The notes under the pieces: model-generated
Told to the model about the DNA's origin: nothing
The model's input: the letters and a program-made list of their open reading frames with translations, nothing else
Databases searched by the model: none
Source of the DNA: Niastella koreensis GR20-10
GTDB lineage: Bacteria; Bacteroidota; Bacteroidia; Chitinophagales; Chitinophagaceae
Direction of reading: 5' to 3'
NCBI RefSeq assembly: GCF_000246855.1
Contig: NC_016609.1
Span: 4,278,001-4,342,000 of the forward strand
Length of the DNA: 64,000 nt
Shown: piece after piece, positions 1 to 64,000 of the stretch
Layout: every line of letters begins with the position of its first letter
How positions within the stretch are numbered: position 1 is the first letter of the stretch
Made by a program: the position numbers and the translations under genes

Positions 1-173
1 TCATTGGTCAAAAAAACATTCCCACTATTTCGGTTGAATGCGGCTCGCACTCCTTCTGTATAGAAATCATTCGGCAAACCATTCTCAACCCAAGCATTGA
101 GAATTTGGCTAAGCATCTTAATTTCACGAAAGCCAAAATCTGCGAGGTTTTCAGTATAATAATTTTTCGTCAT
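1..173 (-). CDS. hypothetical protein, 3' part beyond window
   Basis: An ATG (complement of 171-173) opens a frame with no stop down to base 1, giving 57 codons that begin MTKNYYTENLADFGFRE and continue with an aromatic and acidic mix. The gene therefore runs off the left edge. I do not recognise a family. It reads in the same direction as the methyltransferase, primase-like and SymE-like genes to its right, so it is probably part of the same accessory element. The 234 bases between it and the methyltransferase hold no gene I can support. Confidence 0.55.
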   Translation of the reverse strand, partial: MTKNYYTENLADFGFREIKMLSQILNAWVENGLPNDFYTEGVRAAFNRNSGNVFLTN

Positions 174-407
174 TATGTAGTTCCTTCCTGTTGGTAAATG
201 ATGACAGGTGATCCAACAACCGGAGATCAAGCGACCAAACCGGCTGGAATTTTGGATGGGCGAGTGAAGTGTTTGAACGCGAGGAAAATTATAGTTGGAG
301 GCGGAAGCGGCTCCGGTTATCACCTAGAACCACATCATTTGTTCTCACCAATCAGGAAGGGAAAGAAAAATGTCCTGACAGAGAGAAGCTGAGAATTAGC
401 TATTACG

Positions 408-1013
408 TCAGATAGCTGCTGATTTCAGTTCTTTGCTGATTTCTCTGATAACAACTGGGGGATTGCCGTTTCCAATGCCGTGTAGTCTTTTGGCAAACCC
501 ATTACGGCCTCCGCAAAGTTGGGATGGGTATAAATGGGATCGTTCGGGCAAGTCCGTAATACTTCGGTAATCCTGCCACCACGAAAATTCAGGCTGCCCC
601 TGTATCTCTTTCGGGAAGAACCTTTGTAATCGCTCGCGCATGGGGTAGGCAATGATATAAATTCTTTCTCTGTCATGGGGCAAACCAACGGCTTTAGCTC
701 GTATGCAATGCCATTGTGCATCAATCCCGACTTCGGCCATTTCCCCAAGAACTTCGCCCATTCCCCTGTTAAGCAGAGCTGCCACGTTCTCCAACAGTGT
801 GAACTGTGGTCGTACCAGGCAAATGGTTCTAAGTAAGTCTTTCCAAAGTCCTGACCGTTCACCTCTAAGACCTTTCGCTCCGGCCCGTGCCGCAACTGAC
901 AAGTCCTGGCAAGGCCATCCGGCAACGATTCCATCAATGCCTCGTTTAGTAATTTGATACACCAACTGATTGGTTTCGTCGGCCAATGCTTCTTTAGTAT
1001 TTTTCTTGCCCAT
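408..1013 (-). CDS. C5-cytosine DNA methyltransferase, catalytic part (frame B)
   Basis: This frame carries most of a Dcm-type cytosine-5 methyltransferase. Motif IV is GWPCQDLS with catalytic Cys35, motif VI is LLENVAALL (ENV at 75-77), motif VIII is GLPHDRER (110-117) followed by IYIIAYP, and the C-terminal GIGNGNPP matches the family's ALGNAVVP segment. It lacks motif I (the SAM-binding FSGIG), which lies upstream in the neighbouring frame (see 425..1108). Joining the two needs a -1 shift somewhere around 960-1010. Either the gene is broken by an indel, or the protein is made by ribosomal frameshifting. No perfect slippery heptamer is evident; A_AAA_ATA near 1010 is the nearest. Solitary enzymes of this type are common on phages and integrative elements. 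The start given is only where the frame's first ATG lies. Confidence 0.75.
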   Translation of the reverse strand: MGKKNTKEALADETNQLVYQITKRGIDGIVAGWPCQDLSVAARAGAKGLRGERSGLWKDLLRTICLVRPQFTLLENVAALLNRGMGEVLGEMAEVGIDAQWHCIRAKAVGLPHDRERIYIIAYPMRERLQRFFPKEIQGQPEFSWWQDYRSITDLPERSHLYPSQLCGGRNGFAKRLHGIGNGNPPVVIREISKELKSAAI

Positions 1014-1108
1014 AAATCTTTCTCACAAAATCCAATAACTTCATGACCTGCTTGTTCCAGTCCGAATGCATACATTCCGATACCGGAAAAAATATCCAAC
1101 CATTTCAT
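425..1108 (-). CDS. methyltransferase N-terminus plus overlapping conserved frame (frame A)
   Basis: This frame begins MKWLDIFSGIGMYAFGLEQ, a textbook motif I of a C5-cytosine methyltransferase with a good ATG, and continues with the family-like CEKDLWARKILKKHWP. After about residue 46 the methyltransferase continues in the other frame, but this frame stays open to codon 227. Its later sequence (CWRTWQLCL, WPKSGLMHNGIAYELKPL, SLPTPCASDYKGS, HPNFAEAVMGLPKDYTALE) resembles proteins often annotated beside phage cytosine methyltransferases. Nearly 600 bases are thus open and family-like in both frames. It is either a truncated methyltransferase whose frame-A tail is untranslated noise, one part of a frameshifted enzyme, or a true overprinted gene. 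It starts 6 bases after the primase-like gene ends. Confidence 0.7.
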   Translation of the reverse strand: MKWLDIFSGIGMYAFGLEQAGHEVIGFCEKDLWARKILKKHWPTKPISWCIKLLNEALMESLPDGLARTCQLRHGPERKVLEVNGQDFGKTYLEPFAWYDHSSHCWRTWQLCLTGEWAKFLGKWPKSGLMHNGIAYELKPLVCPMTEKEFISLPTPCASDYKGSSRKRYRGSLNFRGGRITEVLRTCPNDPIYTHPNFAEAVMGLPKDYTALETAIPQLLSEKSAKN

Positions 1109-1114
1109 GTGCTG

Positions 1115-2029
1115 CTATAAACCGAGCTTAACGATATGCCATGCATTCATATCCTTATACGGTGCATAAATTTCATTCATGGGTTTATGAACTAAATCTT
1201 CTTCCGTCTTAAAAAAATTATCCAAGGAGATAGTTGCAGCTTTTCCAGGGTCATCATTATGCATCCAGGTATAAGCTGTACGATAACCATAGCCTTTGAT
1301 ATAAGGCGTAGCTTTTTTTAGATTAGCTAGTGAGTTAAGAACGATTGTGTCCTCTGTGAACTTTTGACCATTTCGTTGATGAATGATTGCCGTCAAATAA
1401 TCCGGCCACCCCTCAAAGAGATGAATACCATCTGGTTTAGCCGACGTACCGCCTTCCCCTCGTACAAAGGTTATATATTTAGGTGCGGTACTTCCTTTGA
1501 AGTACTTATTACGAAGTTCATATCCTCCTTTATCATTTTTAAACCCAAGCGCATAAATACTTTTATTTCTTTCACGGTTATAGACATCGACCTGTTGCAG
1601 ATATTGCTTGGCTACACTCATTGGAATGCCTCGGCTCTCCAAATAACGAATTAAAGCGGGTCTTTCGATGTCCTGCGCATTTACAATCTTTAATTTTGAT
1701 TCGTAAACGGGAGTATCCGCATTTTGAACGGATTGAATCACAGATGCAAACCCGCACATATTTTTCACCCAACGAAGAGCGTCTGAAACGGTATAATCAA
1801 CACCGCTACTTTCCAGATATTTGCAAATAAGCCTAACAACGTCACCACCTTCACCAATCCCGTGGTCGTACCATATGTTTTTTAGTGTATTGACATGCAA
1901 GCTGGCTGTCTTTTCATGTCTCCAAGGGGCAAGGTAATAGTTATCATACCCCGATATTCTTTTGGGCTTACAATTTATCTTGTCTAAAATTTCAGCAATA
2001 GGTATCTTATTCGCTTGCTCAATGTTCAT
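1115..2029 (-). CDS. Toprim-domain primase-like protein
   Basis: This 304-residue protein has the layout of mobile-element primases. An N-terminal region resembles the CHC2 zinc-finger fold (YYLAPWRHEKTASLHVN, then WYDHGIGEGGDVVRL at about residues 30-67) but lacks the zinc-binding Cys/His set. A Toprim core follows, with HLFEGWPDYLTAI (glutamate-containing strand) and the acidic YTWMHNDDPGKAA loop near residues 255-267. Such proteins in Bacteroidota conjugative and mobilisable elements are thought to prime or assist element replication. There is no helicase domain and the zinc ligands are absent, so the activity is uncertain. It lies 6 bases upstream of the methyltransferase start on the same strand, suggesting one transcript. 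Confidence 0.75.
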   Translation of the reverse strand: MNIEQANKIPIAEILDKINCKPKRISGYDNYYLAPWRHEKTASLHVNTLKNIWYDHGIGEGGDVVRLICKYLESSGVDYTVSDALRWVKNMCGFASVIQSVQNADTPVYESKLKIVNAQDIERPALIRYLESRGIPMSVAKQYLQQVDVYNRERNKSIYALGFKNDKGGYELRNKYFKGSTAPKYITFVRGEGGTSAKPDGIHLFEGWPDYLTAIIHQRNGQKFTEDTIVLNSLANLKKATPYIKGYGYRTAYTWMHNDDPGKAATISLDNFFKTEEDLVHKPMNEIYAPYKDMNAWHIVKLGL

Positions 2030-2105
2030 GCGATCTCCGAAAGGTTGTTTTGAATTGTTGTAATTTACGAAGAGAGGAAATCGTTGGCGCGATTTCTTCT
2101 CTTTT

Positions 2106-2300
2106 TTAAAAAGTCTGTTGATCTTTTTCGAATGCTTCTATGTCGGCTATGTCGTAGCTAGAAGTGCCGTCTTCCTCTACATAGAATTTTAGATTAATTC
2201 CTTTGCTTGCCCATTTATCAAATGTGCATTTGCTATAGCCCGCATAATCTGCGGCTTGTTTTCGAGATAAGCGAAATGTGCTGACATTTTTAGATGCCAT
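2106..2300 (-). CDS. small helix-turn-helix protein, excisionase-like
   Basis: This is a 64-residue protein starting at the ATG at 2300; an upstream TTG at 2312 would add four residues. LSRKQAADYAGYSKCTFDKWASKG is the helix-turn-helix, with the recognition helix around STF/KWASKG, and IADIEAFEKDQ is the usual MerR/excisionase-like ending. Proteins of this size on integrative elements bind DNA as recombination directionality factors or local regulators. It lies between the primase-like gene (76 bases downstream) and the SymE-like cluster. The role is inferred from size and fold only. Confidence 0.65.
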   Translation of the reverse strand: MASKNVSTFRLSRKQAADYAGYSKCTFDKWASKGINLKFYVEEDGTSSYDIADIEAFEKDQQTF

Positions 2301-2484
2301 GAGAGACTCCAATAAGAGGGATTATATTAATGCGGCTTTTAAAGCGGGACTGGCTCTTGCAACCGTTGGACGGTGTGAATAATGATCGTCATGAAATAAG
2401 TCAAATGAAATACGATCTATCCAATGTTTTATATAACATGGTGTGTATCTATTAATGTACTAAGTAGTATCTTATTCAAATTCA

Positions 2485-2697
2485 TCACAATTCGTTTCCG
2501 ACATACATAATGGCACGATAAACATCATGTCTTTTAATGTGATGACATGAACGCGCGTCCCTCATTAAACCCGCGCTTTTCAGCCATTGGCCATTAAGCC
2601 GGATAAACAACACATGCTTGGCATTGCCGCTTGCATTGAGAAAACAATAGTCTGTAATTTTGAGGGTTCGAATGCTTTTCTTACTTCCTCTCCACAT
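2485..2697 (-). CDS. SymE-like toxin-domain protein
   Basis: This is a 70-residue protein. The preferred start is the ATG at 2697, which overlaps the end of the upstream gene by 17 bases; longer versions merely translate that gene in another frame. It contains KSIRTLKI and then HVLFIRLNGQWLKSAGL, matching the SymE core (lRLsGrWLeeAGF) named after the SOS-induced E. coli toxin. The region after the core (MRDARSCHHIKRHDVYRAI) lacks the usual glycine-rich turn and hydrophobic strand seen in the longer homologue at 2982-3839, so it may be degenerate or an antitoxin-like derivative. Bacteroidota elements often carry several SymE-domain proteins of unknown target. Confidence 0.55.
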   Translation of the reverse strand: MWRGSKKSIRTLKITDYCFLNASGNAKHVLFIRLNGQWLKSAGLMRDARSCHHIKRHDVYRAIMYVGNEL

Positions 2698-2944
2698 GCT
2701 TCTGAATTTCTTCCGCAATGAGTTCGATGGCATGAGTGCTGAGCGGTTTGCCTTCGGTTTGTGTCCAGGTGCCAGGGCGGTGTTTCAAACCTTTGCCGCG
2801 GAATAGTGGCCGATTGGATTCCAATACAATATCACCATTCCGGGCGGTTATTTTGTACCGCTCGAAACGCTCGTCGATATAAAGCTGTTCTACCGAGAGC
2901 CTAATCTTCCGCTTGTGGTATTCTATCGTAATTGGGAATGTCAT
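2681..2944 (-). CDS. hypothetical protein of the SymE cluster
   Basis: This is an 87-residue protein. The ATG at 2944 (MTFPITIEYHKRKIRLS) is preferred to an upstream ATG at 3031 that would overlap the preceding gene. It is a small, beta-rich, basic protein with IVLESNRPLFRGKGLKHR followed by a helical ending (ELIAEEIQKHVERK). I do not recognise a named domain. It is packed between two SymE-domain genes, overlapping the next by 17 bases, so it is probably translated with them. A role as partner or antitoxin is possible but unsupported by any motif. Confidence 0.55.
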   Translation of the reverse strand: MTFPITIEYHKRKIRLSVEQLYIDERFERYKITARNGDIVLESNRPLFRGKGLKHRPGTWTQTEGKPLSTHAIELIAEEIQKHVERK

Positions 2945-2981
2945 GGACAGTCCGCAATTTACACCAGTAAGACAATGAATT

Positions 2982-3839
2982 TTATTTTTCCTCCCACTCA
3001 TAGGGATTAAACGGAGGAGGCACCGGCACAATGAGCATCATGTTTTTAATTGCAACAACCTGTATGCAATCACCCATGTTAAATCCTGCCTTTTCCAACC
3101 ATCGCCCTGAAATCCTGATATAAGGAGCTGGTTTATTGATGGAATGCGAATTGAAATAAGAAAGTTCGGATATTTTGAGTGTTCGGATGCACTTGTTATC
3201 GTAATCACTCATATACTGAGACACATGCGCAACATCAGCCAGGGTATCTTTCATTCGAGTGAACAGCTTTTTAGCACGTTTGATTGACCTGTCCCCCGCA
3301 CCATCCATTTTATAATCCACATACACGTCCGGCTCTTTTTTGCTTGTCCGAATGCGTGGAACTGTTTTCTTTATAACGGTTTTGTCTTTGGTTTTACACG
3401 GTGCCATTTGAACAGGTTCACCTAGATCAGGTGAGTTATAATTTTCGATCCAGCCGCAGGCGTCCATCTCCAATAAGCTACCAAACTCAGTATAACCAAC
3501 CGCGTCTTCCATGTCTTCCGCTTCACGCCCAATTAACCGTTTCGGATAGGAAAACCATACTTTGCCGTCGTCTTCTTCCTCGCTTTCAAAAATCAATGTA
3601 TCGCCTTTATCGAGTTGAACAGAAATATTACCGCCGCGTGTAGGGATATAGAATATTAGACAGTCTTTATCGTCTCCTTTCAAAACGGTGTAGAGACGAT
3701 CAGGCTCAGGATATGAGTAATAAAGCGTTGCGCAGTCTTCGGCATAATCGATACGATAGGTGCCGTTTTCCTGCAAAATTTTATCGACGTGCTTAAACAG
3801 TTCTTCTTTTGTCGTGAATTGTTCAACATGTTCTTGCAT
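2982..3839 (-). CDS. two-domain protein with C-terminal SymE-like toxin domain
   Basis: This 285-residue protein has two parts. Residues 1-150 are an acidic domain (LYTVLKGDDKDCLIFYIP, LDKGDTLIFESEEEDDGKVWF, AVGYTEFGSLLEMDACGWIE) clearly paralogous to the whole stand-alone protein encoded next door (3879-4328). Residues about 215-285 are a SymE-like domain (CIRTLKISELSY, then PYIRISGRWLEKAGFNMGD and MMLIVPVPPP). A basic linker (KDKTVIKKTVPRIRTSKKE) joins them. The fusion suggests the N-domain guides, masks or targets a SymE module, with the neighbouring free copy of the N-domain as possible modulator. SymE proteins relate structurally to AbrB-like DNA-binding proteins and act as growth inhibitors in E. 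coli; action here is unknown. Confidence 0.6.
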   Translation of the reverse strand: MQEHVEQFTTKEELFKHVDKILQENGTYRIDYAEDCATLYYSYPEPDRLYTVLKGDDKDCLIFYIPTRGGNISVQLDKGDTLIFESEEEDDGKVWFSYPKRLIGREAEDMEDAVGYTEFGSLLEMDACGWIENYNSPDLGEPVQMAPCKTKDKTVIKKTVPRIRTSKKEPDVYVDYKMDGAGDRSIKRAKKLFTRMKDTLADVAHVSQYMSDYDNKCIRTLKISELSYFNSHSINKPAPYIRISGRWLEKAGFNMGDCIQVVAIKNMMLIVPVPPPFNPYEWEEK

Positions 3840-3878
3840 CGGGTACGTTTTTTAAAATGAAGGAATGTCGTTATCACG

Positions 3879-4328
3879 CTACGAAACTTTTTCAATCAAG
3901 CCTTCATCAAGCATATCTTGTAAAGTGCCATACTCGGTAAATCCTATAGCCCAATCACTGGTCATTTCTTGCCTGTCCATTGGCATAGTGGTGCAAGTAA
4001 ACCAAACTGTATCGTCGATCTCTGTGACAAAGACCAGGATATCGCCTGTATCGAGACTGGTTTCGTCGGCATAACCTAGATCCTCTTCGCAAATATTCTC
4101 ATAGGGTAAGTGATAAAAGATAAAATCATCCTCATATTCATCACCATCTTCATCCTCGTCATCCGGCCCTTTTACAACTCTGTATAATTTGTCATCATCA
4201 AGCCAATAGTTCAGCGTGTAGCCGCCTTTTTCTTTTTCAGCCGCATAAAGGGCATGACGTTCCCAGATTTCATGAATGCTTTTAAAGAGGCTCCATTTTG
4301 TTTTATGGTGCTCTGAAAAATATTCCAT
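3879..4328 (-). CDS. acidic protein, stand-alone paralogue of the SymE-fusion N-domain
   Basis: This very acidic 149-residue protein includes a DDEDEDGDEYEDD run. It shares order and wording with the N-terminal half of the next gene product: DKLYRVVKG, FIFYHLP, LDTGDILVFVTEIDDTVWF, IGFTEYGTLQDMLDEGLIE. The two genes are therefore a tandem duplication, one copy fused to a SymE domain and one free. No enzyme motif is visible. It ends 39 bases before the fusion gene starts and begins 5 bases after the sigma-like gene ends, consistent with one operon. An immunity or antitoxin-type role is a guess from the arrangement. Confidence 0.6.
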   Translation of the reverse strand: MEYFSEHHKTKWSLFKSIHEIWERHALYAAEKEKGGYTLNYWLDDDKLYRVVKGPDDEDEDGDEYEDDFIFYHLPYENICEEDLGYADETSLDTGDILVFVTEIDDTVWFTCTTMPMDRQEMTSDWAIGFTEYGTLQDMLDEGLIEKVS

Positions 4329-4333
4329 TGCGT

Positions 4334-4840
4334 CTAAATGAACGTTTTTAAATAGGTTTTCAGCTGGCTCAGTCCTGTTTGCAAAAGGGTGTCAACAGTT
4401 TCAATAGAAACATTAAGGGCGTTGGCAATTCGCGCTTTGCAATAGCCTCGTTCGTACATGAGTTCGATCACGCAACGTTGGCCCCGGTTCATGGTTAAAA
4501 GTTTCTGTCGCAAGCCGATGGAAAGGCGTTCCAGTTCGTCCGCCGACGGCCAGCGGTTGAGCTGCTTCAACGCAACTGTTGCCAGTTGATGCATCATATG
4601 CAGCAGCCACGCAAACAGTTGTTGTTGCCGTTGATCGTAAGATTGCAACGCTTGCCAGACAGCGGAAAACCCGTCTTCCAGAACGTGAACCGCATTTTTC
4701 TTGTCGGTTTCGATCAAGTCGATAAGACTGCCGTGTAAAGCAGGCGAAAACGTGTCATGCACGAACTCAAACGCCTTACAATCACTGGCACATAACAGGT
4801 CAATTAAAAGCTGCTCATTGATGTGTAGTTTGTTCTTCAT
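4334..4840 (-). CDS. sigma-70-like (ECF) protein of the accessory element
   Basis: This 168-residue protein has a divergent sigma region 2 (residues about 10-95, including EDGFSAVWQALQSYD and FAWLLHMMHQLA) and region 4 (about 110-165: LTMNRGQRCVIELMYERGYCKARIANALNVSIETVDTLL), the usual two-helix-bundle plan of ECF sigma factors. Region 4 is clearer than region 2. Its start overlaps the end of the XRE-type gene by 26 bases, so the two are probably co-translated, and it heads the SymE-like cluster, which it may transcribe. There is no FecR-like anti-sigma gene nearby, so control would have to come from the XRE protein or another partner. Confidence 0.6.
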   Translation of the reverse strand: MKNKLHINEQLLIDLLCASDCKAFEFVHDTFSPALHGSLIDLIETDKKNAVHVLEDGFSAVWQALQSYDQRQQQLFAWLLHMMHQLATVALKQLNRWPSADELERLSIGLRQKLLTMNRGQRCVIELMYERGYCKARIANALNVSIETVDTLLQTGLSQLKTYLKTFI

Positions 4841-5186
4841 CGCTCACGTTTTCATCCGGTGCTTCAATTTCATCCATCGTTATGCCGTCAGGTATATTCT
4901 GACTTAATTTCTTAATAAGGAGATTTCGCACATCGCTTTCCAATGTAAAGGCTTTGATAATCTGCCCTCGCAGCAAGAGTAAATCCAGTTGGCGGGATGA
5001 TTTAAGGAAATATTTCGGGCCGATATTATATAAATCTGAAAGTTTGCCGGCCTGTTCGTCCGTCATAAGAAGAACTCCGCTTTCGAGCTTCTTATAGTCT
5101 TTTTCGGTCATGCCGAGTTTTAAAGCTACTTGGCTTTTGGTAAGGCCATGCGTTTTCCTGCATAAACACAATAAAACGTTTTTCAT
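4815..5186 (-). CDS. XRE-family helix-turn-helix protein
   Basis: This is a 123-residue protein. Residues 10-50 are a Cro/C1-type helix-turn-helix (HGLTKSQVALKLGMTEKDYKKLESG). The rest is helical (SRQLDLLLLRGQIIKAFTLESD) with an acidic tail (EIEAPDENVSDEEQ). It is the first gene of the leftward cluster and is divergent from the serine recombinase, a typical place for the element's repressor. A perfect-armed palindrome at 5254-5272, about 70 bases upstream of its start, is a candidate operator. The gene overlaps the next one by 26 bases. Confidence 0.65.
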   Translation of the reverse strand: MKNVLLCLCRKTHGLTKSQVALKLGMTEKDYKKLESGVLLMTDEQAGKLSDLYNIGPKYFLKSSRQLDLLLLRGQIIKAFTLESDVRNLLIKKLSQNIPDGITMDEIEAPDENVSDEEQTTHQ

Positions 5187-5253
5187 TGCGAAGGAAAGTT
5201 TTGGTGAGGAATAAAAAGTTTTCAGCGCAGCAAATCAGAACAGAAAAACCGTG

Positions 5254-5272
5254 CAACAAATATAATTTGTTG
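5254..5272. promoter_or_regulatory. 19-base palindrome in the divergent control region
   Basis: CAACAAAT-ATA-ATTTGTTG has 8-base arms that match perfectly around a 3-base centre. It lies between the XRE-like gene (leftward) and the serine recombinase (rightward). Such a symmetric site fits a dimeric repressor operator or a serine-recombinase binding site; the sequence alone does not decide between them. The same 259-base gap also has two imperfect 15-base copies, ACAAGCGTTTTTACA (5305-5319) and ACAAAGCGTTTTACA (5430-5444), the second ending one base before the recombinase ATG. Confidence 0.45.
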
Positions 5273-5445
5273 GGATGAAAACTAACGTCTACTTACCAAC
5301 GCAAACAAGCGTTTTTACAATATGGCGCAATCGATAACCCATTCAAAACCAGTTCTTGACGTCGATCAAATAAACCGGATTTTGACGAATTATGTTGTAA
5401 GATAAACGTTGGCCTATCCATCAATGCCAACAAAGCGTTTTACAC

Positions 5446-6129
5446 ATGAAGATTCCCGCTGTCGAATACCACCGCGTATCTCGTGAACGGCAAAGTGAAG
5501 AAGGCTATGGCCTGGATGCTTCGAAAGCAGATATCCATAGCTTTTTAATGTCGCATGACAAATATGAAGTTCATAAAGTGTTTGTCGAGGTTGAATGTGG
5601 CGACAGAAACAATCGACCAGAGCTTGCAAAGGCACTCAATTATTGCAAAAGACACAAAGCGGTTTTATTGGTCGCAAAACTTGACCGCCTGAGCCGCCGT
5701 GTGTCTATGATTTCGATGCTTTTGGAAAGCAACATTCAGTTTTGGGTGGTGGCTTATCCGACGATCAATCCAAAGGAAAACCCGTTTTTCTTTCAAATGT
5801 TGGCAATCGCGGCAGAGCTTGAATTAAAGCATTTACGCGAACGGACAAAAGCGGGCCTGGCTGTCGCCAAAAGCAAAGGCGTGATTTTGGGTTGCAACGG
5901 AAAAGTTCTGGCTGAAAAAAACAAAAAAGCTGCAGATGACTTTGCGCTACACATGTCACCAGAACTCCTAAAAGCAAAAGCGGAAGGATTGAGTTTAAGA
6001 GCCACAGCGGAAAACTGGAATTATCGGCATATCCCGACAGCCAGGGGCAACGGCTGCCAATGGGATGCTACAACTGTGTATCATCTTTCAAAACGAATAG
6101 AACGAATTTCTAACAATCAAACTGTTTAA
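5446..6129 (+). CDS. small serine recombinase (resolvase/invertase family)
   Basis: This 227-residue protein has an N-terminal catalytic resolvase domain. AVEYHRVSRERQSEEGYG holds the active-site Ser12 with the usual Tyr and Arg before it, LLVAKLDRLSRR is the conserved LDRLSR motif, and ELELKHLRERTKAGLAVAKSKG is the helix leading to DNA binding. A short C-terminal segment (KAEGLSLRATAENWNYRHIPT, WDATTVYHLSKRI) resembles a minimal 'recombinase' domain, far shorter than in large serine integrases. It could invert or resolve DNA or move the element. It opens the rightward unit, with the lipoprotein gene starting 3 bases after its stop. No tyrosine integrase is present in the window. Confidence 0.8.
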   Translation: MKIPAVEYHRVSRERQSEEGYGLDASKADIHSFLMSHDKYEVHKVFVEVECGDRNNRPELAKALNYCKRHKAVLLVAKLDRLSRRVSMISMLLESNIQFWVVAYPTINPKENPFFFQMLAIAAELELKHLRERTKAGLAVAKSKGVILGCNGKVLAEKNKKAADDFALHMSPELLKAKAEGLSLRATAENWNYRHIPTARGNGCQWDATTVYHLSKRIERISNNQTV

Positions 6130-6132
6130 TTT

Positions 6133-6711
6133 ATGAAGCTCAAAAGTTGGTATTTAGTATTATTTATTTCTATGTTTTTTATCGCTTGTAAAAAAGATAA
6201 GCCGGAAGAAAAACAGGATAATACAGGCCCAAAGCTGACGACAGACATTTTAACTAAAGCAGGAAACGCGCAGCGTACATGGAGCTTGTTTATGATGGAG
6301 ATTAAATATCTCAGTGCATCCGGCTCGGTGGATTCCACCTACACCAAAGGACCGATTTATAACTTAGCCAATGACGTGCATAATATACAATTCAGTATTG
6401 GTCGTGACATGGCGGGGCAACCGGACGCAAAAATCTCGACCCTCACAACAAGCCCGAATGTGCTGGATAGAGTATTTCCGGGCATAGGTAATTGGACGCT
6501 CAGTAATGACGGCAAGACGCTTACTTGTACTAAGTATACCGCAGTGCCACGGTGGGCCACAGGCGGCGACGGTGGCACGTTCAGCGTGGATTATAAAGAC
6601 GAAGTGCTTGAACCTTTGTTTCCCGAAAACAAAGCTTTGGGCCTGAAAATAAAGCAGCCTTTGCCGAACAATCGCAAAGCCGAAGCCTCTTTCATCTTCT
6701 CAAGCAGATAA
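6133..6711 (+). CDS. predicted lipoprotein, cargo of the recombinase unit
   Basis: This 192-residue protein opens with a lipoprotein signal (KLKSWYLVLFISMFFIAC, lipobox FIAC, modified Cys about 19) followed by a charged KKDKPEEKQD linker, so it is probably anchored in the outer or inner membrane. The mature part is a small beta-rich domain (RTWSLFMMEIKYLSASGSVDSTY, NWTLSNDGKTLTCTKY) of the kind seen in Bacteroidota lipocalin-like lipoproteins. I cannot name a family. It follows the recombinase by 3 bases and ends about 60 bases before a strong terminator, so the two form one transcript. Confidence 0.65.
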   Translation: MKLKSWYLVLFISMFFIACKKDKPEEKQDNTGPKLTTDILTKAGNAQRTWSLFMMEIKYLSASGSVDSTYTKGPIYNLANDVHNIQFSIGRDMAGQPDAKISTLTTSPNVLDRVFPGIGNWTLSNDGKTLTCTKYTAVPRWATGGDGGTFSVDYKDEVLEPLFPENKALGLKIKQPLPNNRKAEASFIFSSR

Positions 6712-6769
6712 AATATTACTTACTTACCCGCTTTTATACCGTACCCTTTATCATCAGTCTTTTAAGATA

Positions 6770-6796
6770 GACCGCCCACGCCAGGGCGGTTTTTTG
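6770..6796 (+). terminator. rho-independent terminator after the lipoprotein gene
   Basis: The stem CCGCCC / GGGCGG (6772-6777 with 6784-6789), with a six-base loop, is followed directly by a T run. It closes the rightward recombinase-lipoprotein unit and meets the convergent gene ending at 6799. Confidence 0.75.
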
Positions 6797-6798
6797 TT

Positions 6799-7026
6799 TT
6801 ACCTACCTAAATCCTTTTGTTTATTTTGCTCTTGAGATTGCTTTAACTGTTGTAAAAGAATTTCCCGATCACGCTGCTTCTTACCCATTTTAAGCCCGTG
6901 TGCATAGTCACTGCTTTTATCCAGGGATTTCTCAAGCTGCTGAATTAGCCCCGGTTCATGCTCGGCTAATAGATAGCCGTTATTAAAACCTTTCAAGTAT
7001 TCTGGCGTTGCGTCTTTTTCTTCCAT
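6799..7026 (-). CDS. hypothetical small helical protein
   Basis: This 75-residue protein is entirely helical and charged (TPEYLKGFNNGYLLAEHEPGL, then QQLKQSQEQNKQKD), without signal peptide or membrane segment. GFNNGYLLAEH..G resembles short motifs in small element-borne proteins, but I cannot assign a family. It starts two bases after the upstream helix-turn-helix gene ends, so the pair is almost certainly translated together, convergent with the lipoprotein gene. Confidence 0.5.
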   Translation of the reverse strand: MEEKDATPEYLKGFNNGYLLAEHEPGLIQQLEKSLDKSSDYAHGLKMGKKQRDREILLQQLKQSQEQNKQKDLGR

Positions 7027-7028
7027 GT

Positions 7029-7298
7029 TTAGAAAGTGTTTTTAGCGTGTTTCTCCCAAAATTCATTGATTGATTCAGCGTCGTAAGCAATGGGTTTAAT
7101 ATCGGGTTGACTAAAGCGGATTTTGCCTTCATCCCGATATTTTTGAAGTGTGGTTTTGCTTGAGATTTGTAGCCTCTTCATCGCTTCCTCAGCGGATATC
7201 CACTTGTCTTCTTTTTTGCCATTTCTTTCCTTGATATGGGTAATCACTTTATCAATAAGGGCATAAAATGCGGAATCTTCCAGGCAGATGACTTCCAT
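7029..7298 (-). CDS. helix-turn-helix protein, excisionase-like
   Basis: This 89-residue protein has WISAEEAMKRLQISSKTTLQKYRDEGKI, a MerR/excisionase-type helix-turn-helix of the kind placed at the ends of Bacteroidota mobile elements, and ESINEFWEKHAKN as a terminal helix. It is the last coding gene before the tRNA-Leu, with only short repeats and hairpins between, which fits a directionality factor or marker of an element's end. No integrase partner is adjacent, so the element that used it may be gone or may lie to the left. Confidence 0.6.
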   Translation of the reverse strand: MEVICLEDSAFYALIDKVITHIKERNGKKEDKWISAEEAMKRLQISSKTTLQKYRDEGKIRFSQPDIKPIAYDAESINEFWEKHAKNTF

Positions 7299-7377
7299 CG
7301 GTAGGTTTTTGGTATCCGAAAATAAAAAATTTTGAGCGCTACAAAACAGGTGTAATCACGGTATTTGAGTAGCCAAA

Positions 7378-7397
7378 ATGTTGTACTTATGTTGTAC
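7378..7397. repeat. direct repeat ATGTTGTAC at the element/tRNA boundary
   Basis: Two copies of ATGTTGTAC (7378-7386 and 7389-7397) lie 11 bases apart, about 85 bases from the 3' end of the tRNA-Leu gene. It could be a binding site of a former integrase or part of an attachment region. I cannot see a partner copy at the other end because the left boundary is outside the window. Confidence 0.3.
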
Positions 7398-7452
7398 CCA
7401 AGAAAAAAGCCGGATCAAAATGACCCGGCTTCAAAAACGTCTTAAAACGACA

Positions 7453-7477
7453 AAACCCGCTACCAGAGCGGGTTTTA
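7453..7477 (-). terminator. terminator hairpin downstream of tRNA-Leu
   Basis: AAAACCCGCT / AGCGGGTTTT is a perfect 10-base stem with a five-base loop, placed just beyond the CCA end of the minus-strand tRNA and followed on that strand by T-rich sequence. A second stem (AAGCCGG / CCGGCTT, 7407-7431) lies next to it and may act as a back-up. Confidence 0.7.
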
Positions 7478-7480
7478 ATG

Positions 7481-7567
7481 TGGTGCCCAGAACAGGAATC
7501 GAACCTGCACTACCTTGCGATAACCAGATTTTGAGTCTAGCGCGTCTACCAGTTCCGCCATCTGGGC
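7481..7567 (-). tRNA. tRNA-Leu, anticodon CAA
   Basis: The complement begins GCCCAGA and ends TCTGGGC-A-CCA, a perfect seven-pair acceptor stem with an encoded CCA. The anticodon arm is CTAGA-CTCAAAA-TCTGG with CAA in positions 34-36. The long variable arm and the GTTCGATTC T-loop fit a class II leucine tRNA. The total of 87 bases includes CCA. The accessory block 1-7300 ends close to this gene's 3' end, a classic integration target. Confidence 0.93.
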
Positions 7568-7762
7568 TTTTCCTTCTAAAGAACCTGCTTTACCGCTTTA
7601 AAATCAAAGACTTATAGTCAGTAACCCACGTCCTTCAAATGGGATGCAATATTACGGAATTGGAAATTCCCCGCCAAAATGTAAGGCGATATTTTTTAAA
7701 GAAAAAGACGCCGGTGAAAATCAGCCGCGTTTTTCAATAGTTTTGTTCAGCATTTAATCGTA

Positions 7763-8611
7763 ATGGAAACAACCACTGAAGTCCTGCAACTGCGCCCTTA
7801 CCTGTTCACAATAGCCTACAGCATGCTTGGTGAAATTGAGGAAGCTGAAGATATTGTTCAGGATATCTACGAAAAATGGCTCGCAATCGACAACGTAAAG
7901 GAGCCGAAAGCCTATATGGCCCGCATGGTGGTTAACAAAAGTATAAAACGTCTGAATGAAATGAGGGTGCTCCGGGAAACCTATACCGGCACCTGGCTGC
8001 CTGAACCATTTATTACTACTGAAGTTCCTGAATCGCCCACCATTGAATACGGCCTGCTTTTTTTATTGGAACGGCTCAACCCGGTTGAACGGGCAATATT
8101 CATTTTACGGGAAAGCTTTAGGGAAGAATACAGTTACATTGCCGAGCTCACCGGGCTCTCGATGGACAATTGCCGCCAAACCCTGCATCGCACATACGAT
8201 AAACTGGGCCGCAGCCCAAAACTTCCGGTTGATACTGAAAAACACAATGCACTTATTGAGGCTTTCCTGGTGTCTATGTTGAACCAGGACCGGTCTTCCC
8301 TGGAACAGATCCTCCGCAGCGATATCGAACTCTTTGGTGATGGCGGTGGCAAACGCAGTACCGCGCTTAAGCCGCTGTTTGGCTTTGAGAAAGTGCAAAA
8401 GTTCTTATTGGGCGTAATGCAGTTGCCCGAAAACCAGGGCGATGTATATGAGTTTATGCCCGCCTATGTGAACGGAGTACCAGCAGCGCTGCTACTCCGT
8501 AAGGCGGATAAAGTATTGGATTCAATTACTTATTTCGTACATGACGACAGGTTGATTTCCCGCTTACTGTTTGTTCGTAATCCGGATAAATTAAAGTTCA
8601 GAAACCCATAG
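7763..8611 (+). CDS. ECF sigma factor of the ECF41 type (SigJ-like, with C-terminal regulatory domain)
   Basis: This 282-residue protein is about 90 residues longer than a plain ECF sigma. Region 2 (PYLFTIAYSMLGEIEEAEDIVQDIYEKW) and region 4 (LNPVERAIFILRESF, YSYIAELTGLSMDNCRQTLHRTYDKL) are followed by a SnoaL-like extension. The three signatures described for ECF41 are all present: WLPEP in the linker (residues about 74-78), DGGGK in the extension (about 193-197) and NPDKL near the C-terminus. In that group the fused C-terminal domain replaces a separate anti-sigma factor. Convergent 10 bases away is a carboxymuconolactone decarboxylase-family gene, the usual ECF41 target. Confidence 0.88.
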   Translation: METTTEVLQLRPYLFTIAYSMLGEIEEAEDIVQDIYEKWLAIDNVKEPKAYMARMVVNKSIKRLNEMRVLRETYTGTWLPEPFITTEVPESPTIEYGLLFLLERLNPVERAIFILRESFREEYSYIAELTGLSMDNCRQTLHRTYDKLGRSPKLPVDTEKHNALIEAFLVSMLNQDRSSLEQILRSDIELFGDGGGKRSTALKPLFGFEKVQKFLLGVMQLPENQGDVYEFMPAYVNGVPAALLLRKADKVLDSITYFVHDDRLISRLLFVRNPDKLKFRNP

Positions 8612-8621
8612 CCAATGACTA

Positions 8622-9191
8622 TTATGCATGCTGGCTTTTTCGCATTTTGGCAATATCGCATAACCTGTCTGAATGTACATTAAGCCCAATGTTCCCGATA
8701 TTATAATAAAACTCAGTGGCTACTATCCAAACGATCTCACAGATAGAACGTTCATCATAATGTTTTGCCAGCTTATTAAATAACTCCTGTTCCATTTTAC
8801 GGTCACGGGTAAGCCTGGTTACAAAATCCAGTAACACTTTTTCTTTTTCTGAAAATCGGCTGCTTGCCTGATAGTCACCCAGCTCATCGAATTTCGCCTG
8901 GTCCATAGAACCCGCGATTGTTTTTGACCGGCCGATATCAATACAAAAATGACAAACATTTATTTCAGCCACTTTCTGCCGGACAAGCATTACCTCTTCG
9001 GCCGGCAATTGCAGTTTGCCATCCAGCTGGTTAATTTTTCCTGAGAATGATGCAAAACTAAGCGGCATCCTGGCAGCCATTACTTTTAATGGCGTCATTA
9101 CCTTGCCAAACTTCTTTCTGGAATAGAAATAAATAAATCTCGCCAACAGGCCTTTCGGCTTTTCAATAGGTGTAAGAAACGGTGCGTCCAT
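8622..9191 (-). CDS. carboxymuconolactone decarboxylase-family (AhpD-like) protein
   Basis: This 189-residue all-helical protein has the AhpD/CMD redox signature: KVAEINVCHFCIDIGRSK (CxxC with downstream residues, about 78-95) and later SICEIVWIVATEFYYNIGNIGLN. Relatives act as thiol-based peroxidase partners or decarboxylases; ECF41-linked members have no settled substrate. Its promoter carries a TGTCACA element at 9236-9242, the -35 sequence known for ECF41 targets, so control by the convergent sigma gene at 7763-8611 is likely. The gene is monocistronic here. Confidence 0.85.
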   Translation of the reverse strand: MDAPFLTPIEKPKGLLARFIYFYSRKKFGKVMTPLKVMAARMPLSFASFSGKINQLDGKLQLPAEEVMLVRQKVAEINVCHFCIDIGRSKTIAGSMDQAKFDELGDYQASSRFSEKEKVLLDFVTRLTRDRKMEQELFNKLAKHYDERSICEIVWIVATEFYYNIGNIGLNVHSDRLCDIAKMRKSQHA

Positions 9192-9219
9192 AATTTTAAG
9201 ATTTGTTCTTACCTATGAT

Positions 9220-9242
9220 CCGGCAGTGCTTTTTTTGTGACA
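9220..9242 (-). promoter_or_regulatory. candidate ECF41 promoter for the CMD gene
   Basis: On the minus strand TGTCACA (9236-9242) lies about 45 bases upstream of the CMD-gene ATG. This equals the published ECF41 -35 consensus. The -10 half (CGTC in characterised members) is not exact: CGGATC starts 14-15 bases downstream. No similar motif precedes the sigma gene itself. Confidence 0.5.
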
Positions 9243-9425
9243 GGGATTTTTTAGGAAAATGGTGTTTGGGTAATCTACAATCGTTAACGTATAGTTAACA
9301 CATTTACTAATCATTGATTATCAGCGACTAACAAGCTAAGTGTTTCTTATTATACCCAAACACATTAATCAGGTAATTTTCACTGATAACAATTCAACTG
9401 TATATTGAAAAAAAATACCATCATC

Positions 9426-9836
9426 ATGGGACTTGTTGAAAAAAGAGCTATTAAAAGTTTCCAGGACACTAAATTTCCCGAACTGGAAAAAGAGATCAAC
9501 TCTATTGCCGGTTATCCTATTGAGTTTTCCGTTGAATGGGACACACTTGCTGCCCCTGACTATGCCGACAGGTACGAAGAGTACTTCACTGACATTTATT
9601 TCAAACCTATTATCGAAACTTTCAAATTCATTGCTGCTGATGACATGGGTAAAGAGGCCCTGAAAGAAATTCTGAAAAAAATTCACATCAAAAATGATGG
9701 CACTGTAACTTCCGAAGTACGCGCCTACAGTATTGATGGCGGAGTTTTAACGGTAAATCACGATCCCGTTGTAAACGCACATCACATTGATTACCGTACT
9801 AAAAAGCTTACAGAGATATTATCTGAAAAAATGTAA
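9426..9836 (+). CDS. hypothetical cytoplasmic protein
   Basis: This 136-residue protein starts at ATG 9426 (MGLVEKRAIKSFQDTKFP); an in-frame TTG at 9405 would add seven residues. It is a soluble alpha/beta protein with SIAGYPIEFSVEWDTLA, repeated aromatic-acidic stretches and VTSEVRAYSIDGGVLTVNHD near the end. It has no signal peptide and no enzyme motif. I do not recognise the family. It stands alone and is closed by a strong hairpin at 9863-9905. Confidence 0.6.
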   Translation: MGLVEKRAIKSFQDTKFPELEKEINSIAGYPIEFSVEWDTLAAPDYADRYEEYFTDIYFKPIIETFKFIAADDMGKEALKEILKKIHIKNDGTVTSEVRAYSIDGGVLTVNHDPVVNAHHIDYRTKKLTEILSEKM

Positions 9837-9862
9837 TTCTTGGATTCCCAATAAATACATCA

Positions 9863-9905
9863 AACCAAAAAGTTCCTGCCGCATTACGGCAGGAACTTTT
9901 TGGTT
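9863..9905 (+). terminator. strong bidirectional terminator
   Basis: AACCAAAAAGTTCCTGCCG pairs perfectly with CGGCAGGAACTTTTTGGTT around a five-base loop, giving 19 pairs with A and T tracts that can serve both strands. It separates the plus-strand gene ending at 9836 from the minus-strand gene ending at 9933. Confidence 0.85.
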
Positions 9906-9932
9906 ATATAGAATTATCCTTATGCAATATTT

Positions 9933-10238
9933 TTATATCCCTACCTTAAAAAGTGTGTCAACATCTACTTCTTTATCTTCAAAACAATACACACTCCAGC
10001 CTTTTTCAACCAAGGCATTCAGGAGCGTTCTGGCTAAATTCTGCGCCAGCATTAAAGCCTGAAAAGAATCTTCTCCCGGAACGTCTGACAGGTTCTCGAA
10101 TAAGCCAATTAATTGTATCGGGCAGGCCCAGTTACCTTCTTCTCTATAATAGGGTTGTCCAATACCTAAATTCACTTCTTTAACTTCCTCATCTGCATTT
10201 TTCAGGTATAATGTTCTTTCGGCAATATAGGTACGCAT
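9933..10238 (-). CDS. hypothetical protein
   Basis: This 101-residue soluble protein has RTLYLKNADEEVKEVNLGIGQPYYRE, a strand-rich N-terminus, and WACPIQLIGLFENLSDVPGEDSFQALMLAQNLART, a helix. This looks like a compact stand-alone domain of the kind common beside effector-type or regulatory genes, but no function can be given. It is monocistronic and converges on the terminator at 9863-9905. Confidence 0.55.
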   Translation of the reverse strand: MRTYIAERTLYLKNADEEVKEVNLGIGQPYYREEGNWACPIQLIGLFENLSDVPGEDSFQALMLAQNLARTLLNALVEKGWSVYCFEDKEVDVDTLFKVGI

Positions 10239-10280
10239 AATTATCTGAGATTAATGTAGGTGAATATACGCTATTTAATA

Positions 10281-10312
10281 AAAAAGCACCCCGAAGTACC
10301 GGGATGCTTTTT
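10281..10312 (-). terminator. terminator after the TM2/DUF2752 pair
   Basis: On the minus strand AAAAAGCATCCC pairs with GGGGTGCTTTTT (one G-T mismatch) around ggtacttc and runs into T-rich sequence, 11 bases beyond the DUF2752 stop. Confidence 0.7.
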
Positions 10313-10322
10313 ACCTATAAGA

Positions 10323-10643
10323 TCATACATTATTTAATGGGGGCCGGAAATGCATTGGCCGGGTTATCCACAGCTGTTTTCCGTACAGGAATGTAAGTAA
10401 AGGTATTGTTAGCAGATTTAAACAATTCAACCGGTAAGCTGCCGGAAAATTAAAGTGCAAACAGGCTGAAATACCTCTCAACACCCCACAACCATAACAA
10501 TTCCTGCCGGTAATATTTTTAAAGAGACACAATGTAAAGTGTTCGTTCGTACTGTTATAGTCAATTTGATAGATCAACAATGGCACGAGCAACCAACATA
10601 CAAAGAGCAGCTTATTTCCTAACGAGTGGTCTGCCTTGTCCAT
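10323..10643 (-). CDS. DUF2752 membrane protein
   Basis: This 106-residue protein has two hydrophobic segments (LLFVCWLLVPLLIYQI and NLLTIPLLTFLYG) and the DUF2752 signature NCYGCGVLRG, resembling CPxCGxTR, between them (residues about 48-57). The function of the family is unknown; members are small inner-membrane proteins. It overlaps the upstream TM2-domain gene by 32 bases, so translation is likely coupled, a pairing seen elsewhere in Bacteroidota. Confidence 0.7.
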   Translation of the reverse strand: MDKADHSLGNKLLFVCWLLVPLLIYQIDYNSTNEHFTLCLFKNITGRNCYGCGVLRGISACLHFNFPAAYRLNCLNLLTIPLLTFLYGKQLWITRPMHFRPPLNNV

Positions 10644-10944
10644 CTTTAAAACCTCCGGTAATGATCATGATTAGGTCAACCAGGGCCCAAATACCGCAAC
10701 CACCCACGGTAAGTAACTGGGCTATGCCGATACCTGTTTTTTTAGTATAAAAACTATGAACTCCCAGACCACCTACAAAAAAACAAAGCAGCAGCGTTGT
10801 GAGCCAGTCATATCCTTCAGCAGGATCTCCGGCAACCTGTATGCCTGCAACTGCTTGTTTATTATAATTTGAGGTAGGGGCGCCGCATTTAACACATACA
10901 ACGGCTTTGTCGTCGATTTGGTTTCCACAATTTGTACAAAACAT
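10612..10944 (-). CDS. TM2-domain protein with zinc-ribbon N-terminus
   Basis: This 110-residue protein starts with a zinc ribbon (MFCTNCGNQIDDKAVVCVKCGAP, two CxxC pairs), then a short linker and a TM2 domain: two membrane helices around the charged turn (LLLCFFVGGLGVHSFYTKK, then IAQLLTVGGCGIWALVDLIMI). TM2 proteins sit in the cytoplasmic membrane and have no agreed activity. It overlaps the DUF2752 gene downstream. Confidence 0.8.
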   Translation of the reverse strand: MFCTNCGNQIDDKAVVCVKCGAPTSNYNKQAVAGIQVAGDPAEGYDWLTTLLLCFFVGGLGVHSFYTKKTGIGIAQLLTVGGCGIWALVDLIMIITGGFKDGQGRPLVRK

Positions 10945-11128
10945 ATTTAGGGGTTTTTAAGATTCACATGATAAGCAATAATTTCTGAAAGTAAAAGCCA
11001 CGCCTCCATTGTCTTTTAACGCCAATGGAGTGAATTTCATAATTACATGCGCCGCTTTATTTCAATAACGGCAATCGATATGTTGATAATACAATAGAGA
11101 ACAGAAAGCTGTCAAGCACGTATAATTA

Positions 11129-11160
11129 AAATAAAAAACCTGTAAGATTTTGACTTACAG
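11129..11160 (-). terminator. terminator after the methyltransferase gene
   Basis: CTGTAAG (11140-11146) and CTTACAG (11154-11160) form a seven-pair stem. On the minus strand it is followed by GTTTTTTATTTTAAT, a clear T tract, six bases beyond the stop of the upstream gene. Confidence 0.75.
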
Positions 11161-11165
11161 ACCTG

Positions 11166-11873
11166 TTAAGGTTGTTTTGTCATTTGCAATATGCTAACCG
11201 CCATGGATTGCTGCTGATAAAATACTGTTGTTTCACTTTGTTGTTTACAAAAAGGCAGCAGCCTTTCAATAAACGGTTTGGCCATGAGCCGTTGCGGAGT
11301 AGTTAGCAGAATGAAGGTGTCCTGTTGCAAAAAGCGCTGTAATACCTGGTAAAGCTGATCGAATTGATCAGGATCATAATTGATATCGCTTAATAGTAAC
11401 ACATCTGCAGTAAGACCGATGGGCAGCTGGCTCCAATCCAGCAGTTGACAGGTAACGTTAGACAGCTGTAAATGCTGTGCAGACCTGGTCATAGTGTCTA
11501 CTGCTTCGGACAGATAGTCGCTGCAGCAAACGGTTGTTGCATAACGGGCAGCCACAAACCCCGGCAGCCCCAGCCCGGCGGCCAGTTCCAGTACAACTTT
11601 ATCCTGTACCAATTCCGGATGCTGATGTATAAAGTCCGCCATAGCCAAAGCAGCAGGCCATAATTTTGTCCAATGTGGAAATGGCACCCCCGCCTGTACC
11701 TGTTTTTGCTGAAAGTAATTATCCTGTACTTCCTGCGCATCGGGTAGATATAGTTCTATTGTGTAACCTGGCCGTTCCAGGTGTTGGAGTTGAAGTGTTG
11801 GGAACATGAATGATGGTTGCTCTATCTGCAACAACTCTTTTTGGGGAATAAAATCTTCCGCACTATTGCCCAT
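11166..11873 (-). CDS. class I SAM-dependent methyltransferase (METTL21-like)
   Basis: This 235-residue protein has motif I in VLELAAGLGLPGFVAA (residues about 93-108), an acidic strand after it (CCSDYLSEAVDTM) and LLSDINYDPDQFDQLY as motif IV. The plan and the PHWTKLWPAALAMADFI lead-in resemble the methyltransferase-16 / METTL21 group, which methylates protein lysines or small amines. The substrate cannot be read from sequence. It lies 24 bases downstream of the gene at 11898-12266 on the same strand, so they may share a transcript that ends at 11129-11160. Confidence 0.75.
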   Translation of the reverse strand: MGNSAEDFIPQKELLQIEQPSFMFPTLQLQHLERPGYTIELYLPDAQEVQDNYFQQKQVQAGVPFPHWTKLWPAALAMADFIHQHPELVQDKVVLELAAGLGLPGFVAARYATTVCCSDYLSEAVDTMTRSAQHLQLSNVTCQLLDWSQLPIGLTADVLLLSDINYDPDQFDQLYQVLQRFLQQDTFILLTTPQRLMAKPFIERLLPFCKQQSETTVFYQQQSMAVSILQMTKQP

Positions 11874-11897
11874 ATTTTACGCCACATAGGTATCTGT

Positions 11898-12266
11898 TTA
11901 TTCTGAAGCATCGATATCTTCCTGTTTAACAAAGATACGTTCGGGAAGTTTGCCAAAAACAAATTCTGTTACCTGGCACAGCCACATGCGCTGGTTTACC
12001 GCCTTGCCATTGTATTTCTCCATCAAATAATAACCTCCGCCAATGGAGGGGTCGCATTTTTCGGTTAATACAAGCACATCCGCCCCTTCAAACGGTTCTT
12101 CTGAAATATTCAGCACTACAGACGTACCGCGTTCGGCTATAAGATCGAGCATGGTATCGGCGCCATCCACCATTTGCAGATCGCCTGCTGCCCCACCCTG
12201 CTCAATATATTCCGGCAGATCGATGAACCAGTCGTCACCGGTTTTTACGAACATATATGTTTCCAT
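11898..12266 (-). CDS. hypothetical small protein
   Basis: This 122-residue soluble protein (METYMFVKTGDDWFIDLPEYIEQ) has DTMLDLIAERGTSVVLNIS, ADVLVLTEKCDP and MWLCQVTEFVFGKLPERIFVK. The strand-rich layout recurs in Bacteroidota proteins of unknown function; I cannot name a domain with confidence. It precedes the methyltransferase gene by 24 bases and may be co-transcribed. Upstream lies the long repeat hairpin 12351-12491. Confidence 0.6.
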   Translation of the reverse strand: METYMFVKTGDDWFIDLPEYIEQGGAAGDLQMVDGADTMLDLIAERGTSVVLNISEEPFEGADVLVLTEKCDPSIGGGYYLMEKYNGKAVNQRMWLCQVTEFVFGKLPERIFVKQEDIDASE

Positions 12267-12350
12267 GATCGGTAGTATTTGTGGATCAAATATAACAAAA
12301 AGGAAGTCCGTATACTAAAATGATATTTACGCAGTTAAAGCAAACAAAGG

Positions 12351-12491
12351 CAAATTAGCTAATTAGCAAATTAGATAATATGATAATGAAATACAGCTCA
12401 CGTGAGTGCTTCGCGTGAGCTGTATTAATTACAGAAGCTGACAGCTCTGTATTCCATTATCGAATTATCACATTATCAAATTATCACATTA
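12351..12491. repeat. word-repeat hairpin between operons
   Basis: The left arm is made of near-tandem AATTAGC/GATAATA words (12351-12388) and the right arm of ATTATCA/ATTATCG words (12455-12490). They surround a strong inner stem, AATACAGCTCACG with CGTGAGCTGTATT (12390-12426). The outer arms pair as GATAATG with CATTATC. The last TAA of the thioredoxin-like gene lies inside the right arm. It probably ends the SusCD operon transcript. Confidence 0.6.
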
Positions 12492-13949
12492 CGATTTTTC
12501 CACCATATCAATCATCGCACTTATTTCTTCCACCGCTGCTTCATTGGAACCGGTAAACCCGGTAACGCGGAAACGGATGTTCCCATTTTTATCGAGAATG
12601 AATTTGGTTGGGATGCCAGAGATGCCAAAGCTTTCCACTACATTGTTACTGCCGGTTTCGGGATCTTTCAGGTCCATCAGCACGCGGAAGGGATACTTGT
12701 TGTCATCGATATATTTCTTTGCGGCTGCCGTGGCGTCGCCTTCGCCTTTTTCCCAGGTATGAATAAACAGGAACTGCACATCAGGGTTGTCCTTGAATTT
12801 ATTCACGGCCATTTGCATGGCAGGGAACGAACGTTTGCAGGGACCACACCAGGTTGCCCAGAAATCGAGCACCACCACTTTGCCTTTCAGGCTTTCTGAA
12901 TTGACCGTATTACCATTTACATCCTTCAACACCCAGGCCGGTGATGGCTTGCTGATGATGGTGTTCTTCAGGTTATCGATCACTTTCTTGGTTATAGCGG
13001 CCTCCATTTCTTTCATGTACTCTGCATATGGCTTGCCACCGGCATTCAGCTTTTCGTATAAGGCCTTATGCATGTCTTTGAATTGCTTTTCTGCCTCGCC
13101 GGTTTGCACAAATTCATCGGCTTTTTCAAATGCTTCCTTGTCGCGGCCCAATGCCTGTAAGATCTCGGTATATGTATAATTCACCGAACCATTCATTCCT
13201 TCGGCATAGGCCTTTTGAATATATGTCAGGGCGCTGTCGTTCATTTTTTGTTTCAGAAAAATACGGGCAATGGAAGTACAATAGCCTCTATAACCCAAAG
13301 CAGCAAACTGCGCACCTTCTTCTTTTGAACGTATGGTTTTAAAAGCCCAGGCATTGTTCATTGCCTTTTTGAATAAGGGCAATGCTTCCGCTGTAAAGCC
13401 ATTCTTTTCCAGCCGCGATGCTGCCCCGGCCCAGGCCTCGCCTTTCCACGCCTGGGTCTGGCACAGATTGCTATAATATAACGCCTTCTTTACATTCTTT
13501 TCTTCGGCGAATGCGCTGGCTACGCTATTGGCAGCATAGTCGTATATAATTCTGCTGCCTTCAAATTTCTTCATGGGATATTGCTGAAGCCATTTGTTAT
13601 ACGCAGCCTCTTTTTCCGCTGCCGTGCCGGCATTATAAATGGCTTGCACATCTTCATTCCGCCAGATTTCGCCATTGGGAAAACGGTTTTTTATTACCGT
13701 AAGTAAAGAATCGGCAGTTGCTTTCTTTTTCATCACACTGAACATATTCATCGACAACACCCAGTCTTTTTCCTTATTGCTTTTTAACCCCTCATATAAT
13801 TTACCGGTTACCAATGCCCGGTCGGCCGCATCTTTTGAAGTGGCCAGCCGGTAATAATATTGACGGGTAGTGTCTTTATCGTCTTGTGCCTGTAAACTGC
13901 TTTGACTTAACGCAGCTATTACAACACCTACTATAATTTGCTTTTTCAT
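12489..13949 (-). CDS. TlpA-family thioredoxin-like protein of the SusCD operon
   Basis: This 486-residue protein has a signal peptide (KKQIIVGVVIAALSQSSLQAQ), so it is exported. Residues about 25-330 are a helical repeat domain with TPR-like segments (KALYYSNLCQTQAWKGEAW, SALTYIQKAYAEGM). Residues about 335-486 are a TlpA/ResA thioredoxin fold with DFWATWCGPCKRSFPAM (CxxC near 365), ISGIPTKFI (cis-proline) and a closing helix. Such proteins reduce disulfides in the periplasm and often accompany TonB receptors in Chitinophagaceae. It lies 52 bases after SusD and ends the five-gene sigma-FecR-SusC-SusD-TlpA unit. Confidence 0.85.
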   Translation of the reverse strand: MKKQIIVGVVIAALSQSSLQAQDDKDTTRQYYYRLATSKDAADRALVTGKLYEGLKSNKEKDWVLSMNMFSVMKKKATADSLLTVIKNRFPNGEIWRNEDVQAIYNAGTAAEKEAAYNKWLQQYPMKKFEGSRIIYDYAANSVASAFAEEKNVKKALYYSNLCQTQAWKGEAWAGAASRLEKNGFTAEALPLFKKAMNNAWAFKTIRSKEEGAQFAALGYRGYCTSIARIFLKQKMNDSALTYIQKAYAEGMNGSVNYTYTEILQALGRDKEAFEKADEFVQTGEAEKQFKDMHKALYEKLNAGGKPYAEYMKEMEAAITKKVIDNLKNTIISKPSPAWVLKDVNGNTVNSESLKGKVVVLDFWATWCGPCKRSFPAMQMAVNKFKDNPDVQFLFIHTWEKGEGDATAAAKKYIDDNKYPFRVLMDLKDPETGSNNVVESFGISGIPTKFILDKNGNIRFRVTGFTGSNEAAVEEISAMIDMVEKS

Positions 13950-14001
13950 TTGTCAAGATTTCCTTGTGTTAATGTATTGATCATTGTCTGTTGTCTATTG
14001 A

Positions 14002-15372
14002 CTAGTAGCCATCGTTTTGCGACAAATTGGTATTTGCCAGGCGTTGTGCATCGGGCACCGGGTACAATACGGCGGTATTTTTCCAGGTGGTCTTTTTTTG
14101 TCCGCCGATGACAGCGGCAGCACGATTGGTCCTTTTCAAATCGAACCAGCGATGGCCCCATTCGCCAAACAGTTCTACCTTTCGCTCCTGCTCTATGGCC
14201 AGCAGCATATCGTCTTTGCTTAGCGTGGCTAACAAACCGGTTAATCCGGCGCGGGTGCGCAGCACATCGATATCCGCTTTAGCCAACGGAAGTTTATCCT
14301 GTTGCGCCCTGGCTTCGCCCCTGATCAGGTACAGTTCGGCAAAACGCAACGCCACACTGTATTCATTACCTGTTGTACCACTTCTTAATTTGTATTTGGT
14401 TACCCGGTGATAGGTCACGCCACTTGCGGTGGTATCGGATGTCCAGTTGGTTTTACGCAGATCGCCTGTTTCAAATGACTTGTATAAGGTATCATACAGG
14501 CTATATGTCGGCAGGCTATTGGCGGCAGAATTATAATTGGCGCCATAGGTGCTGATACCGGTGGTATTGGTTATTTGCCAAATGATCTCATTACTGGTAT
14601 TTACAAAGGCGCTGGCCGGCGCCACTATGGTGTAAACTTTTGAATCGATCACTTTGGTAGCTTCTGCTTCGGCGTTGGGATAATCATAATTATATAAATA
14701 AGCCCTTGCCAGCAAACTAGTAGCGGCCCATTTATTAATACGTGCGCGGAAGCTGCCGGTATAGGTTTCCGGCAATAAGGATTGCGCGTCTTTCAGGTCA
14801 GCAATGATCTGAGTCCATACATCTTTGGCTGCAGTGCGGGGCAGATAAGCATTCTCATTATCATTATTACTGAGCGGCAAGGGCACATCGCCATAAAAAT
14901 TCACCAGCTCAAACAACACAAAGGCCCGCAGGAATTTTGCCTCGCCTAACAACTGGTTCTTTACCGATGGGGTAAGCGATGTTGACGCTGTTAAACCAAC
15001 TATGTCATAATTGATGTTCCGCAGGTATTGATAGGCATAATACCAGGCGTTGGCATTTATCGCATTATTTATTGAAACCGTATTGGTCTCAAACCCGTCG
15101 TAATCTGAACTGGGCGTATTGTATTGCACATCATCTGCCGACATACCGGGGTACATGGTATAGGGCACCAGCATCTGGGTAGCTACATTACCGGTATACA
15201 AGCCCATGATAGCGCTGGAACCTGTTATATCATTGGTGAACACATCACTGCTCAGCACCTGCGTGGGAGGCGCCCCTATTTCGGTGAACTTTTTACAGGA
15301 GGTCAGCAGCAGGGACAACGCCATGGCGATGGTCCCGGAATATAGTTGTATTGATCTGTTATTACGAATCAT
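14002..15372 (-). CDS. SusD/RagB-family nutrient-binding lipoprotein
   Basis: This 456-residue protein is counted from the ATG at 15372, which leaves a 12-base gap to SusC; an upstream ATG at 15396 would overlap it. The lipoprotein signal is LSLLLTSCKKF. The family features are the helical TPR core, GEAKFLRAFVLFELVNFYGDVPL, and the C-terminal ELFGEWGHRWFDLKRTNRA and AVLYPVPDAQRL. SusD proteins sit on the cell surface, cap the SusC barrel and bind substrate. The substrate is not evident, and with no glycosidase in the operon a peptide or glycan ligand is equally possible. Confidence 0.9.
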   Translation of the reverse strand: MIRNNRSIQLYSGTIAMALSLLLTSCKKFTEIGAPPTQVLSSDVFTNDITGSSAIMGLYTGNVATQMLVPYTMYPGMSADDVQYNTPSSDYDGFETNTVSINNAINANAWYYAYQYLRNINYDIVGLTASTSLTPSVKNQLLGEAKFLRAFVLFELVNFYGDVPLPLSNNDNENAYLPRTAAKDVWTQIIADLKDAQSLLPETYTGSFRARINKWAATSLLARAYLYNYDYPNAEAEATKVIDSKVYTIVAPASAFVNTSNEIIWQITNTTGISTYGANYNSAANSLPTYSLYDTLYKSFETGDLRKTNWTSDTTASGVTYHRVTKYKLRSGTTGNEYSVALRFAELYLIRGEARAQQDKLPLAKADIDVLRTRAGLTGLLATLSKDDMLLAIEQERKVELFGEWGHRWFDLKRTNRAAAVIGGQKKTTWKNTAVLYPVPDAQRLANTNLSQNDGY

Positions 15373-15383
15373 AGTCAGCAGTC

Positions 15384-18300
15384 TTAGAATGAACAATTAA
15401 TTCCAAACACAATCGTACGCAGTGGTGGCATTACCGCACCCAACGCACCATTACCTATACCTGCAGGACCGCCCTGGATGGTTGTTTCGGGATCGTACAG
15501 GTATTTGTTTTTGGAGAACAGGAATAAATTCTGTCCCTGTACAGAAACGGTACAATCGGACATCTTTAACCGTTTTATCCATGCCTTCGGAACCATGTAG
15601 GCAAGGCTGGCCGAACGTAGTTTTGCAAACGAGGCATCGCCCCAGGTAAGGTCGGAAGCGGAATAATTGAAATCGGATCCGGATGTTTTAAAAGCAGGAT
15701 ACATGGCCTCATCGCCGGCCTTCATCCAGCGATTCAGCACGGAGGTGTTTTGATTCGACAATCCACCAACCGGTACGGGTGAAGGGAACAGGTTGGTTCT
15801 GCCCTTTCGGTGATTGAATCGTAAGGTAAAGTCCAGCTGGAAATTCTTATAACTAACAGTGTTTGTCAACCCACCGTAATAAGGATTACCCATGGGCATT
15901 ACATAACGATCGCCGGCACTCGTAATGGAGCCGCTGCCATCTTTATCTTCATACTTAGCCACACCTGTAGTTGGATCTATACCCTGAAAATGATACAACT
16001 GTGCTACATTGACCGGCTTACCTACAATATAAGAAGATGCGTAAAAAGAATTTTCCAAACCAGGCCATTTCACCAGTTTATTCCGGTTGAATGTAACATT
16101 TAAAGCTGTTCTCCATTCCAGGTCTTTCGTTTTTATATTCGTGGTGCGCAGGTCCAGCTCAACCCCGGTATTGGTAATAACCGCTGGTATATTTACCGTT
16201 TTGGAATTGACACCCGTTTGTGTGGGCATTGCGATCGATGAGATCTGGTTGCCGGAGCGGGTTTGATAATAGTTCGCCGTTAACAGGATGCGGTCTCTTA
16301 AAAAGCCCAGGTCAATCCCAATATCATATTTCCTGCGCGATTCCCATTTAATATTATCATTCAGCAGCACCGGTTGCGGATTCAGGGTACCATTACCCAA
16401 TAATGGCGTACTGGCGTTATACAAATTCAGGTACAGGTAATTCGAGATCTGGTCGTTACCGGAGGTACCAATGCTTCCGCGCAGTTTTCCGAATGAAAGA
16501 ACAGAAAGGTTATTTCTTGCAAACGCTTCTTCAGAGAATACCCAGGCCGCGCCCACAGAACCGAAATTATTAAACCGGTTAGCCGGGGCAAAACGGGAAG
16601 AACCATCGCGCCGGAAATTGGCGTTTACAATATACCTGCCTTTGTAGTCGTAAGTTAACCGGCCAAAGCCTGCTGCATATTTATAGCGCTGCATGTTGTT
16701 GTAAAGAACCTGCAGTGTGCCGGCAGCCACCATACTACCCAACAATGCTTCACTGGAATAATTGCTTGCATAAATCGAATATCCATCTGCCGTATTACTT
16801 TGAAAGCTGGCGCCTGCCAACGCCGACAATTTACCTTCACCCAGCTTGCGGGTATAATCGATGGTAGGTTCTATGATGTAGTTACCTGCTTTATTGTCGG
16901 CAAAATAAGCATAGCTGCCACTCGTACTGGCTGGCGCATCTGAAGAATAGGGATTCGCTTTCTTCTGGTCCAGATCAGTTTTTGTATAACCGAGATTAGC
17001 TTTCAGGTTCAAACCCGGCAGTAACGTATACCGGAGGGTAAGATTCCCAATGAGGTTATCGCTGTTACCCTTATAGGTTTTCTTTAAACGGCCCAGCGGA
17101 TTGGTAAAACCACTGTACCAATATAAAGTACCATCCGGATTGTATAAAGGCAGGTTGGGTGGCAGGTTGTAGGCGGAAGAAATATCGTCCCATAATAAAT
17201 TGGTTACATCATTGGCATACGACACCATTACCCCGATATTGAACTTATTATCCAGGCTGGTGTGATCTGCGTTCAGACGGAAAGAAAGCCGTTTTGCTTC
17301 GTTATTACCGGGGAAAACGGTAGTTTCCCGATGATAAGCCGAATTAAATAAGAAGCGGGTGCCGCCAGATCCGCCAGAGATGGCAACCTGGGCATCGGTG
17401 GTGTGTGCAGTTCCACCAATCAGGAATTTTTGCCAGTCGGTGCCCTTGGTGGTGTCCCATACCATCAGATCGGGGGCATTGGCAGCGGTAGGTGTTTGAT
17501 TGCTGTTGGCAAATGCTTCGCGACGCATAGCCAGGTATTGCTGCAGGTTCAGCATGGGTATAAACCGCGATACCTTACCTGTTCCCTGGTAAAAACTGGC
17601 ATTCACGGCTGTTTTACCGGCCTTCCCTTTTTTGGTAGTGATGATGATCACGCCATTGGCGCCGCGTGACCCATAAATAGAAGTAGCATCGGCATCTTTC
17701 AACACATCAATACGTTCAATATCATTTGGGTTTATTAAACTAAACGGACTAACCCCGCCATTGGCGCCTGAGGTACCAAAGGCATTCAGGTTATCAGTAG
17801 CTGGTGAGCCGCCATTAAAATTGGTAAAGGGAACGCCATCGATAATAAACAATGGCACCTCGCCCTGTGACAACGAGCCCTGCCCCCTGATCTGAATTTT
17901 TACCGCACTGCCGGGCATGCCATTGTCCTGCGCTATAACAGCACCACTTATCCGGCCTGGTAAGGCTGCGAGCGGATTGGCCACCGGTTGTTTGGAAATA
18001 TCCTGCGAAGTAACAGAGCTTACCGCACCGGTGCTTTTTCTTAAAGAAGTGGTGCCATAGGCAATTACCACCGTTTCATCGAGCAATGATTTTTTGGCTT
18101 TCAGGAAAATGGGCTGCAGGCTGGCAGTCATTCCCGGAGATACTTTTATTTCCCTGGTCTCAAAGCCAACAAACGATATCACCAGGATGTCGCCTTCATT
18201 CGCATTAATAGAAAATAAACCCTGGTTATTGGTCATGCCGTTTATACCGGTGCCCTTGATAATAACCGTAGCACCATTTAACGGCGTGGCGTCATCCGCC

Positions 18301-18665
18301 ATAATGCGGCCCCTGACGGGATCACCATATAACTGATTGCCGGCCTGCCTTACCATTGGCGCCGGGGCCGGCCTGGGTTTTATAATAATGTACTTATTGT
18401 CTTCAATGGTGTAGGTGATAGCCTGGTTGCGAAAACAAAGATTGAGCACATCTGTAAGCGTGCTATTGGTAACCTGCATATCAACCGGCGTAGTTTTTTC
18501 CAGCATGGATTTACCATAGATAAATACATACCCGGTTTGCTTTTCAATTTCGCGGAACACCTGCGCCAGCGGCGCATGTTGCACCCTGATGGAAACATTC
18601 TGCGAAAATCCCCTTGCACTTACCTGTAAAAATGCAACAGTCAGAAAAATAAACGTCAGTTTCAT
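15384..18665 (-). CDS. SusC/RagA TonB-linked outer-membrane transporter with STN domain
   Basis: From the ATG at 18665 the protein has about 1093 residues: signal peptide (MKLTFIFLTVAFLQVSARG), STN domain (PLAQVFREIEKQTGYVFIYG), carboxypeptidase-like domain (VRGRIMADDATPLNGATVII), then the plug (VVIAYGTTSLRKSTGAVSS, LFIIDGVPFTN, ATSIYGSRGANGVIIIT) and barrel. The STN domain links it to sigma/FecR signalling. An upstream ATG at 18821 would add 52 residues, but that stretch (RRSFSEGGFAHHSTSEGG) is a translated palindromic repeat (18747-18802), so the shorter start is preferred. It imports the ligand captured by SusD using TonB energy. Confidence 0.9.
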   Translation of the reverse strand: MKLTFIFLTVAFLQVSARGFSQNVSIRVQHAPLAQVFREIEKQTGYVFIYGKSMLEKTTPVDMQVTNSTLTDVLNLCFRNQAITYTIEDNKYIIIKPRPAPAPMVRQAGNQLYGDPVRGRIMADDATPLNGATVIIKGTGINGMTNNQGLFSINANEGDILVISFVGFETREIKVSPGMTASLQPIFLKAKKSLLDETVVIAYGTTSLRKSTGAVSSVTSQDISKQPVANPLAALPGRISGAVIAQDNGMPGSAVKIQIRGQGSLSQGEVPLFIIDGVPFTNFNGGSPATDNLNAFGTSGANGGVSPFSLINPNDIERIDVLKDADATSIYGSRGANGVIIITTKKGKAGKTAVNASFYQGTGKVSRFIPMLNLQQYLAMRREAFANSNQTPTAANAPDLMVWDTTKGTDWQKFLIGGTAHTTDAQVAISGGSGGTRFLFNSAYHRETTVFPGNNEAKRLSFRLNADHTSLDNKFNIGVMVSYANDVTNLLWDDISSAYNLPPNLPLYNPDGTLYWYSGFTNPLGRLKKTYKGNSDNLIGNLTLRYTLLPGLNLKANLGYTKTDLDQKKANPYSSDAPASTSGSYAYFADNKAGNYIIEPTIDYTRKLGEGKLSALAGASFQSNTADGYSIYASNYSSEALLGSMVAAGTLQVLYNNMQRYKYAAGFGRLTYDYKGRYIVNANFRRDGSSRFAPANRFNNFGSVGAAWVFSEEAFARNNLSVLSFGKLRGSIGTSGNDQISNYLYLNLYNASTPLLGNGTLNPQPVLLNDNIKWESRRKYDIGIDLGFLRDRILLTANYYQTRSGNQISSIAMPTQTGVNSKTVNIPAVITNTGVELDLRTTNIKTKDLEWRTALNVTFNRNKLVKWPGLENSFYASSYIVGKPVNVAQLYHFQGIDPTTGVAKYEDKDGSGSITSAGDRYVMPMGNPYYGGLTNTVSYKNFQLDFTLRFNHRKGRTNLFPSPVPVGGLSNQNTSVLNRWMKAGDEAMYPAFKTSGSDFNYSASDLTWGDASFAKLRSASLAYMVPKAWIKRLKMSDCTVSVQGQNLFLFSKNKYLYDPETTIQGGPAGIGNGALGAVMPPLRTIVFGINCSF

Positions 18666-18746
18666 TACACACAAAAATTTTTTCCCTACTGAAAATTTTC
18701 TGGTTTTGAACCGGTGTCCCTTTTGGACTGGCCAACTTTTCTCATA

Positions 18747-18802
18747 CCCACCTTCGCTTGTGCTATGGTGAGCAAACCCGCCTTCGCTGAAGCTACGGCG
18801 GG
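18747..18802. repeat. two copies of a short palindromic repeat
   Basis: Unit 1 (18747-18772) is CCCACCTTCGCT then GCTATGGTGAG; unit 2 (18777-18802) is CCCGCCTTCGCTGAAGC then TACGGCGGG. Both fold as CC(A/G)CC...GG(T/C)GG stems sharing CCTTCGCT. They lie in the FecR-SusC gap, inside a possible N-terminal extension of SusC that reads SFSEGG, a peptide that recurs wherever this repeat is translated. Confidence 0.55.
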
Positions 18803-18832
18803 TAACAGCAGTTTTTTGCATACTTTTGCCTT

Positions 18833-18955
18833 GGTTTGAGTGAATAAATATCCATTCCCGTTCGATCGCTATCGAGGGATGGCTATAGTCGTCGCAGACT
18901 ATTCAATTATGTTACTCAAACCTGTCAGCCAGCAATGTTCGCAGCATCGCTGGCT
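18833..18955. other. structured FecR-SusC intergenic region
   Basis: GGTTTGAGT (near 18834) and ACTCAAACC (ending 18922) are perfect inverted 9-mers about 70 bases apart, with further GAATA/TATTC pairing inside. A separate stem AGCCAGC / GCTGGCT (18927-18955) adjoins the end of fecR. On the transcribed (minus) strand that stem lacks a following T tract, so it is more likely a stability or processing element between fecR and susC than a terminator. Confidence 0.4.
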
Positions 18956-18981
18956 TTTTTGTTTAAGTAACTTTCATTTCT

Positions 18982-20274
18982 TCATGGCAATACCGTGATC
19001 CTGTTACCGTCGATCTTAAAGTGCACCAATGTAGTGAGCTCCAGGTACCTGAGCACTTTCGACACCGGTACATTGCGGGGAATGCTTGCAGTAAATCCCT
19101 CCTGAGTGGGCCTGCCTGCAAACGTCACTTCCACATTATACCAGCGACTTATTTGTTTCATTATGGCTTCAATGCGTTGTTCGCGGAAGATGAACTGGCC
19201 GGTTGTCCAGGCCATTGTTGATTCTAAGTCAGGCGAATGGTCAATGGTGAGTGGTGAGTTCCCGATTTTGTCGGGATGCCGGGAATCGGCAGGCTCAGTG
19301 GTGAGTGGGCTCACTAACATAATGGCCTGCTCACCTGGTTTTAAAATTGCCGATTGCCAGCCTGCCCCGGCTTGTCGGGGATTGCCTGCCCGTCCCGACT
19401 TGTCGGGAATTGCCGAATTCACCTTCACTCTTCCTTCCAGCAATGTTGTCTTTATAGTTTCTTCATCTTTATATGCATTCACATTAAAATGGGTGCCCAG
19501 TACTTCAATATCCTGAGCGCCTGTTTTTACATGAAATGGTTTGGCAGGGTCCTTCGCCACCTCGAAATAAGCTTCGCCTTCAATCTCTACCTTTCTTTCA
19601 TTACCGGTAAAAGCCGTTGGGTAACGAATGGAAGAGGCGGCATTCAACCAAACTTTACTTCCATCGGGTAGTATCAGTTTATATTCCCCGCCCCTGGGCG
19701 TTGACAACATATTGTATGTAATTGTCAATTGCCCATTGTCTGTTGTCGGTTGATATTTCAAGCCTTCCTCCTCTTTCATCACCTGCGCATTGCCTTGCTT
19801 TGTCAGCAACCCATTGGCTGCGCTGTCGAGCACAATCTGTTGTCCATTGCCAAGAGTTAACATGGCTTTCTGTCCGCCTGGCTGCACATCGTTTTTATAC
19901 GTGCCGGATGTAGTTGCGATGGAAACAGTGTTGCTTTTCTTATTAAGCAACATATAGCCGGCCATACCAACGGTTAACAAACAGGCTGCGGCCGCCACCC
20001 AACGCCAATTGCGCCGCATAGTTACCAGCCGGCCCGGCATGGCGGGTTCCACCTCTTTATCAACGGACAAAATCCGTTGCAGGGAGGCCTGCATGGTTTC
20101 GGTATCAACGGCCCCATCTGTTGCCGGTTCTTTTTCCATCATCTCCTTCAATACGTCGATCAATTCGCTTTCTTCATGCCGGCCAAGCAATTGCAACAGT
20201 TCAACCTGTTGTTGAGCCGTCAATTCATCATTCATATATTGCCCTATCAAAAACCTGATAGCATCTTTTTGCAT
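18982..20274 (-). CDS. FecR-family anti-sigma factor
   Basis: This 430-residue inner-membrane protein has a cytoplasmic sigma-binding helix region (residues 1-90), one membrane span (WVAAAACLLTVGMAGYMLL), then a periplasmic FecR domain (STPRGGEYKLILPDGSKVWLN, FTGNERKVEIEGEAYFEV, HVKTGAQDIEVLGTHFNV) and a C-terminal STN-like domain (EAIMKQISRWYNVEV). It transmits the signal from the STN domain of the downstream SusC to the sigma factor. Two repeat insertions lengthen it: an 89-base block shared exactly with the FecR gene at 37304-38515, and a second palindromic piece (19261-19275). It starts 74 bases after the sigma gene. Confidence 0.9.
   Translation of the reverse strand: MQKDAIRFLIGQYMNDELTAQQQVELLQLLGRHEESELIDVLKEMMEKEPATDGAVDTETMQASLQRILSVDKEVEPAMPGRLVTMRRNWRWVAAAACLLTVGMAGYMLLNKKSNTVSIATTSGTYKNDVQPGGQKAMLTLGNGQQIVLDSAANGLLTKQGNAQVMKEEEGLKYQPTTDNGQLTITYNMLSTPRGGEYKLILPDGSKVWLNAASSIRYPTAFTGNERKVEIEGEAYFEVAKDPAKPFHVKTGAQDIEVLGTHFNVNAYKDEETIKTTLLEGRVKVNSAIPDKSGRAGNPRQAGAGWQSAILKPGEQAIMLVSPLTTEPADSRHPDKIGNSPLTIDHSPDLESTMAWTTGQFIFREQRIEAIMKQISRWYNVEVTFAGRPTQEGFTASIPRNVPVSKVLRYLELTTLVHFKIDGNRITVLP
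19337..19425 (-). repeat. in-frame palindromic repeat inside fecR (copy 1)
   Basis: This 89-base block is identical, base for base, to 38117-38205 in the other FecR gene. It contains CCCGACAAGTCGGG and CCCCGACAAGCCGGGG stems and encodes about 25 residues (IPDKSGRAGNPRQAGAG) between the conserved LLEGRVKV and LKPGEQ strands. The 75 bases before it match the other gene at only about 87 percent by eye. Confidence 0.75.
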
Positions 20275-20348
20275 AACATTGATTTAGGCATCATTCTTTG
20301 GTAAGATGCAGCTATTGGAAAAACGTACTATTGAAAAAGAAATAATTG

Positions 20349-20924
20349 TTAAAAAAACATTTTCAGCACCACCAGAAGGCTGATGGTATGCCCGGCCGCA
20401 CCCAGGTGCTGACGGATGTCTTTCAGGGCAGCCACCAGTGAATTCTTTACGGTAGTTACTGATAATGAGAGTGCTTCGGCAATAGCGGCGGGTTTAAGTC
20501 CCTGCTCCCGGCTCATGCGGTAAATGCGCTGGCGTTGGGGTGGCATATTATTAACGGCCTGTGTTACCAGCCGGTTTATCTCAGCTAACTGCGTAGCATC
20601 CAGCGGCGTATCCGATTCCCGGTCGCTTTCCCGGATCTGCATGGCAGCTAATTTTTTGCGATGATTCAGTTCAGTTCTGATAGCATGTAAACACTGGCGG
20701 GAGGCAATGGTAAAGATCCAGGCTTGCAGGTTTTCTACTCCGGGGAGCTGGTCCCGGTTCAGCCATACGCGCAGAAAGGTCTCCTGCAGCATCTCTTCCG
20801 TTTTGTCTGCAGAATGCGTAAACTTCAATATAAAAGGACGTAATAAAGGATAATACCGGTTGAACAGGCTGGCGAAAGCCTCTTCGTCACCGTCTGCTAT
20901 CCGCATACACAAATCTTTCTCCAT
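20349..20924 (-). CDS. FecI-like ECF sigma factor
   Basis: This 191-residue protein has region 2 (EEAFASLFNRYYPLLRPFIL, EEMLQETFLRVWLNRDQLPGV) and region 4 (LVTQAVNNMPPQRQRIYRMS, GLKPAAIAEALSLSVTTVKNSL). It has a short hydrophobic tail (HTISLLVVLKMFF) typical of the Bacteroidota sigma-70 group paired with FecR. It directs transcription of the operon 12489-20274 when the SusC STN domain signals through FecR. It is first in the operon; the 280 bases upstream are word-repeat DNA. Confidence 0.9.
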   Translation of the reverse strand: MEKDLCMRIADGDEEAFASLFNRYYPLLRPFILKFTHSADKTEEMLQETFLRVWLNRDQLPGVENLQAWIFTIASRQCLHAIRTELNHRKKLAAMQIRESDRESDTPLDATQLAEINRLVTQAVNNMPPQRQRIYRMSREQGLKPAAIAEALSLSVTTVKNSLVAALKDIRQHLGAAGHTISLLVVLKMFF

Positions 20925-21204
20925 TATAGTTCTCAGTTCTCAGTTCAAAAGTTTAAAGGTCAAGGTCTTCAGCTTCTGGTTAATAGTATGGAGTCAGTGT
21001 TTCTATGCGAAAGTTATTAAGTTCTTAGATTCTGAGTTTATTAGTTTTTAGTTTGTTAGTTTAAGGTTCAGAGTTCTCTGTTCCTGGTTCTATGTTCTGA
21101 ATTTCTGGTTACGGCTTTTCTACTTCTACATTCGATATTCAATATTCGATATTTCTTTCTCCCTTCCTAATTTCTCTGTTTCTAATTTTTCATTTTTAAT
21201 TTCC
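20925..21204. repeat. intergenic low-complexity word repeats
   Basis: This 280-base gap is built of recurring words: TTCTCAGTTC near 20935, GTTCTTAGATTCTGAGTT around 21020, TTCAGAGTTCTCTGTTCCTGGTTC around 21070, and ACATTCGATATTCAATATTCGATATT at 21129-21154. The last word and the preceding CTTCTAC also occur at 35429-35470, and in the opposite direction near 43966-44000. No gene is visible. The sigma-gene promoter must lie in or beside it. Confidence 0.55.
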
Positions 21205-23826
21205 CTACCCCTGATTTTTCATAATAATCAGGTTTGCAATAAGGCCTGTCCAGCCGGTTTGGTGCGAGGCGCCAAGGCCGCGGCCGTTATCGCCATGAAA
21301 ATATTCATGGAATAAGATGTAATCCCTGAAATGCGGATCGTTCTGAAATTTGGGATGCGAACCCAATACGGGCCGTTTGCCTTCTTTATTCCGCAGGAAG
21401 ATGCTTAACAACCGGCATGCGATCTCATTGCCTACCTGCTTTAATGTAAACAAATTGCCGGATGCGGTTGGATATTCTATTTTAAAATCATCGCTGTAGT
21501 AGTAATGATATTTACGCAAACTTTCGATCAACAGGAAATTCATGGGCATCCAAACCGGTCCGCGCCAATTGGAGTTGCCACCAAACATGGCGCTGTCGCT
21601 GTCACCCGGCACATACGGTACGCTGGATGGCACCCCATTTATATTTATAGTATAGGGGTGTTTGGCATATTCTTTCGACAACGAGCGGATGCCATAATCA
21701 CTCAGGAAAGCAGTTTCATCGAGCATATGGCTCAACAGTCTTTTCATCCGATGACCGCCCAGTAAACCAAGCAGGTGCGTATCCTGTTTACCTTCTTCGT
21801 ACCAGCGCGATACCAGCAAGGCCAGGTCGGGCCGGTGACGCAGGAACCAGTTCATCCGTTCGGCAAATACCGGGTTATTGTCCAGTGTTTCGCGGGTGAT
21901 CACTTCTACAGCAAACAGCGGGATCAGTCCCACCATACTTTTTACTTTCAACTTTACGATCTGGCTGTTTTTTACGCGTACCTGGTCGTAAAAGAATTCA
22001 TCTTCTTCATCCCATAAACCGGTATTGTTCTTTCCCATGCTGGCCATGGCGCCGGCGATGTACAGGAAGTGCTCAAAAAACTTGGTAGCCATTCCTGTAT
22101 AAGCTTTATTGTAAGTGGCCAGTTCCAGCGAAATGTGCAGCATATTCAACGCATAGGTAGCCATCCAGCTGGTGCCATCGGCCTGTTCGGCATGTGCGCC
22201 TTCGGGTAATGGTCCGCTTCTGTCGAACACGCCGATATTATCCAATCCCAGGAAACCACCTTCAAAGATGTTGTTGCCTTCCTTGTCTTTCCGGTTCACC
22301 CACCAGGTGAAGTTGATAAGCAGTTTATGAAAAAGCGATTCCAGGAAAGTATAGTCCTTCACGCCTTTTGCTTTTGCATCCATCCTGAAGATCCTGAACA
22401 CCGCGCCCGCATGAATAGGCGGATTGGCATCACCCAACGACCATTCATAAGCAGGCAACATGCCGGAGGGATGCATGTACCATTCCTCGGTGAGCAATTG
22501 TAATTGCTGTTTGGCAAAATCCGGGTCAACCAGGCCAAGCGTAACGCAATGAAAACCGAGGTCCCAGGCCGCATACCAGGGAAACTCCCATTTGTCGGGC
22601 ACGGAGATAATATCTTCGTTATTGAGTTGCTTCCAGTCGCTATTACGTCCCTGCCAGCGATCAGCCGGTGGTGTAGGAGTAGCAGGATCTCCATCGAGCC
22701 ACTGCTGCACCTTATACGAATAGAATTGTTTATTCCACAACATACCGGCTATGGCCTGCCGGAAGATAAGCTTTTCATCATCTGAAGAAATGCCTTTTTG
22801 CAGCTCTTCATAAAATGCATCGGCTTCCGCTATGCGTTGGTTAAACAGGGCGTCAAAGATGGCATCGAAATCGTCGAACGCATTGGGCGCATGCTGATCG
22901 CTCAAACGCAGCCGGATGCATTTGGATGAACCGCCGGGAATGGTAAGCTCATAATTAATTGCCGCCTTGGTGCCCATCATGGCGGGGTTCACCGTTTTTT
23001 TACCATGGATCAGGAAATCACCGATCCCGTCTTTGGGATATTGTTGTTTATCGTCGTTGTTATATAACCGCACACTATTGGTTTCGTTCTCGCAGAACAA
23101 CATGGTGCCGGCTCCCTCAAAATACAGGGAGGATACTTCCAGCCGTTCGTGGTCGATGCGGATGGCGTGATCGCCGTTCTTATATAAAGTGGGTTTATAA
23201 TCGTGACGGCCCCAGGCCCAGGTATTGCGAAACCAAACAGTAGGTAATACATGCAAACTGGCAGCTTCCTTACCGCGGTTATGAATGGTTATTTTTATAA
23301 GGATATCATCGGTGCCGGCCTTGGCATATTCAACAAACACATCGAAGTATTTATCTTCATCGAAAAGGCCGGTATCAATTATTTCGAACTCCGGGTCCTG
23401 GCGGCTGCGCCGGCCATTTTCCTGCACCAGCCATTCGTAAGGGTACTCCTGCTGCGGGTACTTGTACAACATTTTCATGTATGAATGGGTGGGTGTGGCA
23501 TCCAGGTAATAGTAGATCTCTTTTACATCCTCACCATGATTGCCCTGTTGGTTGTTCAACCCAAACAAACGTTCTTTCAGGATGGTATCTCTTTTATTCC
23601 ATAATGCCAGGGAAAAACACAACAACTGTTTATCATCGCAAATACCGGCAATGCCTTCCTCTCCCCAGCGCCAGGCTTTGCTGCGGGCCATATCATGGGT
23701 AGTATAATTCCAGGCGTCGCCGTTGGCGCTGTAATCTTCCCGAACAGTGCCCCATTGTCTGTCTGATACGTACGAACCCCATCTTTTCCAGCTGGGGTCC
23801 TGTAACCGTTGTTGTTCTGCGTTCAT
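21205..23826 (-). CDS. GH63-like glycosidase (MGH1-type (alpha/alpha)6 barrel)
   Basis: This protein of about 873 residues starts at the ATG at 23826. It has no signal peptide and so is cytoplasmic. The N-terminal beta-rich domain (RWGSYVSDRQWGTVREDYSA, DKYFDVFVEYAKAGTDDILIKI) is followed by a helical barrel with PWYAAWDLGFHCVTLGLVDPD, EGGFLGLDNIGVFDRSG and the family hallmark NWRGPVWMPMNF. Such enzymes include glucosidases and mannosylglycerate hydrolases; which one is not clear. It is separate from both neighbouring operons: 280 bases from the sigma gene and 41 bases downstream of the TonB-receptor stop, so read-through from the receptor operon is possible in the other direction only if transcription starts upstream of 23826. 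Confidence 0.8.
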   Translation of the reverse strand: MNAEQQRLQDPSWKRWGSYVSDRQWGTVREDYSANGDAWNYTTHDMARSKAWRWGEEGIAGICDDKQLLCFSLALWNKRDTILKERLFGLNNQQGNHGEDVKEIYYYLDATPTHSYMKMLYKYPQQEYPYEWLVQENGRRSRQDPEFEIIDTGLFDEDKYFDVFVEYAKAGTDDILIKITIHNRGKEAASLHVLPTVWFRNTWAWGRHDYKPTLYKNGDHAIRIDHERLEVSSLYFEGAGTMLFCENETNSVRLYNNDDKQQYPKDGIGDFLIHGKKTVNPAMMGTKAAINYELTIPGGSSKCIRLRLSDQHAPNAFDDFDAIFDALFNQRIAEADAFYEELQKGISSDDEKLIFRQAIAGMLWNKQFYSYKVQQWLDGDPATPTPPADRWQGRNSDWKQLNNEDIISVPDKWEFPWYAAWDLGFHCVTLGLVDPDFAKQQLQLLTEEWYMHPSGMLPAYEWSLGDANPPIHAGAVFRIFRMDAKAKGVKDYTFLESLFHKLLINFTWWVNRKDKEGNNIFEGGFLGLDNIGVFDRSGPLPEGAHAEQADGTSWMATYALNMLHISLELATYNKAYTGMATKFFEHFLYIAGAMASMGKNNTGLWDEEDEFFYDQVRVKNSQIVKLKVKSMVGLIPLFAVEVITRETLDNNPVFAERMNWFLRHRPDLALLVSRWYEEGKQDTHLLGLLGGHRMKRLLSHMLDETAFLSDYGIRSLSKEYAKHPYTININGVPSSVPYVPGDSDSAMFGGNSNWRGPVWMPMNFLLIESLRKYHYYYSDDFKIEYPTASGNLFTLKQVGNEIACRLLSIFLRNKEGKRPVLGSHPKFQNDPHFRDYILFHEYFHGDNGRGLGASHQTGWTGLIANLIIMKNQG

Positions 23827-23867
23827 TTTGTATGATTTCCGCCAACAAATGTAAAGCAAAACCGGGG

Positions 23868-26864
23868 TTACAACTTACAATTAATAGTAAGCAAAAAGGT
23901 TGTTCCGGACTGACTAAAGTGGGAGCCATCGTACGTGGCAATGTGGTAGCGGCCGTTAAAGGTTACGGCATTTATATTCCGTTTAAAGGCAACGGGATCG
24001 TTCAGAATTTGTTGTCCGTAACTGTTCAATGGTTTCAACACATATTCCGGCAATACATTGAAGATATTATTTACGGCGAAGGATACGCCCAGCCAGCGGG
24101 TGCATTGATAACCCAGGTTTGCATCGGTTACCAGTTTGGTTTTAAAAACCATTTTTATATTCCTGTCCAGCCCCGCACTGCGAAAGGTAGCCGGGCCAAA
24201 CAAGGTATTGTTGACATTAACACTCAATTTACCCAGCGAAAGATCACTGCCCAGAATGGTTTTGAATTTTGGCCGGCTTGTTAACAACAAGGCTTCCTGC
24301 ATATAATCAAAAACCTGTTGTCCTGCTTCTTCAATTAACTTGGGATTGGCTACCACACCCAGCAACTTATTGGCCAGGGTATAATTACCGGCGAGGTTAA
24401 TGGTTAAGTGGCCGGCATCGAATACGCGGATATTTTTCCAGGTAGCCACCAGGTCGAGCCCCTGCGTATTGGTGCTGATGCCATTGGTAAAAAAACTAAC
24501 GCCAATGATGCCATTGGCGGTTAAGACCGTATCGAGTTCGGTATTGTTATCGGCAGTATGTGAAATATCCGAACTTAAAATGATCCGGTCTTTTATATTG
24601 ATATTATAATAATCGAGGGTAATACTGAAATTTCGCGCCGGGCGTAGCCCGATACCGGCGGTAAAATTCTGCGAACGCTCCGGTTTCAGTGCCGGTACGC
24701 CCAATACCTGGGCCTGCATACTTTTGTTACTCACCACCCCTTTTGTTTGCACGCCCATCCCGGGGGTAAAGATCTGTTGTACGATCTGCAGGTTTACCTG
24801 TTGCAAACCAGGGGCGCGAAAGCCGGTTGATAAGGAGGACCGAACGGATAATTTATCGCCCAGTAATTTTTTTCTGCCGCTGACCTTCCATACAAATGCG
24901 CCGCCAAAATCATTGTAATATTCCTGCCGGGCGGTGGCATTCAACAGCATGGATTTCGAAACATCGTAACTCACATCCAGGTAACCGCCCATATTGAACC
25001 GGTTAGCCGTGTTGGCGTTAATGTTAGCAATACCCGAAAACGAAACAGGCCCCGCGCCCACGCTGGATGCCCTGTCGCCGGCAATAATGGTAAAAGTCTC
25101 ATTCCGGAATTCGGTTCCGAATGCAATAACCAGGTGTTCATTGATGGTATGGGTAAGATCGATATTTCCCACGATGTGATGAAAACCATAGCCACCAGGC
25201 CTGAAGGTGGTGGGGCTTTGCGCCCCCAGCGCGGGGTTCCAGGTATTGTCAACTGAATATAATTGTTTGTTGCCGCCAATGGTAGCGCTTACATCGGTTG
25301 TCCAGCTTGCTTTCTCCTGTTTAAAACCGAGGGTAGCGTTATAGTCGTTCAGGTCGCCGGCAAAGGTTGGACCAAATCCCAGGTAAGTTTCGGCCGTATC
25401 GTGCAATAAATAGTAAGGATCCTGTTTCCAGTATGCAGTACGATAATTGGCATAACTCTGAATGTTCTTGTACACATAGGCCGCATTCGCATAAAAGGTA
25501 GCGTTATCATTTACCGGTATGCCTGTATTCACCAGGAAGCGGGCGGCCGTAATGGCCGGCGTGCCATTCACATTGCGGGCATCCGGAAACTGCGCCAGGT
25601 AAGCTTTTACTTTCTCTAACCCCGCAGCGGTGCCATCACCCAGATCGATGTTATCCTGTTCAGCATCTACTTTACCCGGCCGGTTGGTGCGGCTTTCTTT
25701 TTGAAAGCTGATGGTATAGTTGGCAAAACCTTTCTTACCGATGTTTACGCCGCTGTTAATGCTGTTACCAATGGAAAACCCATCGCCTTTACTGGTAATG
25801 CCGGTGTTTGCTTTGAAACTGGTATATTCAAAACGGTCTTTCAAAATAATGTTCATTACACCGGCAATGGCATCTGACCCATATTGAGCCGATGCGCCAT
25901 CGCGCAGGATCTCCACCCGTTTTATGGCTTCCACCGGGATGGCCGAGAGATCCGTTTCCGTTTCACCACGCCCGGGAGATGTTTGTATGTACACCAACGA
26001 TCCGGGGTTCTTTCTTTTTCCGTTTATTAAGATCAAGGTACGGCATGGGCCCATATTCCTGATCTCGTAGGGATCAGACAGCGAAGTGGCATCATGCACG
26101 GGCATATTCACGGTATTGAAAGAAGGCGCGCGGTATTGCAATGCTTTATCAAGCGTTAACTGACCGGTACTGATGAGATCGGCGCCATTGATATTATCTA
26201 CCGGCAGCGAGGTATTGGTAAACGTGCGCTGGCTGGCACGACTGCCCACCGCCACCACTACCCCACTGAGATCGGTAATGGTACTGTTCAGTATTATATT
26301 TTTGAAAGTTTCAAGGTGCTCGATTTTAACAGATGCAATATAACTGCTATACCCAACGCTGCTGAAATACACCTTCTGAAGACCTTCTTCCAACAGGATC
26401 GAATAGTTCCCCTGCGCATCGGTCACGGTTCCTTTATCTGCACCAATTGCAATAACGGAAACGCCCGGCACCGGTTCGTTTTTTTCATTGCGAACAGAGC
26501 CATGCAATAATCGCAGCTTTTCAGCCGGCATGTTTTCTTTCTTATCTGTTGGGATAGGAACTTCTGAAATGATGATCTGGGTGGGCGATACTTTTTTATA
26601 GGTAAGTCCCAATGGGGTCAGCAGTGTGCTCAGGGCTTTATCGGGATTGTTACAACCAGCAGTATCGGGGGTCACTTTCCGGTTTTGCACCAGTTGCTCC
26701 CGGTACAAAATGCTTACGCGGAATTTCTTTTCTAACGCGGCAATTACGTCTTTTAAGGGTTGAGGGTTAGGGGCAATTCGCTGCCCTTGCACGGCAAATA
26801 CCATGCACGTGGATAAAATACATGCAATAAGCCATTTTTTAAAAAGGCTTTTTCTCATAATCAA
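23868..26864 (-). CDS. TonB-dependent receptor with STN domain (paralogue 1)
   Basis: This 998-residue protein has a signal peptide (LIACILSTCMVFAVQG), an STN domain (LKDVIAALEKKFRVSILYR), a carboxypeptidase-like domain (LHGSVRNEKNEPVPGVSVIA), a plug (VVVAVGSRASQRTF, PYEIRNMGPCRTLILINGKR, IKRVEILRDGASAQYGSDAIAG) and a barrel ending in an aromatic-Lys-Leu strand (TTFLLTINCKL). It is a FecA-like, SusD-independent receptor. The FecR gene just upstream (26952-27956) and the STN domain point to surface signalling. It is a close paralogue of 28803-31517. The ligand is unknown. Confidence 0.88.
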   Translation of the reverse strand: MIMRKSLFKKWLIACILSTCMVFAVQGQRIAPNPQPLKDVIAALEKKFRVSILYREQLVQNRKVTPDTAGCNNPDKALSTLLTPLGLTYKKVSPTQIIISEVPIPTDKKENMPAEKLRLLHGSVRNEKNEPVPGVSVIAIGADKGTVTDAQGNYSILLEEGLQKVYFSSVGYSSYIASVKIEHLETFKNIILNSTITDLSGVVVAVGSRASQRTFTNTSLPVDNINGADLISTGQLTLDKALQYRAPSFNTVNMPVHDATSLSDPYEIRNMGPCRTLILINGKRKNPGSLVYIQTSPGRGETETDLSAIPVEAIKRVEILRDGASAQYGSDAIAGVMNIILKDRFEYTSFKANTGITSKGDGFSIGNSINSGVNIGKKGFANYTISFQKESRTNRPGKVDAEQDNIDLGDGTAAGLEKVKAYLAQFPDARNVNGTPAITAARFLVNTGIPVNDNATFYANAAYVYKNIQSYANYRTAYWKQDPYYLLHDTAETYLGFGPTFAGDLNDYNATLGFKQEKASWTTDVSATIGGNKQLYSVDNTWNPALGAQSPTTFRPGGYGFHHIVGNIDLTHTINEHLVIAFGTEFRNETFTIIAGDRASSVGAGPVSFSGIANINANTANRFNMGGYLDVSYDVSKSMLLNATARQEYYNDFGGAFVWKVSGRKKLLGDKLSVRSSLSTGFRAPGLQQVNLQIVQQIFTPGMGVQTKGVVSNKSMQAQVLGVPALKPERSQNFTAGIGLRPARNFSITLDYYNINIKDRIILSSDISHTADNNTELDTVLTANGIIGVSFFTNGISTNTQGLDLVATWKNIRVFDAGHLTINLAGNYTLANKLLGVVANPKLIEEAGQQVFDYMQEALLLTSRPKFKTILGSDLSLGKLSVNVNNTLFGPATFRSAGLDRNIKMVFKTKLVTDANLGYQCTRWLGVSFAVNNIFNVLPEYVLKPLNSYGQQILNDPVAFKRNINAVTFNGRYHIATYDGSHFSQSGTTFLLTINCKL

Positions 26865-26951
26865 TATACGCTGAATGCTTAATGCTCCTGACGTTTTGCG
26901 CTCCGCGTTGGACGTTTGAGTTATATTTTGGTTTTGCGTTTAGCGTTTAGC

Positions 26952-27956
26952 TTATTCAATAATAACCTGGTTTCCTTCCCTCGTAACGGTTGTGTGCAAT
27001 AATTCACCCAACACCTGCAACATCACCTGTTCATTTTGTAATTCCAGGGTACCTGAAACTACCTGTGTAGCCAGTTCAGGTCTTTTTATAATGAAATTGA
27101 ACCCAAAATATTCCTTCAAAGTTTCACATACATCCTGTACTGTCGCCTTTTCGAACCGGTATTTCTTTTCCAGCCAGGCTGTGAAAAGCATTGGATTCGC
27201 GGCACGGGCGGTTATTTTTCCCTGCGCTGCCGAATACTCACAATACTCGTTAGGATGCATAATGGTAGCGGCATTACCGGCCGGAACACTAAACCGCACT
27301 TTTCCTTTTTGCAGCAATACACCGGTTGTATTGTTAATGGTCTTTACGTTGAACTCGGTTCCCAGCACTTCTATCACTGCGTTGCCGGCATAAACAGTAA
27401 AGGGTTGCGCCCCGCCGGCATTTTCAAGATGGCGCACTTTAAAAAAGGCTTCGCCCGTTATCCACACCTCCCGGTTGCCGCCTGTGCGGTTGCTGTTGAA
27501 CCGGATAGAGGAATTGGCATTCAGCACCACTTCTGAACTATCAGGCAACCATACCGTTTTAGTAGCTGCATATGGTGTTGAAATATATGTATACGCAGGT
27601 TTCCTTACATAATACAATACCAGGGTACCAATCAGCAGTGCAGCTATTACTGCCGCTGCTTTCAGCCACCAGCGCCCTTGTTGCTTTGGTTGCAATGGAA
27701 TTGCCTGTTCATTTGCAACCGTATTGTCGATCCGTTGTTTCAGGTTGCTGTAAAATTCATCAGCTACCGTTTCCTTTTTAAATTCAAGGGTACGGATTAT
27801 ATCAATAGCTTTTTGCGCTGCTTCCTTTTTTGCAGAACCGGCATTCATCCATTTCGTCCAGGCCTGGTTGTTTTCCCCTTCGGGATCCAACACCCAATTG
27901 ATAAATGATTCGTCTTTAAGGAAATCATCTATTTTGTATTGAGAGTATTTATCCAT
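26952..27956 (-). CDS. FecR-family anti-sigma factor
   Basis: This 334-residue protein has a sigma-binding N-terminus (IDDFLKDESFINWVLDPEGEN), a membrane span (WWLKAAAVIAALLIGTLVLYYV), a FecR domain (SEVVLNANSSIRFNSNR, REVWITGEAFFKVRHLENAG, FTVYAGNAVIEVLGTEFNV) and an STN-like C-terminus (VQDVCETLKEYFGFNFII). It lies 87 bases upstream of the STN receptor 23868-26864. Unusually, no sigma gene is adjacent. The nearest one on this strand is 34223-34840, separated by a receptor, an acetyltransferase and a five-gene operon. Confidence 0.88.
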   Translation of the reverse strand: MDKYSQYKIDDFLKDESFINWVLDPEGENNQAWTKWMNAGSAKKEAAQKAIDIIRTLEFKKETVADEFYSNLKQRIDNTVANEQAIPLQPKQQGRWWLKAAAVIAALLIGTLVLYYVRKPAYTYISTPYAATKTVWLPDSSEVVLNANSSIRFNSNRTGGNREVWITGEAFFKVRHLENAGGAQPFTVYAGNAVIEVLGTEFNVKTINNTTGVLLQKGKVRFSVPAGNAATIMHPNEYCEYSAAQGKITARAANPMLFTAWLEKKYRFEKATVQDVCETLKEYFGFNFIIKRPELATQVVSGTLELQNEQVMLQVLGELLHTTVTREGNQVIIE

Positions 27957-27985
27957 TATTCGTTGTTTCTTAACTGTTAAAAGCA

Positions 27986-28059
27986 GTTACAGGTTTCAGG
28001 TTGCAGGTTTCAGGGGGAAGGCCGTAAAATTGTATTCCCTGTACCCTGAAACTTGTAAC
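27986..28059. repeat. word-repeat hairpin (CAGGTTTCAGG)
   Basis: GTTACAGGTTTCAGG, continuing TTGCAGGTTTCAGG, faces CCTGAAACTTGTAAC (28045-28059); 14 of 15 arm bases pair. It lies between the acetyltransferase gene end and the fecR start. No T tract follows, so simple termination is not obvious. Confidence 0.55.
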
Positions 28060-28070
28060 ATCTAATTACT

Positions 28071-28619
28071 TCACCAATCCCACGCAACAATGTTCCATTC
28101 TTCCCCATCAGGCGCTGTATACTCATGTATCGTTTCAAACCCTACCCGTTTATGCGCATTCAGCGAACGCTGGTTACGCGTTGCGATCTCTGTTATGGCA
28201 AAATCGTACCGGTCTTTAAAATAGTTTTTATACGCTGCATAACAGGCATCGAAGATGCCCTGACCACGATAACCGGCCGCTACACATACCTGCCCTACCA
28301 CGATATAGTTATAGTCAGCAATCTTTTTATGTTTATAGGTCAGCTCTTCAAACATCTCGAACATGGGCATCAGAATGGGAACATCAAACCGCGAACGAAC
28401 GGTCATAGCCAGTAAATAGGCAATAACACGGTCCTCGTCTTTTGCTATCACATGCGCCTCCAGTTCATTCATTTTTTCCAGGTCGGCAAAACTATGCGAT
28501 ACCGTAACAAAACCCTGTGCGGCTATTTCATCGGCCGATAATTCCAGCGCCAGGTTTTGTTTCTGCAGCGTCAGGATCTGCTCCAGCTCTTCTTTCGTTT
28601 TTGACCTTGTATAAATCAT
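28071..28619 (-). CDS. GNAT-family N-acetyltransferase
   Basis: This is a 182-residue protein from the ATG at 28619 (MIYTRSKTKEELEQIL). The frame stays open upstream, but that part translates a repeat element. The acetyl-CoA loop is YIVVGQVCVAAGYRGQGIFDA (Q/RxxGxG/A as GYRGQG, residues about 115-121), followed by ITEIATRNQRSLNAHKRVGFETI, the usual GNAT ending. It is cytoplasmic and the substrate is unknown. It is inserted between two receptor genes on the same strand, probably a cargo gene unrelated to uptake. Confidence 0.82.
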   Translation of the reverse strand: MIYTRSKTKEELEQILTLQKQNLALELSADEIAAQGFVTVSHSFADLEKMNELEAHVIAKDEDRVIAYLLAMTVRSRFDVPILMPMFEMFEELTYKHKKIADYNYIVVGQVCVAAGYRGQGIFDACYAAYKNYFKDRYDFAITEIATRNQRSLNAHKRVGFETIHEYTAPDGEEWNIVAWDW

Positions 28620-28620
28620 A

Positions 28621-28800
28621 AGCTTAAGGCTTAACGCTTGCTCGCGTACAGACTGCCTGGCCTTCGTGCCGAACCTTCGCGAATTTTCGGAAAACAAGGC
28701 GGCCTGGCCGTTTCGGAGTTTTGCATTCAGCGTTAAGCATTTTGCGTTAAGCGTTTTTAAAGGAAGGCTGACCTTAGGCCAGCCCCCTTGTTTTCAGGCA
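28621..28800. repeat. word-repeat hairpin (GCGTTAAGC)
   Basis: The left arm AGCTTAAGGCTTAACGCTTG (28621-28640) faces CAGCGTTAAGCATTTTGCG and TTAAGCG (28728-28753), which are inverted copies of the same word. About 80 bases of unrelated sequence lie between. A separate stem GGCTG/CAGCC lies at 28765-28783, near the receptor's 3' end and the likely terminator of that gene. Confidence 0.55.
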
Positions 28801-28802
28801 AT

Positions 28803-31517
28803 CTACAACTTAAAATTCAGCGTGGCCAAAAACGTTGTTCCCAGCTGGCTGAAATGCGATCCATCATAAGTTACCATGCTATATCTTCCGTTGAATGTAA
28901 TGGCATTGACATTCTGCTTCACCTTGGCAGGATCGCTTAAAATAGCGTCGCCATTGCTGTTCAATGCCTTTAATTTCCATTCCGGTGTTATATTGAATAT
29001 ATTATTAACTGCTATTGATGCATTTACCCGGCTGCTGAACTGGTAACCGATATTCAGGTCGGTCAACACCTTGGTTTGAAACTCCAGTTTCAGGTTTTTA
29101 TCCAGCCCATCGTTGTGGAAGGTGGTGGGACCAAACAGTGTATTGTTCAACAGGAAATCCCATTTACCAAGTACCAGATCGCCACCCAATACCGCTTTGT
29201 ATTTGGGCCGGCTTGTTGTTAACAGGGCTATCTGAATATCATCGATAGTACTTTGTCCGGCATCGCTGATCAACTTGGGATTGGTAACATTACCCGTTAA
29301 CTCATTAGCCAGGGTATAGTTACCTGCCAGGTTAATGGTGAGCTTGCCTACATTACCTACCGGGATATTTTTATAGTTGGCCACCACATCAATGCCTTCG
29401 GTTTTGGTATGGATGCCATTGGTAAAGAAGCTTACGCCTACAATGCCATTGTTCCGCAACACGTCGTCCAGTTCGGTATTGCCCGCAGCCGTATTGGTGA
29501 TGTTGGAACTGAGGATAATGCGGTCTTTTATATCAATGTGATAATAATCTACCGTAACACTCAGGTTCTTTGTTGGGTTAAAGCCAAAGCCTGCAGTAAA
29601 GTTTACTGACTTCTCCGGTTTTAAAGCAGGTACGCCTAACAAATGCGCCTGTGGACTTTTATTACTTACAATACCCTTGGTTTGAATGCCCTGTCCGGGT
29701 ACAAAACTTTGCTGGGCTATCTGCAGGTTGATCTGGTGTAAACTGGGCGCCCTGAAACCGGTTGAAACAGAAGAACGAATGGTGAGTTTATCACCGGCCA
29801 CTTTGGCCCGGCCGCTGATCTTCCAAACAAAGGCGCTCCCAAAATCACTATAATATTCCTGCCGCACGGTGCCATTTACCAGTAATGCTTTGGTGATATC
29901 ATAACTCAGATCGAAGTAACCACCGATATTGAAACGATTCACCTTGATGGCGTTTATTTCATTTACGCCGGGGAATGAGTTGGCGCCCTCGCCGGTATAG
30001 GAGGCGGTATCGCCCGCAAAGATCTGGAAGTTCTCGCTGCGGAACTCACTGCCAAACGCCACGTTCAGTTTATCCGTTACTTCTTTGCTGATATCGATAT
30101 TTCCCACTACATGGTTAAACGCAAAACCACCGGGTTTGAACCGGATAGGGCTTTTTGCCCCAAGCGAATGGTTCACGGTGTTTTCTACGGTATATAATTG
30201 TTTATTGCCGCCGGTAGTAAAGCTAATGTCGTGCGTCCAGCCGCTTTTAATTGTTTTAAAACCAACCGTAGCGTTATAGTCGTTTAAGTCGCCTTCAAAG
30301 GTGGGGCCATAACCCAGGTATTCGGTACCGGCTGCATGCAGCAGGCCATAATCCTGCTTCCAGTACGGCGTACGATAGTTGGCAAAGCTTTGCACCTTCT
30401 TGTATACATACGCCGCATTGGCATAGAAGTCGGTGTTTTCACTTACAGGAATACCTGCATTTATCAGGAATTTGGCAGCCGTGCTGGTAGGTGTACCGCT
30501 GATATTTTTTGCATCGGGGAAACGCGCCAGGTATTTTTTTACCTCTACCAAACTGGCGGCAGTACCGTCGCTGAGGTCGTTATTGTCGCCTTCGGCATCT
30601 ACCGTGCCCGACCGGTTGGTTTTGTTCTCCCGTTGAAAATTGATGGTGTAATTGATAAATCCTTTGCTGCCAATATTGGCGCCGCCATTCAAACTGGTTA
30701 AAATAGAAAATCCATCGCCTTTGTGGGTGACGCCGCTGGCTATTTTGAAATTGGTATAATCGAAGCGGTCTTTCAAAATCACGTTCATTACCCCGGCTAT
30801 GGCATCGGAACCATATTGGGCAGAAGCGCCATCGCGCAGGATCTCTACCCGTTTGATGGCTTCGGTAGGAATGGCCGACAAATCGGCGCCGGTTTCCCCA
30901 CGGCCGGGCGAAGTTTGAATATAAACCAGGGCGCTGGGGTTCTTACGCTTGCCATTCACCAGGATCAACGTTCTGCTGGGGCCCATGTTCCTGATCTCAT
31001 ATGGATCGAGCAATGAGGTAGCATCATTCACCGGCGTGTTTACTGTATTGAAAGAAGGTACGCGTAATTGCAGGGCTTTATCAAACGACAATTGCCCGGC
31101 ACTTTGCAGCTCAGAGGCATTGATATTATCAACCGGCAATGGTGTGGTGGTGAAGGTTCGTTGCGAAGCGCGGCTGCCTACAGCTACCACTACTTCGCTG
31201 AGGTCGGCGATGGCAAATTGCAGTGCTACATCGCGGGTAACAGTGGTATTGTCGATCTTAACCGTCATAGAATATGGGTTAAACCCTACACTGGTGATAA
31301 CCACTTTGTAAGTGCCTGAAGGTAAAGAAAGGCGGTAAGTTCCCGTTGAATCGGTTGCCGTACCGCCTTTATTACCGCCAACAACAATGGATGCATTGCC
31401 CAGCGGCTCTCCACTTTCGCTCGTTATCTTACCTTTTAAAATTCCCTGCGCGGTGGCCATATTGTTCAGCAGAAGTAGCATAGCTACCGCCTGCATGGCA
31501 TATAGTAATTTTCTCAT
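28803..31517 (-). CDS. TonB-dependent receptor without STN domain (paralogue 2)
   Basis: This 904-residue protein has a signal peptide (LLYAMQAVAMLLLLNNMATAQ) and a carboxypeptidase-like domain (LKGKITSESGEPLGNASIVV). The plug is nearly word-for-word that of 23868-26864: VAVGSRASQRTFTTTPLPVD, YEIRNMGPSRTLILVNGKR, VEILRDGASAQYGSDAIAG. The barrel ends in TTFLATLNFKL. The lack of an STN domain means it should not signal to FecR. The two copies, separated by FecR and an acetyltransferase gene, look like a duplication in which only one keeps the signalling part. Confidence 0.88.
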   Translation of the reverse strand: MRKLLYAMQAVAMLLLLNNMATAQGILKGKITSESGEPLGNASIVVGGNKGGTATDSTGTYRLSLPSGTYKVVITSVGFNPYSMTVKIDNTTVTRDVALQFAIADLSEVVVAVGSRASQRTFTTTPLPVDNINASELQSAGQLSFDKALQLRVPSFNTVNTPVNDATSLLDPYEIRNMGPSRTLILVNGKRKNPSALVYIQTSPGRGETGADLSAIPTEAIKRVEILRDGASAQYGSDAIAGVMNVILKDRFDYTNFKIASGVTHKGDGFSILTSLNGGANIGSKGFINYTINFQRENKTNRSGTVDAEGDNNDLSDGTAASLVEVKKYLARFPDAKNISGTPTSTAAKFLINAGIPVSENTDFYANAAYVYKKVQSFANYRTPYWKQDYGLLHAAGTEYLGYGPTFEGDLNDYNATVGFKTIKSGWTHDISFTTGGNKQLYTVENTVNHSLGAKSPIRFKPGGFAFNHVVGNIDISKEVTDKLNVAFGSEFRSENFQIFAGDTASYTGEGANSFPGVNEINAIKVNRFNIGGYFDLSYDITKALLVNGTVRQEYYSDFGSAFVWKISGRAKVAGDKLTIRSSVSTGFRAPSLHQINLQIAQQSFVPGQGIQTKGIVSNKSPQAHLLGVPALKPEKSVNFTAGFGFNPTKNLSVTVDYYHIDIKDRIILSSNITNTAAGNTELDDVLRNNGIVGVSFFTNGIHTKTEGIDVVANYKNIPVGNVGKLTINLAGNYTLANELTGNVTNPKLISDAGQSTIDDIQIALLTTSRPKYKAVLGGDLVLGKWDFLLNNTLFGPTTFHNDGLDKNLKLEFQTKVLTDLNIGYQFSSRVNASIAVNNIFNITPEWKLKALNSNGDAILSDPAKVKQNVNAITFNGRYSMVTYDGSHFSQLGTTFLATLNFKL

Positions 31518-31766
31518 GTGACTGATGTTAATGATGGTTTACAATTAAATGCAAGCTCGCATCAAAAATCACCGCGCGGGTTATTAGTTAAGAGGAGGTC
31601 ACGTGAGAAATTACCCCATGAAGAAGATAGAATTTAAGATATTTATTTTTTGAATATAAAATATTCAGAGTTCCGGGTTCAGAGTTCAGCGTTTTTTCCG
31701 CGACGGCGTGTGGCGCGAAGCGGTGTATTGCCTGCAGCTTACAGCCTGAAGCTTGAAGCTGCCTTC
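31518..31766. repeat. intergenic region with word repeats
   Basis: This 249-base gap is upstream of the receptor gene. TTCAGAGTTCCGGGTTCAGAGTTCAGCG (from about 31664) and CAGCTTACAGCCTGAAGCTTGAAGCTGCC (about 31736-31764) are near-tandem words. The latter resembles GCAGCTTCAAGCTGCAAGC at 36565-36582 in inverted direction. No gene is seen; the receptor promoter should be in the left half. Confidence 0.45.
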
Positions 31767-32333
31767 CTACACTCTCAACGCTCCTCTAAATCCCCGGGTT
31801 GCATAGTAAGAATCAGCTCCATTATGGTAAATGAAAACTGTATTATACCGTCTATCGCCAAAGATGGCGCCACCAAGCTGGCGGATATCGGGTGGAGTAA
31901 CCAGCCAGCTGGAGGTTTTGGTGTCGAATTCGCCCAGTTGTTGCAATAAGCGGTATTGTTCCTCGGTCAGCAATTCAATGCCCATAGCAGCAGCTGCATC
32001 CATGGCACTGTCTTTAGGCTTATTTTCCTTTCTTGCGTCCAGCGCCTTGCGGTCGTAGCAATAACTTCTGCGGTTTTTGGGACTTTCGGCGGAACAATCG
32101 AAGAAAATGTATTCATCTGTTTTTTTGTCGTACCCAACTACATCGGGTTCGCCGCCGGTAGCTTCCATATCATCGAGCACCCACAGTTTTTTGGGATTCG
32201 CTTCCAGCTTTGCCTGCACATGGGCCCACTCAATTCCTTTGTGACGGTTTTTGTGCTTCTCAAAACGGGTCTTCAAGGTGTTGAGCAATTCGGTTCGCTG
32301 TGCCGGCGACAGTTCCTTTTTAGTGTCTTTCAT
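31767..32333 (-). CDS. DUF4256 protein
   Basis: This 188-residue cytoplasmic protein matches the DUF4256 pattern along its whole length: LNTLKTRFEKHKNRHKGIEW, LWVLDDMEATGGEPDVVGYD, FFDCSAESPKNRRSYCYDR and AIFGDRRYNTVFIYHNGAD. The biochemical role is unknown. It is the last of five tightly spaced genes (ArsR, SRPBCC, YdeI-like, DoxX, DUF4256), a combination seen repeatedly in soil bacteria, with gaps of 1-24 bases. Confidence 0.82.
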   Translation of the reverse strand: MKDTKKELSPAQRTELLNTLKTRFEKHKNRHKGIEWAHVQAKLEANPKKLWVLDDMEATGGEPDVVGYDKKTDEYIFFDCSAESPKNRRSYCYDRKALDARKENKPKDSAMDAAAAMGIELLTEEQYRLLQQLGEFDTKTSSWLVTPPDIRQLGGAIFGDRRYNTVFIYHNGADSYYATRGFRGALRV

Positions 32334-32344
32334 GTTGTTGCTTT

Positions 32345-32749
32345 TTAAAGTGCGATGAGCCTTCTGTTGGCTGGTCTGAAATACCAGGATAAAATGGTGA
32401 GTACAATCAATAAGAGGGGGCCAAATAATTCTTTGGGCGCATCATGGATGGCCAGATGGGAGATAACCGCGCCGCTCATAACAAAGAAAAAGCCGGCATA
32501 CGCCCATTCTTTTAGCAATGGAAATTTAGGCACCAGCACCGCTATCACACCCAGGATCTTCCAAACACCGATGATGATCAATAAGTACATAGGGTAACCC
32601 AGGCCATTGAACAAAGCTGCTTCGTCTTTATTCTGGATCAGTTGTACAATACCGGTTGCCGTCATGCCCAATGACAACCAGAGGGTGGCTATCCAATAAA
32701 TGATCTTGTTCCTTCTTGCTTTTTTGCTTTTTGTAAGTTCCATGTTCAT
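32345..32749 (-). CDS. DoxX-family membrane protein
   Basis: This 134-residue protein has four predicted membrane helices (IIYWIATLWLSLGMTATGIV, YLLIIIGVWKILGVIAVLV, YAGFFFVMSGAVISHLAI, LLLIVLTILSWYF). The spacing and GxWKxxG-like second helix fit DoxX-like proteins. Members are associated with redox homeostasis or small-molecule stress, with no clear reaction. The ATG at 32743 is an equal alternative start. It is fourth in the ArsR-led operon. Confidence 0.8.
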   Translation of the reverse strand: MNMELTKSKKARRNKIIYWIATLWLSLGMTATGIVQLIQNKDEAALFNGLGYPMYLLIIIGVWKILGVIAVLVPKFPLLKEWAYAGFFFVMSGAVISHLAIHDAPKELFGPLLLIVLTILSWYFRPANRRLIAL

Positions 32750-32773
32750 GTTGATTCGTTTTTTTAGGGTTAA

Positions 32774-33364
32774 TTAATCATCCAGTCCTTTTCCGTTAAG
32801 GATCTGTTGCAGGTATTTCTCTACCCGCGACTCGCGGGTTTTGGTTTGTTTGGGTTGAGAAAAATAAAAGAGATAAGCGCGTTGCCGTCCGGGCGTCAGT
32901 TCCTTAAATGCCCGTTTCAACGCCGGCATTTTATTTAATTTCACCTGAAACTCTTCAGGCACGGCATAGTCGGTTGTTTTTTTAAGCTCCACTTTCAACC
33001 CGGCCTTTTCCGCTTCCATGGCCTCTTTTATATATTTTTTCAGTGTGGGGGCCAGCTTAATGATCTCTTTTACATTGGTAAAACGTACCTGGCGGGCAGA
33101 TTGTACATTCTTCGTTTGCTGAATCAGGATACCTTTCGGGTCCTTTAACAAAGCGCCTTTAAAAAACAGCACCGCGCAGTAATCTTTAAACCCGTGGATG
33201 AGCACGATGTTCTTTTTATCGAGCGAGTAACAGGGACAGCCCCATTTTAATTCTTCCTTGAGCCCGCTGTCCAATGCGATCATGCGCAATTGTTCATATT
33301 CATCGTGCCACTTCACGCTTTTAAAAAAGAAATCAACCCGGGGATTCATAATGCTTGTTGCCAT
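32774..33364 (-). CDS. YdeI/OmdA-family protein (DUF1801 plus C-terminal domain)
   Basis: This 196-residue protein has an N-terminal DUF1801-type domain (LKWGCPCYSLDKKNIVLIHGF, AVLFFKGALLKDPKG) followed by the YdeI C-terminal part (YAVPEEFQVKLNKMPALKRAF, LTPGRQRAYLFYFSQPKQTKT, SRVEKYLQQIL). It is cytoplasmic. B. subtilis and E. coli relatives have been linked to iron handling and stress, but no enzyme activity is settled. Third gene of the ArsR operon; an internal ATG at 33349 is possible. Confidence 0.82.
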   Translation of the reverse strand: MATSIMNPRVDFFFKSVKWHDEYEQLRMIALDSGLKEELKWGCPCYSLDKKNIVLIHGFKDYCAVLFFKGALLKDPKGILIQQTKNVQSARQVRFTNVKEIIKLAPTLKKYIKEAMEAEKAGLKVELKKTTDYAVPEEFQVKLNKMPALKRAFKELTPGRQRAYLFYFSQPKQTKTRESRVEKYLQQILNGKGLDD

Positions 33365-33370
33365 AGTTGT

Positions 33371-33835
33371 TTATTTTAATTGACGCAGCACTTCTTCAAT
33401 GCGGTTATGGGCCATGTTTATGCCTTGCGCAAAAGGCAGCTTCAGCACCTGGTCACGTTGTTCAACCGATTCGTAGATCACGTGCATAGTGAGCTTGCTG
33501 GTTTCGTCGGTGATTGGTTCAAACTCATAGATCTCCAGCTGGATGCCAAAAGGTGTGTTCTCCATTTCAAATGTGCGCGAGATCTTTTTTTCCGGTACAT
33601 ATTCATGGATCACGCCATTGAACCCGTGTTTGTTCCCTTTGGGATCGGTTGTTTCCAACTGATAGCTGCCGTGCTTTTTACAATCGAATTTCAACACTTT
33701 GGTTCCCATCCATTGTTCAATGATCTCAGGTTCTATATAAGCTCTGAAAAGCAAGTCTAATGGCAGATCAAACTCGCGGGTGATCACCAGTTCCTGCTTG
33801 CCGGTTTCGGCATTGATCTTTGTTTTGCGTTCCAT
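33371..33835 (-). CDS. SRPBCC (AHSA1-like) domain protein
   Basis: This 154-residue protein starts its START-like fold with LVITREFDLPLDLLFRAYIEPEIIEQWMG, the usual 'aha1' opening, and has FEMENTPFGIQLEIYEFEPI and a long closing helix (AQGINMAHNRIEEVLRQL). Such domains bind hydrophobic ligands. It starts one base after the ArsR-type gene ends. The ArsR-SRPBCC pairing is widespread and suggests that the regulator controls this unit. Confidence 0.85.
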   Translation of the reverse strand: MERKTKINAETGKQELVITREFDLPLDLLFRAYIEPEIIEQWMGTKVLKFDCKKHGSYQLETTDPKGNKHGFNGVIHEYVPEKKISRTFEMENTPFGIQLEIYEFEPITDETSKLTMHVIYESVEQRDQVLKLPFAQGINMAHNRIEEVLRQLK

Positions 33836-33836
33836 A

Positions 33837-34157
33837 TTATTTGCTTTTGTATTTTTTCATGATGGATTCAATCTTGTTAAAACGGTCATCCCACATTTTG
33901 CGAAAGTTCTCTACAAAGTCATCCACCTCTTTCATTTTATTAGCATTGATGTGATAGTAGATCTCGCGGCCATTCTGCGTTTGCTCCAACAACTCGCATT
34001 CCGTGAGTATTTGCAGGTGTTTTGAAACCGTAGGCCGCGCCGTATCGAAGTTAGCGGCTATGGCGCCGGCAGTCATTGACTGGGAAGCCACCAATAATAA
34101 GATGGCTCTCCTCGTTGGATCGGCTATTGCCTGAAAAACGTCTCTTCGCAGGTTCAT
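33837..34157 (-). CDS. ArsR-family winged-helix regulator
   Basis: This 106-residue protein has [20 protein letters not shown] (helix 1-2), [22 protein letters not shown] (helix-turn-helix) and [16 protein letters not shown] (wing), a standard ArsR fold. There is no CxC metal site, so it is of the metal-independent sort commonly found with SRPBCC proteins. It is first in the operon. The upstream 65 bases include TAGCTATTTGACTAC and TAGCTATTTAACTAC (34161-34203), a direct repeat that is a natural operator candidate. Confidence 0.87.
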
Positions 34158-34160
34158 TGT

Positions 34161-34203
34161 GTAGCTATTTGACTACAAATATACGCGTAGCTATTTAACT
34201 ACG
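34161..34203. promoter_or_regulatory. direct repeat upstream of the ArsR-type gene
   Basis: GTAGCTATTTGACTAC and GTAGCTATTTAACTAC lie about 27 bases apart directly in front of the regulator gene. Each copy is itself partly symmetric (GTAG...CTAC). This is the arrangement expected of an autoregulatory operator for a winged-helix dimer. Confidence 0.55.
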
Positions 34204-34222
34204 CAATTATTTTTTTAATTTG

Positions 34223-34840
34223 TCAGGCAACGAGCACTAACAAAATGATTAACAGTACCAGGGAGCCGGGAATTTTTTCGCGCAGGATGGTAATGGCGCG
34301 GCCCATCAATTTATAACAGGCTTTAACCGAGAGGTTCATGTTGCGAGCAATTTCTTCAAAGTTCAGGCCTTCATAATAGCGCAGGTAAATCACTTCTTTT
34401 TGTTTGGCCGTTAGGTTCGTCAAAACCCCTTCTATCTGCTGGCGTAATTGTCGCTGGCTTTCATTGTCCAGTACGCGGGTCTCCGGAGTTAATTGCAGCT
34501 CGAAGAGATAGCCGGGTTCATCGCCGGGGTTCAGTCCCCGTAACCGGTTTTGCTTTTGCAGCCAGTGCAGCATCGTAGTGCGTACAGCTTTGAACAAATA
34601 ACTCTTTACCGAAGTGTGCATGTCGAGCTTGTGCCGGTTCGCCCACAACCAAACGAACACATCGTGCAAACAATCTTCTACCGCCGGCAGATCGGCCATG
34701 AATTTTAACCCGTATTGCGTTAAAGGCTGGATGTATTTATTATAGAGAAGGGTAAAAGCATCATAGTCCCCCGACCGTATAGCAACGATCAGCGACGTAT
34801 CTTCCTGGGCGCTGTGTGAATCCAAGGGTGTCCGGGTCAT
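34223..34840 (-). CDS. ECF sigma-70 factor
   Basis: This 205-residue protein has region 2 (YDAFTLLYNKYIQPLTQYGLKF, VEDCLHDVFVWLWANR) and region 4 (LTNLTAKQKEVIYLRYYEGL, NFEEIARNMNLSVKACYKLM) with a hydrophobic tail (LVLLIILLVLVA), as in FecR-partnered Bacteroidota sigmas. No FecR gene is adjacent. Candidates are 26952-27956 on the same strand, with the ArsR operon and a receptor between, or 37304-38515 on the other strand. It is a single-gene transcript in a region with word repeats upstream. Confidence 0.88.
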   Translation of the reverse strand: MTRTPLDSHSAQEDTSLIVAIRSGDYDAFTLLYNKYIQPLTQYGLKFMADLPAVEDCLHDVFVWLWANRHKLDMHTSVKSYLFKAVRTTMLHWLQKQNRLRGLNPGDEPGYLFELQLTPETRVLDNESQRQLRQQIEGVLTNLTAKQKEVIYLRYYEGLNFEEIARNMNLSVKACYKLMGRAITILREKIPGSLVLLIILLVLVA

Positions 34841-35010
34841 GAGCCCTGTAATTTAATAACAAATTGCACGCTGGTAACATTTGGATTATACATATGTGTG
34901 TAACTGAACAATTTATTCCCCCAAAATCCTGCTTTAGCCCATCCAATTCCAGGTTTATCTTCTTTTTGTTATTGTATTCCGTTGAAACTCAGGAATTGAT
35001 TAGCTTAGTA

Positions 35011-35092
35011 AGACAAAGGTTAAAGGTAAAAGCCTAAAGCCCAAAGTCCCCGGTATTTGCTTTCAGCTTTAACCTTTAGGCTTTCAGCTGTA
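35011..35092. repeat. word-repeat hairpin (AAAGCCTAAAG)
   Basis: AGGTTAAAGG and AAAGCCTAAAGCCCAAAG on the left face GCTTTCAGCTTTAACC and TTTAGGCTTTCAGC on the right, with ccccgg in the middle. It ends a few bases before the MoaD-like ATG, so it forms that gene's leader. Confidence 0.55.
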
Positions 35093-35096
35093 TTCT

Positions 35097-35369
35097 ATGG
35101 CATTAGTAAAATTTACATACGCATTGAAAAGGTTTTTTCCCAAACTGACTGATACAACAGCCAGTGGGAAAACGATTCCGGCTGTTCTGCAGGAAATAGA
35201 AGCCAGCTATCCCGGAGTAACAAAGTATGTGCTGGATGACCAGGGCCGGCTGCGGCAACACGTGAACATTTTTATCGATGGCGTTATGATTCAGGATCGC
35301 GCCAAACTCAGCGATCCGTTTAAAGAGAACAGCGAGATTTATATTATGCAGGCGCTATCCGGAGGATAG
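35097..35369 (+). CDS. MoaD/ThiS-family small sulfur-carrier-like protein
   Basis: This 90-residue protein has the ubiquitin-like fold (VKFTYALKRFFP, VLQEIEASYPGVTKYVLDD, VNIFIDGVMIQDRAKLSDP, EIYIMQALSGG) and ends in the double glycine that MoaD and ThiS use for adenylation. It is not next to molybdopterin or thiamine genes; instead it pairs with the BNR-repeat protein at 35476-36558. The same two-gene pairing occurs widely in bacteria, its meaning unknown. Confidence 0.82.
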   Translation: MALVKFTYALKRFFPKLTDTTASGKTIPAVLQEIEASYPGVTKYVLDDQGRLRQHVNIFIDGVMIQDRAKLSDPFKENSEIYIMQALSGG

Positions 35370-35371
35370 CG

Positions 35372-35470
35372 CAATGTTGAATGTCCAATATCCAATAATG
35401 AATGTTGAAGTAAATACAATCGCGTCTTTCACTTCTACATTCAATATTCAACATTCAATATTCAATATTA
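35372..35470. repeat. word-repeat hairpin (TTCAATATTC family)
   Basis: AATGTTGAATGTCCAATATCC and AATGAATGTTGAAGTAAATAC face CACTTCTACATTC, AATATTCAACATTCAATATT and CAATATT. The CTTCTACATTC-AATATTC arrangement recurs at 21120-21154 and, inverted, at 43966-44005. It fills nearly the entire gap between two genes that are presumably co-transcribed. Confidence 0.6.
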
Positions 35471-35475
35471 GCTAT

Positions 35476-36558
35476 ATGAGATCAACACTTTTATTAGGAA
35501 CACGAAAAGGGTTAATTGCCTATCGCTTTCAAAACGGTAAATGGACAATGGAAAGTTGTTCTTTTGAAGGCGTCCCTGTTTCTATCGCTTATGCCGACCC
35601 GCGCAACGGCACCTGGTGGGCCTGCCAGGACCATGGTCACTGGGGCGTTAAATTGCAACGCAGCAAAGACCGTGGCAAAAGTTGGGTGGAAGTGGCTGCA
35701 CCGGCTTATCCCGAAGGCGAAGAAGTGAAAGACGGCATGCCCGCCACCACGCGGTACCTGTGGTCGATGGCGCATGGCGGCAGGAATTATACGTCCAGGT
35801 TATGGATAGGCACTGACCCCGGCGGCTTGTTTGTGAGTGAAGATGAAGGCAACAGCTTTCAACTGGTTGAGTCGTTATGGAAACATCCCACCCGTAAAAC
35901 GGGCTGGTTTGGCGGCGGCCGCGATCTGCCCGGGATCCATTCCATTGTTGTTGACCCACGCAACGAAGATCATATCCATATTGGTATCAGTTGCGCCGGC
36001 GTGTTTGAAACCGTTGATGGCGGTAAAAGCTGGGCCATTCGTAATAAAGGGATGAACGCCGATTTTCTGCCCGATCCCACCGTAGAAACAGGTTTCGATC
36101 CACATATTGTAGTGGCGGCGCCCAGTAACCCCGATTACCTGTGGCAGCAGAATCACTGTGGTATCTACCGGAGTACCGACGCCGGTAAAAACTGGATAGA
36201 TATCAGTGAACCTAATGGCCCGGCCCGTTTCGGGTTTGCCATTGCCGTTGCCGGCGACAATCCCGATCAGGCCTGGGTAGCACCCGCCGATAGCGACGTA
36301 AACCGCACGGCCATCCAAAGCGCCCTGGTCATTTGCCGCACCGATGACGGCGGAAAAACCTGGAAGCAATTGCGCAATGGTTTACCGCAGGAAGGTTGCT
36401 TTGATATCGTTTACCGCCATGCCCTGGTGAACGACAGCAATGCCGTTGTATTTGGCACTACCACCGGCAACCTGTTCTTTTCGCCCGATCGAGGGGAGAA
36501 CTGGCAGGTGATTAATAATTATTTGCCAATGATTTATTCGGTGCAGTTTGCGGAATGA
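35476..36558 (+). CDS. BNR/sialidase-like repeat beta-propeller protein
   Basis: This 360-residue protein is counted from the ATG at 35476; the open frame upstream only translates repeat DNA. It has no signal peptide. Repeated SxDxGxxW boxes (SKDRGKSWVEV, SEDEGNSFQLV, VDGGKSWAIR, STDAGKNWIDI, RTDDGGKTWKQL, SPDRGENWQVI) mark a multi-bladed propeller like those of exo-sialidases and VPS10 proteins. The catalytic residues of true sialidases are not evident. Companion of the MoaD-like protein upstream. Confidence 0.83.
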   Translation: MRSTLLLGTRKGLIAYRFQNGKWTMESCSFEGVPVSIAYADPRNGTWWACQDHGHWGVKLQRSKDRGKSWVEVAAPAYPEGEEVKDGMPATTRYLWSMAHGGRNYTSRLWIGTDPGGLFVSEDEGNSFQLVESLWKHPTRKTGWFGGGRDLPGIHSIVVDPRNEDHIHIGISCAGVFETVDGGKSWAIRNKGMNADFLPDPTVETGFDPHIVVAAPSNPDYLWQQNHCGIYRSTDAGKNWIDISEPNGPARFGFAIAVAGDNPDQAWVAPADSDVNRTAIQSALVICRTDDGGKTWKQLRNGLPQEGCFDIVYRHALVNDSNAVVFGTTTGNLFFSPDRGENWQVINNYLPMIYSVQFAE

Positions 36559-36742
36559 AAGGCAGCTTCAAGCTGCAAGCCATAAGCTATAAGCCAATAC
36601 ACCGCTTCGCGGCAAACCCAACAAAGAACATAGAACTGAGAACGTTGAACCTGGAACTTTTTCCCCTTTATCAACGCTATCAACTATGTCAACCCTATCA
36701 ACTCGAATCCCTGGTCAACTCGTCAACTGATCAACTGGTTAA
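36559..36742. repeat. intergenic word repeats
   Basis: This gap contains GGCAGCTTCAAGCTGCAAGC and TAAGCTATAAGC (36561-36594), then GAACATAGAACTGAGAACGTTGAACCTGGAAC, then at least five (A/G)TCAACT words (36683-36741). The SnoaL-like gene on the other strand ends at its right edge. Confidence 0.5.
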
Positions 36743-37141
36743 CTAACAAACTACCTGTCCATACCTCCAATGCTCTACATACTGCCCATCCTTCAACTTA
36801 ACTATGTCAATACAATGCATGGTTATACGTTGATGGGTGGGCGGATTATTTAAGAACTCCCCTACCTGAATGCCGGAGATCGCTTTGCGGGTTACTACGG
36901 TATCGCCTTCGGCTATCTGTTCAAAGATCTCCACTTTTACGTCGGTCAACGCTTTGTGCAATACCTCCACGATATAATCTTTGATCCCGTCGCGCCCCGC
37001 GGGTATATTTAAAGTGGCGGCGCTGCGGTTTACAAAACCGGCAGCTACTAATTCCTCAAAAACCTGGATATTTCCCTGTTCAATAAATTCCTTATTAAAG
37101 CGGGTTACTACTGCTTTGTTTTTTTCCTGTAATGTATTCAT
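36743..37141 (-). CDS. SnoaL-like (ester cyclase) domain protein
   Basis: This 132-residue protein opens with the NTF2-like pattern NKAVVTRFNKEFIEQGNIQVFEELVAAGFVNRS and has DVKVEIFEQIAEGDTVVTRKAISG and a C-terminal HCIDIVKLKDGQYVEHWRYGQ, matching SnoaL/ester-cyclase proteins. Substrate and activity are unknown; many are uncharacterised small-molecule isomerases. It is monocistronic, pointing away from the FecR gene. Confidence 0.82.
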   Translation of the reverse strand: MNTLQEKNKAVVTRFNKEFIEQGNIQVFEELVAAGFVNRSAATLNIPAGRDGIKDYIVEVLHKALTDVKVEIFEQIAEGDTVVTRKAISGIQVGEFLNNPPTHQRITMHCIDIVKLKDGQYVEHWRYGQVVC

Positions 37142-37303
37142 GGTTCAAAGGTAGTATTGCGGACAGGGGCGCTGGTAACGCGCCCGGCTCAGAAAATTAT
37201 TCTTTTAGCTCAACCCTGAGTGTGAAGCAGTTATAAAATTCTTTAAAAAATTTTTACAAAAAGCGTAGGGTGGCGCTATCATTTGGGTACATATATAAAT
37301 AGT

Positions 37304-38515
37304 ATGGACAAGCAAGCATTTCTCAGGATGTTGGATAAGTACCAGGATGGCTCTGCCAGTTCTGCGGAAAAAACATTGATTGAAGAATATTACCGCCGGT
37401 TGGAACTGGCAGGTAAAACTGAACTATCAGCAGAAGAAGAAATCGCGTTAAGACAGGCGATGTATAAAAATATAACTGCCGGCATGGTAGAACGGGATAC
37501 CCCGGTTGTTCCTATCAGAAGAAAAAACTATAGCCTGGCGGCAGCAGCAGCGGCATTATTACTGGTGCTCGGCGCAGGTAGTTATTACTGGTTATTTAAA
37601 GAACATACCACGCAGCCGGGCAATAACAAACTGGCAAAAGCCAAACACCACGACCTGCCACCGGGGCGGGATGCCGCTACGCTTACACTGGCCGATGGAC
37701 GCACCATTGTGCTGGACTCGGCCAGCGGAACCATCTCCAAACAGGGTGGCGCAACCGTAATCAATCTGAACGGTCAGGTTTCTTATGCAAAGGCAGGCGA
37801 CAAAAACGAACAGGCGCCGGTTGTATATAATACCATTACCACGGCACGTGGCAATCAGTATCAGCTCATATTGGCCGACGGATCAAAAGTATGGTTGAAC
37901 TCGGCCAGTTCGCTGCGCTTCCCTACCGCTTTCACCGGCGACAAACGCGAAGTGGAACTGGATGGTGAAGGATATTTTGAAGTAGTAAAGAATGCCGCCA
38001 AACCATTTCATGTTAAAACAAGCGCCCAGGATATTGAAGTACTGGGCACGCACTTTAACGTGAATGCATATAAAGATGAAGAGACGATAAAGACGACTTT
38101 GTTGGAGGGAAGAGTAAAGGTGAATTCGGCAATTCCCGACAAGTCGGGACGGGCAGGCAATCCCCGACAAGCCGGGGCAGGCTGGCAATCGGCAATTTTA
38201 AAACCGGGAGAACAGTCCTCCGTATCTCAATCATCGCAAACATCCCAAACAATCTCAGTTCAGACAGTTGATATAGACCAGGTAATGGCCTGGAAGAATG
38301 GCTGGTTTGAATTTGATAATACAGATATTAAAACCATTATGCGCCAAATAAGCCGCTGGTATGATGTTGATGTTCGTTATGAAATGAAACCCGATAACGA
38401 AACATATGGCGGCCGTATAAGTCGTAACCTGAATCTTTCCAACATTCTTAAGATGTTAGAGACTTATGGTGTTCATTATAGGCTGGAAAATAAAACATTG
38501 GTAGTAGTCAAATAA
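37304..38515 (+). CDS. FecR-family anti-sigma factor
   Basis: This 403-residue protein starts at ATG 37304; an upstream TTG at 37283 is less likely. It has a cytoplasmic part (KYQDGSASSAEKTLIEEYY), a membrane span (YSLAAAAAALLLVLGAGSYYW), a FecR domain (TTARGNQYQLILADGSKVWLN, FTGDKREVELDGEGYFEVV, TSAQDIEVLGTHFNVNAY) and an STN-like end (IKTIMRQISRWYDVDV). It carries the same 89-base repeat block as the FecR gene at 18982-20274. It precedes the SusC/SusD pair by 384 bases. No adjacent sigma gene, but ECF genes lie at 34223-34840 and 44489-45064. Confidence 0.88.
   Translation: MDKQAFLRMLDKYQDGSASSAEKTLIEEYYRRLELAGKTELSAEEEIALRQAMYKNITAGMVERDTPVVPIRRKNYSLAAAAAALLLVLGAGSYYWLFKEHTTQPGNNKLAKAKHHDLPPGRDAATLTLADGRTIVLDSASGTISKQGGATVINLNGQVSYAKAGDKNEQAPVVYNTITTARGNQYQLILADGSKVWLNSASSLRFPTAFTGDKREVELDGEGYFEVVKNAAKPFHVKTSAQDIEVLGTHFNVNAYKDEETIKTTLLEGRVKVNSAIPDKSGRAGNPRQAGAGWQSAILKPGEQSSVSQSSQTSQTISVQTVDIDQVMAWKNGWFEFDNTDIKTIMRQISRWYDVDVRYEMKPDNETYGGRISRNLNLSNILKMLETYGVHYRLENKTLVVVK
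38117..38205 (+). repeat. in-frame palindromic repeat inside fecR (copy 2)
   Basis: Identical to the complement of 19337-19425 over 89 bases. It has nested stems CCCGACAAGTCGGG and CCCCGACAAGCCGGGG. It begins two codons after LLEGRV and ends in LKP of the conserved LKPGEQ, adding roughly 25 residues relative to the FecR protein at 26952-27956, which reads QKGKVRFSVPAGNAATIM there. Confidence 0.75.
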
Positions 38516-38899
38516 AAGAACTGATGTAGATACCCGGACACTAAGGACGACGAACAAGCAATACAATTTGGCAATAAGCAGAAGGTTGTGCGAACCCCGA
38601 TTCATCGGGGAGGGTTGCAAGGGGTTTAACAATTGAGAGAACAGTGCATCAATCAACAACTATCAGGCATATATAATGCAGTCATTGTACTTCCCGAAGC
38701 TATTGCCAGTTGTAGTTGCCGGTTTAAATGAAGAGGCATGCGTCCAGGGATTAGTCTCGAATAAAAGCCCGGTAACAGGTAACTGGTAACCGGTAACAAA
38801 TAAAAAGCCGCTTCGTGGCCAGACGAAACGGCGGTGTTCAGTAATTATAAACAAGTCTGTTGAGGAATCATCTATTTAATCACCAAACCAAACAAAGTT
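38516..38899. repeat. FecR-SusC gap with palindromes and tandem GGTAACN
   Basis: This 384-base gap has no gene. It includes CCCCGATTCATCGGGG (38595-38610, a perfect palindrome around TC) and four successive GGTAACN units (38771-38797). A further stem GCCGCTTCGTG/AACGGCGG lies around 38806-38833. The gap is long for one operon, so SusC may have its own promoter here. Confidence 0.5.
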
Positions 38900-41800
38900 A
38901 TGCAAATAACTGCTATAATCCGTTTACGTAGATATACAAACGGGTTAATCTCCTGGTATGCCAGCCAGGAAATGCACAAACTGCTTAAGGTCATGAAGTT
39001 AACATCATTTCTCTTATTCGTCACATGCTTGCATGCAGCTGCCCATACCAGTGGGCAAACTGTAACCCTGTCGCTTAAGAACGTGCCGGTGCAAAAGGTG
39101 TTCAAGGCCGTTTCAAGGCAAACCGGCGTATCGATCGTGTATTGTGAAAACCTGTTTGAAGGGCTCGAACCCGTTACTATAAGCGTAAAGAACGCTACCA
39201 TAAAAGATGTACTGCAGCAATGCCTCACCGGCGCCCCGTTTGACTATAACGTACAGGGCAATACGGTAGTGATCAGGAAGAAATCTGCAGTAGAAATAAA
39301 AGGCGATATCAATACGCCGCCACCCCCACCCGTTCCCATAAAAGGTAAAATTGTAAACGACAAAGGCGAACCCATCGCCGGCGCCAACGTACAGGTAAAA
39401 GGTACAAAAAAAGGCACCAGCACCAACCCGGATGGTGAATTCACCATCGATGCAGATAAAGGCGATGTGCTTATCATTACAAACATTGGCTATGCTGCCC
39501 GGCAAATAACCCTTACCGATACAAAATCATTAAACATTACACTCACAGTAAACTCACAACAACTGGGTGAACTGGTTGTAACCGCCCTGGGTATTCAACG
39601 CCGCCAAAAAAGTTTAACGTACAGCACTACCAAAGTAAATAACGCCGAACTGACCACGGTAAAGAACATGAACCCCATCAACAGCCTGAATGGTAAAGTA
39701 CCGGGGTTACAGATCAACCCAAGTTCCTCCGGTATGGGCGGTTCTGTTCGCGTGATCCTGCGTGGGCAAAAATCAACGCGGGAGAACCAGCCGTTGTATG
39801 TAATTGACGGGGTACCGCTTACCAACTTCTCTACCGCACAACCTCAAAACCTGTGGGGCGAAAGTGGTGGCGTAAACACGCCTGGCCGCGATGCGGGTGA
39901 TGTGCTCAGCTCGCTGAACCCGGAAGATATTGAAAGCATGACCGTGCTGAAAGGCGCCTCTGCCGCCGCCCTGTACGGTAGCCAGGCCGGTAATGGTGTA
40001 ATTATGATCACTACTAAAAAAGGCCGCTCCGGTATGGCTAAAGTAGATTTCTCTACTGCCGTTACTTTTGAGCGCCCTATGTACACGCCAGATCTGCAGT
40101 ACAACTTTAACCAAACCAATGCCGACAATATTTACAGCTGGGGCCCTGCCGGTTCAAACCCCAACCACGTAAAGGATTTCTTTAAAACGGGTAAAACCTT
40201 TATCAACACCATTGCGTTTACTGCAGGTAACGAAAAAGCGCAAACCTATTTTTCGTACAGCAATACCAATAACACGGGTATAATGCCCACCAATGAATTC
40301 AAACAACATACTTTCAACTTCCGTCAAACTTCCAAGTTCTTTAACGACAAGTTGAATGTTGATGCGAATATCATTTTCAGCACCCAGAAAACAAATAACC
40401 GCCCTGCATCGGGTTTGTATTACAACCCGCTTACCGGTTTGTACCTGTTTCCCCGGGGGCTCGACTTCAACAACTACAAGAATAACTTTGAATACTTCTC
40501 GCCCACCCGTATCATGAATTTGCAAAACTGGTGGAATATAAACCCCGATAAAGATCTGGGCGGCGCCGATAACCAGCAAAACCCTTACTGGGTGCTGAAC
40601 CGCGATGTAAACCTGGGCAAAAAAGACAACCTGTTTGCTTCATTAACCCTGAAGTACCCCATCACCAAATGGTTAAGTGTTCAGGCGCGTGGTAGTATGA
40701 ACCGCAATTACGACAATTACGAATTACACGCCAATGCCAGTACCCAGATAACGCTGGCCGACTACAATGGCCGCTTTACCTACGACAGGTTAGAACGCAC
40801 CTTGTTGTATGGGGATGTAATTCTTTCGGGTAATTTACATCTTACCGATAAGATCGGGTTCAACTTCAATGCCGGTAGCAGCATCAATGATCAAAAGCAG
40901 GACCGCACCTATATAGATTCAAAAGGCGCCGACCTGGCTTATGCCAATATATTTACATTGGGTAACCTGAACCTCAGTCCGGCCCTGATGGTGCAGCCAA
41001 CCGGTTTACGCCGCCAGGTACAGTCGGTATTTGCAACCGGTACATTCGATTATGATGAAAAAGTTTACCTGGATCTTACCGCACGTAACGATTGGTCATC
41101 AACCCTGGCTTACACGCCAAAAGCAAAAAGCGGCTATCCTTATTTCTCAGCCGGTATCAATACCATCATCAGCGAACTGGCGCATTTGCCGCAATTCATC
41201 AACTACAGTAAAGTACGTTTGTCCTTTGCCAAAGTGGGTAACGACGTAGAGCCATTCTCAACCAACCCTACCAATACCATTCAATCGGGCAACGTACAAA
41301 CAGTTCAGGCCAGCCCTTATATGGGAGCATACCTGAAACCTGAAGACGCCCGTTCTTTTGAAATAGGAACCGAATGGAAATTCCTGAATAACCGGTTAAG
41401 TCTGGATTTCACCTGGTATAAGACCAATACCAAAAACCAGTATTTTGATTTCGCCGCACCCCGTGGCAGCGGCTACTCCCGCTTCTTTGTAAATGCCGGT
41501 AACATCCAGAACCAGGGTATTGAGGCCATGATCGGTTATGATGTGCTGAACAAAGGAGATGTAAAATGGAATACCAGTGTAAACTTTACCCGCAACCGTA
41601 ACAAGATCGTGCAACTGTTGCCAGAACTGGGCGGCATGTACGAGCTCACACTCGCCGGCGTGAACAGCTATTCGCTTCGCATTCGCGAAGGAGGTTCCTA
41701 TGGCGATATTTACGGTATCAAATTCCTGCGTGCACCGGATGGTTCCATTGTAGTGGATGATAAAGGAAAGCCACAGGCGAACGGTTTTGGATTTGTTGGT

Positions 41801-42325
41801 AACCCCACCCCCAACTTCCTCGCCGGCTGGAACAACTCGGTTGAATATAAGAACTTTGTTATATCGGCGCTTATCGATGGCCGCTTTGGTGGTAAGGTGA
41901 TGAGCATTACCCAGGCGGTACTGGATGAATACGGCGTATCGAAAGTAACAGCGGATGCCCGTAACAACGGCGGCGTTCACATTCCTGCTACCATGCTGAA
42001 TGGTTCTAAATGGAGTGGCGCCATCCCTGCTGATGTTTTCTATACAACCGTGGGTGGCCGTGCAGGGATCTCTGAATATTACATGTACGATGCCACCAAC
42101 ATCAGATTGCGTGAACTATCAGTGGGTTACAAACTGCCCTCAAAGTCAACAATTATAAAGGATATGCGCCTTTCACTGGTAGCACGCAATCTTTTCTTTA
42201 TTAAAAAAGAAGCGCCTTACGATCCTGAGTTAAGTATGAGCACCGGTAACGGGTTACAGGGTATAGACGTATTCTCCCTGCCATCTACCCGTAGTATGGG
42301 GTTAAGCTTTAGATGTTCCTTTTAA
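38900..42325 (+). CDS. SusC/RagA TonB-linked outer-membrane transporter with STN domain
   Basis: This 1141-residue protein has a signal region (VMKLTSFLLFVTCLHAAAHT), STN (PVQKVFKAVSRQTGVSIVYC), carboxypeptidase-like domain (VPIKGKIVNDKGEPIAGANV), plug (LVVTALGIQRRQKSLTYST, LYVIDGVPLTN, AAALYGSQAGNGVIMIT) and barrel ending RSMGLSFRCSF. In-frame ATGs at 38972 and 38993 are alternative starts; only the last gives an unextended signal peptide. With the SusD at 42357-43958 and the FecR upstream it forms a signal-responsive uptake system. The ligand is not evident. Confidence 0.9.
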   Translation: MQITAIIRLRRYTNGLISWYASQEMHKLLKVMKLTSFLLFVTCLHAAAHTSGQTVTLSLKNVPVQKVFKAVSRQTGVSIVYCENLFEGLEPVTISVKNATIKDVLQQCLTGAPFDYNVQGNTVVIRKKSAVEIKGDINTPPPPPVPIKGKIVNDKGEPIAGANVQVKGTKKGTSTNPDGEFTIDADKGDVLIITNIGYAARQITLTDTKSLNITLTVNSQQLGELVVTALGIQRRQKSLTYSTTKVNNAELTTVKNMNPINSLNGKVPGLQINPSSSGMGGSVRVILRGQKSTRENQPLYVIDGVPLTNFSTAQPQNLWGESGGVNTPGRDAGDVLSSLNPEDIESMTVLKGASAAALYGSQAGNGVIMITTKKGRSGMAKVDFSTAVTFERPMYTPDLQYNFNQTNADNIYSWGPAGSNPNHVKDFFKTGKTFINTIAFTAGNEKAQTYFSYSNTNNTGIMPTNEFKQHTFNFRQTSKFFNDKLNVDANIIFSTQKTNNRPASGLYYNPLTGLYLFPRGLDFNNYKNNFEYFSPTRIMNLQNWWNINPDKDLGGADNQQNPYWVLNRDVNLGKKDNLFASLTLKYPITKWLSVQARGSMNRNYDNYELHANASTQITLADYNGRFTYDRLERTLLYGDVILSGNLHLTDKIGFNFNAGSSINDQKQDRTYIDSKGADLAYANIFTLGNLNLSPALMVQPTGLRRQVQSVFATGTFDYDEKVYLDLTARNDWSSTLAYTPKAKSGYPYFSAGINTIISELAHLPQFINYSKVRLSFAKVGNDVEPFSTNPTNTIQSGNVQTVQASPYMGAYLKPEDARSFEIGTEWKFLNNRLSLDFTWYKTNTKNQYFDFAAPRGSGYSRFFVNAGNIQNQGIEAMIGYDVLNKGDVKWNTSVNFTRNRNKIVQLLPELGGMYELTLAGVNSYSLRIREGGSYGDIYGIKFLRAPDGSIVVDDKGKPQANGFGFVGNPTPNFLAGWNNSVEYKNFVISALIDGRFGGKVMSITQAVLDEYGVSKVTADARNNGGVHIPATMLNGSKWSGAIPADVFYTTVGGRAGISEYYMYDATNIRLRELSVGYKLPSKSTIIKDMRLSLVARNLFFIKKEAPYDPELSMSTGNGLQGIDVFSLPSTRSMGLSFRCSF

Positions 42326-42356
42326 TGATATAAAGAAACAGCAAAAAAATACGACA

Positions 42357-43958
42357 ATGAACAAACAACATAAATATCTCCTTTATATAACAACAGCAAC
42401 TATATTAACTAGTGGTTGTACCAAAAACTTCGAGGACTATAACAAGAATCCTTACGGCGCCAGCAACGACGATCTGTTGCCAGACTATGGCCTGGTGGTG
42501 GGTCAGTTGAAGGAAGCGGAACGTTCCATTTATGTGTATCAGCCAGCCTGGGTTACCCAGCTGCAGCAGAACCTGATGGGCGATGTGTTCGGTGGTTACA
42601 TGATGTCGCCTACCCCATTCCGTGGCAACAGCAACAACATGAACTACGACCTGGTTGACGGCTGGAACCTGTATGCCCTGAACCCGGCTTACAGCAGTCC
42701 CGAGGCCAGTGTGATGGCCCCGTTGGCGAACGTGGAATCAATCACCAAAACCCCGGCGCCGGATTTATACGCCATGGCCAAGATCCTGAAGGTAGAAGCC
42801 ATGCACCGCGTGAGCGATATTTTCGGCCCCATTATGTACTCGAAATATAAAGTGCGCGCTGAAGATGGGGGTTATGATTACGACTCGCAACAGGATGCCT
42901 ATAGTAATTTCTTTAAAGACCTGAACGAAGCCATTACCATTCTTACGCCGCTTCGCACCCAGAAGCCTACGCCCACGTTTGTTAATGCCGACCTGGTATA
43001 CAAAGGTGATTATGGGAAATGGCTGCAGTTTGCCAACTCATTGCGTTTGCGCCTGGCCCTGCGTATTGTGAAAGCCGATGCCGCCAAAGCAAAAACGGAA
43101 GGCGAAGCTGCCCTGGCCAATGCCGGTGGCTTATTAAGCAAAGCCGATGATAATTTCAGTATTGATATTGGCGCTACCGTTCACCCGTTGAACACCATCA
43201 GCGGCGCCTGGGGCGATATTCGTATGGGTGCGCCCATGGAATCGATCCTGAAAGGGTACAATGACCCACGCCTGCCCAAATACTTTATACCGGCTGTAGA
43301 CTCCGCTGTGTTGCACCAGTTCAAAGGCATTCGCAATGGTATCGACATAGACGCCAAAACCCGGTACCAGGGCTATTCCGCGCTGGTTGACCTGCCCAGT
43401 AAGCTGCAATTGATGACCGCTGCCGAAGCCTGGTTCCTGAAAGCAGAAGCCGCAACACGCGGATGGGCAAACGCCGGTACCGCCAAAGACGATTATGAAT
43501 CTGGTATTACTACTTCATTTACCCAATATGGGTTGAATGCCAGCACATATATCAACGACGCCGTAAGCACACCGGCAGAATACATCGATCCCAAAGCCAT
43601 TACAGCCGGCCAGAACGATATCAAGACCGGCAGCCAATGGCTGAGCACCATTACCATTAAATGGAATGACGCCGATGCATTTGAAACAAAACTGGAAAGG
43701 ATCATTACGCAGAAATGGATTTGTGTTTTCCCTGACGGACAGGAAGCCTGGAGCGAGTTTCGCAGAACGGGTTATCCCAAACTGTTCCCGGTAGTGATTA
43801 ACAACAGTGCCGGTAAAATTTCCACTACCGTGTTTGTTCGCCGCATCAACATTCCACCCGATGAGTATTTAACCAATCCCAAAGGGGTTGAAAGAGCCAT
43901 CAAAACCCTGAAGGGACCTGATAATGGCGGAACGCGTTTATGGTGGGATGTACAATAA
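42357..43958 (+). CDS. SusD-family (SusD-like 2) lipoprotein
   Basis: This 533-residue lipoprotein (signal LLYITTATILTSGCTKNF, Cys about 21) opens with ENYNKNP-type FEDYNKNPYG, as in the SusD-like 2 subgroup. It has the helical core (LYAMAKILKVEAMHRVSDIFGP, MTAAEAWFLKAEAATRGW) and an ending with ITQKWICVFPDGQEAWSEFRRTGYP. It follows SusC by 31 bases. It would bind the substrate at the cell surface and deliver it to SusC. No degradative enzyme is in the unit. Confidence 0.9.
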   Translation: MNKQHKYLLYITTATILTSGCTKNFEDYNKNPYGASNDDLLPDYGLVVGQLKEAERSIYVYQPAWVTQLQQNLMGDVFGGYMMSPTPFRGNSNNMNYDLVDGWNLYALNPAYSSPEASVMAPLANVESITKTPAPDLYAMAKILKVEAMHRVSDIFGPIMYSKYKVRAEDGGYDYDSQQDAYSNFFKDLNEAITILTPLRTQKPTPTFVNADLVYKGDYGKWLQFANSLRLRLALRIVKADAAKAKTEGEAALANAGGLLSKADDNFSIDIGATVHPLNTISGAWGDIRMGAPMESILKGYNDPRLPKYFIPAVDSAVLHQFKGIRNGIDIDAKTRYQGYSALVDLPSKLQLMTAAEAWFLKAEAATRGWANAGTAKDDYESGITTSFTQYGLNASTYINDAVSTPAEYIDPKAITAGQNDIKTGSQWLSTITIKWNDADAFETKLERIITQKWICVFPDGQEAWSEFRRTGYPKLFPVVINNSAGKISTTVFVRRINIPPDEYLTNPKGVERAIKTLKGPDNGGTRLWWDVQ

Positions 43959-44488
43959 AAATATCGAATAATGAATATTGAATGATGCATGTAGAAGTGA
44001 ATACAGATAAATAAAATAGGTTTTTACTTCGATATCCGACATTCTTCGGTTCAATATTCAACATTTTTAGAGATAGCAACACCCCGGCGGTTGAGAACAT
44101 TGCAACCTATCGATCGTCGAGGGTACGGACAGAAAGACCTTAAGGGGAGTTCTTTTATGTCCATCTGCAGATTTCTATTGAACCTCCCGTAAACAACAAC
44201 GGGAAGAAGCTTCTGTGAAAGCCGGGTGCAAAAGAATAAAAGGGTTTGAAGAAGGTCTCTCTTATTCGATGCTGATGTCTATCCCCGGCTTCCCGGAAGC
44301 AAAGAGTTAAAGGAGTAAAAGAGTTTGAAGAAGGTCTCTTTTGCTCCTTTCTCTTTTATAATGACCTACATAAGTCCCTCACTTTCATAAAATAGCTAAT
44401 ATAAATAACTCTTTCTTGCAGATTTTGCAGTTTTCTGCTTCAAACTCTTCCTCGCAGGTTAATTTTGTCTTAACTTTCAGGGAAGAAC
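43959..44488. repeat. 530-base gap with two kinds of repeat hairpins
   Basis: 43966-44067 is the TTCAATATTC/CTTCTACAT family (left arm AATAATGAATATTGAATGATG, right arm TTCAATATTCAACATT). At 44242-44260 and 44321-44339 the 19-mer G(G/A)GTTTGAAGAAGGTCTCT is repeated, each copy inside a hairpin; the second has arms AAAGGAGTAAAAGAG and CTCTTTTGCTCCTTT (44309-44350, 14 of 15 pairing). Between 44100 and 44230 there is other apparent secondary structure (CCCGT/ACGGG) but no recognisable riboswitch. Confidence 0.5.
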
Positions 44489-45064
44489 GTGCAACATTAT
44501 CCTACGCATACTGACACTGAGTTACTGAGAATGCTTTCTCAACACGATGAGCTTGCCTTTGCCGAAATCTACAACCGGTACTGGAAGCTATTGTATTCAT
44601 CTGCCCACAATATTTTACAGGTAAAAGACGCCGCACAGGATGCTGTGCAGGAAGTGTTTATCTCCTTATGGCGGCGCCGCGCCGATATCCAGGTAGATGC
44701 GTTACAACCTTATTTGCACCAGGCGGTGCGCTTCCAGGTATTCAAAGCTATCCGGGCCGAAAAAACCGACCAGCAATTCTTTAACCGGCTGGCCCTGATA
44801 ACCCAGGATATTTTGTTTGAAGATCCCATGTTGTTTAAAGAACTGGACACCTTATACCAGCAACTGGTGCAGGACCTGCCGCCCGATGAACAGGAGATCT
44901 TTCGCCTGCACCGCGACAGCGGGCTCACCTATAAACAGATAGCCGAACAAAAGAATATCTCCATAAAAACAGTAGAAAAGAAAATGAGCCGCTCATTGCG
45001 GGAATTGCGCTTTGGGTTGGATGATGCGCTGGTGGTATTAATAACCATCCATTTACTTAGTTAG
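44489..45064 (+). CDS. ECF sigma-70 factor
   Basis: This 191-residue protein starts at GTG 44489, with ATG 44531 the alternative. Region 2 is ELAFAEIYNRYWKLLYSSAHN, AAQDAVQEVFISLWRRRADI; region 4 is LVQDLPPDEQEIFRLHRDSGL, TYKQIAEQKNISIKTVEKKM. It ends with a hydrophobic tail (LVVLITIHLL). It is the FecI-like type but no FecR gene follows; the nearest on the same strand is 37304-38515 upstream of SusCD, an unusual inverted order. Its last four bases overlap the end of the convergent gene. Confidence 0.87.
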   Translation: MQHYPTHTDTELLRMLSQHDELAFAEIYNRYWKLLYSSAHNILQVKDAAQDAVQEVFISLWRRRADIQVDALQPYLHQAVRFQVFKAIRAEKTDQQFFNRLALITQDILFEDPMLFKELDTLYQQLVQDLPPDEQEIFRLHRDSGLTYKQIAEQKNISIKTVEKKMSRSLRELRFGLDDALVVLITIHLLS

Positions 45065-45624
45065 GTTTTGCTATTATTCAGATCATAAATTTTTTTCCCA
45101 AGTTTCAATAATGAAACCGGAATAAAGGACCGGTCTTCGATAACAGGAAACTTATTCCTGGTAATTTTTGCCAGTCGTTTATTTTTCCAATAATATTCCT
45201 TCACAGTATATTCTGTATTGTGATGAGGCTCCTGCCGCAGTACCGTCATTTCACCACACACCAGCATCCCGTTTTCGTAATAAAAAGTCTTTGAAACCCA
45301 AACGTTTTTTTGGGTACCAATCCAATATATCCGGTAAATTTCACCCTGTTTTTTTGCAAAAACATAAATTTCCCAGCCTCCATCTTCATTGTCCCCTAAA
45401 TTTAAGCTCTCGCCCATCCTTTCTTCCAGTCCCATTTCTTCAGACATGCGCATAGAATCCAAATCCAATGCGCGATGCACTGTTATATATAAAGTATGTA
45501 ACGAATCGATGGAGGCTTTATACTTTTTTATATGCGCAATTTGTGACGAAGGCGATTGGCAAAAGCTATTTGCCGAAAGGATAAAACAAATAACCCCCAG
45601 GCATATTTTCAAGGCGTATTTCAT
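45061..45624 (-). CDS. exported hypothetical protein
   Basis: This 187-residue protein has a clear signal peptide (KYALKICLGVICFILSANSFCQS). The mature part is strand-rich (GWEIYVFAKKQGEIYRIYWIG, WVSKTFYYENGMLVCGEMTVL, YTVKEYYWKNKRLAKITRN), resembling MORN/toxin-antidote repeat-type sheets of Bacteroidota periplasmic proteins of unknown role. It overlaps the convergent sigma gene by four bases and is divergent from the HD-domain gene. Confidence 0.65.
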   Translation of the reverse strand: MKYALKICLGVICFILSANSFCQSPSSQIAHIKKYKASIDSLHTLYITVHRALDLDSMRMSEEMGLEERMGESLNLGDNEDGGWEIYVFAKKQGEIYRIYWIGTQKNVWVSKTFYYENGMLVCGEMTVLRQEPHHNTEYTVKEYYWKNKRLAKITRNKFPVIEDRSFIPVSLLKLGKKIYDLNNSKT

Positions 45625-45680
45625 TATACCTAAACATATAAAATTCCCTGCGTTAATACAAGTCTTATTATTTTCGCCAC

Positions 45681-46334
45681 ATGAACAAAAATGAGATCAT
45701 TATCCAAACCGTTAATCACGTAAAACAAACGCTGGCCAACGCCGAAGGCGGGCACGACTGGTGGCATATTCACCGCGTTTGGAAAACCGCCCAGCATATT
45801 GCCGCTGCAGAGCAGGCCGATGAACTGGTGGTTGCCCTGGGCGCCCTGCTGCATGATATTGCCGATTCAAAATTTCACAATGGCGATGAAACCATTGGAC
45901 CGCGCGTGGCCCGGGAATGGTTACATTCTCTGAAGGTGGAGGAACCGGTTATTGAACACGTAGAAAACATCATTACTCATATTTCTTTCAAAGGCGGTAA
46001 TCACCACCAGCCCTTTAAGTCAAAGGAACTGGACATTGTACAGGATGCGGACCGGCTCGACGCTATTGGCGCCATTGGCATTGCCCGCGCCTTTAGTTAT
46101 GGTGGTTTTAAAAACAGGTTGCTCTACGATCCGGCAGTACCGGCCAACCTGAAGATGACGAAAGAAGAATATAAAAGCAACAGCGCCCCTACCATCAATC
46201 ATTTTTATGAAAAACTGTTATTGCTGAAAGACAGGATGAATACATCAACCGGCCGCAAGCTGGCGATGCAGCGGCATGAGTTTATGGAAAACTATCTGAA
46301 ACAGTTTTATGGTGAATGGGATGGAGCGCTATAG
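45681..46334 (+). CDS. HD-domain phosphohydrolase (YedJ/YpgQ-like)
   Basis: This 217-residue protein has all metal-binding residues of the HD fold: HDWWHIHRVWKTAQHI (H), ALGALLHDIADSKFHNG (HD), HITHISFKGG and VQDADRLDAIGAIGIARAF (D). The wording matches the YedJ/YpgQ group; B. subtilis YpgQ hydrolyses nucleoside triphosphates to monophosphates in vitro. It is cytoplasmic. Its 3' end overlaps the convergent AsmA-like gene by 28 bases. Confidence 0.87.
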   Translation: MNKNEIIIQTVNHVKQTLANAEGGHDWWHIHRVWKTAQHIAAAEQADELVVALGALLHDIADSKFHNGDETIGPRVAREWLHSLKVEEPVIEHVENIITHISFKGGNHHQPFKSKELDIVQDADRLDAIGAIGIARAFSYGGFKNRLLYDPAVPANLKMTKEEYKSNSAPTINHFYEKLLLLKDRMNTSTGRKLAMQRHEFMENYLKQFYGEWDGAL

Positions 46335-49300
46335 CCCGATGCCGGCGGCAGGGTGTATTTTCCTTCCGCTTCATTGTACATCTTCTGATATTTTCTGTTC
46401 CTTTTTACACCTGTACTGGTAACAAAACCGCTGAAAAGTGTTTTAACCCAATAATTAAATACAAACTTCTCCCGGTCCCTGATAAAAAACATGCGCGCCG
46501 GGTTTTGATTGTTCGACCTGATCAATCCGTTTGCCAACAGTGTTTCCAAAGAAAGAAATACACTTCTTTTCAGGGAATCTTCTTTATTCAACAATCGCAC
46601 TTTCAAGCCATGGTAATAAAAATTAATTTGTCCAACTGAAGCGTATTTGTTACCCGTGAGCTTCGCATATAACGTATCTGCCCTGCCTTCGGTGATAGCA
46701 ATAGCGGAAAGCGGGTTGGTCAGTTTTGTCAAATGCGTCAATTGCATAGGCGCTATGCCATATTGCATGGTAAACCCTGAAAGAGAATCAGTGTAAGATT
46801 CTGCATATCTCAAGGTGCGGATCTCATATTCCAACACCCGCCCCGACACATCCAGCACCAGGCTATCCTGTTCACCCGGCCGGCTAACTATGTTCGTTAT
46901 TGTACCATTCAGGTTACTTAAGGGCACAATGCTTTTCCTTTTGGTAATTGCCGACACTTCCTGCACATTCACAACAGCCCCTTTTATCTGAACAGAATCG
47001 ATCCGCACCGGCGCCTTCATGCCTGCAAGCAACTTTGTTGGCATTAATTTCTCAATGCCATGCAGAAAGGCCGTATTCTTATTGCGGAAAGTGGTAACGC
47101 GGGGATGTTGCAAATAAACCGAACGGATAGCCAACGAGGTATCATCTAATAACGCCCGATAATTTACCTGGTGCAACCCGATGCTATCGCAATGAAAGGT
47201 GAGATAATCTTTTTGCCAGACCGTTGTTTTAATAAATGTTTCTAATGTGATCCGTGGATTCACGGCAACATCCCTGAAGGCCAGGGCGCCCGTTTTTCCG
47301 TTTCCGGTAATATTCCCAACCGACGCAATGGTCGTACTGTCACTATAAAATAACCGGCCACCGGTAATGTGTACGCTGTTTATAATGTTTTTCAGATGTG
47401 GATTATTTCCTGCTAAATTAATTGCCAGGGGGTAACCTGCTACCCCCCCGCTTCCGTTACTGATCTCCAGCAAACCATGCGGGCCGGGTTTAACCAGTGA
47501 CAGGGAATCTGTTTCCAAAAAGAAATTATCAAATGCAATGGCCCCTCCATTGCTTTTCCCTATTACGCCGTCATCCGCATGTAAAGCAAAACGGCAGGCT
47601 ACCGATAAAGAATTACTTACAGGCCGGTAATTAATATAGGCGCGTGGAATGTCTAGTTTTCCAATCCGAAGTTCATCAGGATGAGAATTAAACAGGTGTA
47701 CCTGGAATCTTATTTCGGGGCTTTTTATCCGGCAGGCGCTGTCGGTGTATGATATGTTTTGAATAGTGGACTCACCCAATGCCGAGTAATGTAACCGCTG
47801 AACGGCAATCTGCCTACGATCATCCCTGAATGAGATGCTGTCTGCACGGGCATCCAGGTTTTGCCAGGAAACAAACCTGCCCGCAGCCTGTAATCCCTGC
47901 AGTGAAATATGGTTTATGGTTGCGTTTATTGCTGTATTATTTATTGTTTTCAGCCTTATTACCGAATGCCCGATTTTCAGCCTATTGATGGTAACCGGCA
48001 GCAACCCGCTCCTGATCTCCCCAGAGCCTCCGGGCAGCACCTGCGCATTAAGGCCAATAGTGGGAATATTCAGGGTATCTATATAAATACTTTTGTCCCT
48101 GATAAAATCTTCCCAGGAGAATCCTTCCCAATATAAATTGGCGGCATTCAGTTTTATCCCCGATGGCAGTTGAACAGCTAACGACCCCAACGTCCCAATT
48201 TCCCTGCTGCCATCGATGAAAAAATTATTCAGGCCCGCGCTTATATTGTCCTTGGCTAAATTTATTGAACCTATCCGTAATGCATGAATAGATTGCCGGG
48301 TCTCCTGGATGGAAGCACTATTCAGCATCCCAACCAGGTTTATTTCCATATCTATTTTATTAAGCGACAATTCCGGGGTTGAGGAACCCAGCGGGGTATA
48401 ATTGAGCGCGCCGTCTTTAATAGTCAACCAGTGAACATCCACCAGTTGCGCCAGGCTTTTTAACGTGTTGTAAAACTTATTGACGGGAATCCCACTTTCA
48501 ACCGCTTTCTTCCTTGCCGCACGTGAGCCAAAGAAAAACTGTGGGTTGTCAATTACCGCCACCAGCGCCTTCAATCTTTTCTCCAGCAGATCGTTCAAAC
48601 TTATATCAATTAATGTAAAGGCAGGAAGATCGATACCTTTCAAATAACCTTTCGCTTTAGGCGAAGGTTTAAGATAGGCATTTGTGCAAACCAGGTTATT
48701 GCTGTCGAATCTGAATTCATTAACCGTTAACAGATAGAGGCTGTCGCGGGTAGCAAAACTGATCTCATGCAGGTTCAAATCGATCTTACCTGCACGGATA
48801 TAAGGCACCGGGTTGCGCCCGATGTTCAGGCCGTATATTTTAAAATTGGTTTTTTTGCCGGTATAAGAGCGTTTACCGTCAGATGAAGTCAGGTGGATCT
48901 GGCCATTTTCAATATTTATAAATTTTATATTGATATTGCCGGGTAACTGATGGATCGACTCATTTAATTCACTTACCGTGTCATTGTCTTTTTTATCGGC
49001 AGGGATGGCCACAGATAGTACCGGCGATTTACAGTACAGCGTATCGAGATTGAGCTCGTTTCGCTCAAAAACGGTCGCGATCTCATTGGTTCTGAACAAA
49101 AATTTTTCTGCAAATAAGGAAGTACGTTGTCCCCTGCTATCCGGCGCCGTTGTAATAGCGCAGGAATCTACCTGAAAGGTTTGATCGTTTCCCAAAAAGA
49201 ACAGATTCTCAAATTTAATGATCTGTCCGGAAGGGAACTGCCATTGCTGTTTGCCAACCCTGAGCGTTACATTATCGGCAAAACGGAGGTGGGTATTTTG

Positions 49301-49861
49301 TTTCTGCTGTTGTCCAAAGTTCTCAACGCGAAAATTGATATTACTGATCACCAGAGGCGCGTCGTTTGTTTCCCGGTAAATGGTCATATTACCCCTGTTG
49401 ATCTCCAGCACGTGCACCTTAAAGATCTCACTGATATTCCTCAGCGACTTGAATATCTCCTGGAAAGGCCCTAATTCATTATTACTTTTTTGAACCGGTT
49501 GCTGAAAAATGGTAATAACCGGGTCGTTGATCTGTAAACTATCAACGAACAATTTACGGTGAAAAAAAAGCTGGTTCCAGGAAGCAAGGGAAAAGTAAAG
49601 GTGACTTATAGTAAACCGGTAATCTTTAAGATCGGAGGAAACAGGTTTAAAATCAACAGCGTTGAGCTTTACCCTGCCTTTGAAAAAATCTATTGATATT
49701 TTTGAAAAGTTGAGTTTATAAACCCCGTTTGTTTCGCTGCGTACAACTTCCCTTATTACCGATTTGATCCGGTATTTTATGATGAAGATCAGGGAAAGAA
49801 TGGTCACTATCGCAATAACAAGCGAAGCAAGACCAGCTTTTTTGAGCACCTTTTTATTCAT
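46307..49861 (-). CDS. large AsmA-like / inter-membrane bridge protein
   Basis: This 1184-residue protein is anchored by one N-terminal helix (LASLVIAIVTILSLIFIIKY), followed by the AsmA-type start (VYKLNFSKISIDFFKGRVKLNAVDF) and long repetitive beta-strand sequence (LTIKDGALNYTPLGSSTPEL, VRIDSVQIKGAVVNVQEV). The pattern fits the repeating beta-groove of AsmA/TamB-like proteins thought to move phospholipids between inner and outer membranes. It is much longer than E. coli AsmA. Monocistronic, convergent with the HD gene. Confidence 0.7.
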   Translation of the reverse strand: MNKKVLKKAGLASLVIAIVTILSLIFIIKYRIKSVIREVVRSETNGVYKLNFSKISIDFFKGRVKLNAVDFKPVSSDLKDYRFTISHLYFSLASWNQLFFHRKLFVDSLQINDPVITIFQQPVQKSNNELGPFQEIFKSLRNISEIFKVHVLEINRGNMTIYRETNDAPLVISNINFRVENFGQQQKQNTHLRFADNVTLRVGKQQWQFPSGQIIKFENLFFLGNDQTFQVDSCAITTAPDSRGQRTSLFAEKFLFRTNEIATVFERNELNLDTLYCKSPVLSVAIPADKKDNDTVSELNESIHQLPGNINIKFINIENGQIHLTSSDGKRSYTGKKTNFKIYGLNIGRNPVPYIRAGKIDLNLHEISFATRDSLYLLTVNEFRFDSNNLVCTNAYLKPSPKAKGYLKGIDLPAFTLIDISLNDLLEKRLKALVAVIDNPQFFFGSRAARKKAVESGIPVNKFYNTLKSLAQLVDVHWLTIKDGALNYTPLGSSTPELSLNKIDMEINLVGMLNSASIQETRQSIHALRIGSINLAKDNISAGLNNFFIDGSREIGTLGSLAVQLPSGIKLNAANLYWEGFSWEDFIRDKSIYIDTLNIPTIGLNAQVLPGGSGEIRSGLLPVTINRLKIGHSVIRLKTINNTAINATINHISLQGLQAAGRFVSWQNLDARADSISFRDDRRQIAVQRLHYSALGESTIQNISYTDSACRIKSPEIRFQVHLFNSHPDELRIGKLDIPRAYINYRPVSNSLSVACRFALHADDGVIGKSNGGAIAFDNFFLETDSLSLVKPGPHGLLEISNGSGGVAGYPLAINLAGNNPHLKNIINSVHITGGRLFYSDSTTIASVGNITGNGKTGALAFRDVAVNPRITLETFIKTTVWQKDYLTFHCDSIGLHQVNYRALLDDTSLAIRSVYLQHPRVTTFRNKNTAFLHGIEKLMPTKLLAGMKAPVRIDSVQIKGAVVNVQEVSAITKRKSIVPLSNLNGTITNIVSRPGEQDSLVLDVSGRVLEYEIRTLRYAESYTDSLSGFTMQYGIAPMQLTHLTKLTNPLSAIAITEGRADTLYAKLTGNKYASVGQINFYYHGLKVRLLNKEDSLKRSVFLSLETLLANGLIRSNNQNPARMFFIRDREKFVFNYWVKTLFSGFVTSTGVKRNRKYQKMYNEAEGKYTLPPASGYSAPSHSP

Positions 49862-49968
49862 CTAAACCCTGTTGAAGGAAGTATCAGCAAAGATATTAAA
49901 CACTTCCTTCCTGAAACCAGTAAAATTGGTGCCAGCCACTGATCTGAAAAACCGGCGTCATACAGTAA

Positions 49969-51042
49969 TTACCCCATTACCCCAAACTCAAAAACCGTAG
50001 TGGAAGTATATTCTTCACCGGGATGCAATATGGTATTGGGGAAATTCACGTGATTAACACTATCGGGCCAGTATTGTGTTTCCAGGGCAACGGCGCCATG
50101 TTGCCGATAGGCTACGCCCTGCCGGCCAATAATGGCGCCATTCCAGTGGTTGGCCGTATACACCTGTATAGCAGGTTTATTGGTATATACGGTGAGCATG
50201 CGTCCTGTTGTTTCTTCACTTAATACGGCGGCTTTTATTATCTTTTTTGAAGCAATACGGCTTAAAATAAAATTATGATCGTAGCCCATATCGTCGGGAA
50301 AGCAGTTTATATGGCTCCCGATCAACCTGGGACTGGTGAAATTCAACGCCGTGTTATATACGCTTGCCATGGCGCCGGTAGGCGTATTGCCGGCCGATTT
50401 TTCGGTATATTCCTCTGCAACGATCTGCAGATAATGATCCAGGATATGAGGTTCGTTAAAACCCGTTAAATTAAAATAGCTGTGGTTGGTAAGGTTAACC
50501 GGCGTGCTTTTATCGGTGGTGGCCCGGTATGTAATCTGCAGCTGGTTATTGTTGTTTAAGGTGTACTGCACCGTTGCCAGCACATTGCCAGGATATCCTT
50601 CCTCGCCATCAGGGCTCACATAAGTAAATTCCACCCCACATTCGTTTTCATTCTCAATAGTACCGGCCACCTGCCACACTTTACGACTAAACCCATTCCA
50701 GCCGCCGTGCAAATGATTGGGCGCATCATTCACGGTGAGCTGGTATTTTTTTCCGTTCAGGCTAAATGCGCCATGCGCAATCCGGTTGGCAAATCGGCCC
50801 ACCACACACCCCAGGTAGTCTTTGTTAACGGTATACAATTCCCAGTTTTTAAATCCGGCTACAATATTCTTTTTTGCCTGGTGCCTGTCGGGTGTATGTA
50901 TGGCAACAATTGAACAACCGATATTCGAACACTCAAGAGTAATATCTCCATTCTGTAAAACAATCATCACAACCGGTTCATTTCCCTTACCGGTACGCGG
51001 CCATACGGTTGTTGTGGATACTGTTGGTTTGGTTATAATCAT
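49969..51042 (-). CDS. galM: aldose 1-epimerase (galactose mutarotase)
   Basis: This 357-residue protein has GRFANRIAHGAFSLNGKKY, NHLHGGWNGF (catalytic His), TPVNLTNHSYFNLTG (second His) and the C-terminal GAVALETQYWPDSVNH with the catalytic Glu, followed by FPNTILHPGEEY. It interconverts alpha and beta anomers of galactose or glucose. No signal peptide is evident. Last gene of the locus 57908-49969, 30 bases after the glycosidase; a mutarotase is expected where galactosides are hydrolysed. Confidence 0.92.
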   Translation of the reverse strand: MIITKPTVSTTTVWPRTGKGNEPVVMIVLQNGDITLECSNIGCSIVAIHTPDRHQAKKNIVAGFKNWELYTVNKDYLGCVVGRFANRIAHGAFSLNGKKYQLTVNDAPNHLHGGWNGFSRKVWQVAGTIENENECGVEFTYVSPDGEEGYPGNVLATVQYTLNNNNQLQITYRATTDKSTPVNLTNHSYFNLTGFNEPHILDHYLQIVAEEYTEKSAGNTPTGAMASVYNTALNFTSPRLIGSHINCFPDDMGYDHNFILSRIASKKIIKAAVLSEETTGRMLTVYTNKPAIQVYTANHWNGAIIGRQGVAYRQHGAVALETQYWPDSVNHVNFPNTILHPGEEYTSTTVFEFGVMG

Positions 51043-51072
51043 GTTCGGATAATATGGTCCTTAAAGACTGGT

Positions 51073-53274
51073 TTATTTTTCTGACGGAACGAGTTGCAGC
51101 ATCACCGCATCTTTTACGGGCACGTTAACCGTAAAAGCCGGCTGGCCTTTTTCAATTTTTCCAATTTCCTGCCCGGTCAGCAGGTCGTGTAAACTATAGG
51201 CCCTGTCCGGCCAATTTAGTTCGGCCTGTACAAAGGTTTCGGTAAATGGTTTTTCGGTATCGAAGTTGAACGCCGATACCAGGATGGTATCGCCGGGCAG
51301 GTAAAAACTCAGTTGCTGCGATTGCCCGTTTCCTACCGGAAAACGCAAAGGCGTAAATGCCCTGGGCCTGCTAAAAAAATCACAAATGGCCGCATTATTT
51401 AAAAATTGACGGGCCCTTGCGGCAGCTTCTTTATTCCGGTAATCGGTGCCATCGCCTAAAATACTCCCCAATGTCATCATGGAGAAGAGCCGTACTTTTA
51501 CTTCCTGCGCGGTGAGATCTTTATTCTTTTGAAAGTTTTTCATTACCACTACATCCATATTGGTATATGGCCAAAGGGTGCCCTGTGTCCACCAGAAATG
51601 TGTAGCGCTGATCATGGAACCGCAGGTACTGCCATAATGCGGAAATCCCGGCTGACTGTTTCTTAAATGTGAATACACATCGGTTGATAAAAACCGGGTA
51701 TGCGCATACTGGTTAGGGAACAAGGGAGAGATAGCCTGGGTAATAAAAATATCAGGCCCCAAAATAGAATCTACCAGGCGCCTGAGCATTTTCATTCCAT
51801 AATTATACGCCTGGATGCCCGACCGCACCTGCGGATCATATCTCCGGGAAGATTCCAGGGCACCGGCCGATAAAAAGTCTATCTTGATAAACTTTGCCCC
51901 GATGGCTTTGGCTTTTTGCAGCTGTCCTATAATATAGTTGCGGGTATACGGATGCGTAGGATCAATCGGGAAGGCGCCCCAGTCGCCGTCTTTATACGGC
52001 ACATATTTACCATTATCATCAAGCAGGATCACATCCCGCAAATTGCCACCGGTATTGAGTGTAGCATCATTAATGCCGTTCTTCCACGTCCACAAGACAA
52101 AGGGGATAAAATAAAAACCCAATTGCTGTCCTTTCTTTTTTCCATAGCGGTTTATTGATTGTAATACTTCGGTGGAATAGATATTCTGGTCGTACGAGTC
52201 GATGCTTAATACCGGTTGGGTGGTCTTATTGAAATTCTCCATGGAATGAATAAAGTCGCTCACTTTGGCTACGTCTACCGGCATCATTACTTTTTCGTAG
52301 CCAAGCACCCCTTCTACCCCAAAGCTGTTCCAGTAAAAAGGCGCGCTTTGCTTCCAGTTGCTAAAACCAGCTATTTTTTTAATGGTATTACCAAACTGCA
52401 ACAGGTCATTCCGCACATCGGGTGAAGCAGATAAATAGATCAGGGGCGAAGCCACCGATGCGCCCATTTGTGTTCCATGCTGTACATAATCATGGGTGCC
52501 GTCTTTGCCGCCATAGGAATCGGGTTTTGAAGGATCGTCTTTTGTAGCAGCGCCACCATACACTATAAACGAATCTATCCGGTTGCTGAAAGCACCGGTA
52601 CCATAACTGATACCGGTCTTCCAGAAGTCGTGCACCAAACTGCCTGCTGCAAAGCCGTTTTTTGTTTGTTCATCATATGCAGATGCCAGCTCGTAGCTGA
52701 TGCCTGAAATGGCCTCCGGGCCCCAATGGCGCGAGATCACATCTACCCAGTTATCGTTATCAAACGGATAATCGGTCAACAGTACATTTTTGCCCGGGGT
52801 GGTAATTTTTCCCTGCATGGCCGGCAACACGGTTAAAGGAGAGATATTCCTGGTTTCAACCATGGCGCCCACTTCCCTGGCTGTGGCCACCGTGCTCAAC
52901 AAAATAAATGGTTGCTTTTCGTATACCGTAATATATTGAGTGAGGCGAACCGGCTGACCTGCATCTTCATGCACCAGGTTCAGGCAGATGCCTTTTCCCA
53001 GCGGATCACTGATGTCGTCTGTAGTAACCTGGTGCCCGGCAAAAGCAGTCGACAACAACAGGCCGCTTTTTACATCCTGCACATAAGCCACCGTATTTTC
53101 AAAAACCGTTCCGGAAGTAAACCGGTAATGCACTTTTCCTGAATGCAGGTTGGCAACAACTTTTACATAATCGTTACTTATGACTACACTGTCTGCAGTT
53201 GCCTGCTTTAACTGGGCAATGGCAACCACCGGGGCAAGTAGTAAAAAGAGGATATACTTTTTGCTCATCATCAT
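51073..53274 (-). CDS. clan GH-D glycosidase (GH36/GH27-like alpha-galactosidase type)
   Basis: This 733-residue exported protein has a signal peptide (KYILFLLLAPVVAIAQ). The N-terminal beta-domain is followed by a TIM barrel: QLGFYFIPFVLWTWKNGIND, GAKFIKIDFLSAGALE with the likely nucleophile Asp in KIDF, then FITQAISPLFPNQYAHTRFLS and a beta C-domain. Clan GH-D retaining enzymes act on alpha-galactosides, alpha-N-acetylgalactosaminides or beta-L-arabinopyranosides. The galM gene beside it favours a galactoside. Third gene of the SusC-SusD-glycosidase-GalM unit. Confidence 0.78.
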   Translation of the reverse strand: MMMSKKYILFLLLAPVVAIAQLKQATADSVVISNDYVKVVANLHSGKVHYRFTSGTVFENTVAYVQDVKSGLLLSTAFAGHQVTTDDISDPLGKGICLNLVHEDAGQPVRLTQYITVYEKQPFILLSTVATAREVGAMVETRNISPLTVLPAMQGKITTPGKNVLLTDYPFDNDNWVDVISRHWGPEAISGISYELASAYDEQTKNGFAAGSLVHDFWKTGISYGTGAFSNRIDSFIVYGGAATKDDPSKPDSYGGKDGTHDYVQHGTQMGASVASPLIYLSASPDVRNDLLQFGNTIKKIAGFSNWKQSAPFYWNSFGVEGVLGYEKVMMPVDVAKVSDFIHSMENFNKTTQPVLSIDSYDQNIYSTEVLQSINRYGKKKGQQLGFYFIPFVLWTWKNGINDATLNTGGNLRDVILLDDNGKYVPYKDGDWGAFPIDPTHPYTRNYIIGQLQKAKAIGAKFIKIDFLSAGALESSRRYDPQVRSGIQAYNYGMKMLRRLVDSILGPDIFITQAISPLFPNQYAHTRFLSTDVYSHLRNSQPGFPHYGSTCGSMISATHFWWTQGTLWPYTNMDVVVMKNFQKNKDLTAQEVKVRLFSMMTLGSILGDGTDYRNKEAAARARQFLNNAAICDFFSRPRAFTPLRFPVGNGQSQQLSFYLPGDTILVSAFNFDTEKPFTETFVQAELNWPDRAYSLHDLLTGQEIGKIEKGQPAFTVNVPVKDAVMLQLVPSEK

Positions 53275-53304
53275 TACATTAATATAGCGTTTCGGTTGCG
53301 CTCA

Positions 53305-53356
53305 CACTTCGACTACGCTCAGTGCGAGCTGCCGGCCCATTCGACTTCGCTCAGGG
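53305..53356. repeat. TTCGACT(A/T)CGCTCAG repeat pair
   Basis: CACTTCGACTACGCTCAGTG (53305-53324) and TTCGACTTCGCTCAGGG (53340-53356) are two units of a short dispersed repeat that is common in Bacteroidota genomes, placed between susD and the glycosidase gene. With the connecting GCGAGCTGCCGGC it can fold, so it may tune expression of the downstream enzyme genes. Confidence 0.6.
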
Positions 53357-53358
53357 TC

Positions 53359-54873
53359 TTAGAAACCAGGGTTCTGATCGCCTGGTTTCAGGGCACGGTT
53401 CAATTCAAATTCGCGGGAAGATATCGGGAACAATAAATTCTTACTTGTCATATTCGGTGCGGCATCGGAGTTGTAGGCTTTTGTTTGGGTAAGCAGCTTA
53501 CCAGACCTTTTCAGGTCGCACCAACGCCAGCCTTCAAAACCCAGCTCGCGCATGCGCTCTTTCAACAGCTCATCGCGCAGTTCCTGCTGCGCAGGCGTAT
53601 GCCCTAATACGGTTTCCCAGTTGGCCAGTTTTGCACGGGTACGGATCTTATTCAGATAAGTGAGCGCGCCGGTAACATCATTCAGCTCATTCAGGGTTTC
53701 TGCATACATAAGGATGGCATCGGCATAACGCAGATAGTACAGGTTGCGCGATGAAAGGCCGCCGTTCAATGACTGGCCCTGCGTTATATCGTACTTCTTT
53801 ACATGTGGTTTGGTAACATCGGCCCACCACCAGTAATCAACCTCATTTCCGTTCTTATCGTAAAATTTATAACGGATGGATGCATCTTTACGGGCATCGC
53901 CATTTTCAAAACAGGTGTCATAATAATCGGTGGGTATCACTACATGACCGCCGCCGCCGGGATAGGTATTCTCAATATGCCAACCGCCCAGGGTATTGGC
54001 CTGGCCATTTGTATTCCCATTCTCATTGGAATACTGAACCTCAAAAAGCGATTCAATATTGTTCTCATTCTTTTCATTGAACAGATCGGCGTAATTAGGC
54101 ATGAGGGCCACGTTGGTTAACGTCATCAACGGCTGCAGCGTGTTTTTGGCATTGGCATAGTCCTTACGGGTAAGGTATACCTTGCCCAACAGGGTTTGGG
54201 CCGCTTCTTTGTTGGCATGCCCCACAGCGGCAGTGCCTTTGGGCTGCAGGGTGGAAGCCGCAAAATTCAGGTCGCTGATGATCAGCGCATATACTTCGTC
54301 TTCACTACTACGTGGTTTGCCGCCATTGGCGTCAGCCACTGCATCGGGCTGTTCGGTAGGCAGGGGTACCCCGCCAAAGAACTGTACCAGCTTGAAATAA
54401 AATACGGCCCGTAAAAATTTCGATTCGGCCAGCAACCTGTCTTTTACCGTTTGCGAAGCAGCCGATGAAGGAATATATTTTATAGCGATATTGGCGTTTA
54501 CGATGCCTTTGTACAAACTGTTCCAGGTTCCCTGCACCAGCTGGTTCTGTGCGCCCATCAAACCGTTGTAGCTGTTAATACCATCATAATGCTGCCAGTA
54601 GCCGCCCCAGGTAGGAACAAAAGAAGTTGTTTTACCTTCATCGGTACCTACAATACCTACAAAATAATAATCACCGTTATTCAATTCCATCATCTTACGG
54701 TAAATACCGGTAACACCGGCTGTAGCGCCCTGCTCATCTTTATACAGGTCTTCGGGCGATACAAAGGTTTCGGGGGTAATATCCAGTTTTTTGCTGCAGC
54801 CTGCCGCCACCAGCAATATAAACAGCAGGGTCAGGGTAAACCGTTGTTTAATAAAATATATTATAGCAAACAT
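53359..54873 (-). CDS. SusD/RagB-family lipoprotein
   Basis: This 504-residue lipoprotein (LTLLFILLVAAGCSKKL) has the SusD core: LLAESKFLRAVFYFKLVQFFG GVPLP-type helices, the ANKEAAQTLLGKVYLTRKDYA repeat and the ending ELGFEGWRWCDLKRSG, NLLFPISSREFELN. It follows SusC by 20 bases and precedes the glycosidase by 84 bases with a repeat between. Surface binding partner of the SusC at 54894-57908; probable ligand an alpha-galactoside, from the enzyme context. Confidence 0.92.
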   Translation of the reverse strand: MFAIIYFIKQRFTLTLLFILLVAAGCSKKLDITPETFVSPEDLYKDEQGATAGVTGIYRKMMELNNGDYYFVGIVGTDEGKTTSFVPTWGGYWQHYDGINSYNGLMGAQNQLVQGTWNSLYKGIVNANIAIKYIPSSAASQTVKDRLLAESKFLRAVFYFKLVQFFGGVPLPTEQPDAVADANGGKPRSSEDEVYALIISDLNFAASTLQPKGTAAVGHANKEAAQTLLGKVYLTRKDYANAKNTLQPLMTLTNVALMPNYADLFNEKNENNIESLFEVQYSNENGNTNGQANTLGGWHIENTYPGGGGHVVIPTDYYDTCFENGDARKDASIRYKFYDKNGNEVDYWWWADVTKPHVKKYDITQGQSLNGGLSSRNLYYLRYADAILMYAETLNELNDVTGALTYLNKIRTRAKLANWETVLGHTPAQQELRDELLKERMRELGFEGWRWCDLKRSGKLLTQTKAYNSDAAPNMTSKNLLFPISSREFELNRALKPGDQNPGF

Positions 54874-54893
54874 GGTATCGTTATTTTATTTTT

Positions 54894-57800
54894 TTAAAAA
54901 CTTGCTTGCACGCCAAACAGGAAAGTACGGTAGCGTGGATAGATATCATACTGCCCCACTCCTATTTCAGGATCGATGCCTTTGTATTTTGTAAACAGGA
55001 ATGGTTCCACTACCTGCACATAGGTTCTTATTGAATTGATCTTTGCTTTTGTCAATAGCTTTGATGGGATATCGTATGCCAGGGTTATATTCCGCACCCG
55101 GATAAAATCTCCTTCCTGCACCATAAAGCTCGAAGTGCCCGACTGCAGCGCTCTTAACGAACGTCCAAACTGGTTAGGCCTGGGCACATCGGTATTGGTA
55201 TTGTCGGGCGTCCAGTAATTCAGTCCTTCCTTCAGGGTGCGGGTGGCTGTTTTGCTGCTGTAATACAGGTAATCCTGGTAGGCTTTATTGGCTAATTTCT
55301 GACCGTAGGTATAATTGGCAAAAACGGTCATGGAGAATTGTTTATACCGCCAGTAGCTCCAGATACCGCCCCAGCCCTTCGGAGTGGTACGCCCCACAAT
55401 AGTGCGGTCGTACTGGTTGATCTTTCCATTTCCATCAAGGTCTTTCACCCGCACATCACCGGGTCTTGCACCCGGGTTCAGGGAGAAGTCATCCCCTTTC
55501 TGATATAAACCATCATATACATAATCAACAATAAGGCTGTTGGGCGCTTCACCCACCTTCAAATAAGGGCTCAATGAATCCACGCCGGGCAGCAGTTTGG
55601 TGATCTTCGATCTGAACTTCGACCAGTTGATGTCCATTTGCCAGTTAAAATTGTGGGTTTCAATAATGCTCACTTTCAGGTCCAGGTCAATACCACGGGT
55701 GTTCATTTCCGATACATTGATCCACTTGTTGTCGAATCCCTGCGAAGGCGACAATGGATTATTCAGCAAAAGATCATGAATATTTTTATTATAGTAGTCG
55801 AACGTTACTTTTACCCGGTTTTTGGCAAACGCCAGATCGAAACCTGTATTGAACTGTTGCTGGCTTTCCCATTTCAGCCCGGGATTCCCCTGCGTACCTG
55901 TTCCCAGCTGAAAGCCTGAAGTTTGCGGGGCAGTGCCGGTAAAGGGATAGGCCGCGGGGTTCATTCGGGTATAGATAGCGTCTATGGGTATTTCCTGGTT
56001 ACCTACCACGCCGTAGCCTGCACGTATTTTGAAATCGTTTATTACCGACCGAACCCTTAACCCCATAAAAGGTTCCTCAATTACCCGCCAGGCGCCGCTT
56101 ACCGAGGGGAAATATCCATACCTGTTTTCGGCGCCAAACCGGGATGATCCATCGCGGCGGATGGTTCCATTAAGGATATAGCGGCCCTTGAATTTATAAA
56201 TAACCCGACCCAGCAAGGAAGCGACCGACCAGTTAAAATAATCGCTGGAAATGTTGTCGCGGCTGCTGGCAAGGCTCATGTTCTTGTAGGTAAGATCATC
56301 TGTAGGGAAACCTGAGGCTTCTTCGTAATTCCATTCCTGTCTTCTTTGCTGGTAGGTGGCGCCGGCCAGAAAATCGAACACATGATCGGCAGCAGGAGAA
56401 TAGCTATAGGCCAGGGTATTTTCCCACAGGTAATCACGCCAGCCGAAATTCTGTATTTTGGCTACGCCTTTTTTGGAGAACCCGGTACTGGTTGTACGCG
56501 GATAATATTCAAAGCGCTGATCTTTGTATACATCTATTCCAAAACTGCTGCGAAAGGTAAGTCCTTTGATGATCTTGTATTCGCCAAAAATGTTCCCTAA
56601 AAACCGGTCATCAACAGTGTGTACCGGCGATTGGGTAAGGGTAACCGGGTTATTGAATAACAGGTTGCCGCTTGAAGGATCTATATTGGCGGAAGGATTG
56701 CCGGCCGAATCATAAGCCGACATCAACGGACTGATGGTAACTGCATTGTAATAGACTTCGTTGCTGGTTACATCGTTCTTAATATGAGAGAAGTTGGTGT
56801 TCACGCCTATCTTTAATTTTGCGTTTATTTCCGACTCCACATTCGCTTTTAATGAATAGCGTACAAAATTTGATCCTTTGATAATCCCATCCTGGTTCAG
56901 ATAATTACCACTGAGGTACAATTTGTTTTTTCCCACACCATTCGAGATACTGAGGGTATGACTTTGTTGTGGCGCCGTATGCGTAACCAGTCCTACCCAA
57001 TCGGTCCATTTACGGGCAGCCATATTGCGCCGTTCATCGCCGTTGAACAATAAGGTATCAATACCGGGGCCCATAGGCCATGCTACAGGGTCTTCATCGC
57101 TTAGCCCTGCCCGGCGCATTTTTACATAATCATCGATATTATCAACAAAATCATAAGTCTTAATCATTTTCTGAACCCCGTAGTAACCGTCGTAACTGAC
57201 AGTGGTTCGCCCGCTGGCAGCTCTTTTGGTGGTGATAATTACAACCCCTTCCGCCGCCCGGGAGCCATAAATGGCCGCAGCAGAAGCGTCTTTCAATACG
57301 TCTATGGACTCAACATCATTGGGATTTATTTCGCGGAGATCGTAGGTTACCACTACCCCGTCTACCACATAAATTGGCCCGGTACCCTGCGTAATGGTAT
57401 TAATACCCCTGATGCGTACATTGGTGCCCGCACCGGGTTCGTGGCCGGCATTGGTGACCTGCATGCCGGGAATGCGCGATTGTAACGCGGCATTGATATT
57501 GGTTACCGGCAATTCTTTCAACTCTTTTCCCGAAATACTGGAGATGGCGCTGGTAACATCTTTTTTCGCCTGTTTTCCATAACCGATCACTACCACTTCA
57601 CCCAACGCATCGGTTTCTTTTTGCAGTAACACGTCAATGGTAGTTTGTGAATCGGGTACATTAATAGTCTGGGATTTGTAACCGGTATAGCTGATCACCA
57701 GGATGATCTTCCCTTTTACAGTGAGAGAGAAGGTGCCGTCATTGGCTGAAATTTGTGAAGAGACATCGCCAATTGCCCGCACAGAAGCATGGGGCAGCAG

Positions 57801-57908
57801 TGTCTTGCTTTCTGCATCAAGCACTTTACCTTTCAGGAGGTGGTCTTGCGCCCTGACGCTCAGGCAGGTTATAAAGGATACAAACAGAAGGAGGGTCAAT
57901 TTCTGCAT
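54894..57908 (-). CDS. SusC/RagA TonB-linked outer-membrane transporter
   Basis: This 1004-residue protein has a signal peptide (KLTLLLFVSFITCLSVRAQ), a carboxypeptidase-like domain (LLKGKVLDAESKTLLPHASV), a plug (VVVIGYGKQAKKDVTSAIS, IYVVDGVVVTYDL, SAAAIYGSRAAEGVVIIT) and a barrel ending YRTFLFGVQASF. There is no STN domain, so it is not of the FecR-signalling kind; control is more likely by the divergent AraC protein. First gene of the four-gene locus. Confidence 0.92.
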   Translation of the reverse strand: MQKLTLLLFVSFITCLSVRAQDHLLKGKVLDAESKTLLPHASVRAIGDVSSQISANDGTFSLTVKGKIILVISYTGYKSQTINVPDSQTTIDVLLQKETDALGEVVVIGYGKQAKKDVTSAISSISGKELKELPVTNINAALQSRIPGMQVTNAGHEPGAGTNVRIRGINTITQGTGPIYVVDGVVVTYDLREINPNDVESIDVLKDASAAAIYGSRAAEGVVIITTKRAASGRTTVSYDGYYGVQKMIKTYDFVDNIDDYVKMRRAGLSDEDPVAWPMGPGIDTLLFNGDERRNMAARKWTDWVGLVTHTAPQQSHTLSISNGVGKNKLYLSGNYLNQDGIIKGSNFVRYSLKANVESEINAKLKIGVNTNFSHIKNDVTSNEVYYNAVTISPLMSAYDSAGNPSANIDPSSGNLLFNNPVTLTQSPVHTVDDRFLGNIFGEYKIIKGLTFRSSFGIDVYKDQRFEYYPRTTSTGFSKKGVAKIQNFGWRDYLWENTLAYSYSPAADHVFDFLAGATYQQRRQEWNYEEASGFPTDDLTYKNMSLASSRDNISSDYFNWSVASLLGRVIYKFKGRYILNGTIRRDGSSRFGAENRYGYFPSVSGAWRVIEEPFMGLRVRSVINDFKIRAGYGVVGNQEIPIDAIYTRMNPAAYPFTGTAPQTSGFQLGTGTQGNPGLKWESQQQFNTGFDLAFAKNRVKVTFDYYNKNIHDLLLNNPLSPSQGFDNKWINVSEMNTRGIDLDLKVSIIETHNFNWQMDINWSKFRSKITKLLPGVDSLSPYLKVGEAPNSLIVDYVYDGLYQKGDDFSLNPGARPGDVRVKDLDGNGKINQYDRTIVGRTTPKGWGGIWSYWRYKQFSMTVFANYTYGQKLANKAYQDYLYYSSKTATRTLKEGLNYWTPDNTNTDVPRPNQFGRSLRALQSGTSSFMVQEGDFIRVRNITLAYDIPSKLLTKAKINSIRTYVQVVEPFLFTKYKGIDPEIGVGQYDIYPRYRTFLFGVQASF

Positions 57909-58063
57909 AGCAATCGTTTTTCAGTTAATTTAAATTGGGGCCTTAAGCGGCCCGGCAGCATGGTTCGATCTCAAAATTCGTAATATTGTTTTTGCGCGGG
58001 AATAGTAAATTGTAGGAAAAAGATGGACTTTTATACAGTAATCCCTATTTTGCAAACTGCCAT

Positions 58064-58966
58064 ATGCCACAAAGGAGATCAAGAAAACGCCAGGGCTTTG
58101 AAGGACAAAAGCTTATTGTTGTACCAAAAAAAATAGCGTCTGGCTTTTTAACCAAGGACGCTATTACGAAGCAAATATACATTACAGATATTGGCTACTA
58201 TCCCAAAGCAGCCAATCACTATTTTGAAAGACCGCATGGCATTAACCAGCATATCATTATTTATTGTGTGGAAGGCCGGGGCTGGGTAACCATCAATAAG
58301 CAAAAGATGGACATTTCGCCATCGCATTTCATTGTGCTTCCCGCCAACACGCCGCATAAATACGGCGCTATGGAAACAGATCCCTGGACCATTTACTGGG
58401 TACATTTTAAAGGTGATATCGCCACGTATGTAGTGAATCTGATCACCAATCATTCGCAAAACTATTTGCCCTATCTTTCCTTTAACGAGAACCGGATAAA
58501 ACTATTTGAAGAGATCTGTTTTCATTTTGAACAGGGATACAGTGCCGATACGCTGCGCTATGTGAATATGATCTTCTATCATTTTCTATCATCCCTGCTA
58601 TATGAAGAAAAATATAACCAGGCTGTAAAAGCGCCCGGTAAAGATGCGATTGCCCTTACAATTGAAAACATGAAAACCAAGCTCAGCACCAACCTGAGCC
58701 TGAACGATCTGGCCAGGGCAGCACATATGTCTGTTACGCATTTCTGTAATTTATTCAGAATACAAACAGGCTTTTCACCAATAGAGTATTTCAATCATTT
58801 AAAAGTGCAGCAAGCCTGCCAAACGCTGGCTTTTACCCCAAGAGCAATAAAAGAGATTGCCGACGAACTGGGCTTTTCTGATCAGTATTATTTCTCCCGC
58901 ATCTTCTCGCGCTTAATGGGCATGTCGCCTTCAGAATACCGGAAAAGAAACAGAACTATGGAATAG
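58064..58966 (+). CDS. AraC-family regulator of the adjacent uptake locus
   Basis: This 300-residue protein has an N-terminal cupin sensor (HIIIYCVEGRGWVTINKQKM, FIVLPANTPHKYGAMETDPW) and the C-terminal double helix-turn-helix (LNDLARAAHMSVTHFCNLFR, TGFSPIEYFNHLKVQQACQ, IKEIADELGFSDQYYFSRIF, GMSPSEYRKR). It is divergent from the SusC-SusD-glycosidase-GalM unit, with a 155-base shared control region. A sugar-responsive activator is the simplest reading. The start at 58064 lies in the usual position, but residues 1-20 are poorly conserved-looking. Confidence 0.88.
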   Translation: MPQRRSRKRQGFEGQKLIVVPKKIASGFLTKDAITKQIYITDIGYYPKAANHYFERPHGINQHIIIYCVEGRGWVTINKQKMDISPSHFIVLPANTPHKYGAMETDPWTIYWVHFKGDIATYVVNLITNHSQNYLPYLSFNENRIKLFEEICFHFEQGYSADTLRYVNMIFYHFLSSLLYEEKYNQAVKAPGKDAIALTIENMKTKLSTNLSLNDLARAAHMSVTHFCNLFRIQTGFSPIEYFNHLKVQQACQTLAFTPRAIKEIADELGFSDQYYFSRIFSRLMGMSPSEYRKRNRTME

Positions 58967-59070
58967 TTACAGGCGTTGCAGCCTGTTATATAACTTAAAA
59001 ACCGGGTGTTTTTCACGTTGCCTGCCACCTGCGCATAGTGTAATTTTCTACAATATTAAAATAAAGCACT

Positions 59071-59375
59071 ATGGCAAAAGCAAACGGAACTCAGTTGAGC
59101 GCCCCCAGACGCCAGGCTTTTGAAGCCCTGAAAAGTCGGCAGGTGAAGAAACATTTTTCTCCTGTTTTAAACAGCCTGACGGTACTTTTTACGGCACCTA
59201 CAAAGATGTATTGCTGCGTGCCGTGATGGAAGCAACTATGAGTGCGCCTACTTATTTTTATCCGTTGGAAAGGTTTGTAGACGGGGGCATGTGGATTGCC
59301 GGGTTCCTCCGGGATATAGTACGAATTCAAAAACAGCTAAGTGCGCCTGAGTGGCTGGATGGGCGTAAGGGGTAG
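59071..59375 (+). pseudogene. patatin-like phospholipase remnant
   Basis: From 59175 the frame reads PDGTFYGTYKDVLLRAVMEA, TMSAPTYFYPLERFVDGGMW, then stops at 59373. ATxSAPTYF...FVDGG is the C-terminal half of the patatin catalytic domain, with the Asp of DGG. The GxSxG half is absent; upstream an ATG at 59071 opens another frame that stops within 130 bases. So this is a frameshifted, truncated fragment. Confidence 0.6.
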
Positions 59376-59397
59376 CATTATAATTAACAATGCTCAC

Positions 59398-59425
59398 AAA
59401 AAAAAAGCCCCTTTCGGGGCTTTAT
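59398..59425 (-). terminator. terminator after the RRM gene
   Basis: AAAGCCCC / GGGGCTTT (59404-59423) around TTTC forms a stem, with a T tract on the minus strand. It lies 17 bases past the RRM gene stop. Confidence 0.85.
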
Positions 59426-59441
59426 ATATACTAAATTATTA

Positions 59442-59756
59442 TTAGTACCGATTTTTATTATAACTCTTCGAGTTATTAAAACCACCTCTGTCATTACCCC
59501 GTGAAGGTCTGTCTTCTTTTGGCTTTGCAACAGATACGCTGATAGTTCTATTTTCTACAGTAGCTCCATCAAGTTCGGCGATTGCTTTTTTAGATGCAGC
59601 TTCATCTGACATTTCTACAAATCCGAAACCTCTTGATCTGCCAGTCTCTCTATCTGTAATAACTTTAGCTGAAGTAACTTCTCCATAAGGAGCGAAAAAA
59701 TCTTTTAAGTCTTCATCCTGTACGTCGAAGCTTAAATTTGAAACATAAATGTTCAT
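59442..59756 (-). CDS. RRM RNA-binding protein
   Basis: This 104-residue protein has one RNA-recognition motif: RNP2 as IYVSNL (residues 3-8) and RNP1 as RGFGFVEM (residues 42-49) with the aromatic residues that stack on RNA bases, followed by a basic glycine-, asparagine- and arginine-rich tail (NDRGGFNNSKSYNKNRY). Such small proteins occur in Bacteroidota and cyanobacteria, several induced in the cold. The leader is about 120 bases long, with a promoter candidate at 59875-59905. It is related to the two degenerate RRM genes at 61868 and 62222. Confidence 0.92.
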   Translation of the reverse strand: MNIYVSNLSFDVQDEDLKDFFAPYGEVTSAKVITDRETGRSRGFGFVEMSDEAASKKAIAELDGATVENRTISVSVAKPKEDRPSRGNDRGGFNNSKSYNKNRY

Positions 59757-59874
59757 TTGTAAAAATTAATTGATAAATAATTTCGAGAAAGGCAAGAAGT
59801 AAGAAACTAACTATAATGCAGAAAAAAAGGCAATGTAATTAATGAATACTAATGCGAGGCTCAAATTAACCTTG

Positions 59875-59905
59875 CGAAGGTAACACTTCTTTTTCACATT
59901 TCAAT
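59875..59905 (-). promoter_or_regulatory. candidate Bacteroidota promoter of the RRM gene
   Basis: On the minus strand ATTG, then 19 bases, then TACCTTCG matches the Bacteroidota sigma-ABfr consensus (TTTG, 19-21 bases, TAnnTTTG) with one mismatch in each box. It places the start about 110 bases before the ATG. Confidence 0.4.
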
Positions 59906-59916
59906 AAGTAAAATTA

Positions 59917-59952
59917 AATGACCTGAAAAATCCAAGGATTTTTCAGGTCATT
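59917..59952 (-). terminator. hairpin after the gene at 59979-60227
   Basis: AATGACCTGAAAAATCC pairs perfectly with GGATTTTTCAGGTCATT around AA (17 pairs). It is 27 bases past the stop. A T-rich flank on the minus strand is modest, so it may also act as an mRNA-end stabiliser. Confidence 0.7.
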
Positions 59953-59978
59953 ACAAATTAATGAGTCAATTTAATAAG

Positions 59979-60227
59979 TCAATTTAATAAGTCATCAATT
60001 GGAATGGCTTCCAGGTAATGGCTGATTGAATCTGCATTTGGCAATACCCGGTATTCTTCAATGGCCTTGCTGGTTTTGTTGCAATAAGCTTCTATGTAAT
60101 AACTGTCTAGCTGAAAAAGAAAAATAGTAATTTCCGGGAAGCTTATTTGAGCCAATGCAACTGCATTTTTCATTACAGCGAATTTTTTATCCTCCTCACT
60201 TAACAGAATAAATTCAGAAAGCTTCAT
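59979..60227 (-). CDS. hypothetical small protein
   Basis: This 82-residue protein (MKLSEFILLSEEDKKFAVMK) has FPEITIFLFQLDSYYIEAYCN and ends SISHYLEAIPIDDLLN. It is a compact alpha/beta protein with no signal or motif I recognise; such 80-residue proteins occur in many copies in Chitinophagaceae. It stands alone between a terminator and decaying sequence. Confidence 0.5.
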   Translation of the reverse strand: MKLSEFILLSEEDKKFAVMKNAVALAQISFPEITIFLFQLDSYYIEAYCNKTSKAIEEYRVLPNADSISHYLEAIPIDDLLN

Positions 60228-60550
60228 AACGTTAATTTTAAAAAGTTAACTAATTAAAGGCTTGCTAAAACTTTTAATGAAACTGACGAACGAGAACAAA
60301 AAACTGAAACTTTAATACAACTGACAAACGAGAAAAAACGCTTAGATACGATATAATACTTATACTAGCTACTTATGAGCAAAATGCAATAAAAACAAAG
60401 GAGGCATAATTGACGAATAGAACTGATAATGCGAATATAGTGATTTTTGCACGATTGGCGGCTTCAACCAGGCGCCTGGCTCAAAAATAAGTCAAATAAT
60501 TTGCTCTACTGAACAGTGTTCAATAAATTAACACTATCAATTTAATAAAG

Positions 60551-60637
60551 ATGGGTATAGCAGAGAGAAAACGGGAGGAAAAACAGGAAATGAGCAAACG
60601 GATAAAAGTATGTTCCTGCCCAACATTTCCTTTTTAA
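60551..60637 (+). pseudogene. TetR-type regulator N-terminal remnant
   Basis: The frame starts MGIAERKREEKQEMSKRIK, the typical opening of a TetR-family regulator just before its helix-turn-helix, and then runs into CSCPTFPF and a stop after 28 codons. The DNA-binding helices are missing, so it is a truncated remnant. Confidence 0.5.
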
Positions 60638-60701
60638 CGTCTTATACGAAAGCAGACGGAGGACACAAGGTCATCCAGCAAAGGAACAACCGAGCTGTTT
60701 G

Positions 60702-60860
60702 AATCCTTTAATCACCAAACAGGACAAAGATATCGATGCAATAACACGTCAATACCTGAAGCACCAAAAGACAACAGGCGTAGTGATTGGCATCCTGAAG
60801 GACAGAAGGGAACTTTTTATGGTTATGGTGACCTGTTTAGTTTCTATTCTCATTTTAAAC
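60702..60860 (+). pseudogene. serine hydrolase (class-C beta-lactamase-like) remnant
   Basis: The frame reads NPLITKQDKDIDAITRQYL, then TGVVIGILKDRRELF. Restoring one T to the run at 60814-60818 it continues YGYGDL, the conserved opening of beta-lactamase-like serine hydrolases (GVxIGIxKDGxxxFYGYG). The SxxK active-site part is absent. So this is a fragment with a homopolymer frameshift. Confidence 0.5.
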
Positions 60861-60944
60861 TGAAAAACAAGGCGGAAAAAGCATGCCGTAAAATCCCTCC
60901 TCAGCAAATGACCGGCGAATTAATTTCGGGTATTGCGTCAGATT

Positions 60945-61640
60945 TTATTCGAGATAGTTATTTATTAAATCAATTAACTTTTGTTCATTTTGGAATATAT
61001 CTTCTCTATTTATTCTCATAGCAATAAAAACCGCAGCATGTCCTCCATCATTGATTGTTGCTAAAAAAGTACGATTAGTTAATGGGCAAAATTCAATTGG
61101 AAAATTATTGTACTTCTCAAAAGTTAAGAACGATCTGTTAAAGGCCTTATATTCCTGATAAGATATTCTAAACCCCTTGTATAAAGGCAAATCTGTTACT
61201 TGATTACTCTCTATTTCTAATTTATTTTCTAAAAATTTTTTAAAATCTTCTTTGTTGTAAAATGATGAATTGTGATTCAAATGATATTTTATAGGATCTA
61301 ATCTATATTCCCACAATCTTTCATCTTGCTTTAATGGTGTGAATTTGTCAATAATAGTATAGGATTTAAGTTCGGAAATGCTATTTCCAAGAAAGGCATA
61401 AGCCAAATTATTAAATAAATCACACATTGAATTTGTCCAGAAGCTTGGAAAGCTACTATCAATTGGATTGCGGTAGTTGGAGTATAAAGTATCAAGCCTA
61501 TCCCATTCTTTCTTTAATTGATCGGAGATGTCGTGCAACCAGTGAATATCAGAATAGTAGATTCCTCCATTAATATCGACTTTTTCTTCTTTCCAAAATG
61601 GACTGCCAGATCCATTAATATAAAAATAAAGGGTTTGCAT
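60945..61640 (-). CDS. hypothetical AT-rich protein
   Basis: This 231-residue protein (MQTLYFYINGSGSPFWKEEK) is rich in Asn, Tyr, Phe and Lys, with SFWTNSMCDLFNNLAYAFLG, GFRISYQEYKAFNRSFLTF and ATINDGGHAAVFIAMRINRED. There is no signal peptide and I do not recognise a family. The base composition is visibly more AT-rich than the operons to the left, and it lies next to gene remnants, which suggests recent acquisition. Confidence 0.55.
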   Translation of the reverse strand: MQTLYFYINGSGSPFWKEEKVDINGGIYYSDIHWLHDISDQLKKEWDRLDTLYSNYRNPIDSSFPSFWTNSMCDLFNNLAYAFLGNSISELKSYTIIDKFTPLKQDERLWEYRLDPIKYHLNHNSSFYNKEDFKKFLENKLEIESNQVTDLPLYKGFRISYQEYKAFNRSFLTFEKYNNFPIEFCPLTNRTFLATINDGGHAAVFIAMRINREDIFQNEQKLIDLINNYLE

Positions 61641-61867
61641 TTGTCGGTTTTTATTTCGTTACGAATATAACCTTATCCCGGAAGGTGAATGGTATTTAGC
61701 TGGCGTATTGGCAATCAACATATTGAGCCTGGTTTCGATATTAAATTAGATTATTCCTGATAATAAGCTTACTTTCAATATCTGACTTTCTATTGTGTAA
61801 TCCCCCCTATACTGCTCTTCCTATACACTATACCTGGTCAATTTCAAAATAAATAAATTTGAACATT

Positions 61868-62125
61868 ATGCGATTATTGATCAGCAACTTAAACAGGCTT
61901 ACCACCACTTCACACGTAGTAGCACTCCTGGGGCCTTTTGGCCTGGTCACTTCAGCTGTAATTATGACGAATTTGAAAAGCGGTTATTCGGAAGGTATAG
62001 CTTTAGTTGAAATGGAATATAAAGCCGGACAGATGGTTATTTGCGAGCTTAATGACTGCCGGTTTATGAATAACTATATCAGTGTGGAGGAAACAACTCC
62101 CACTAATAATTCTGCCTTTAAGTAA
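61868..62125 (+). CDS. degenerate RRM-like protein
   Basis: This 85-residue protein starts at ATG 61868, with TTG 61859 the alternative. It follows the RRM plan: RLLISNLNRLT in place of RNP2, FGLVTSAVIMTNLKSGYSEGI, and YSEGIALVEM in place of RNP1 (RGFGFVEM), then CELNDCRFMNNYISVEE. The aromatic RNA-stacking residues of RNP1 are lost (IALVEM), so RNA binding is doubtful. It lies 96 bases before another RRM gene. Confidence 0.6.
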   Translation: MRLLISNLNRLTTTSHVVALLGPFGLVTSAVIMTNLKSGYSEGIALVEMEYKAGQMVICELNDCRFMNNYISVEETTPTNNSAFK

Positions 62126-62221
62126 CTATGGCCGATTTAACGGTTTTCAGGTTCTATATTATAGTAATTGATCAGGAACAGAATAAACGGGTCTGTAGTA
62201 TATAACCAATAAAAATAAGAC

Positions 62222-62473
62222 ATGAACATACAGGTTTTTAATCTTAGTTTGAGTACAGAGGACCGTGACTTGCGAAGATTATTTTCTGCTTTTGGCATTG
62301 TAACATCTGCAGAAGTCGTAAGGGATAAATTGAATGGTCGCTCAAAGTGCAAGGCTTTGATTGACATGCCCATTTATGGTGAAGCCCTGCAGGCGATTGA
62401 ATCACTTCATCAAACAATGTTGGATGGAAAGAAGATATCGGTGAGTGAGCTTCAGACTAAACCTGAATGGTAA
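62222..62473 (+). CDS. RRM-like protein
   Basis: This 83-residue protein is a single RRM: IQVFNLSLSTEDRDLRRLFSAFG (RNP2 strand and helix), VTSAEVVRDKLNGRSKCKALIDMP (RNP1 region with KALIDM instead of GFGFVEM) and YGEALQAIESLHQTMLDGKKISVSE. The core is intact but RNP1 has lost both aromatics, as in its neighbour at 61868-62125. It lacks the glycine/arginine tail of the copy at 59442-59756. Confidence 0.7.
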   Translation: MNIQVFNLSLSTEDRDLRRLFSAFGIVTSAEVVRDKLNGRSKCKALIDMPIYGEALQAIESLHQTMLDGKKISVSELQTKPEW

Positions 62474-62508
62474 ATTTAACAAATATTGCCTTGCTCCTTG
62501 TTTCCCCC

Positions 62509-62688
62509 TTAATTTATAACCTTCGCTATTGAATACAGTTTAGTGATTTGTTCAGCCGCCCGGCTTTTATCGATCATAGGCAATGGCCCCTCACTGATTC
62601 CATTCCTTTTTTTATCAAAATACAAGGTGCTTCCAACCGAAAGAAAATCCGATAAGTAAGGATGCACCGTAATTGCCGCCAAATAATA
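62509..62688 (-). pseudogene. possible gene fragment (C-terminal end only)
   Basis: On the minus strand an open frame without a start codon reads YYLAAITVHPYLSDFLSVGS and TLYFDKKRNGIS, then EGPLPMIDKSRAAEQITKLY, and ends SIAKVIN-stop at 62509. It looks like the C-terminus of a protein, cut off by a stop upstream. I cannot name the family. The alternative is chance. Otherwise the 336-base gap between the RRM-like and the exported-protein genes is empty. Confidence 0.3.
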
Positions 62689-62809
62689 TTATACAAATAC
62701 TGCTATTTAAGCTGTTGAATTTGAATAAGAGCACCGATATATCGGTACGAAATTTATTTCCGGGCTTTTTATGCATATCTTAGTCTGGTCAGATAATAAA
62801 ATCCGTTAT

Positions 62810-63370
62810 ATGAAATTCACCATTATTTGTTTTGTTGCCTTATTGGTTACACTCACCACCACTGCACAAACCGCACAGGTAGGTATAAAAATTATTCAGG
62901 ATGGCAAAACCTACCTGCCTGGCAAAAACGAAATTCAACTACAACGCAAACCATTTGAAATAGAAGTGACCCTGCAAAATACAACCGGAGTGTTTGTTAA
63001 AGCCGATTTTACAGACAGCATTTATCGCCTGAAAGACAATGAGCCGGTCCCTGATCTGCAAAAATTATTCATCGAAACCATGACAGAGGAGAATTATAAT
63101 AAAGATAAAGAAATAGCTGTTAGCACGGAAGGTTGGTCAAATTGGTCTTATCAACCTAAAGAGAAATGGAGCTCTTTTGATAAAGAGGTGAAAATTATAA
63201 ATGACCATACTGTAACAGGCAGTAGAACCGTTCAACAATTCTATACCGATGACCGGCAAACCATAAAAGTGCAAGACATAAAAACGCCGCTCTACCTGTT
63301 TTTTTTAACCACCACCAACGATATGAAAACGGAATTAAAGCGGCAAAAGATAAAAATAAGCTGGCGATAA
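62810..63370 (+). CDS. exported hypothetical protein
   Basis: This 186-residue protein is counted from the ATG at 62810, which gives a good signal peptide (KFTIICFVALLVTLTTTAQ); the frame is open from 62771 but that lead has no signal character. The mature part has VGIKIIQDGKTYLPGKNEIQ, FEIEVTLQNTTGVFVKADF and a charged C-terminal half ending TNDMKTELKRQKIKISW. It is probably periplasmic. No family recognised. Confidence 0.6.
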   Translation: MKFTIICFVALLVTLTTTAQTAQVGIKIIQDGKTYLPGKNEIQLQRKPFEIEVTLQNTTGVFVKADFTDSIYRLKDNEPVPDLQKLFIETMTEENYNKDKEIAVSTEGWSNWSYQPKEKWSSFDKEVKIINDHTVTGSRTVQQFYTDDRQTIKVQDIKTPLYLFFLTTTNDMKTELKRQKIKISWR

Positions 63371-63412
63371 TTGATCCCGGTAAAACATCCCAGGGGTTAA
63401 GTCTTTGAATAT

Positions 63413-64000
63413 CTACCCGATTGGTGGATACGCTGTCCAGCCGCCACTTATATCCACTGAGCCTTCTTTAATCCAGTCTTCCGATTTGTAGTATTCGTTG
63501 CCGATTGTACTGTTAACTGCCAGATCAATGTGATCGTTAAACAAAGCATGAAACACGGTATTCAGATTTTCGGCAGAATAACGAACATTCAATCCGTCGA
63601 TGACCTGTCTGCAAAGATCGATTGGTATAAACCGAAATCCTTCGAAACGGGTTTCAATTTTGTCACATAACAATCGAAATATTTGGGCAAACTCATTTTC
63701 AGGAGAAACCACCAAATAATTTGTGCTTCTGTAATTTTTTTCTTCGATTTTTACAGTATTGCTGTCAAGACCAATAATTGTATAGTACGGTCCAACCAGG
63801 CTCACAAAAAAGTGTACTTCCTTTGTCCTTGTCAAATTATCAAAAGTGCTTTTTTCAAGCAACACAAAAGCACTGAATGAAGGAGCTTGCCCGTAAGTTG
63901 TTCCGATGGTCTCTTTGTTAAATTCAGCCTCTATTTCCCTTATAAATACGCTCCACCGATCTTCAAAGTGTTTGACGCTATGAATGTTGTCAATTATAAT
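63413..64000 (-). CDS. hypothetical protein, 5' part beyond window
   Basis: On the minus strand the frame ending at 63413 is open without interruption to the right edge of the window, at least 195 codons. A GTG at 63865 is only an internal codon; upstream residues continue sensibly (VKHFEDRWSVFIREIEAEFN, TIGTTYGQAPSFSAFVLLEK). Later segments are YYTIIGLDSNTVKIEEKNY, EIETRFEGFRFIPIDLC-like CDKIETRFEGFRFIPI and EDWIKEGSVDISGGWTAYPP. I do not recognise the family; the composition suits a small-protein immunity or effector type but this is unproven. Confidence 0.6.
   Translation of the reverse strand: MIIDNIHSVKHFEDRWSVFIREIEAEFNKETIGTTYGQAPSFSAFVLLEKSTFDNLTRTKEVHFFVSLVGPYYTIIGLDSNTVKIEEKNYRSTNYLVVSPENEFAQIFRLLCDKIETRFEGFRFIPIDLCRQVIDGLNVRYSAENLNTVFHALFNDHIDLAVNSTIGNEYYKSEDWIKEGSVDISGGWTAYPPIG

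Follow-up and report, generated by a model that had tools for sequence, protein, structure and literature searches.

Word arrays in a Niastella genome window

We analysed a 64,000-nt window of the Niastella koreensis GR20-10 genome (NC_016609.1, positions 4,278,001-4,342,000, forward strand), in which gaps between genes hold arrays of degenerate 7- or 8-nt words (Table 1). The elements share one anatomy, namely a word array, a variable centre and a second, inverted array from that word family, and they are short, non-coding, palindromic, intergenic and of many sequence families. The centre is sometimes bounded by AATACA...TGTATT. Some word hairpins surround a separate terminator-like centre. 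One arm (28621-28641) is probably the 5′ leader of a minus-strand GNAT gene.

A first-pass annotation had placed word-repeat hairpins at nine sites, each of which was assessed by comparing the left arm with the reverse complement of the right, using limits set by eye and 300 letter shuffles. Inverted arms of one word were confirmed at six sites, i.e., those beginning at 12351, 27986, 28621, 35011 and 35372 (0/300 shuffles as good) and the one at 43966-44066 (p 0.007). At the remaining three such arms were not confirmed: a GTTCAGA-type array faces an AAGCTTC-type array at 31664-31764 (p 0.16), the three arrays at 36559-36742 differ in word when tested pairwise (p 0.05, 0.99 and 0.07), and for the three arrays at 20925-21204 neither of two pairings gave an inverted partner (p 0.97 and 0.79). 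The region 44102-44356 (the GTTTGAAGAAGG part), annotated up to 44350 as a word array, is instead a conserved stretch of structured RNA found in 6/6 aligned species. A search of the whole window against Rfam at the gathering score returned no match except one tRNA.

Table 1. Word arrays and hairpin arms in the window, with the evidence for each.
Positions	Strand	Feature	Evidence
12351..12394	+	left arm, period 8, AATTAGC / GATAATG type	period-8 score 22/28; 0/300 shuffles match as well
12395..12451	.	centre with AATACAGCTCACG...CGTGAGCTGTATT hairpin, common to L013:17987 and L009:12073	centre match 90% over 51
12452..12491	-	right arm with the 12351 left-arm word type inverted, period 8	period-8 score 24/28; arm test
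13975..14012	-	lone short period-7 array (CATTGTCTGTTGTCTATTG), absent from first-pass annotation	score 18/28
20925..20985	+	array, GTTCTCA type, period 7, inverted partner not found	score 20/28; arm test
21005..21110	+	array, GTT-type words, period 8 shifting to 7	period-8 score 21/28
21115..21168	-	array, TTCGATA/TTCAATA type, period 7, without inverted partner there	score 20/28; arm test
26869..26950	.	by-eye hairpin-like pair GCTGAATGCTTAATGC ... GCGTTTAGCGTTTAGC, absent from first-pass annotation	right-hand array 20/28
27984..28014	+	left arm, GTTACAG/GTTTCAG, period 7	score 21/28; 0/300 shuffles as good
28036..28060	-	right arm, GTTACAG/GTTTCAG word type	arm test
28621..28641	+	left arm, GCTTAAC type	arm test
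28721..28757	-	right arm, GTTAAGC type	score 18/28; arm test
31664..31693	+	array, GTTCAGA type; facing array has another word	survey score; inverted p 0.16
31731..31765	-	array, AAGCTTC/AAGCTGC type	survey score; arm test
35013..35052	+	left arm, AAAGGTT/AAAGCCT type, period 7	score 22/28; arm test
35062..35092	-	right arm, AAAGGTT/AAAGCCT word type	score 19/28; arm test
35372..35410	+	left arm, GAATGTT/GAATATC type, period 7	0/300 shuffles as good
35437..35470	-	right arm, TTCAATA/TTCAACA	arm test
36563..36596	+	array, AAGCTGC type	score 20/28
36621..36658	-	array, GAAC type (GTTCTCA on other strand)	score 20/28
36664..36742	-	array, GTCAACTN / ATCAACNN type, period 8	score 21/28
38760..38805	+	short array, GGTAACA/GGTAACT, absent from first-pass annotation	score 22/28
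43966..44013	+	left arm, GAATATT type, directly 3′ of the stop codon of a SusD-like gene	score 20/28; arm test
44030..44066	-	right arm, TTCAATA type	inverted p 0.007

A survey of 240 gaps from 464 kb, with arrays scored out of 28 per period, detected period-7 or period-8 arrays in 58/240 gaps. Scores of at least 20/28 were reached in 25 gaps for period 7 and in 26 gaps for period 8, where 20 dinucleotide shuffles predict 0.0 and 0.05, respectively, with smaller or harmonic excesses at 9, 11, 13 and 14-16 only among the other periods tested (4-16). Shuffled DNA, which might have given as many such structures, thus yields almost none. Adjacent arrays were inverted complements (score at least 28) in 26/79 pairs, compared to 5.3 under random same-period pairing, and direct copies in 1, compared to 2.1.

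Position, polarity and folding of the hairpins

Codirectional hairpins (n=54) start at a median of 1.5 nt past the stop codon, and 40 of the 54 lie nearer the stop. The sense strand is the G-rich one in 221/265 arrays near stops, while the corresponding ratio in array-free gaps beside stops is 187:176; likewise, the left arms of 87 hairpins comprise 75 G-rich, 7 C-rich and 5 ties. Arrays occupy 32/78 convergent but 17/101 divergent gaps. When folded as RNA, 84 of the 87 hairpins (median length 117 nt) had a mean z of -5.2, with 69/84 below -3, against a mean of -1.8 for 168 other gaps, 50 of which fell below -3. Given their stop-adjacent site and G- or purine-rich sense words, the arrays would appear in transcripts as hairpins, both at the 3′ ends of mRNAs and between the genes of operons.

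Stop-adjacent placement, sense polarity, convergent-gap preference and strong folding are all consistent with a hairpin that is needed after the stop codon for 3′-end protection, operon punctuation or as a ribosome brake, selection holding structure and position while the word is replaceable. REPs separated from a stop codon by <16 nt lower translation in E. coli, as related in PMC12306157. We consider such a function unlikely as the explanation, however, as it leaves the shared word stock described below unexplained, and a T-run lies at the outer edge of only 5/87 hairpins, compared to 13% of random places, a frequency at which we also reject intrinsic terminators. We likewise reject an all-frame stop cassette as the basis of periods 7 and 8: inward-reading stop triplets occur at 0.093 versus 0.086 in shuffles, and stops in all three frames in 86/174 arms versus 51.6, a modest effect, and the inward words of some families contain no stops.

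A shared word stock and its exchange between species

The annotation had described a different word at most loci, which is wrong as stated, the words being drawn from a re-used stock. Around 20 degenerate word types recur genome- and genus-wide, their cores and the positions that vary both being fixed, e.g., GTT[AG]AC[AGT][AG], G[AC]TAAT[GT][TAC] and GTTT[GA]T[GTA]. For ten word families (29-57 arrays each), variable positions were predicted on training species and then checked in species left out, where variation fell within the predicted three positions in, for example, 273/377, 201/293, 216/293 and 168/237 cases (chance 0.38-0.43). None of the word consensus sequences contains a GGG core, so that G-quadruplexes would not be predicted from G-tracts.

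We then compared 75 orthologous gaps across eight species that GTDB places in a single genus (one named Longitalea), i.e., 951 species-pair comparisons. Neither species had an array in 328 of these and only one did in 331, both of which count against a hairpin needed after the stop; arrays with different words were found in 188 and with the same word in 104. An array was lacking in at least one species for 46/51 array gaps, and 37/45 gaps with arrays in at least two species included a different-word pair. Flanking genes were conserved although the gap word often differed or was absent, and hence the expectation that words change while flanks stay was borne out, congeners for the most part not showing identical words with ordinary point divergence. 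Within the window, the 27984-28060 gap has the same word in G009, GTTTGTG in G004, G003 and G005, GTTATTCA in G006 and none in G002; the 26869-26950 pair has similar words in G003 and G005 and is absent in G002; the 31731-31765 array has orthologs with other words in G009 and G004; and the 35372-35470 element is missing from G004, in which the genes abut, and from G002. Such different or absent words at the same gene suggest ongoing insertion and replacement by some process. Array-bearing gaps were also longer than their array-less orthologs (median +85 nt; longer in 272/331 pairs).

Polymerase slippage is the usual explanation for heptamer repeats between bacterial genes. The arrays might be ordinary long simple sequence repeats arising from this common process and nothing further: according to Mrazek 2007, as cited in PMC4679880, seven is the commonest unit of such repeats in the majority of genomes, and a GTT-heptamer pattern occurs in 166/296 Bacteroidota genomes, with the mirror control frequent too. 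Slippage alone, however, gives neither inverted pairs nor a stop-codon position with strand polarity, and neither word cores at the same positions across species nor exchange of stock words at one site, and we regard it as the least probable account.

In-place generation, in which a local word slips and hairpin priming or template switching then produces the array with its inverted counterpart locus by locus, would accommodate the 7- or 8-nt units, the copy numbers that differ between arrays, and the excess of inverted pairs. In a length-matched test of 54 hairpins, the two arms of a hairpin were on average slightly closer to each other than to same-family arms of other hairpins (17.5 versus 16.8 of 20 letters, p 0.0008 by Wilcoxon test; the own pair exceeded the mean of the others in 32/54). 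Yet 52% of these other arms matched as well as or better than the own partner, so that recent hairpin priming is not strongly indicated, and in a raw-score test the own partner was best in 6/35 hairpins versus 7.1 expected; a strong effect of recent templating is not supported, and we find at best weak support for one arm templating the other. Array-less orthologs resembled the sister's word slightly more than other gaps did (9.7 versus 8.8 matches of 12, 58 pairs), an excess that persisted when the test was rerun because flanking coding letters might inflate matches, and in the 44 pairs without weak periodicity (9.5 versus 8.8, p 0.0003). Loss and decay, or local seeding, therefore play some part. 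The excess is weak, however, and we reject local seeding as an account; some sister gaps are just 16-22 nt long and by eye hold nothing of the word (L017 gap 9642). The in-place generative process first proposed for these hairpins is thus weakly supported, the arms being slightly closer than their family but the words and variable positions being common to loci and species rather than inventions of a locus, and we judge it a shade less likely than a functional 3′ end.

A more speculative reading, which we hold to be rather improbable, is a new kind of genome writer. A putative copying machinery would write and rewrite 3′-end arrays from a vocabulary of around 20 degenerate 7- or 8-nt words, and each word type would have an invariant core recognised by its own protein or RNA, such that the anatomy would pass on even as the words are swapped.

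Dispersal and candidate movers

Several elements match each other as whole units (71-81% over 90-100 nt), and the 12351 element matches L013:17987-18104 at 86% over 113 nt and L009:12073 at 92% over 52. As full-length matches include the centre, dispersal of units does occur. Match numbers are lineage-specific, with 54-55 in G000, G003 and G005, 22 in G002, and 1-5 in the other six. The contrast with REP or MITE families drawn in the annotation fails for elements matching along their full length. Counting against dispersal, centres are mostly unshared (any centre match in 35/134 array gaps, some of which are unmasked words). Near-identical recent copies were not found: array-array matches of at least 50 nt peak at 70-80%, with 1/178 reaching 90%, and a stretch of five array gaps gave such matches of at most 88% elsewhere in the whole genome, those of 37-44 nt reaching 92-93%. 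The arms behave as inverted ends, as MITE terminal inverted repeats would, and one possible 6-nt target-site duplication was seen by eye, with no clean one established. One hairpin queried against plasmids and another against phages gave no match.

No mobilising enzyme was identified for the word hairpins, which we count against dispersal. The genus's single-copy Y1 (HUH) transposase, a RAYT-type relative of TnpA-Y1 subclass 1.2, might move them as REP/REPIN-like elements: one strong open-frame match with the DHMH and Y---Q--HH signature occurs per genome in 10/10 genus genomes, and by eye a word hairpin lies just upstream at eight of nine loci read (G000-G007, not G009; G008 unresolved). Among 295 other Bacteroidota genomes, at least five array-pattern matches were found in 92/132 with a Y1 relative and 52/163 without, a correlation confounded by phylogeny and genome size. 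Against this, 27 genomes with at least 20 pattern matches have no Y1 relative at E <= 1e-10, and the 18 readable of 19 Y1 loci from other genomes include none with a paired word hairpin by eye, many having ordinary short palindromes and two (L148, L156) an upstream array score of 18-19/28. Because 11 of the 27 array-rich genomes have no PF01797 match at all, this transposase seems not to be required; we reject it as a necessary mover, although it may still help, and think it very improbable as the explanation.

The reading we favour, with about half of our confidence, is that these are many-word relatives of the Xanthomonas GGGAATC inverted repeats that spread like REPs or MITEs, as dispersed non-autonomous elements with a genus-wide word stock. 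A putative factor would act in trans, the 3′ ends of genes would tolerate or favour insertion, and arrays may then lengthen or shorten in 7- or 8-nt steps through slippage. The constant word positions resemble a recognised motif, and the variable ones appear free.

Comparison with known repeats

Xanthomonas GGGAATC heptamers have fixed and variable positions (GGGANTN), form inverted-repeat pairs in 70 and 75 cases, lie near stop codons on the sense strand, are rare between divergent genes, and vary in length and sequence among species in the same gap (2015, PMC4692102). The Niastella arrays share with them tandem heptamers with fixed and variable positions, inverted pairs near stops, a G-rich sense strand and scarcity in divergent gaps. 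Xanthomonas, however, is described there with one G-quadruplex-forming word type, whereas Niastella has around 20, mostly without G-runs judging by sequence, and periods 7 and 8 and whole-word exchange between sister species are Niastella features relative to that description. TAACTGA heptamers occur in Beggiatoaceae, Cyanobacteria and some Bacteroidetes, and other heptamer arrays in gaps of Gramella, Aequorivita and Elizabethkingia, close relatives of the first two having no obvious heptamer sets (MacGregor 2015, PMC4679880). These are similarly intergenic and patchy in Bacteroidetes, but TAACTGA is one word in direct repeats, placed in the main genome for the most part immediately ahead of start codons, and inverted pairs and word exchange are absent from its description as far as compared. 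In the open literature, with subscription journals mostly outside the search, we recognised no account of multi-word, exchangeable word hairpins. The eight species combine one anatomy with exchangeable words at the same gene ends, and with fixed cores and fixed sites of variation, which makes the origin of bacterial heptamers testable in a cultivable soil bacterium. Repeat families can also be told by their anatomy where sequence search yields little.

As with REP/BIME/REPIN systems with RAYTs, there are many palindromic extragenic copies, some close to stop codons (PMC3733652, PMC6006769, PMC12306157). REPs, however, are 20-40 bp palindromes with a GTAG or CGTC foot (same sources), while the Niastella elements measure ~117 nt and consist of tandem words, and no 6-mer containing either foot is among the best 25 for the outer flanks of 213 arrays. 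A REP family has one consensus; Niastella has many word types, and only some elements match as units. By description, a further likeness is a minisatellite-containing MITE of Porphyromonas gingivalis, another tandem repeat within a short mobile element of the Bacteroidota (PMC4596501).

Periodic word arrays and their shared vocabulary

Autocorrelation across 240 intergenic gaps from 21 stretches revealed a strong excess of periods 7 and 8, together with their harmonics, and small excesses at periods 9, 11, and 13. Scores of at least 20/28 were obtained for 25 gaps at period 7 and 26 at period 8, vs 0.0 and 0.05 in shuffled sequences, and 58 of the 240 gaps were positive at 18/28 or above, which extrapolates by length to ~1,100 array gaps genome-wide (the window occupies positions 4278001–4342000 of a single contig of 9,033,684 bases). 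At a threshold looser than the shuffle-controlled one, 213 arrays were identified in 134 of 462 gaps (864 kb). Gap edges are approximate, since genes were called using a simple longest-ORF rule. Neighboring arrays were inverted complements in 26 of 79 pairs, vs 5.3 for random same-period pairing, and 867 gaps from eight species provided 242 adjacent pairs, including 87 inverted hairpins (score of at least 24). Nine places in the window had been listed as word hairpins in the first-pass annotation: six are indeed hairpins of a single word, two are word mosaics, and the arrays of the last lack an inverted partner.

The words had also been thought to differ from locus to locus, which did not hold: position profiles from 566 arrays (one stretch may count at both periods) indicate that they belong to a shared stock. 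Profile cores include GTT[AG]AC[AGT][AG], G[AC]TAAT[GT][TAC], and GTT[ACT][TG]T[ATG][AG], as well as [GCA]AAT[GA][TG][TC], GTTT[GA]T[GTA], and G[TC][GC]AGT[AG]; in each, three or four positions reach at least 0.93, with others near 0.5. Because the profile seeds were hand-picked and partly overlapping, with several other seeds yielding blurred profiles, the number of word types, roughly twenty, is an estimate by eye. For ten families, within-array variation was compared to three positions predicted from the other species in a leave-one-species-out test. It fell in the predicted positions in 273/377, 201/293, and 169/272 cases for the first three families (period 8, chance level 0.38), and in 221/392, 220/356, 216/293, 148/311, 202/393, 107/188, and 168/237 cases for the other seven (chance level 0.43), among which the GGCAATA (148/311) and GAAGTAG (202/393) families were weak.

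Word exchange at orthologous gaps

Four blocks, namely the window and three outside stretches picked for array richness (L010, L053, and L017), were compared to orthologous gaps found by search in up to seven relatives, themselves sampled as 20-kb stretches. At least one species carried an array in 51 of 75 orthologous gaps, one or more species were array-less in 46 of these 51, and at least one different-word pair was observed in 37 of the 45 gaps where two or more species have arrays. The 951 species-pair comparisons included 328 with an array in neither species, 331 with an array in one only, 188 with different words, and 104 with the same word, where “different” denotes an alignment score below 24 and would include a strongly diverged same word. 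Between N. koreensis and N. yeongjuensis, these counts were 30 with none, 18 with one, 8 different, and 10 same. Compared to unrelated array gaps, for which the same word was found in 15 of 152 comparisons, these pair counts indicate that words are to some degree inherited, yet often exchanged or lost.

Coordinates and content of an example array, two orthologous gaps, and the Y1 HUH gene
Feature	Location	Strand	Content
Word array, example sequence			GTTAACAA
Orthologous gap	window 27957-28070		GTTTCAG words in N. koreensis and N. yeongjuensis; GTTTGTG in N. soli, N. caeni, and N. populi; GTTATTCA in Longitalea arenae; 15 empty bases in relative G002
Orthologous gap	L017:9642		17, 16, and 22 bases in N. 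koreensis, N. yeongjuensis, and N. soli; CAATTG hairpin in relative G002; AGGCAAC array in N. caeni
Single-copy Y1 HUH gene, subclass 1.2 type, kept across genus	L092:1435-1863 (genome position about 5,623,000)	minus	

Matches of whole units including the centre were found between L013:17987 and window position 12267 (86% over 113) and between L053:8048 and L053:9709 (85% over 112); centres were mostly not common to different loci, and no recent full-length copies were seen in what was searched. A query with the element at 35372 returned at least 54–55 matches each in N. koreensis, N. caeni, and N. populi, 22 in relative G002, and 1–5 in the other six genomes, with the best 38 candidates scored in the richest genomes; these totals also contain the match of the flanking genes themselves, incomplete matches, and the two strands of a single palindrome. 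Across 54 hairpins, arms matched their own partner at 17.5 of 20 letters vs 16.8 for other arms of the same family (p 0.0008), and 52% of these other arms matched as well as or better than the own partner, which is thus only slightly better. Of 213 arrays, 20 carry the motif AATACA at their inner edge (5.1 expected).

The N. populi ortholog (L100/L101) of L010:10825-10955 is a 384-nt gap in which many AATACAG pieces alternate with words of the AAGC type, an arrangement that makes the inner AATACA motif look like a joint. Separately, two long gaps (L006:14424-14842 and L010:14125-14929) consist of ~25–30 nt units built around palindromes (AATCCTGGGATT or TTCCTTCCGGG), which on visual inspection are a repeat type distinct from the word hairpins.

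Strand polarity and similarity to known heptamer repeats

The sense strand was G-rich in 221 of 265 arrays located within 40 nt of a stop, and C-rich in 84 of 107 arrays beside a start. Since array-free gaps yielded ratios of 187:176 beside stops and 323:159 (C-rich) beside starts, the stop-side bias is array-specific, and the start-side bias is largely background. Left arms of the 87 hairpins were G-rich in 75 cases, C-rich in 7, and tied in 5, and arrays occurred in 32 of 78 convergent, 85 of 283 codirectional, and 17 of 101 divergent gaps. No T-run excess was detected at hairpins (5/87 vs 13%). Ordinary-looking terminator hairpins are enclosed by inverted word arrays at L009:4487-4631, L010:4423-4622, and L017:5665-5814, hence terminators may form the centre of some elements.

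As portrayed in excerpts of PMC4692102, the GGGAATC repeats of Xanthomonas have the same period, likewise contain degenerate positions, pair as inverted repeats, lie at stop codons, and follow the same strand rule, but include one word type, unlike the many found here. The Niastella elements are a many-word variant of these Xanthomonas-type repeats in which words are exchanged. An extract from MacGregor (PMC4679880) mentions heptamer arrays in other Bacteroidetes.

A conserved Y1 HUH gene and other features

Each of the 10 genomes of the genus, in which Longitalea is counted here, has one strong Y1 HUH match containing an open frame, the protein being 142 aa in the nine aligned genomes and displaying the subclass 1.2 signature outlined in excerpts of PMC6006769. 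By eye, a word hairpin lies directly upstream of this gene in eight of nine readable genus loci (the G008 locus falls outside these nine), the exception being N. yeongjuensis. Relatives elsewhere are mostly found among ordinary short palindromes, and 2 of 18 loci read had an upstream array score of 18–19. Short palindromes of the ordinary kind flank many of the relatives in other Bacteroidota, a feature not described for subclass 1.2 in the excerpted text of PMC6006769. Based on a crude pattern count (GTT heptamers and their mirror only, repeats inside genes included), 11 of 27 array-rich genomes with at least 20 pattern hits and without a relative at E ≤ 1e-10 have no PF01797 match at all. 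We do not claim this enzyme as the mover.

A conserved structured stretch (44102-44356), between a SusD-like gene and an ECF sigma gene at 44489, includes stem-loops whose loops recur (GTTTGAAGAAGG twice, CCTTAAGGGGAG once) and 74 predicted pairs, 8 of which have changes on both sides across six species. It matched no Rfam family at gathering score, and 11 records in the genome collection contain its exact core pattern, of which 8 belong to Niastella or Longitalea. In the leader of a SusC-like gene (window about 38790-38840), the stem-loop GCCGCTTCGTGGCCAGACGAAACGGCGG is present in all seven species read, among which the surrounding word arrays vary. Finally, window stretches 5187-5445 and 6712-7762 recur almost unchanged at other genomic sites (L068:15305-15561 at 96% over 259 nt; L068 and L014 at 96% over 83 and 56 nt). 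They lie beside a tRNA at 7484-7567 and perhaps represent a mobile island.
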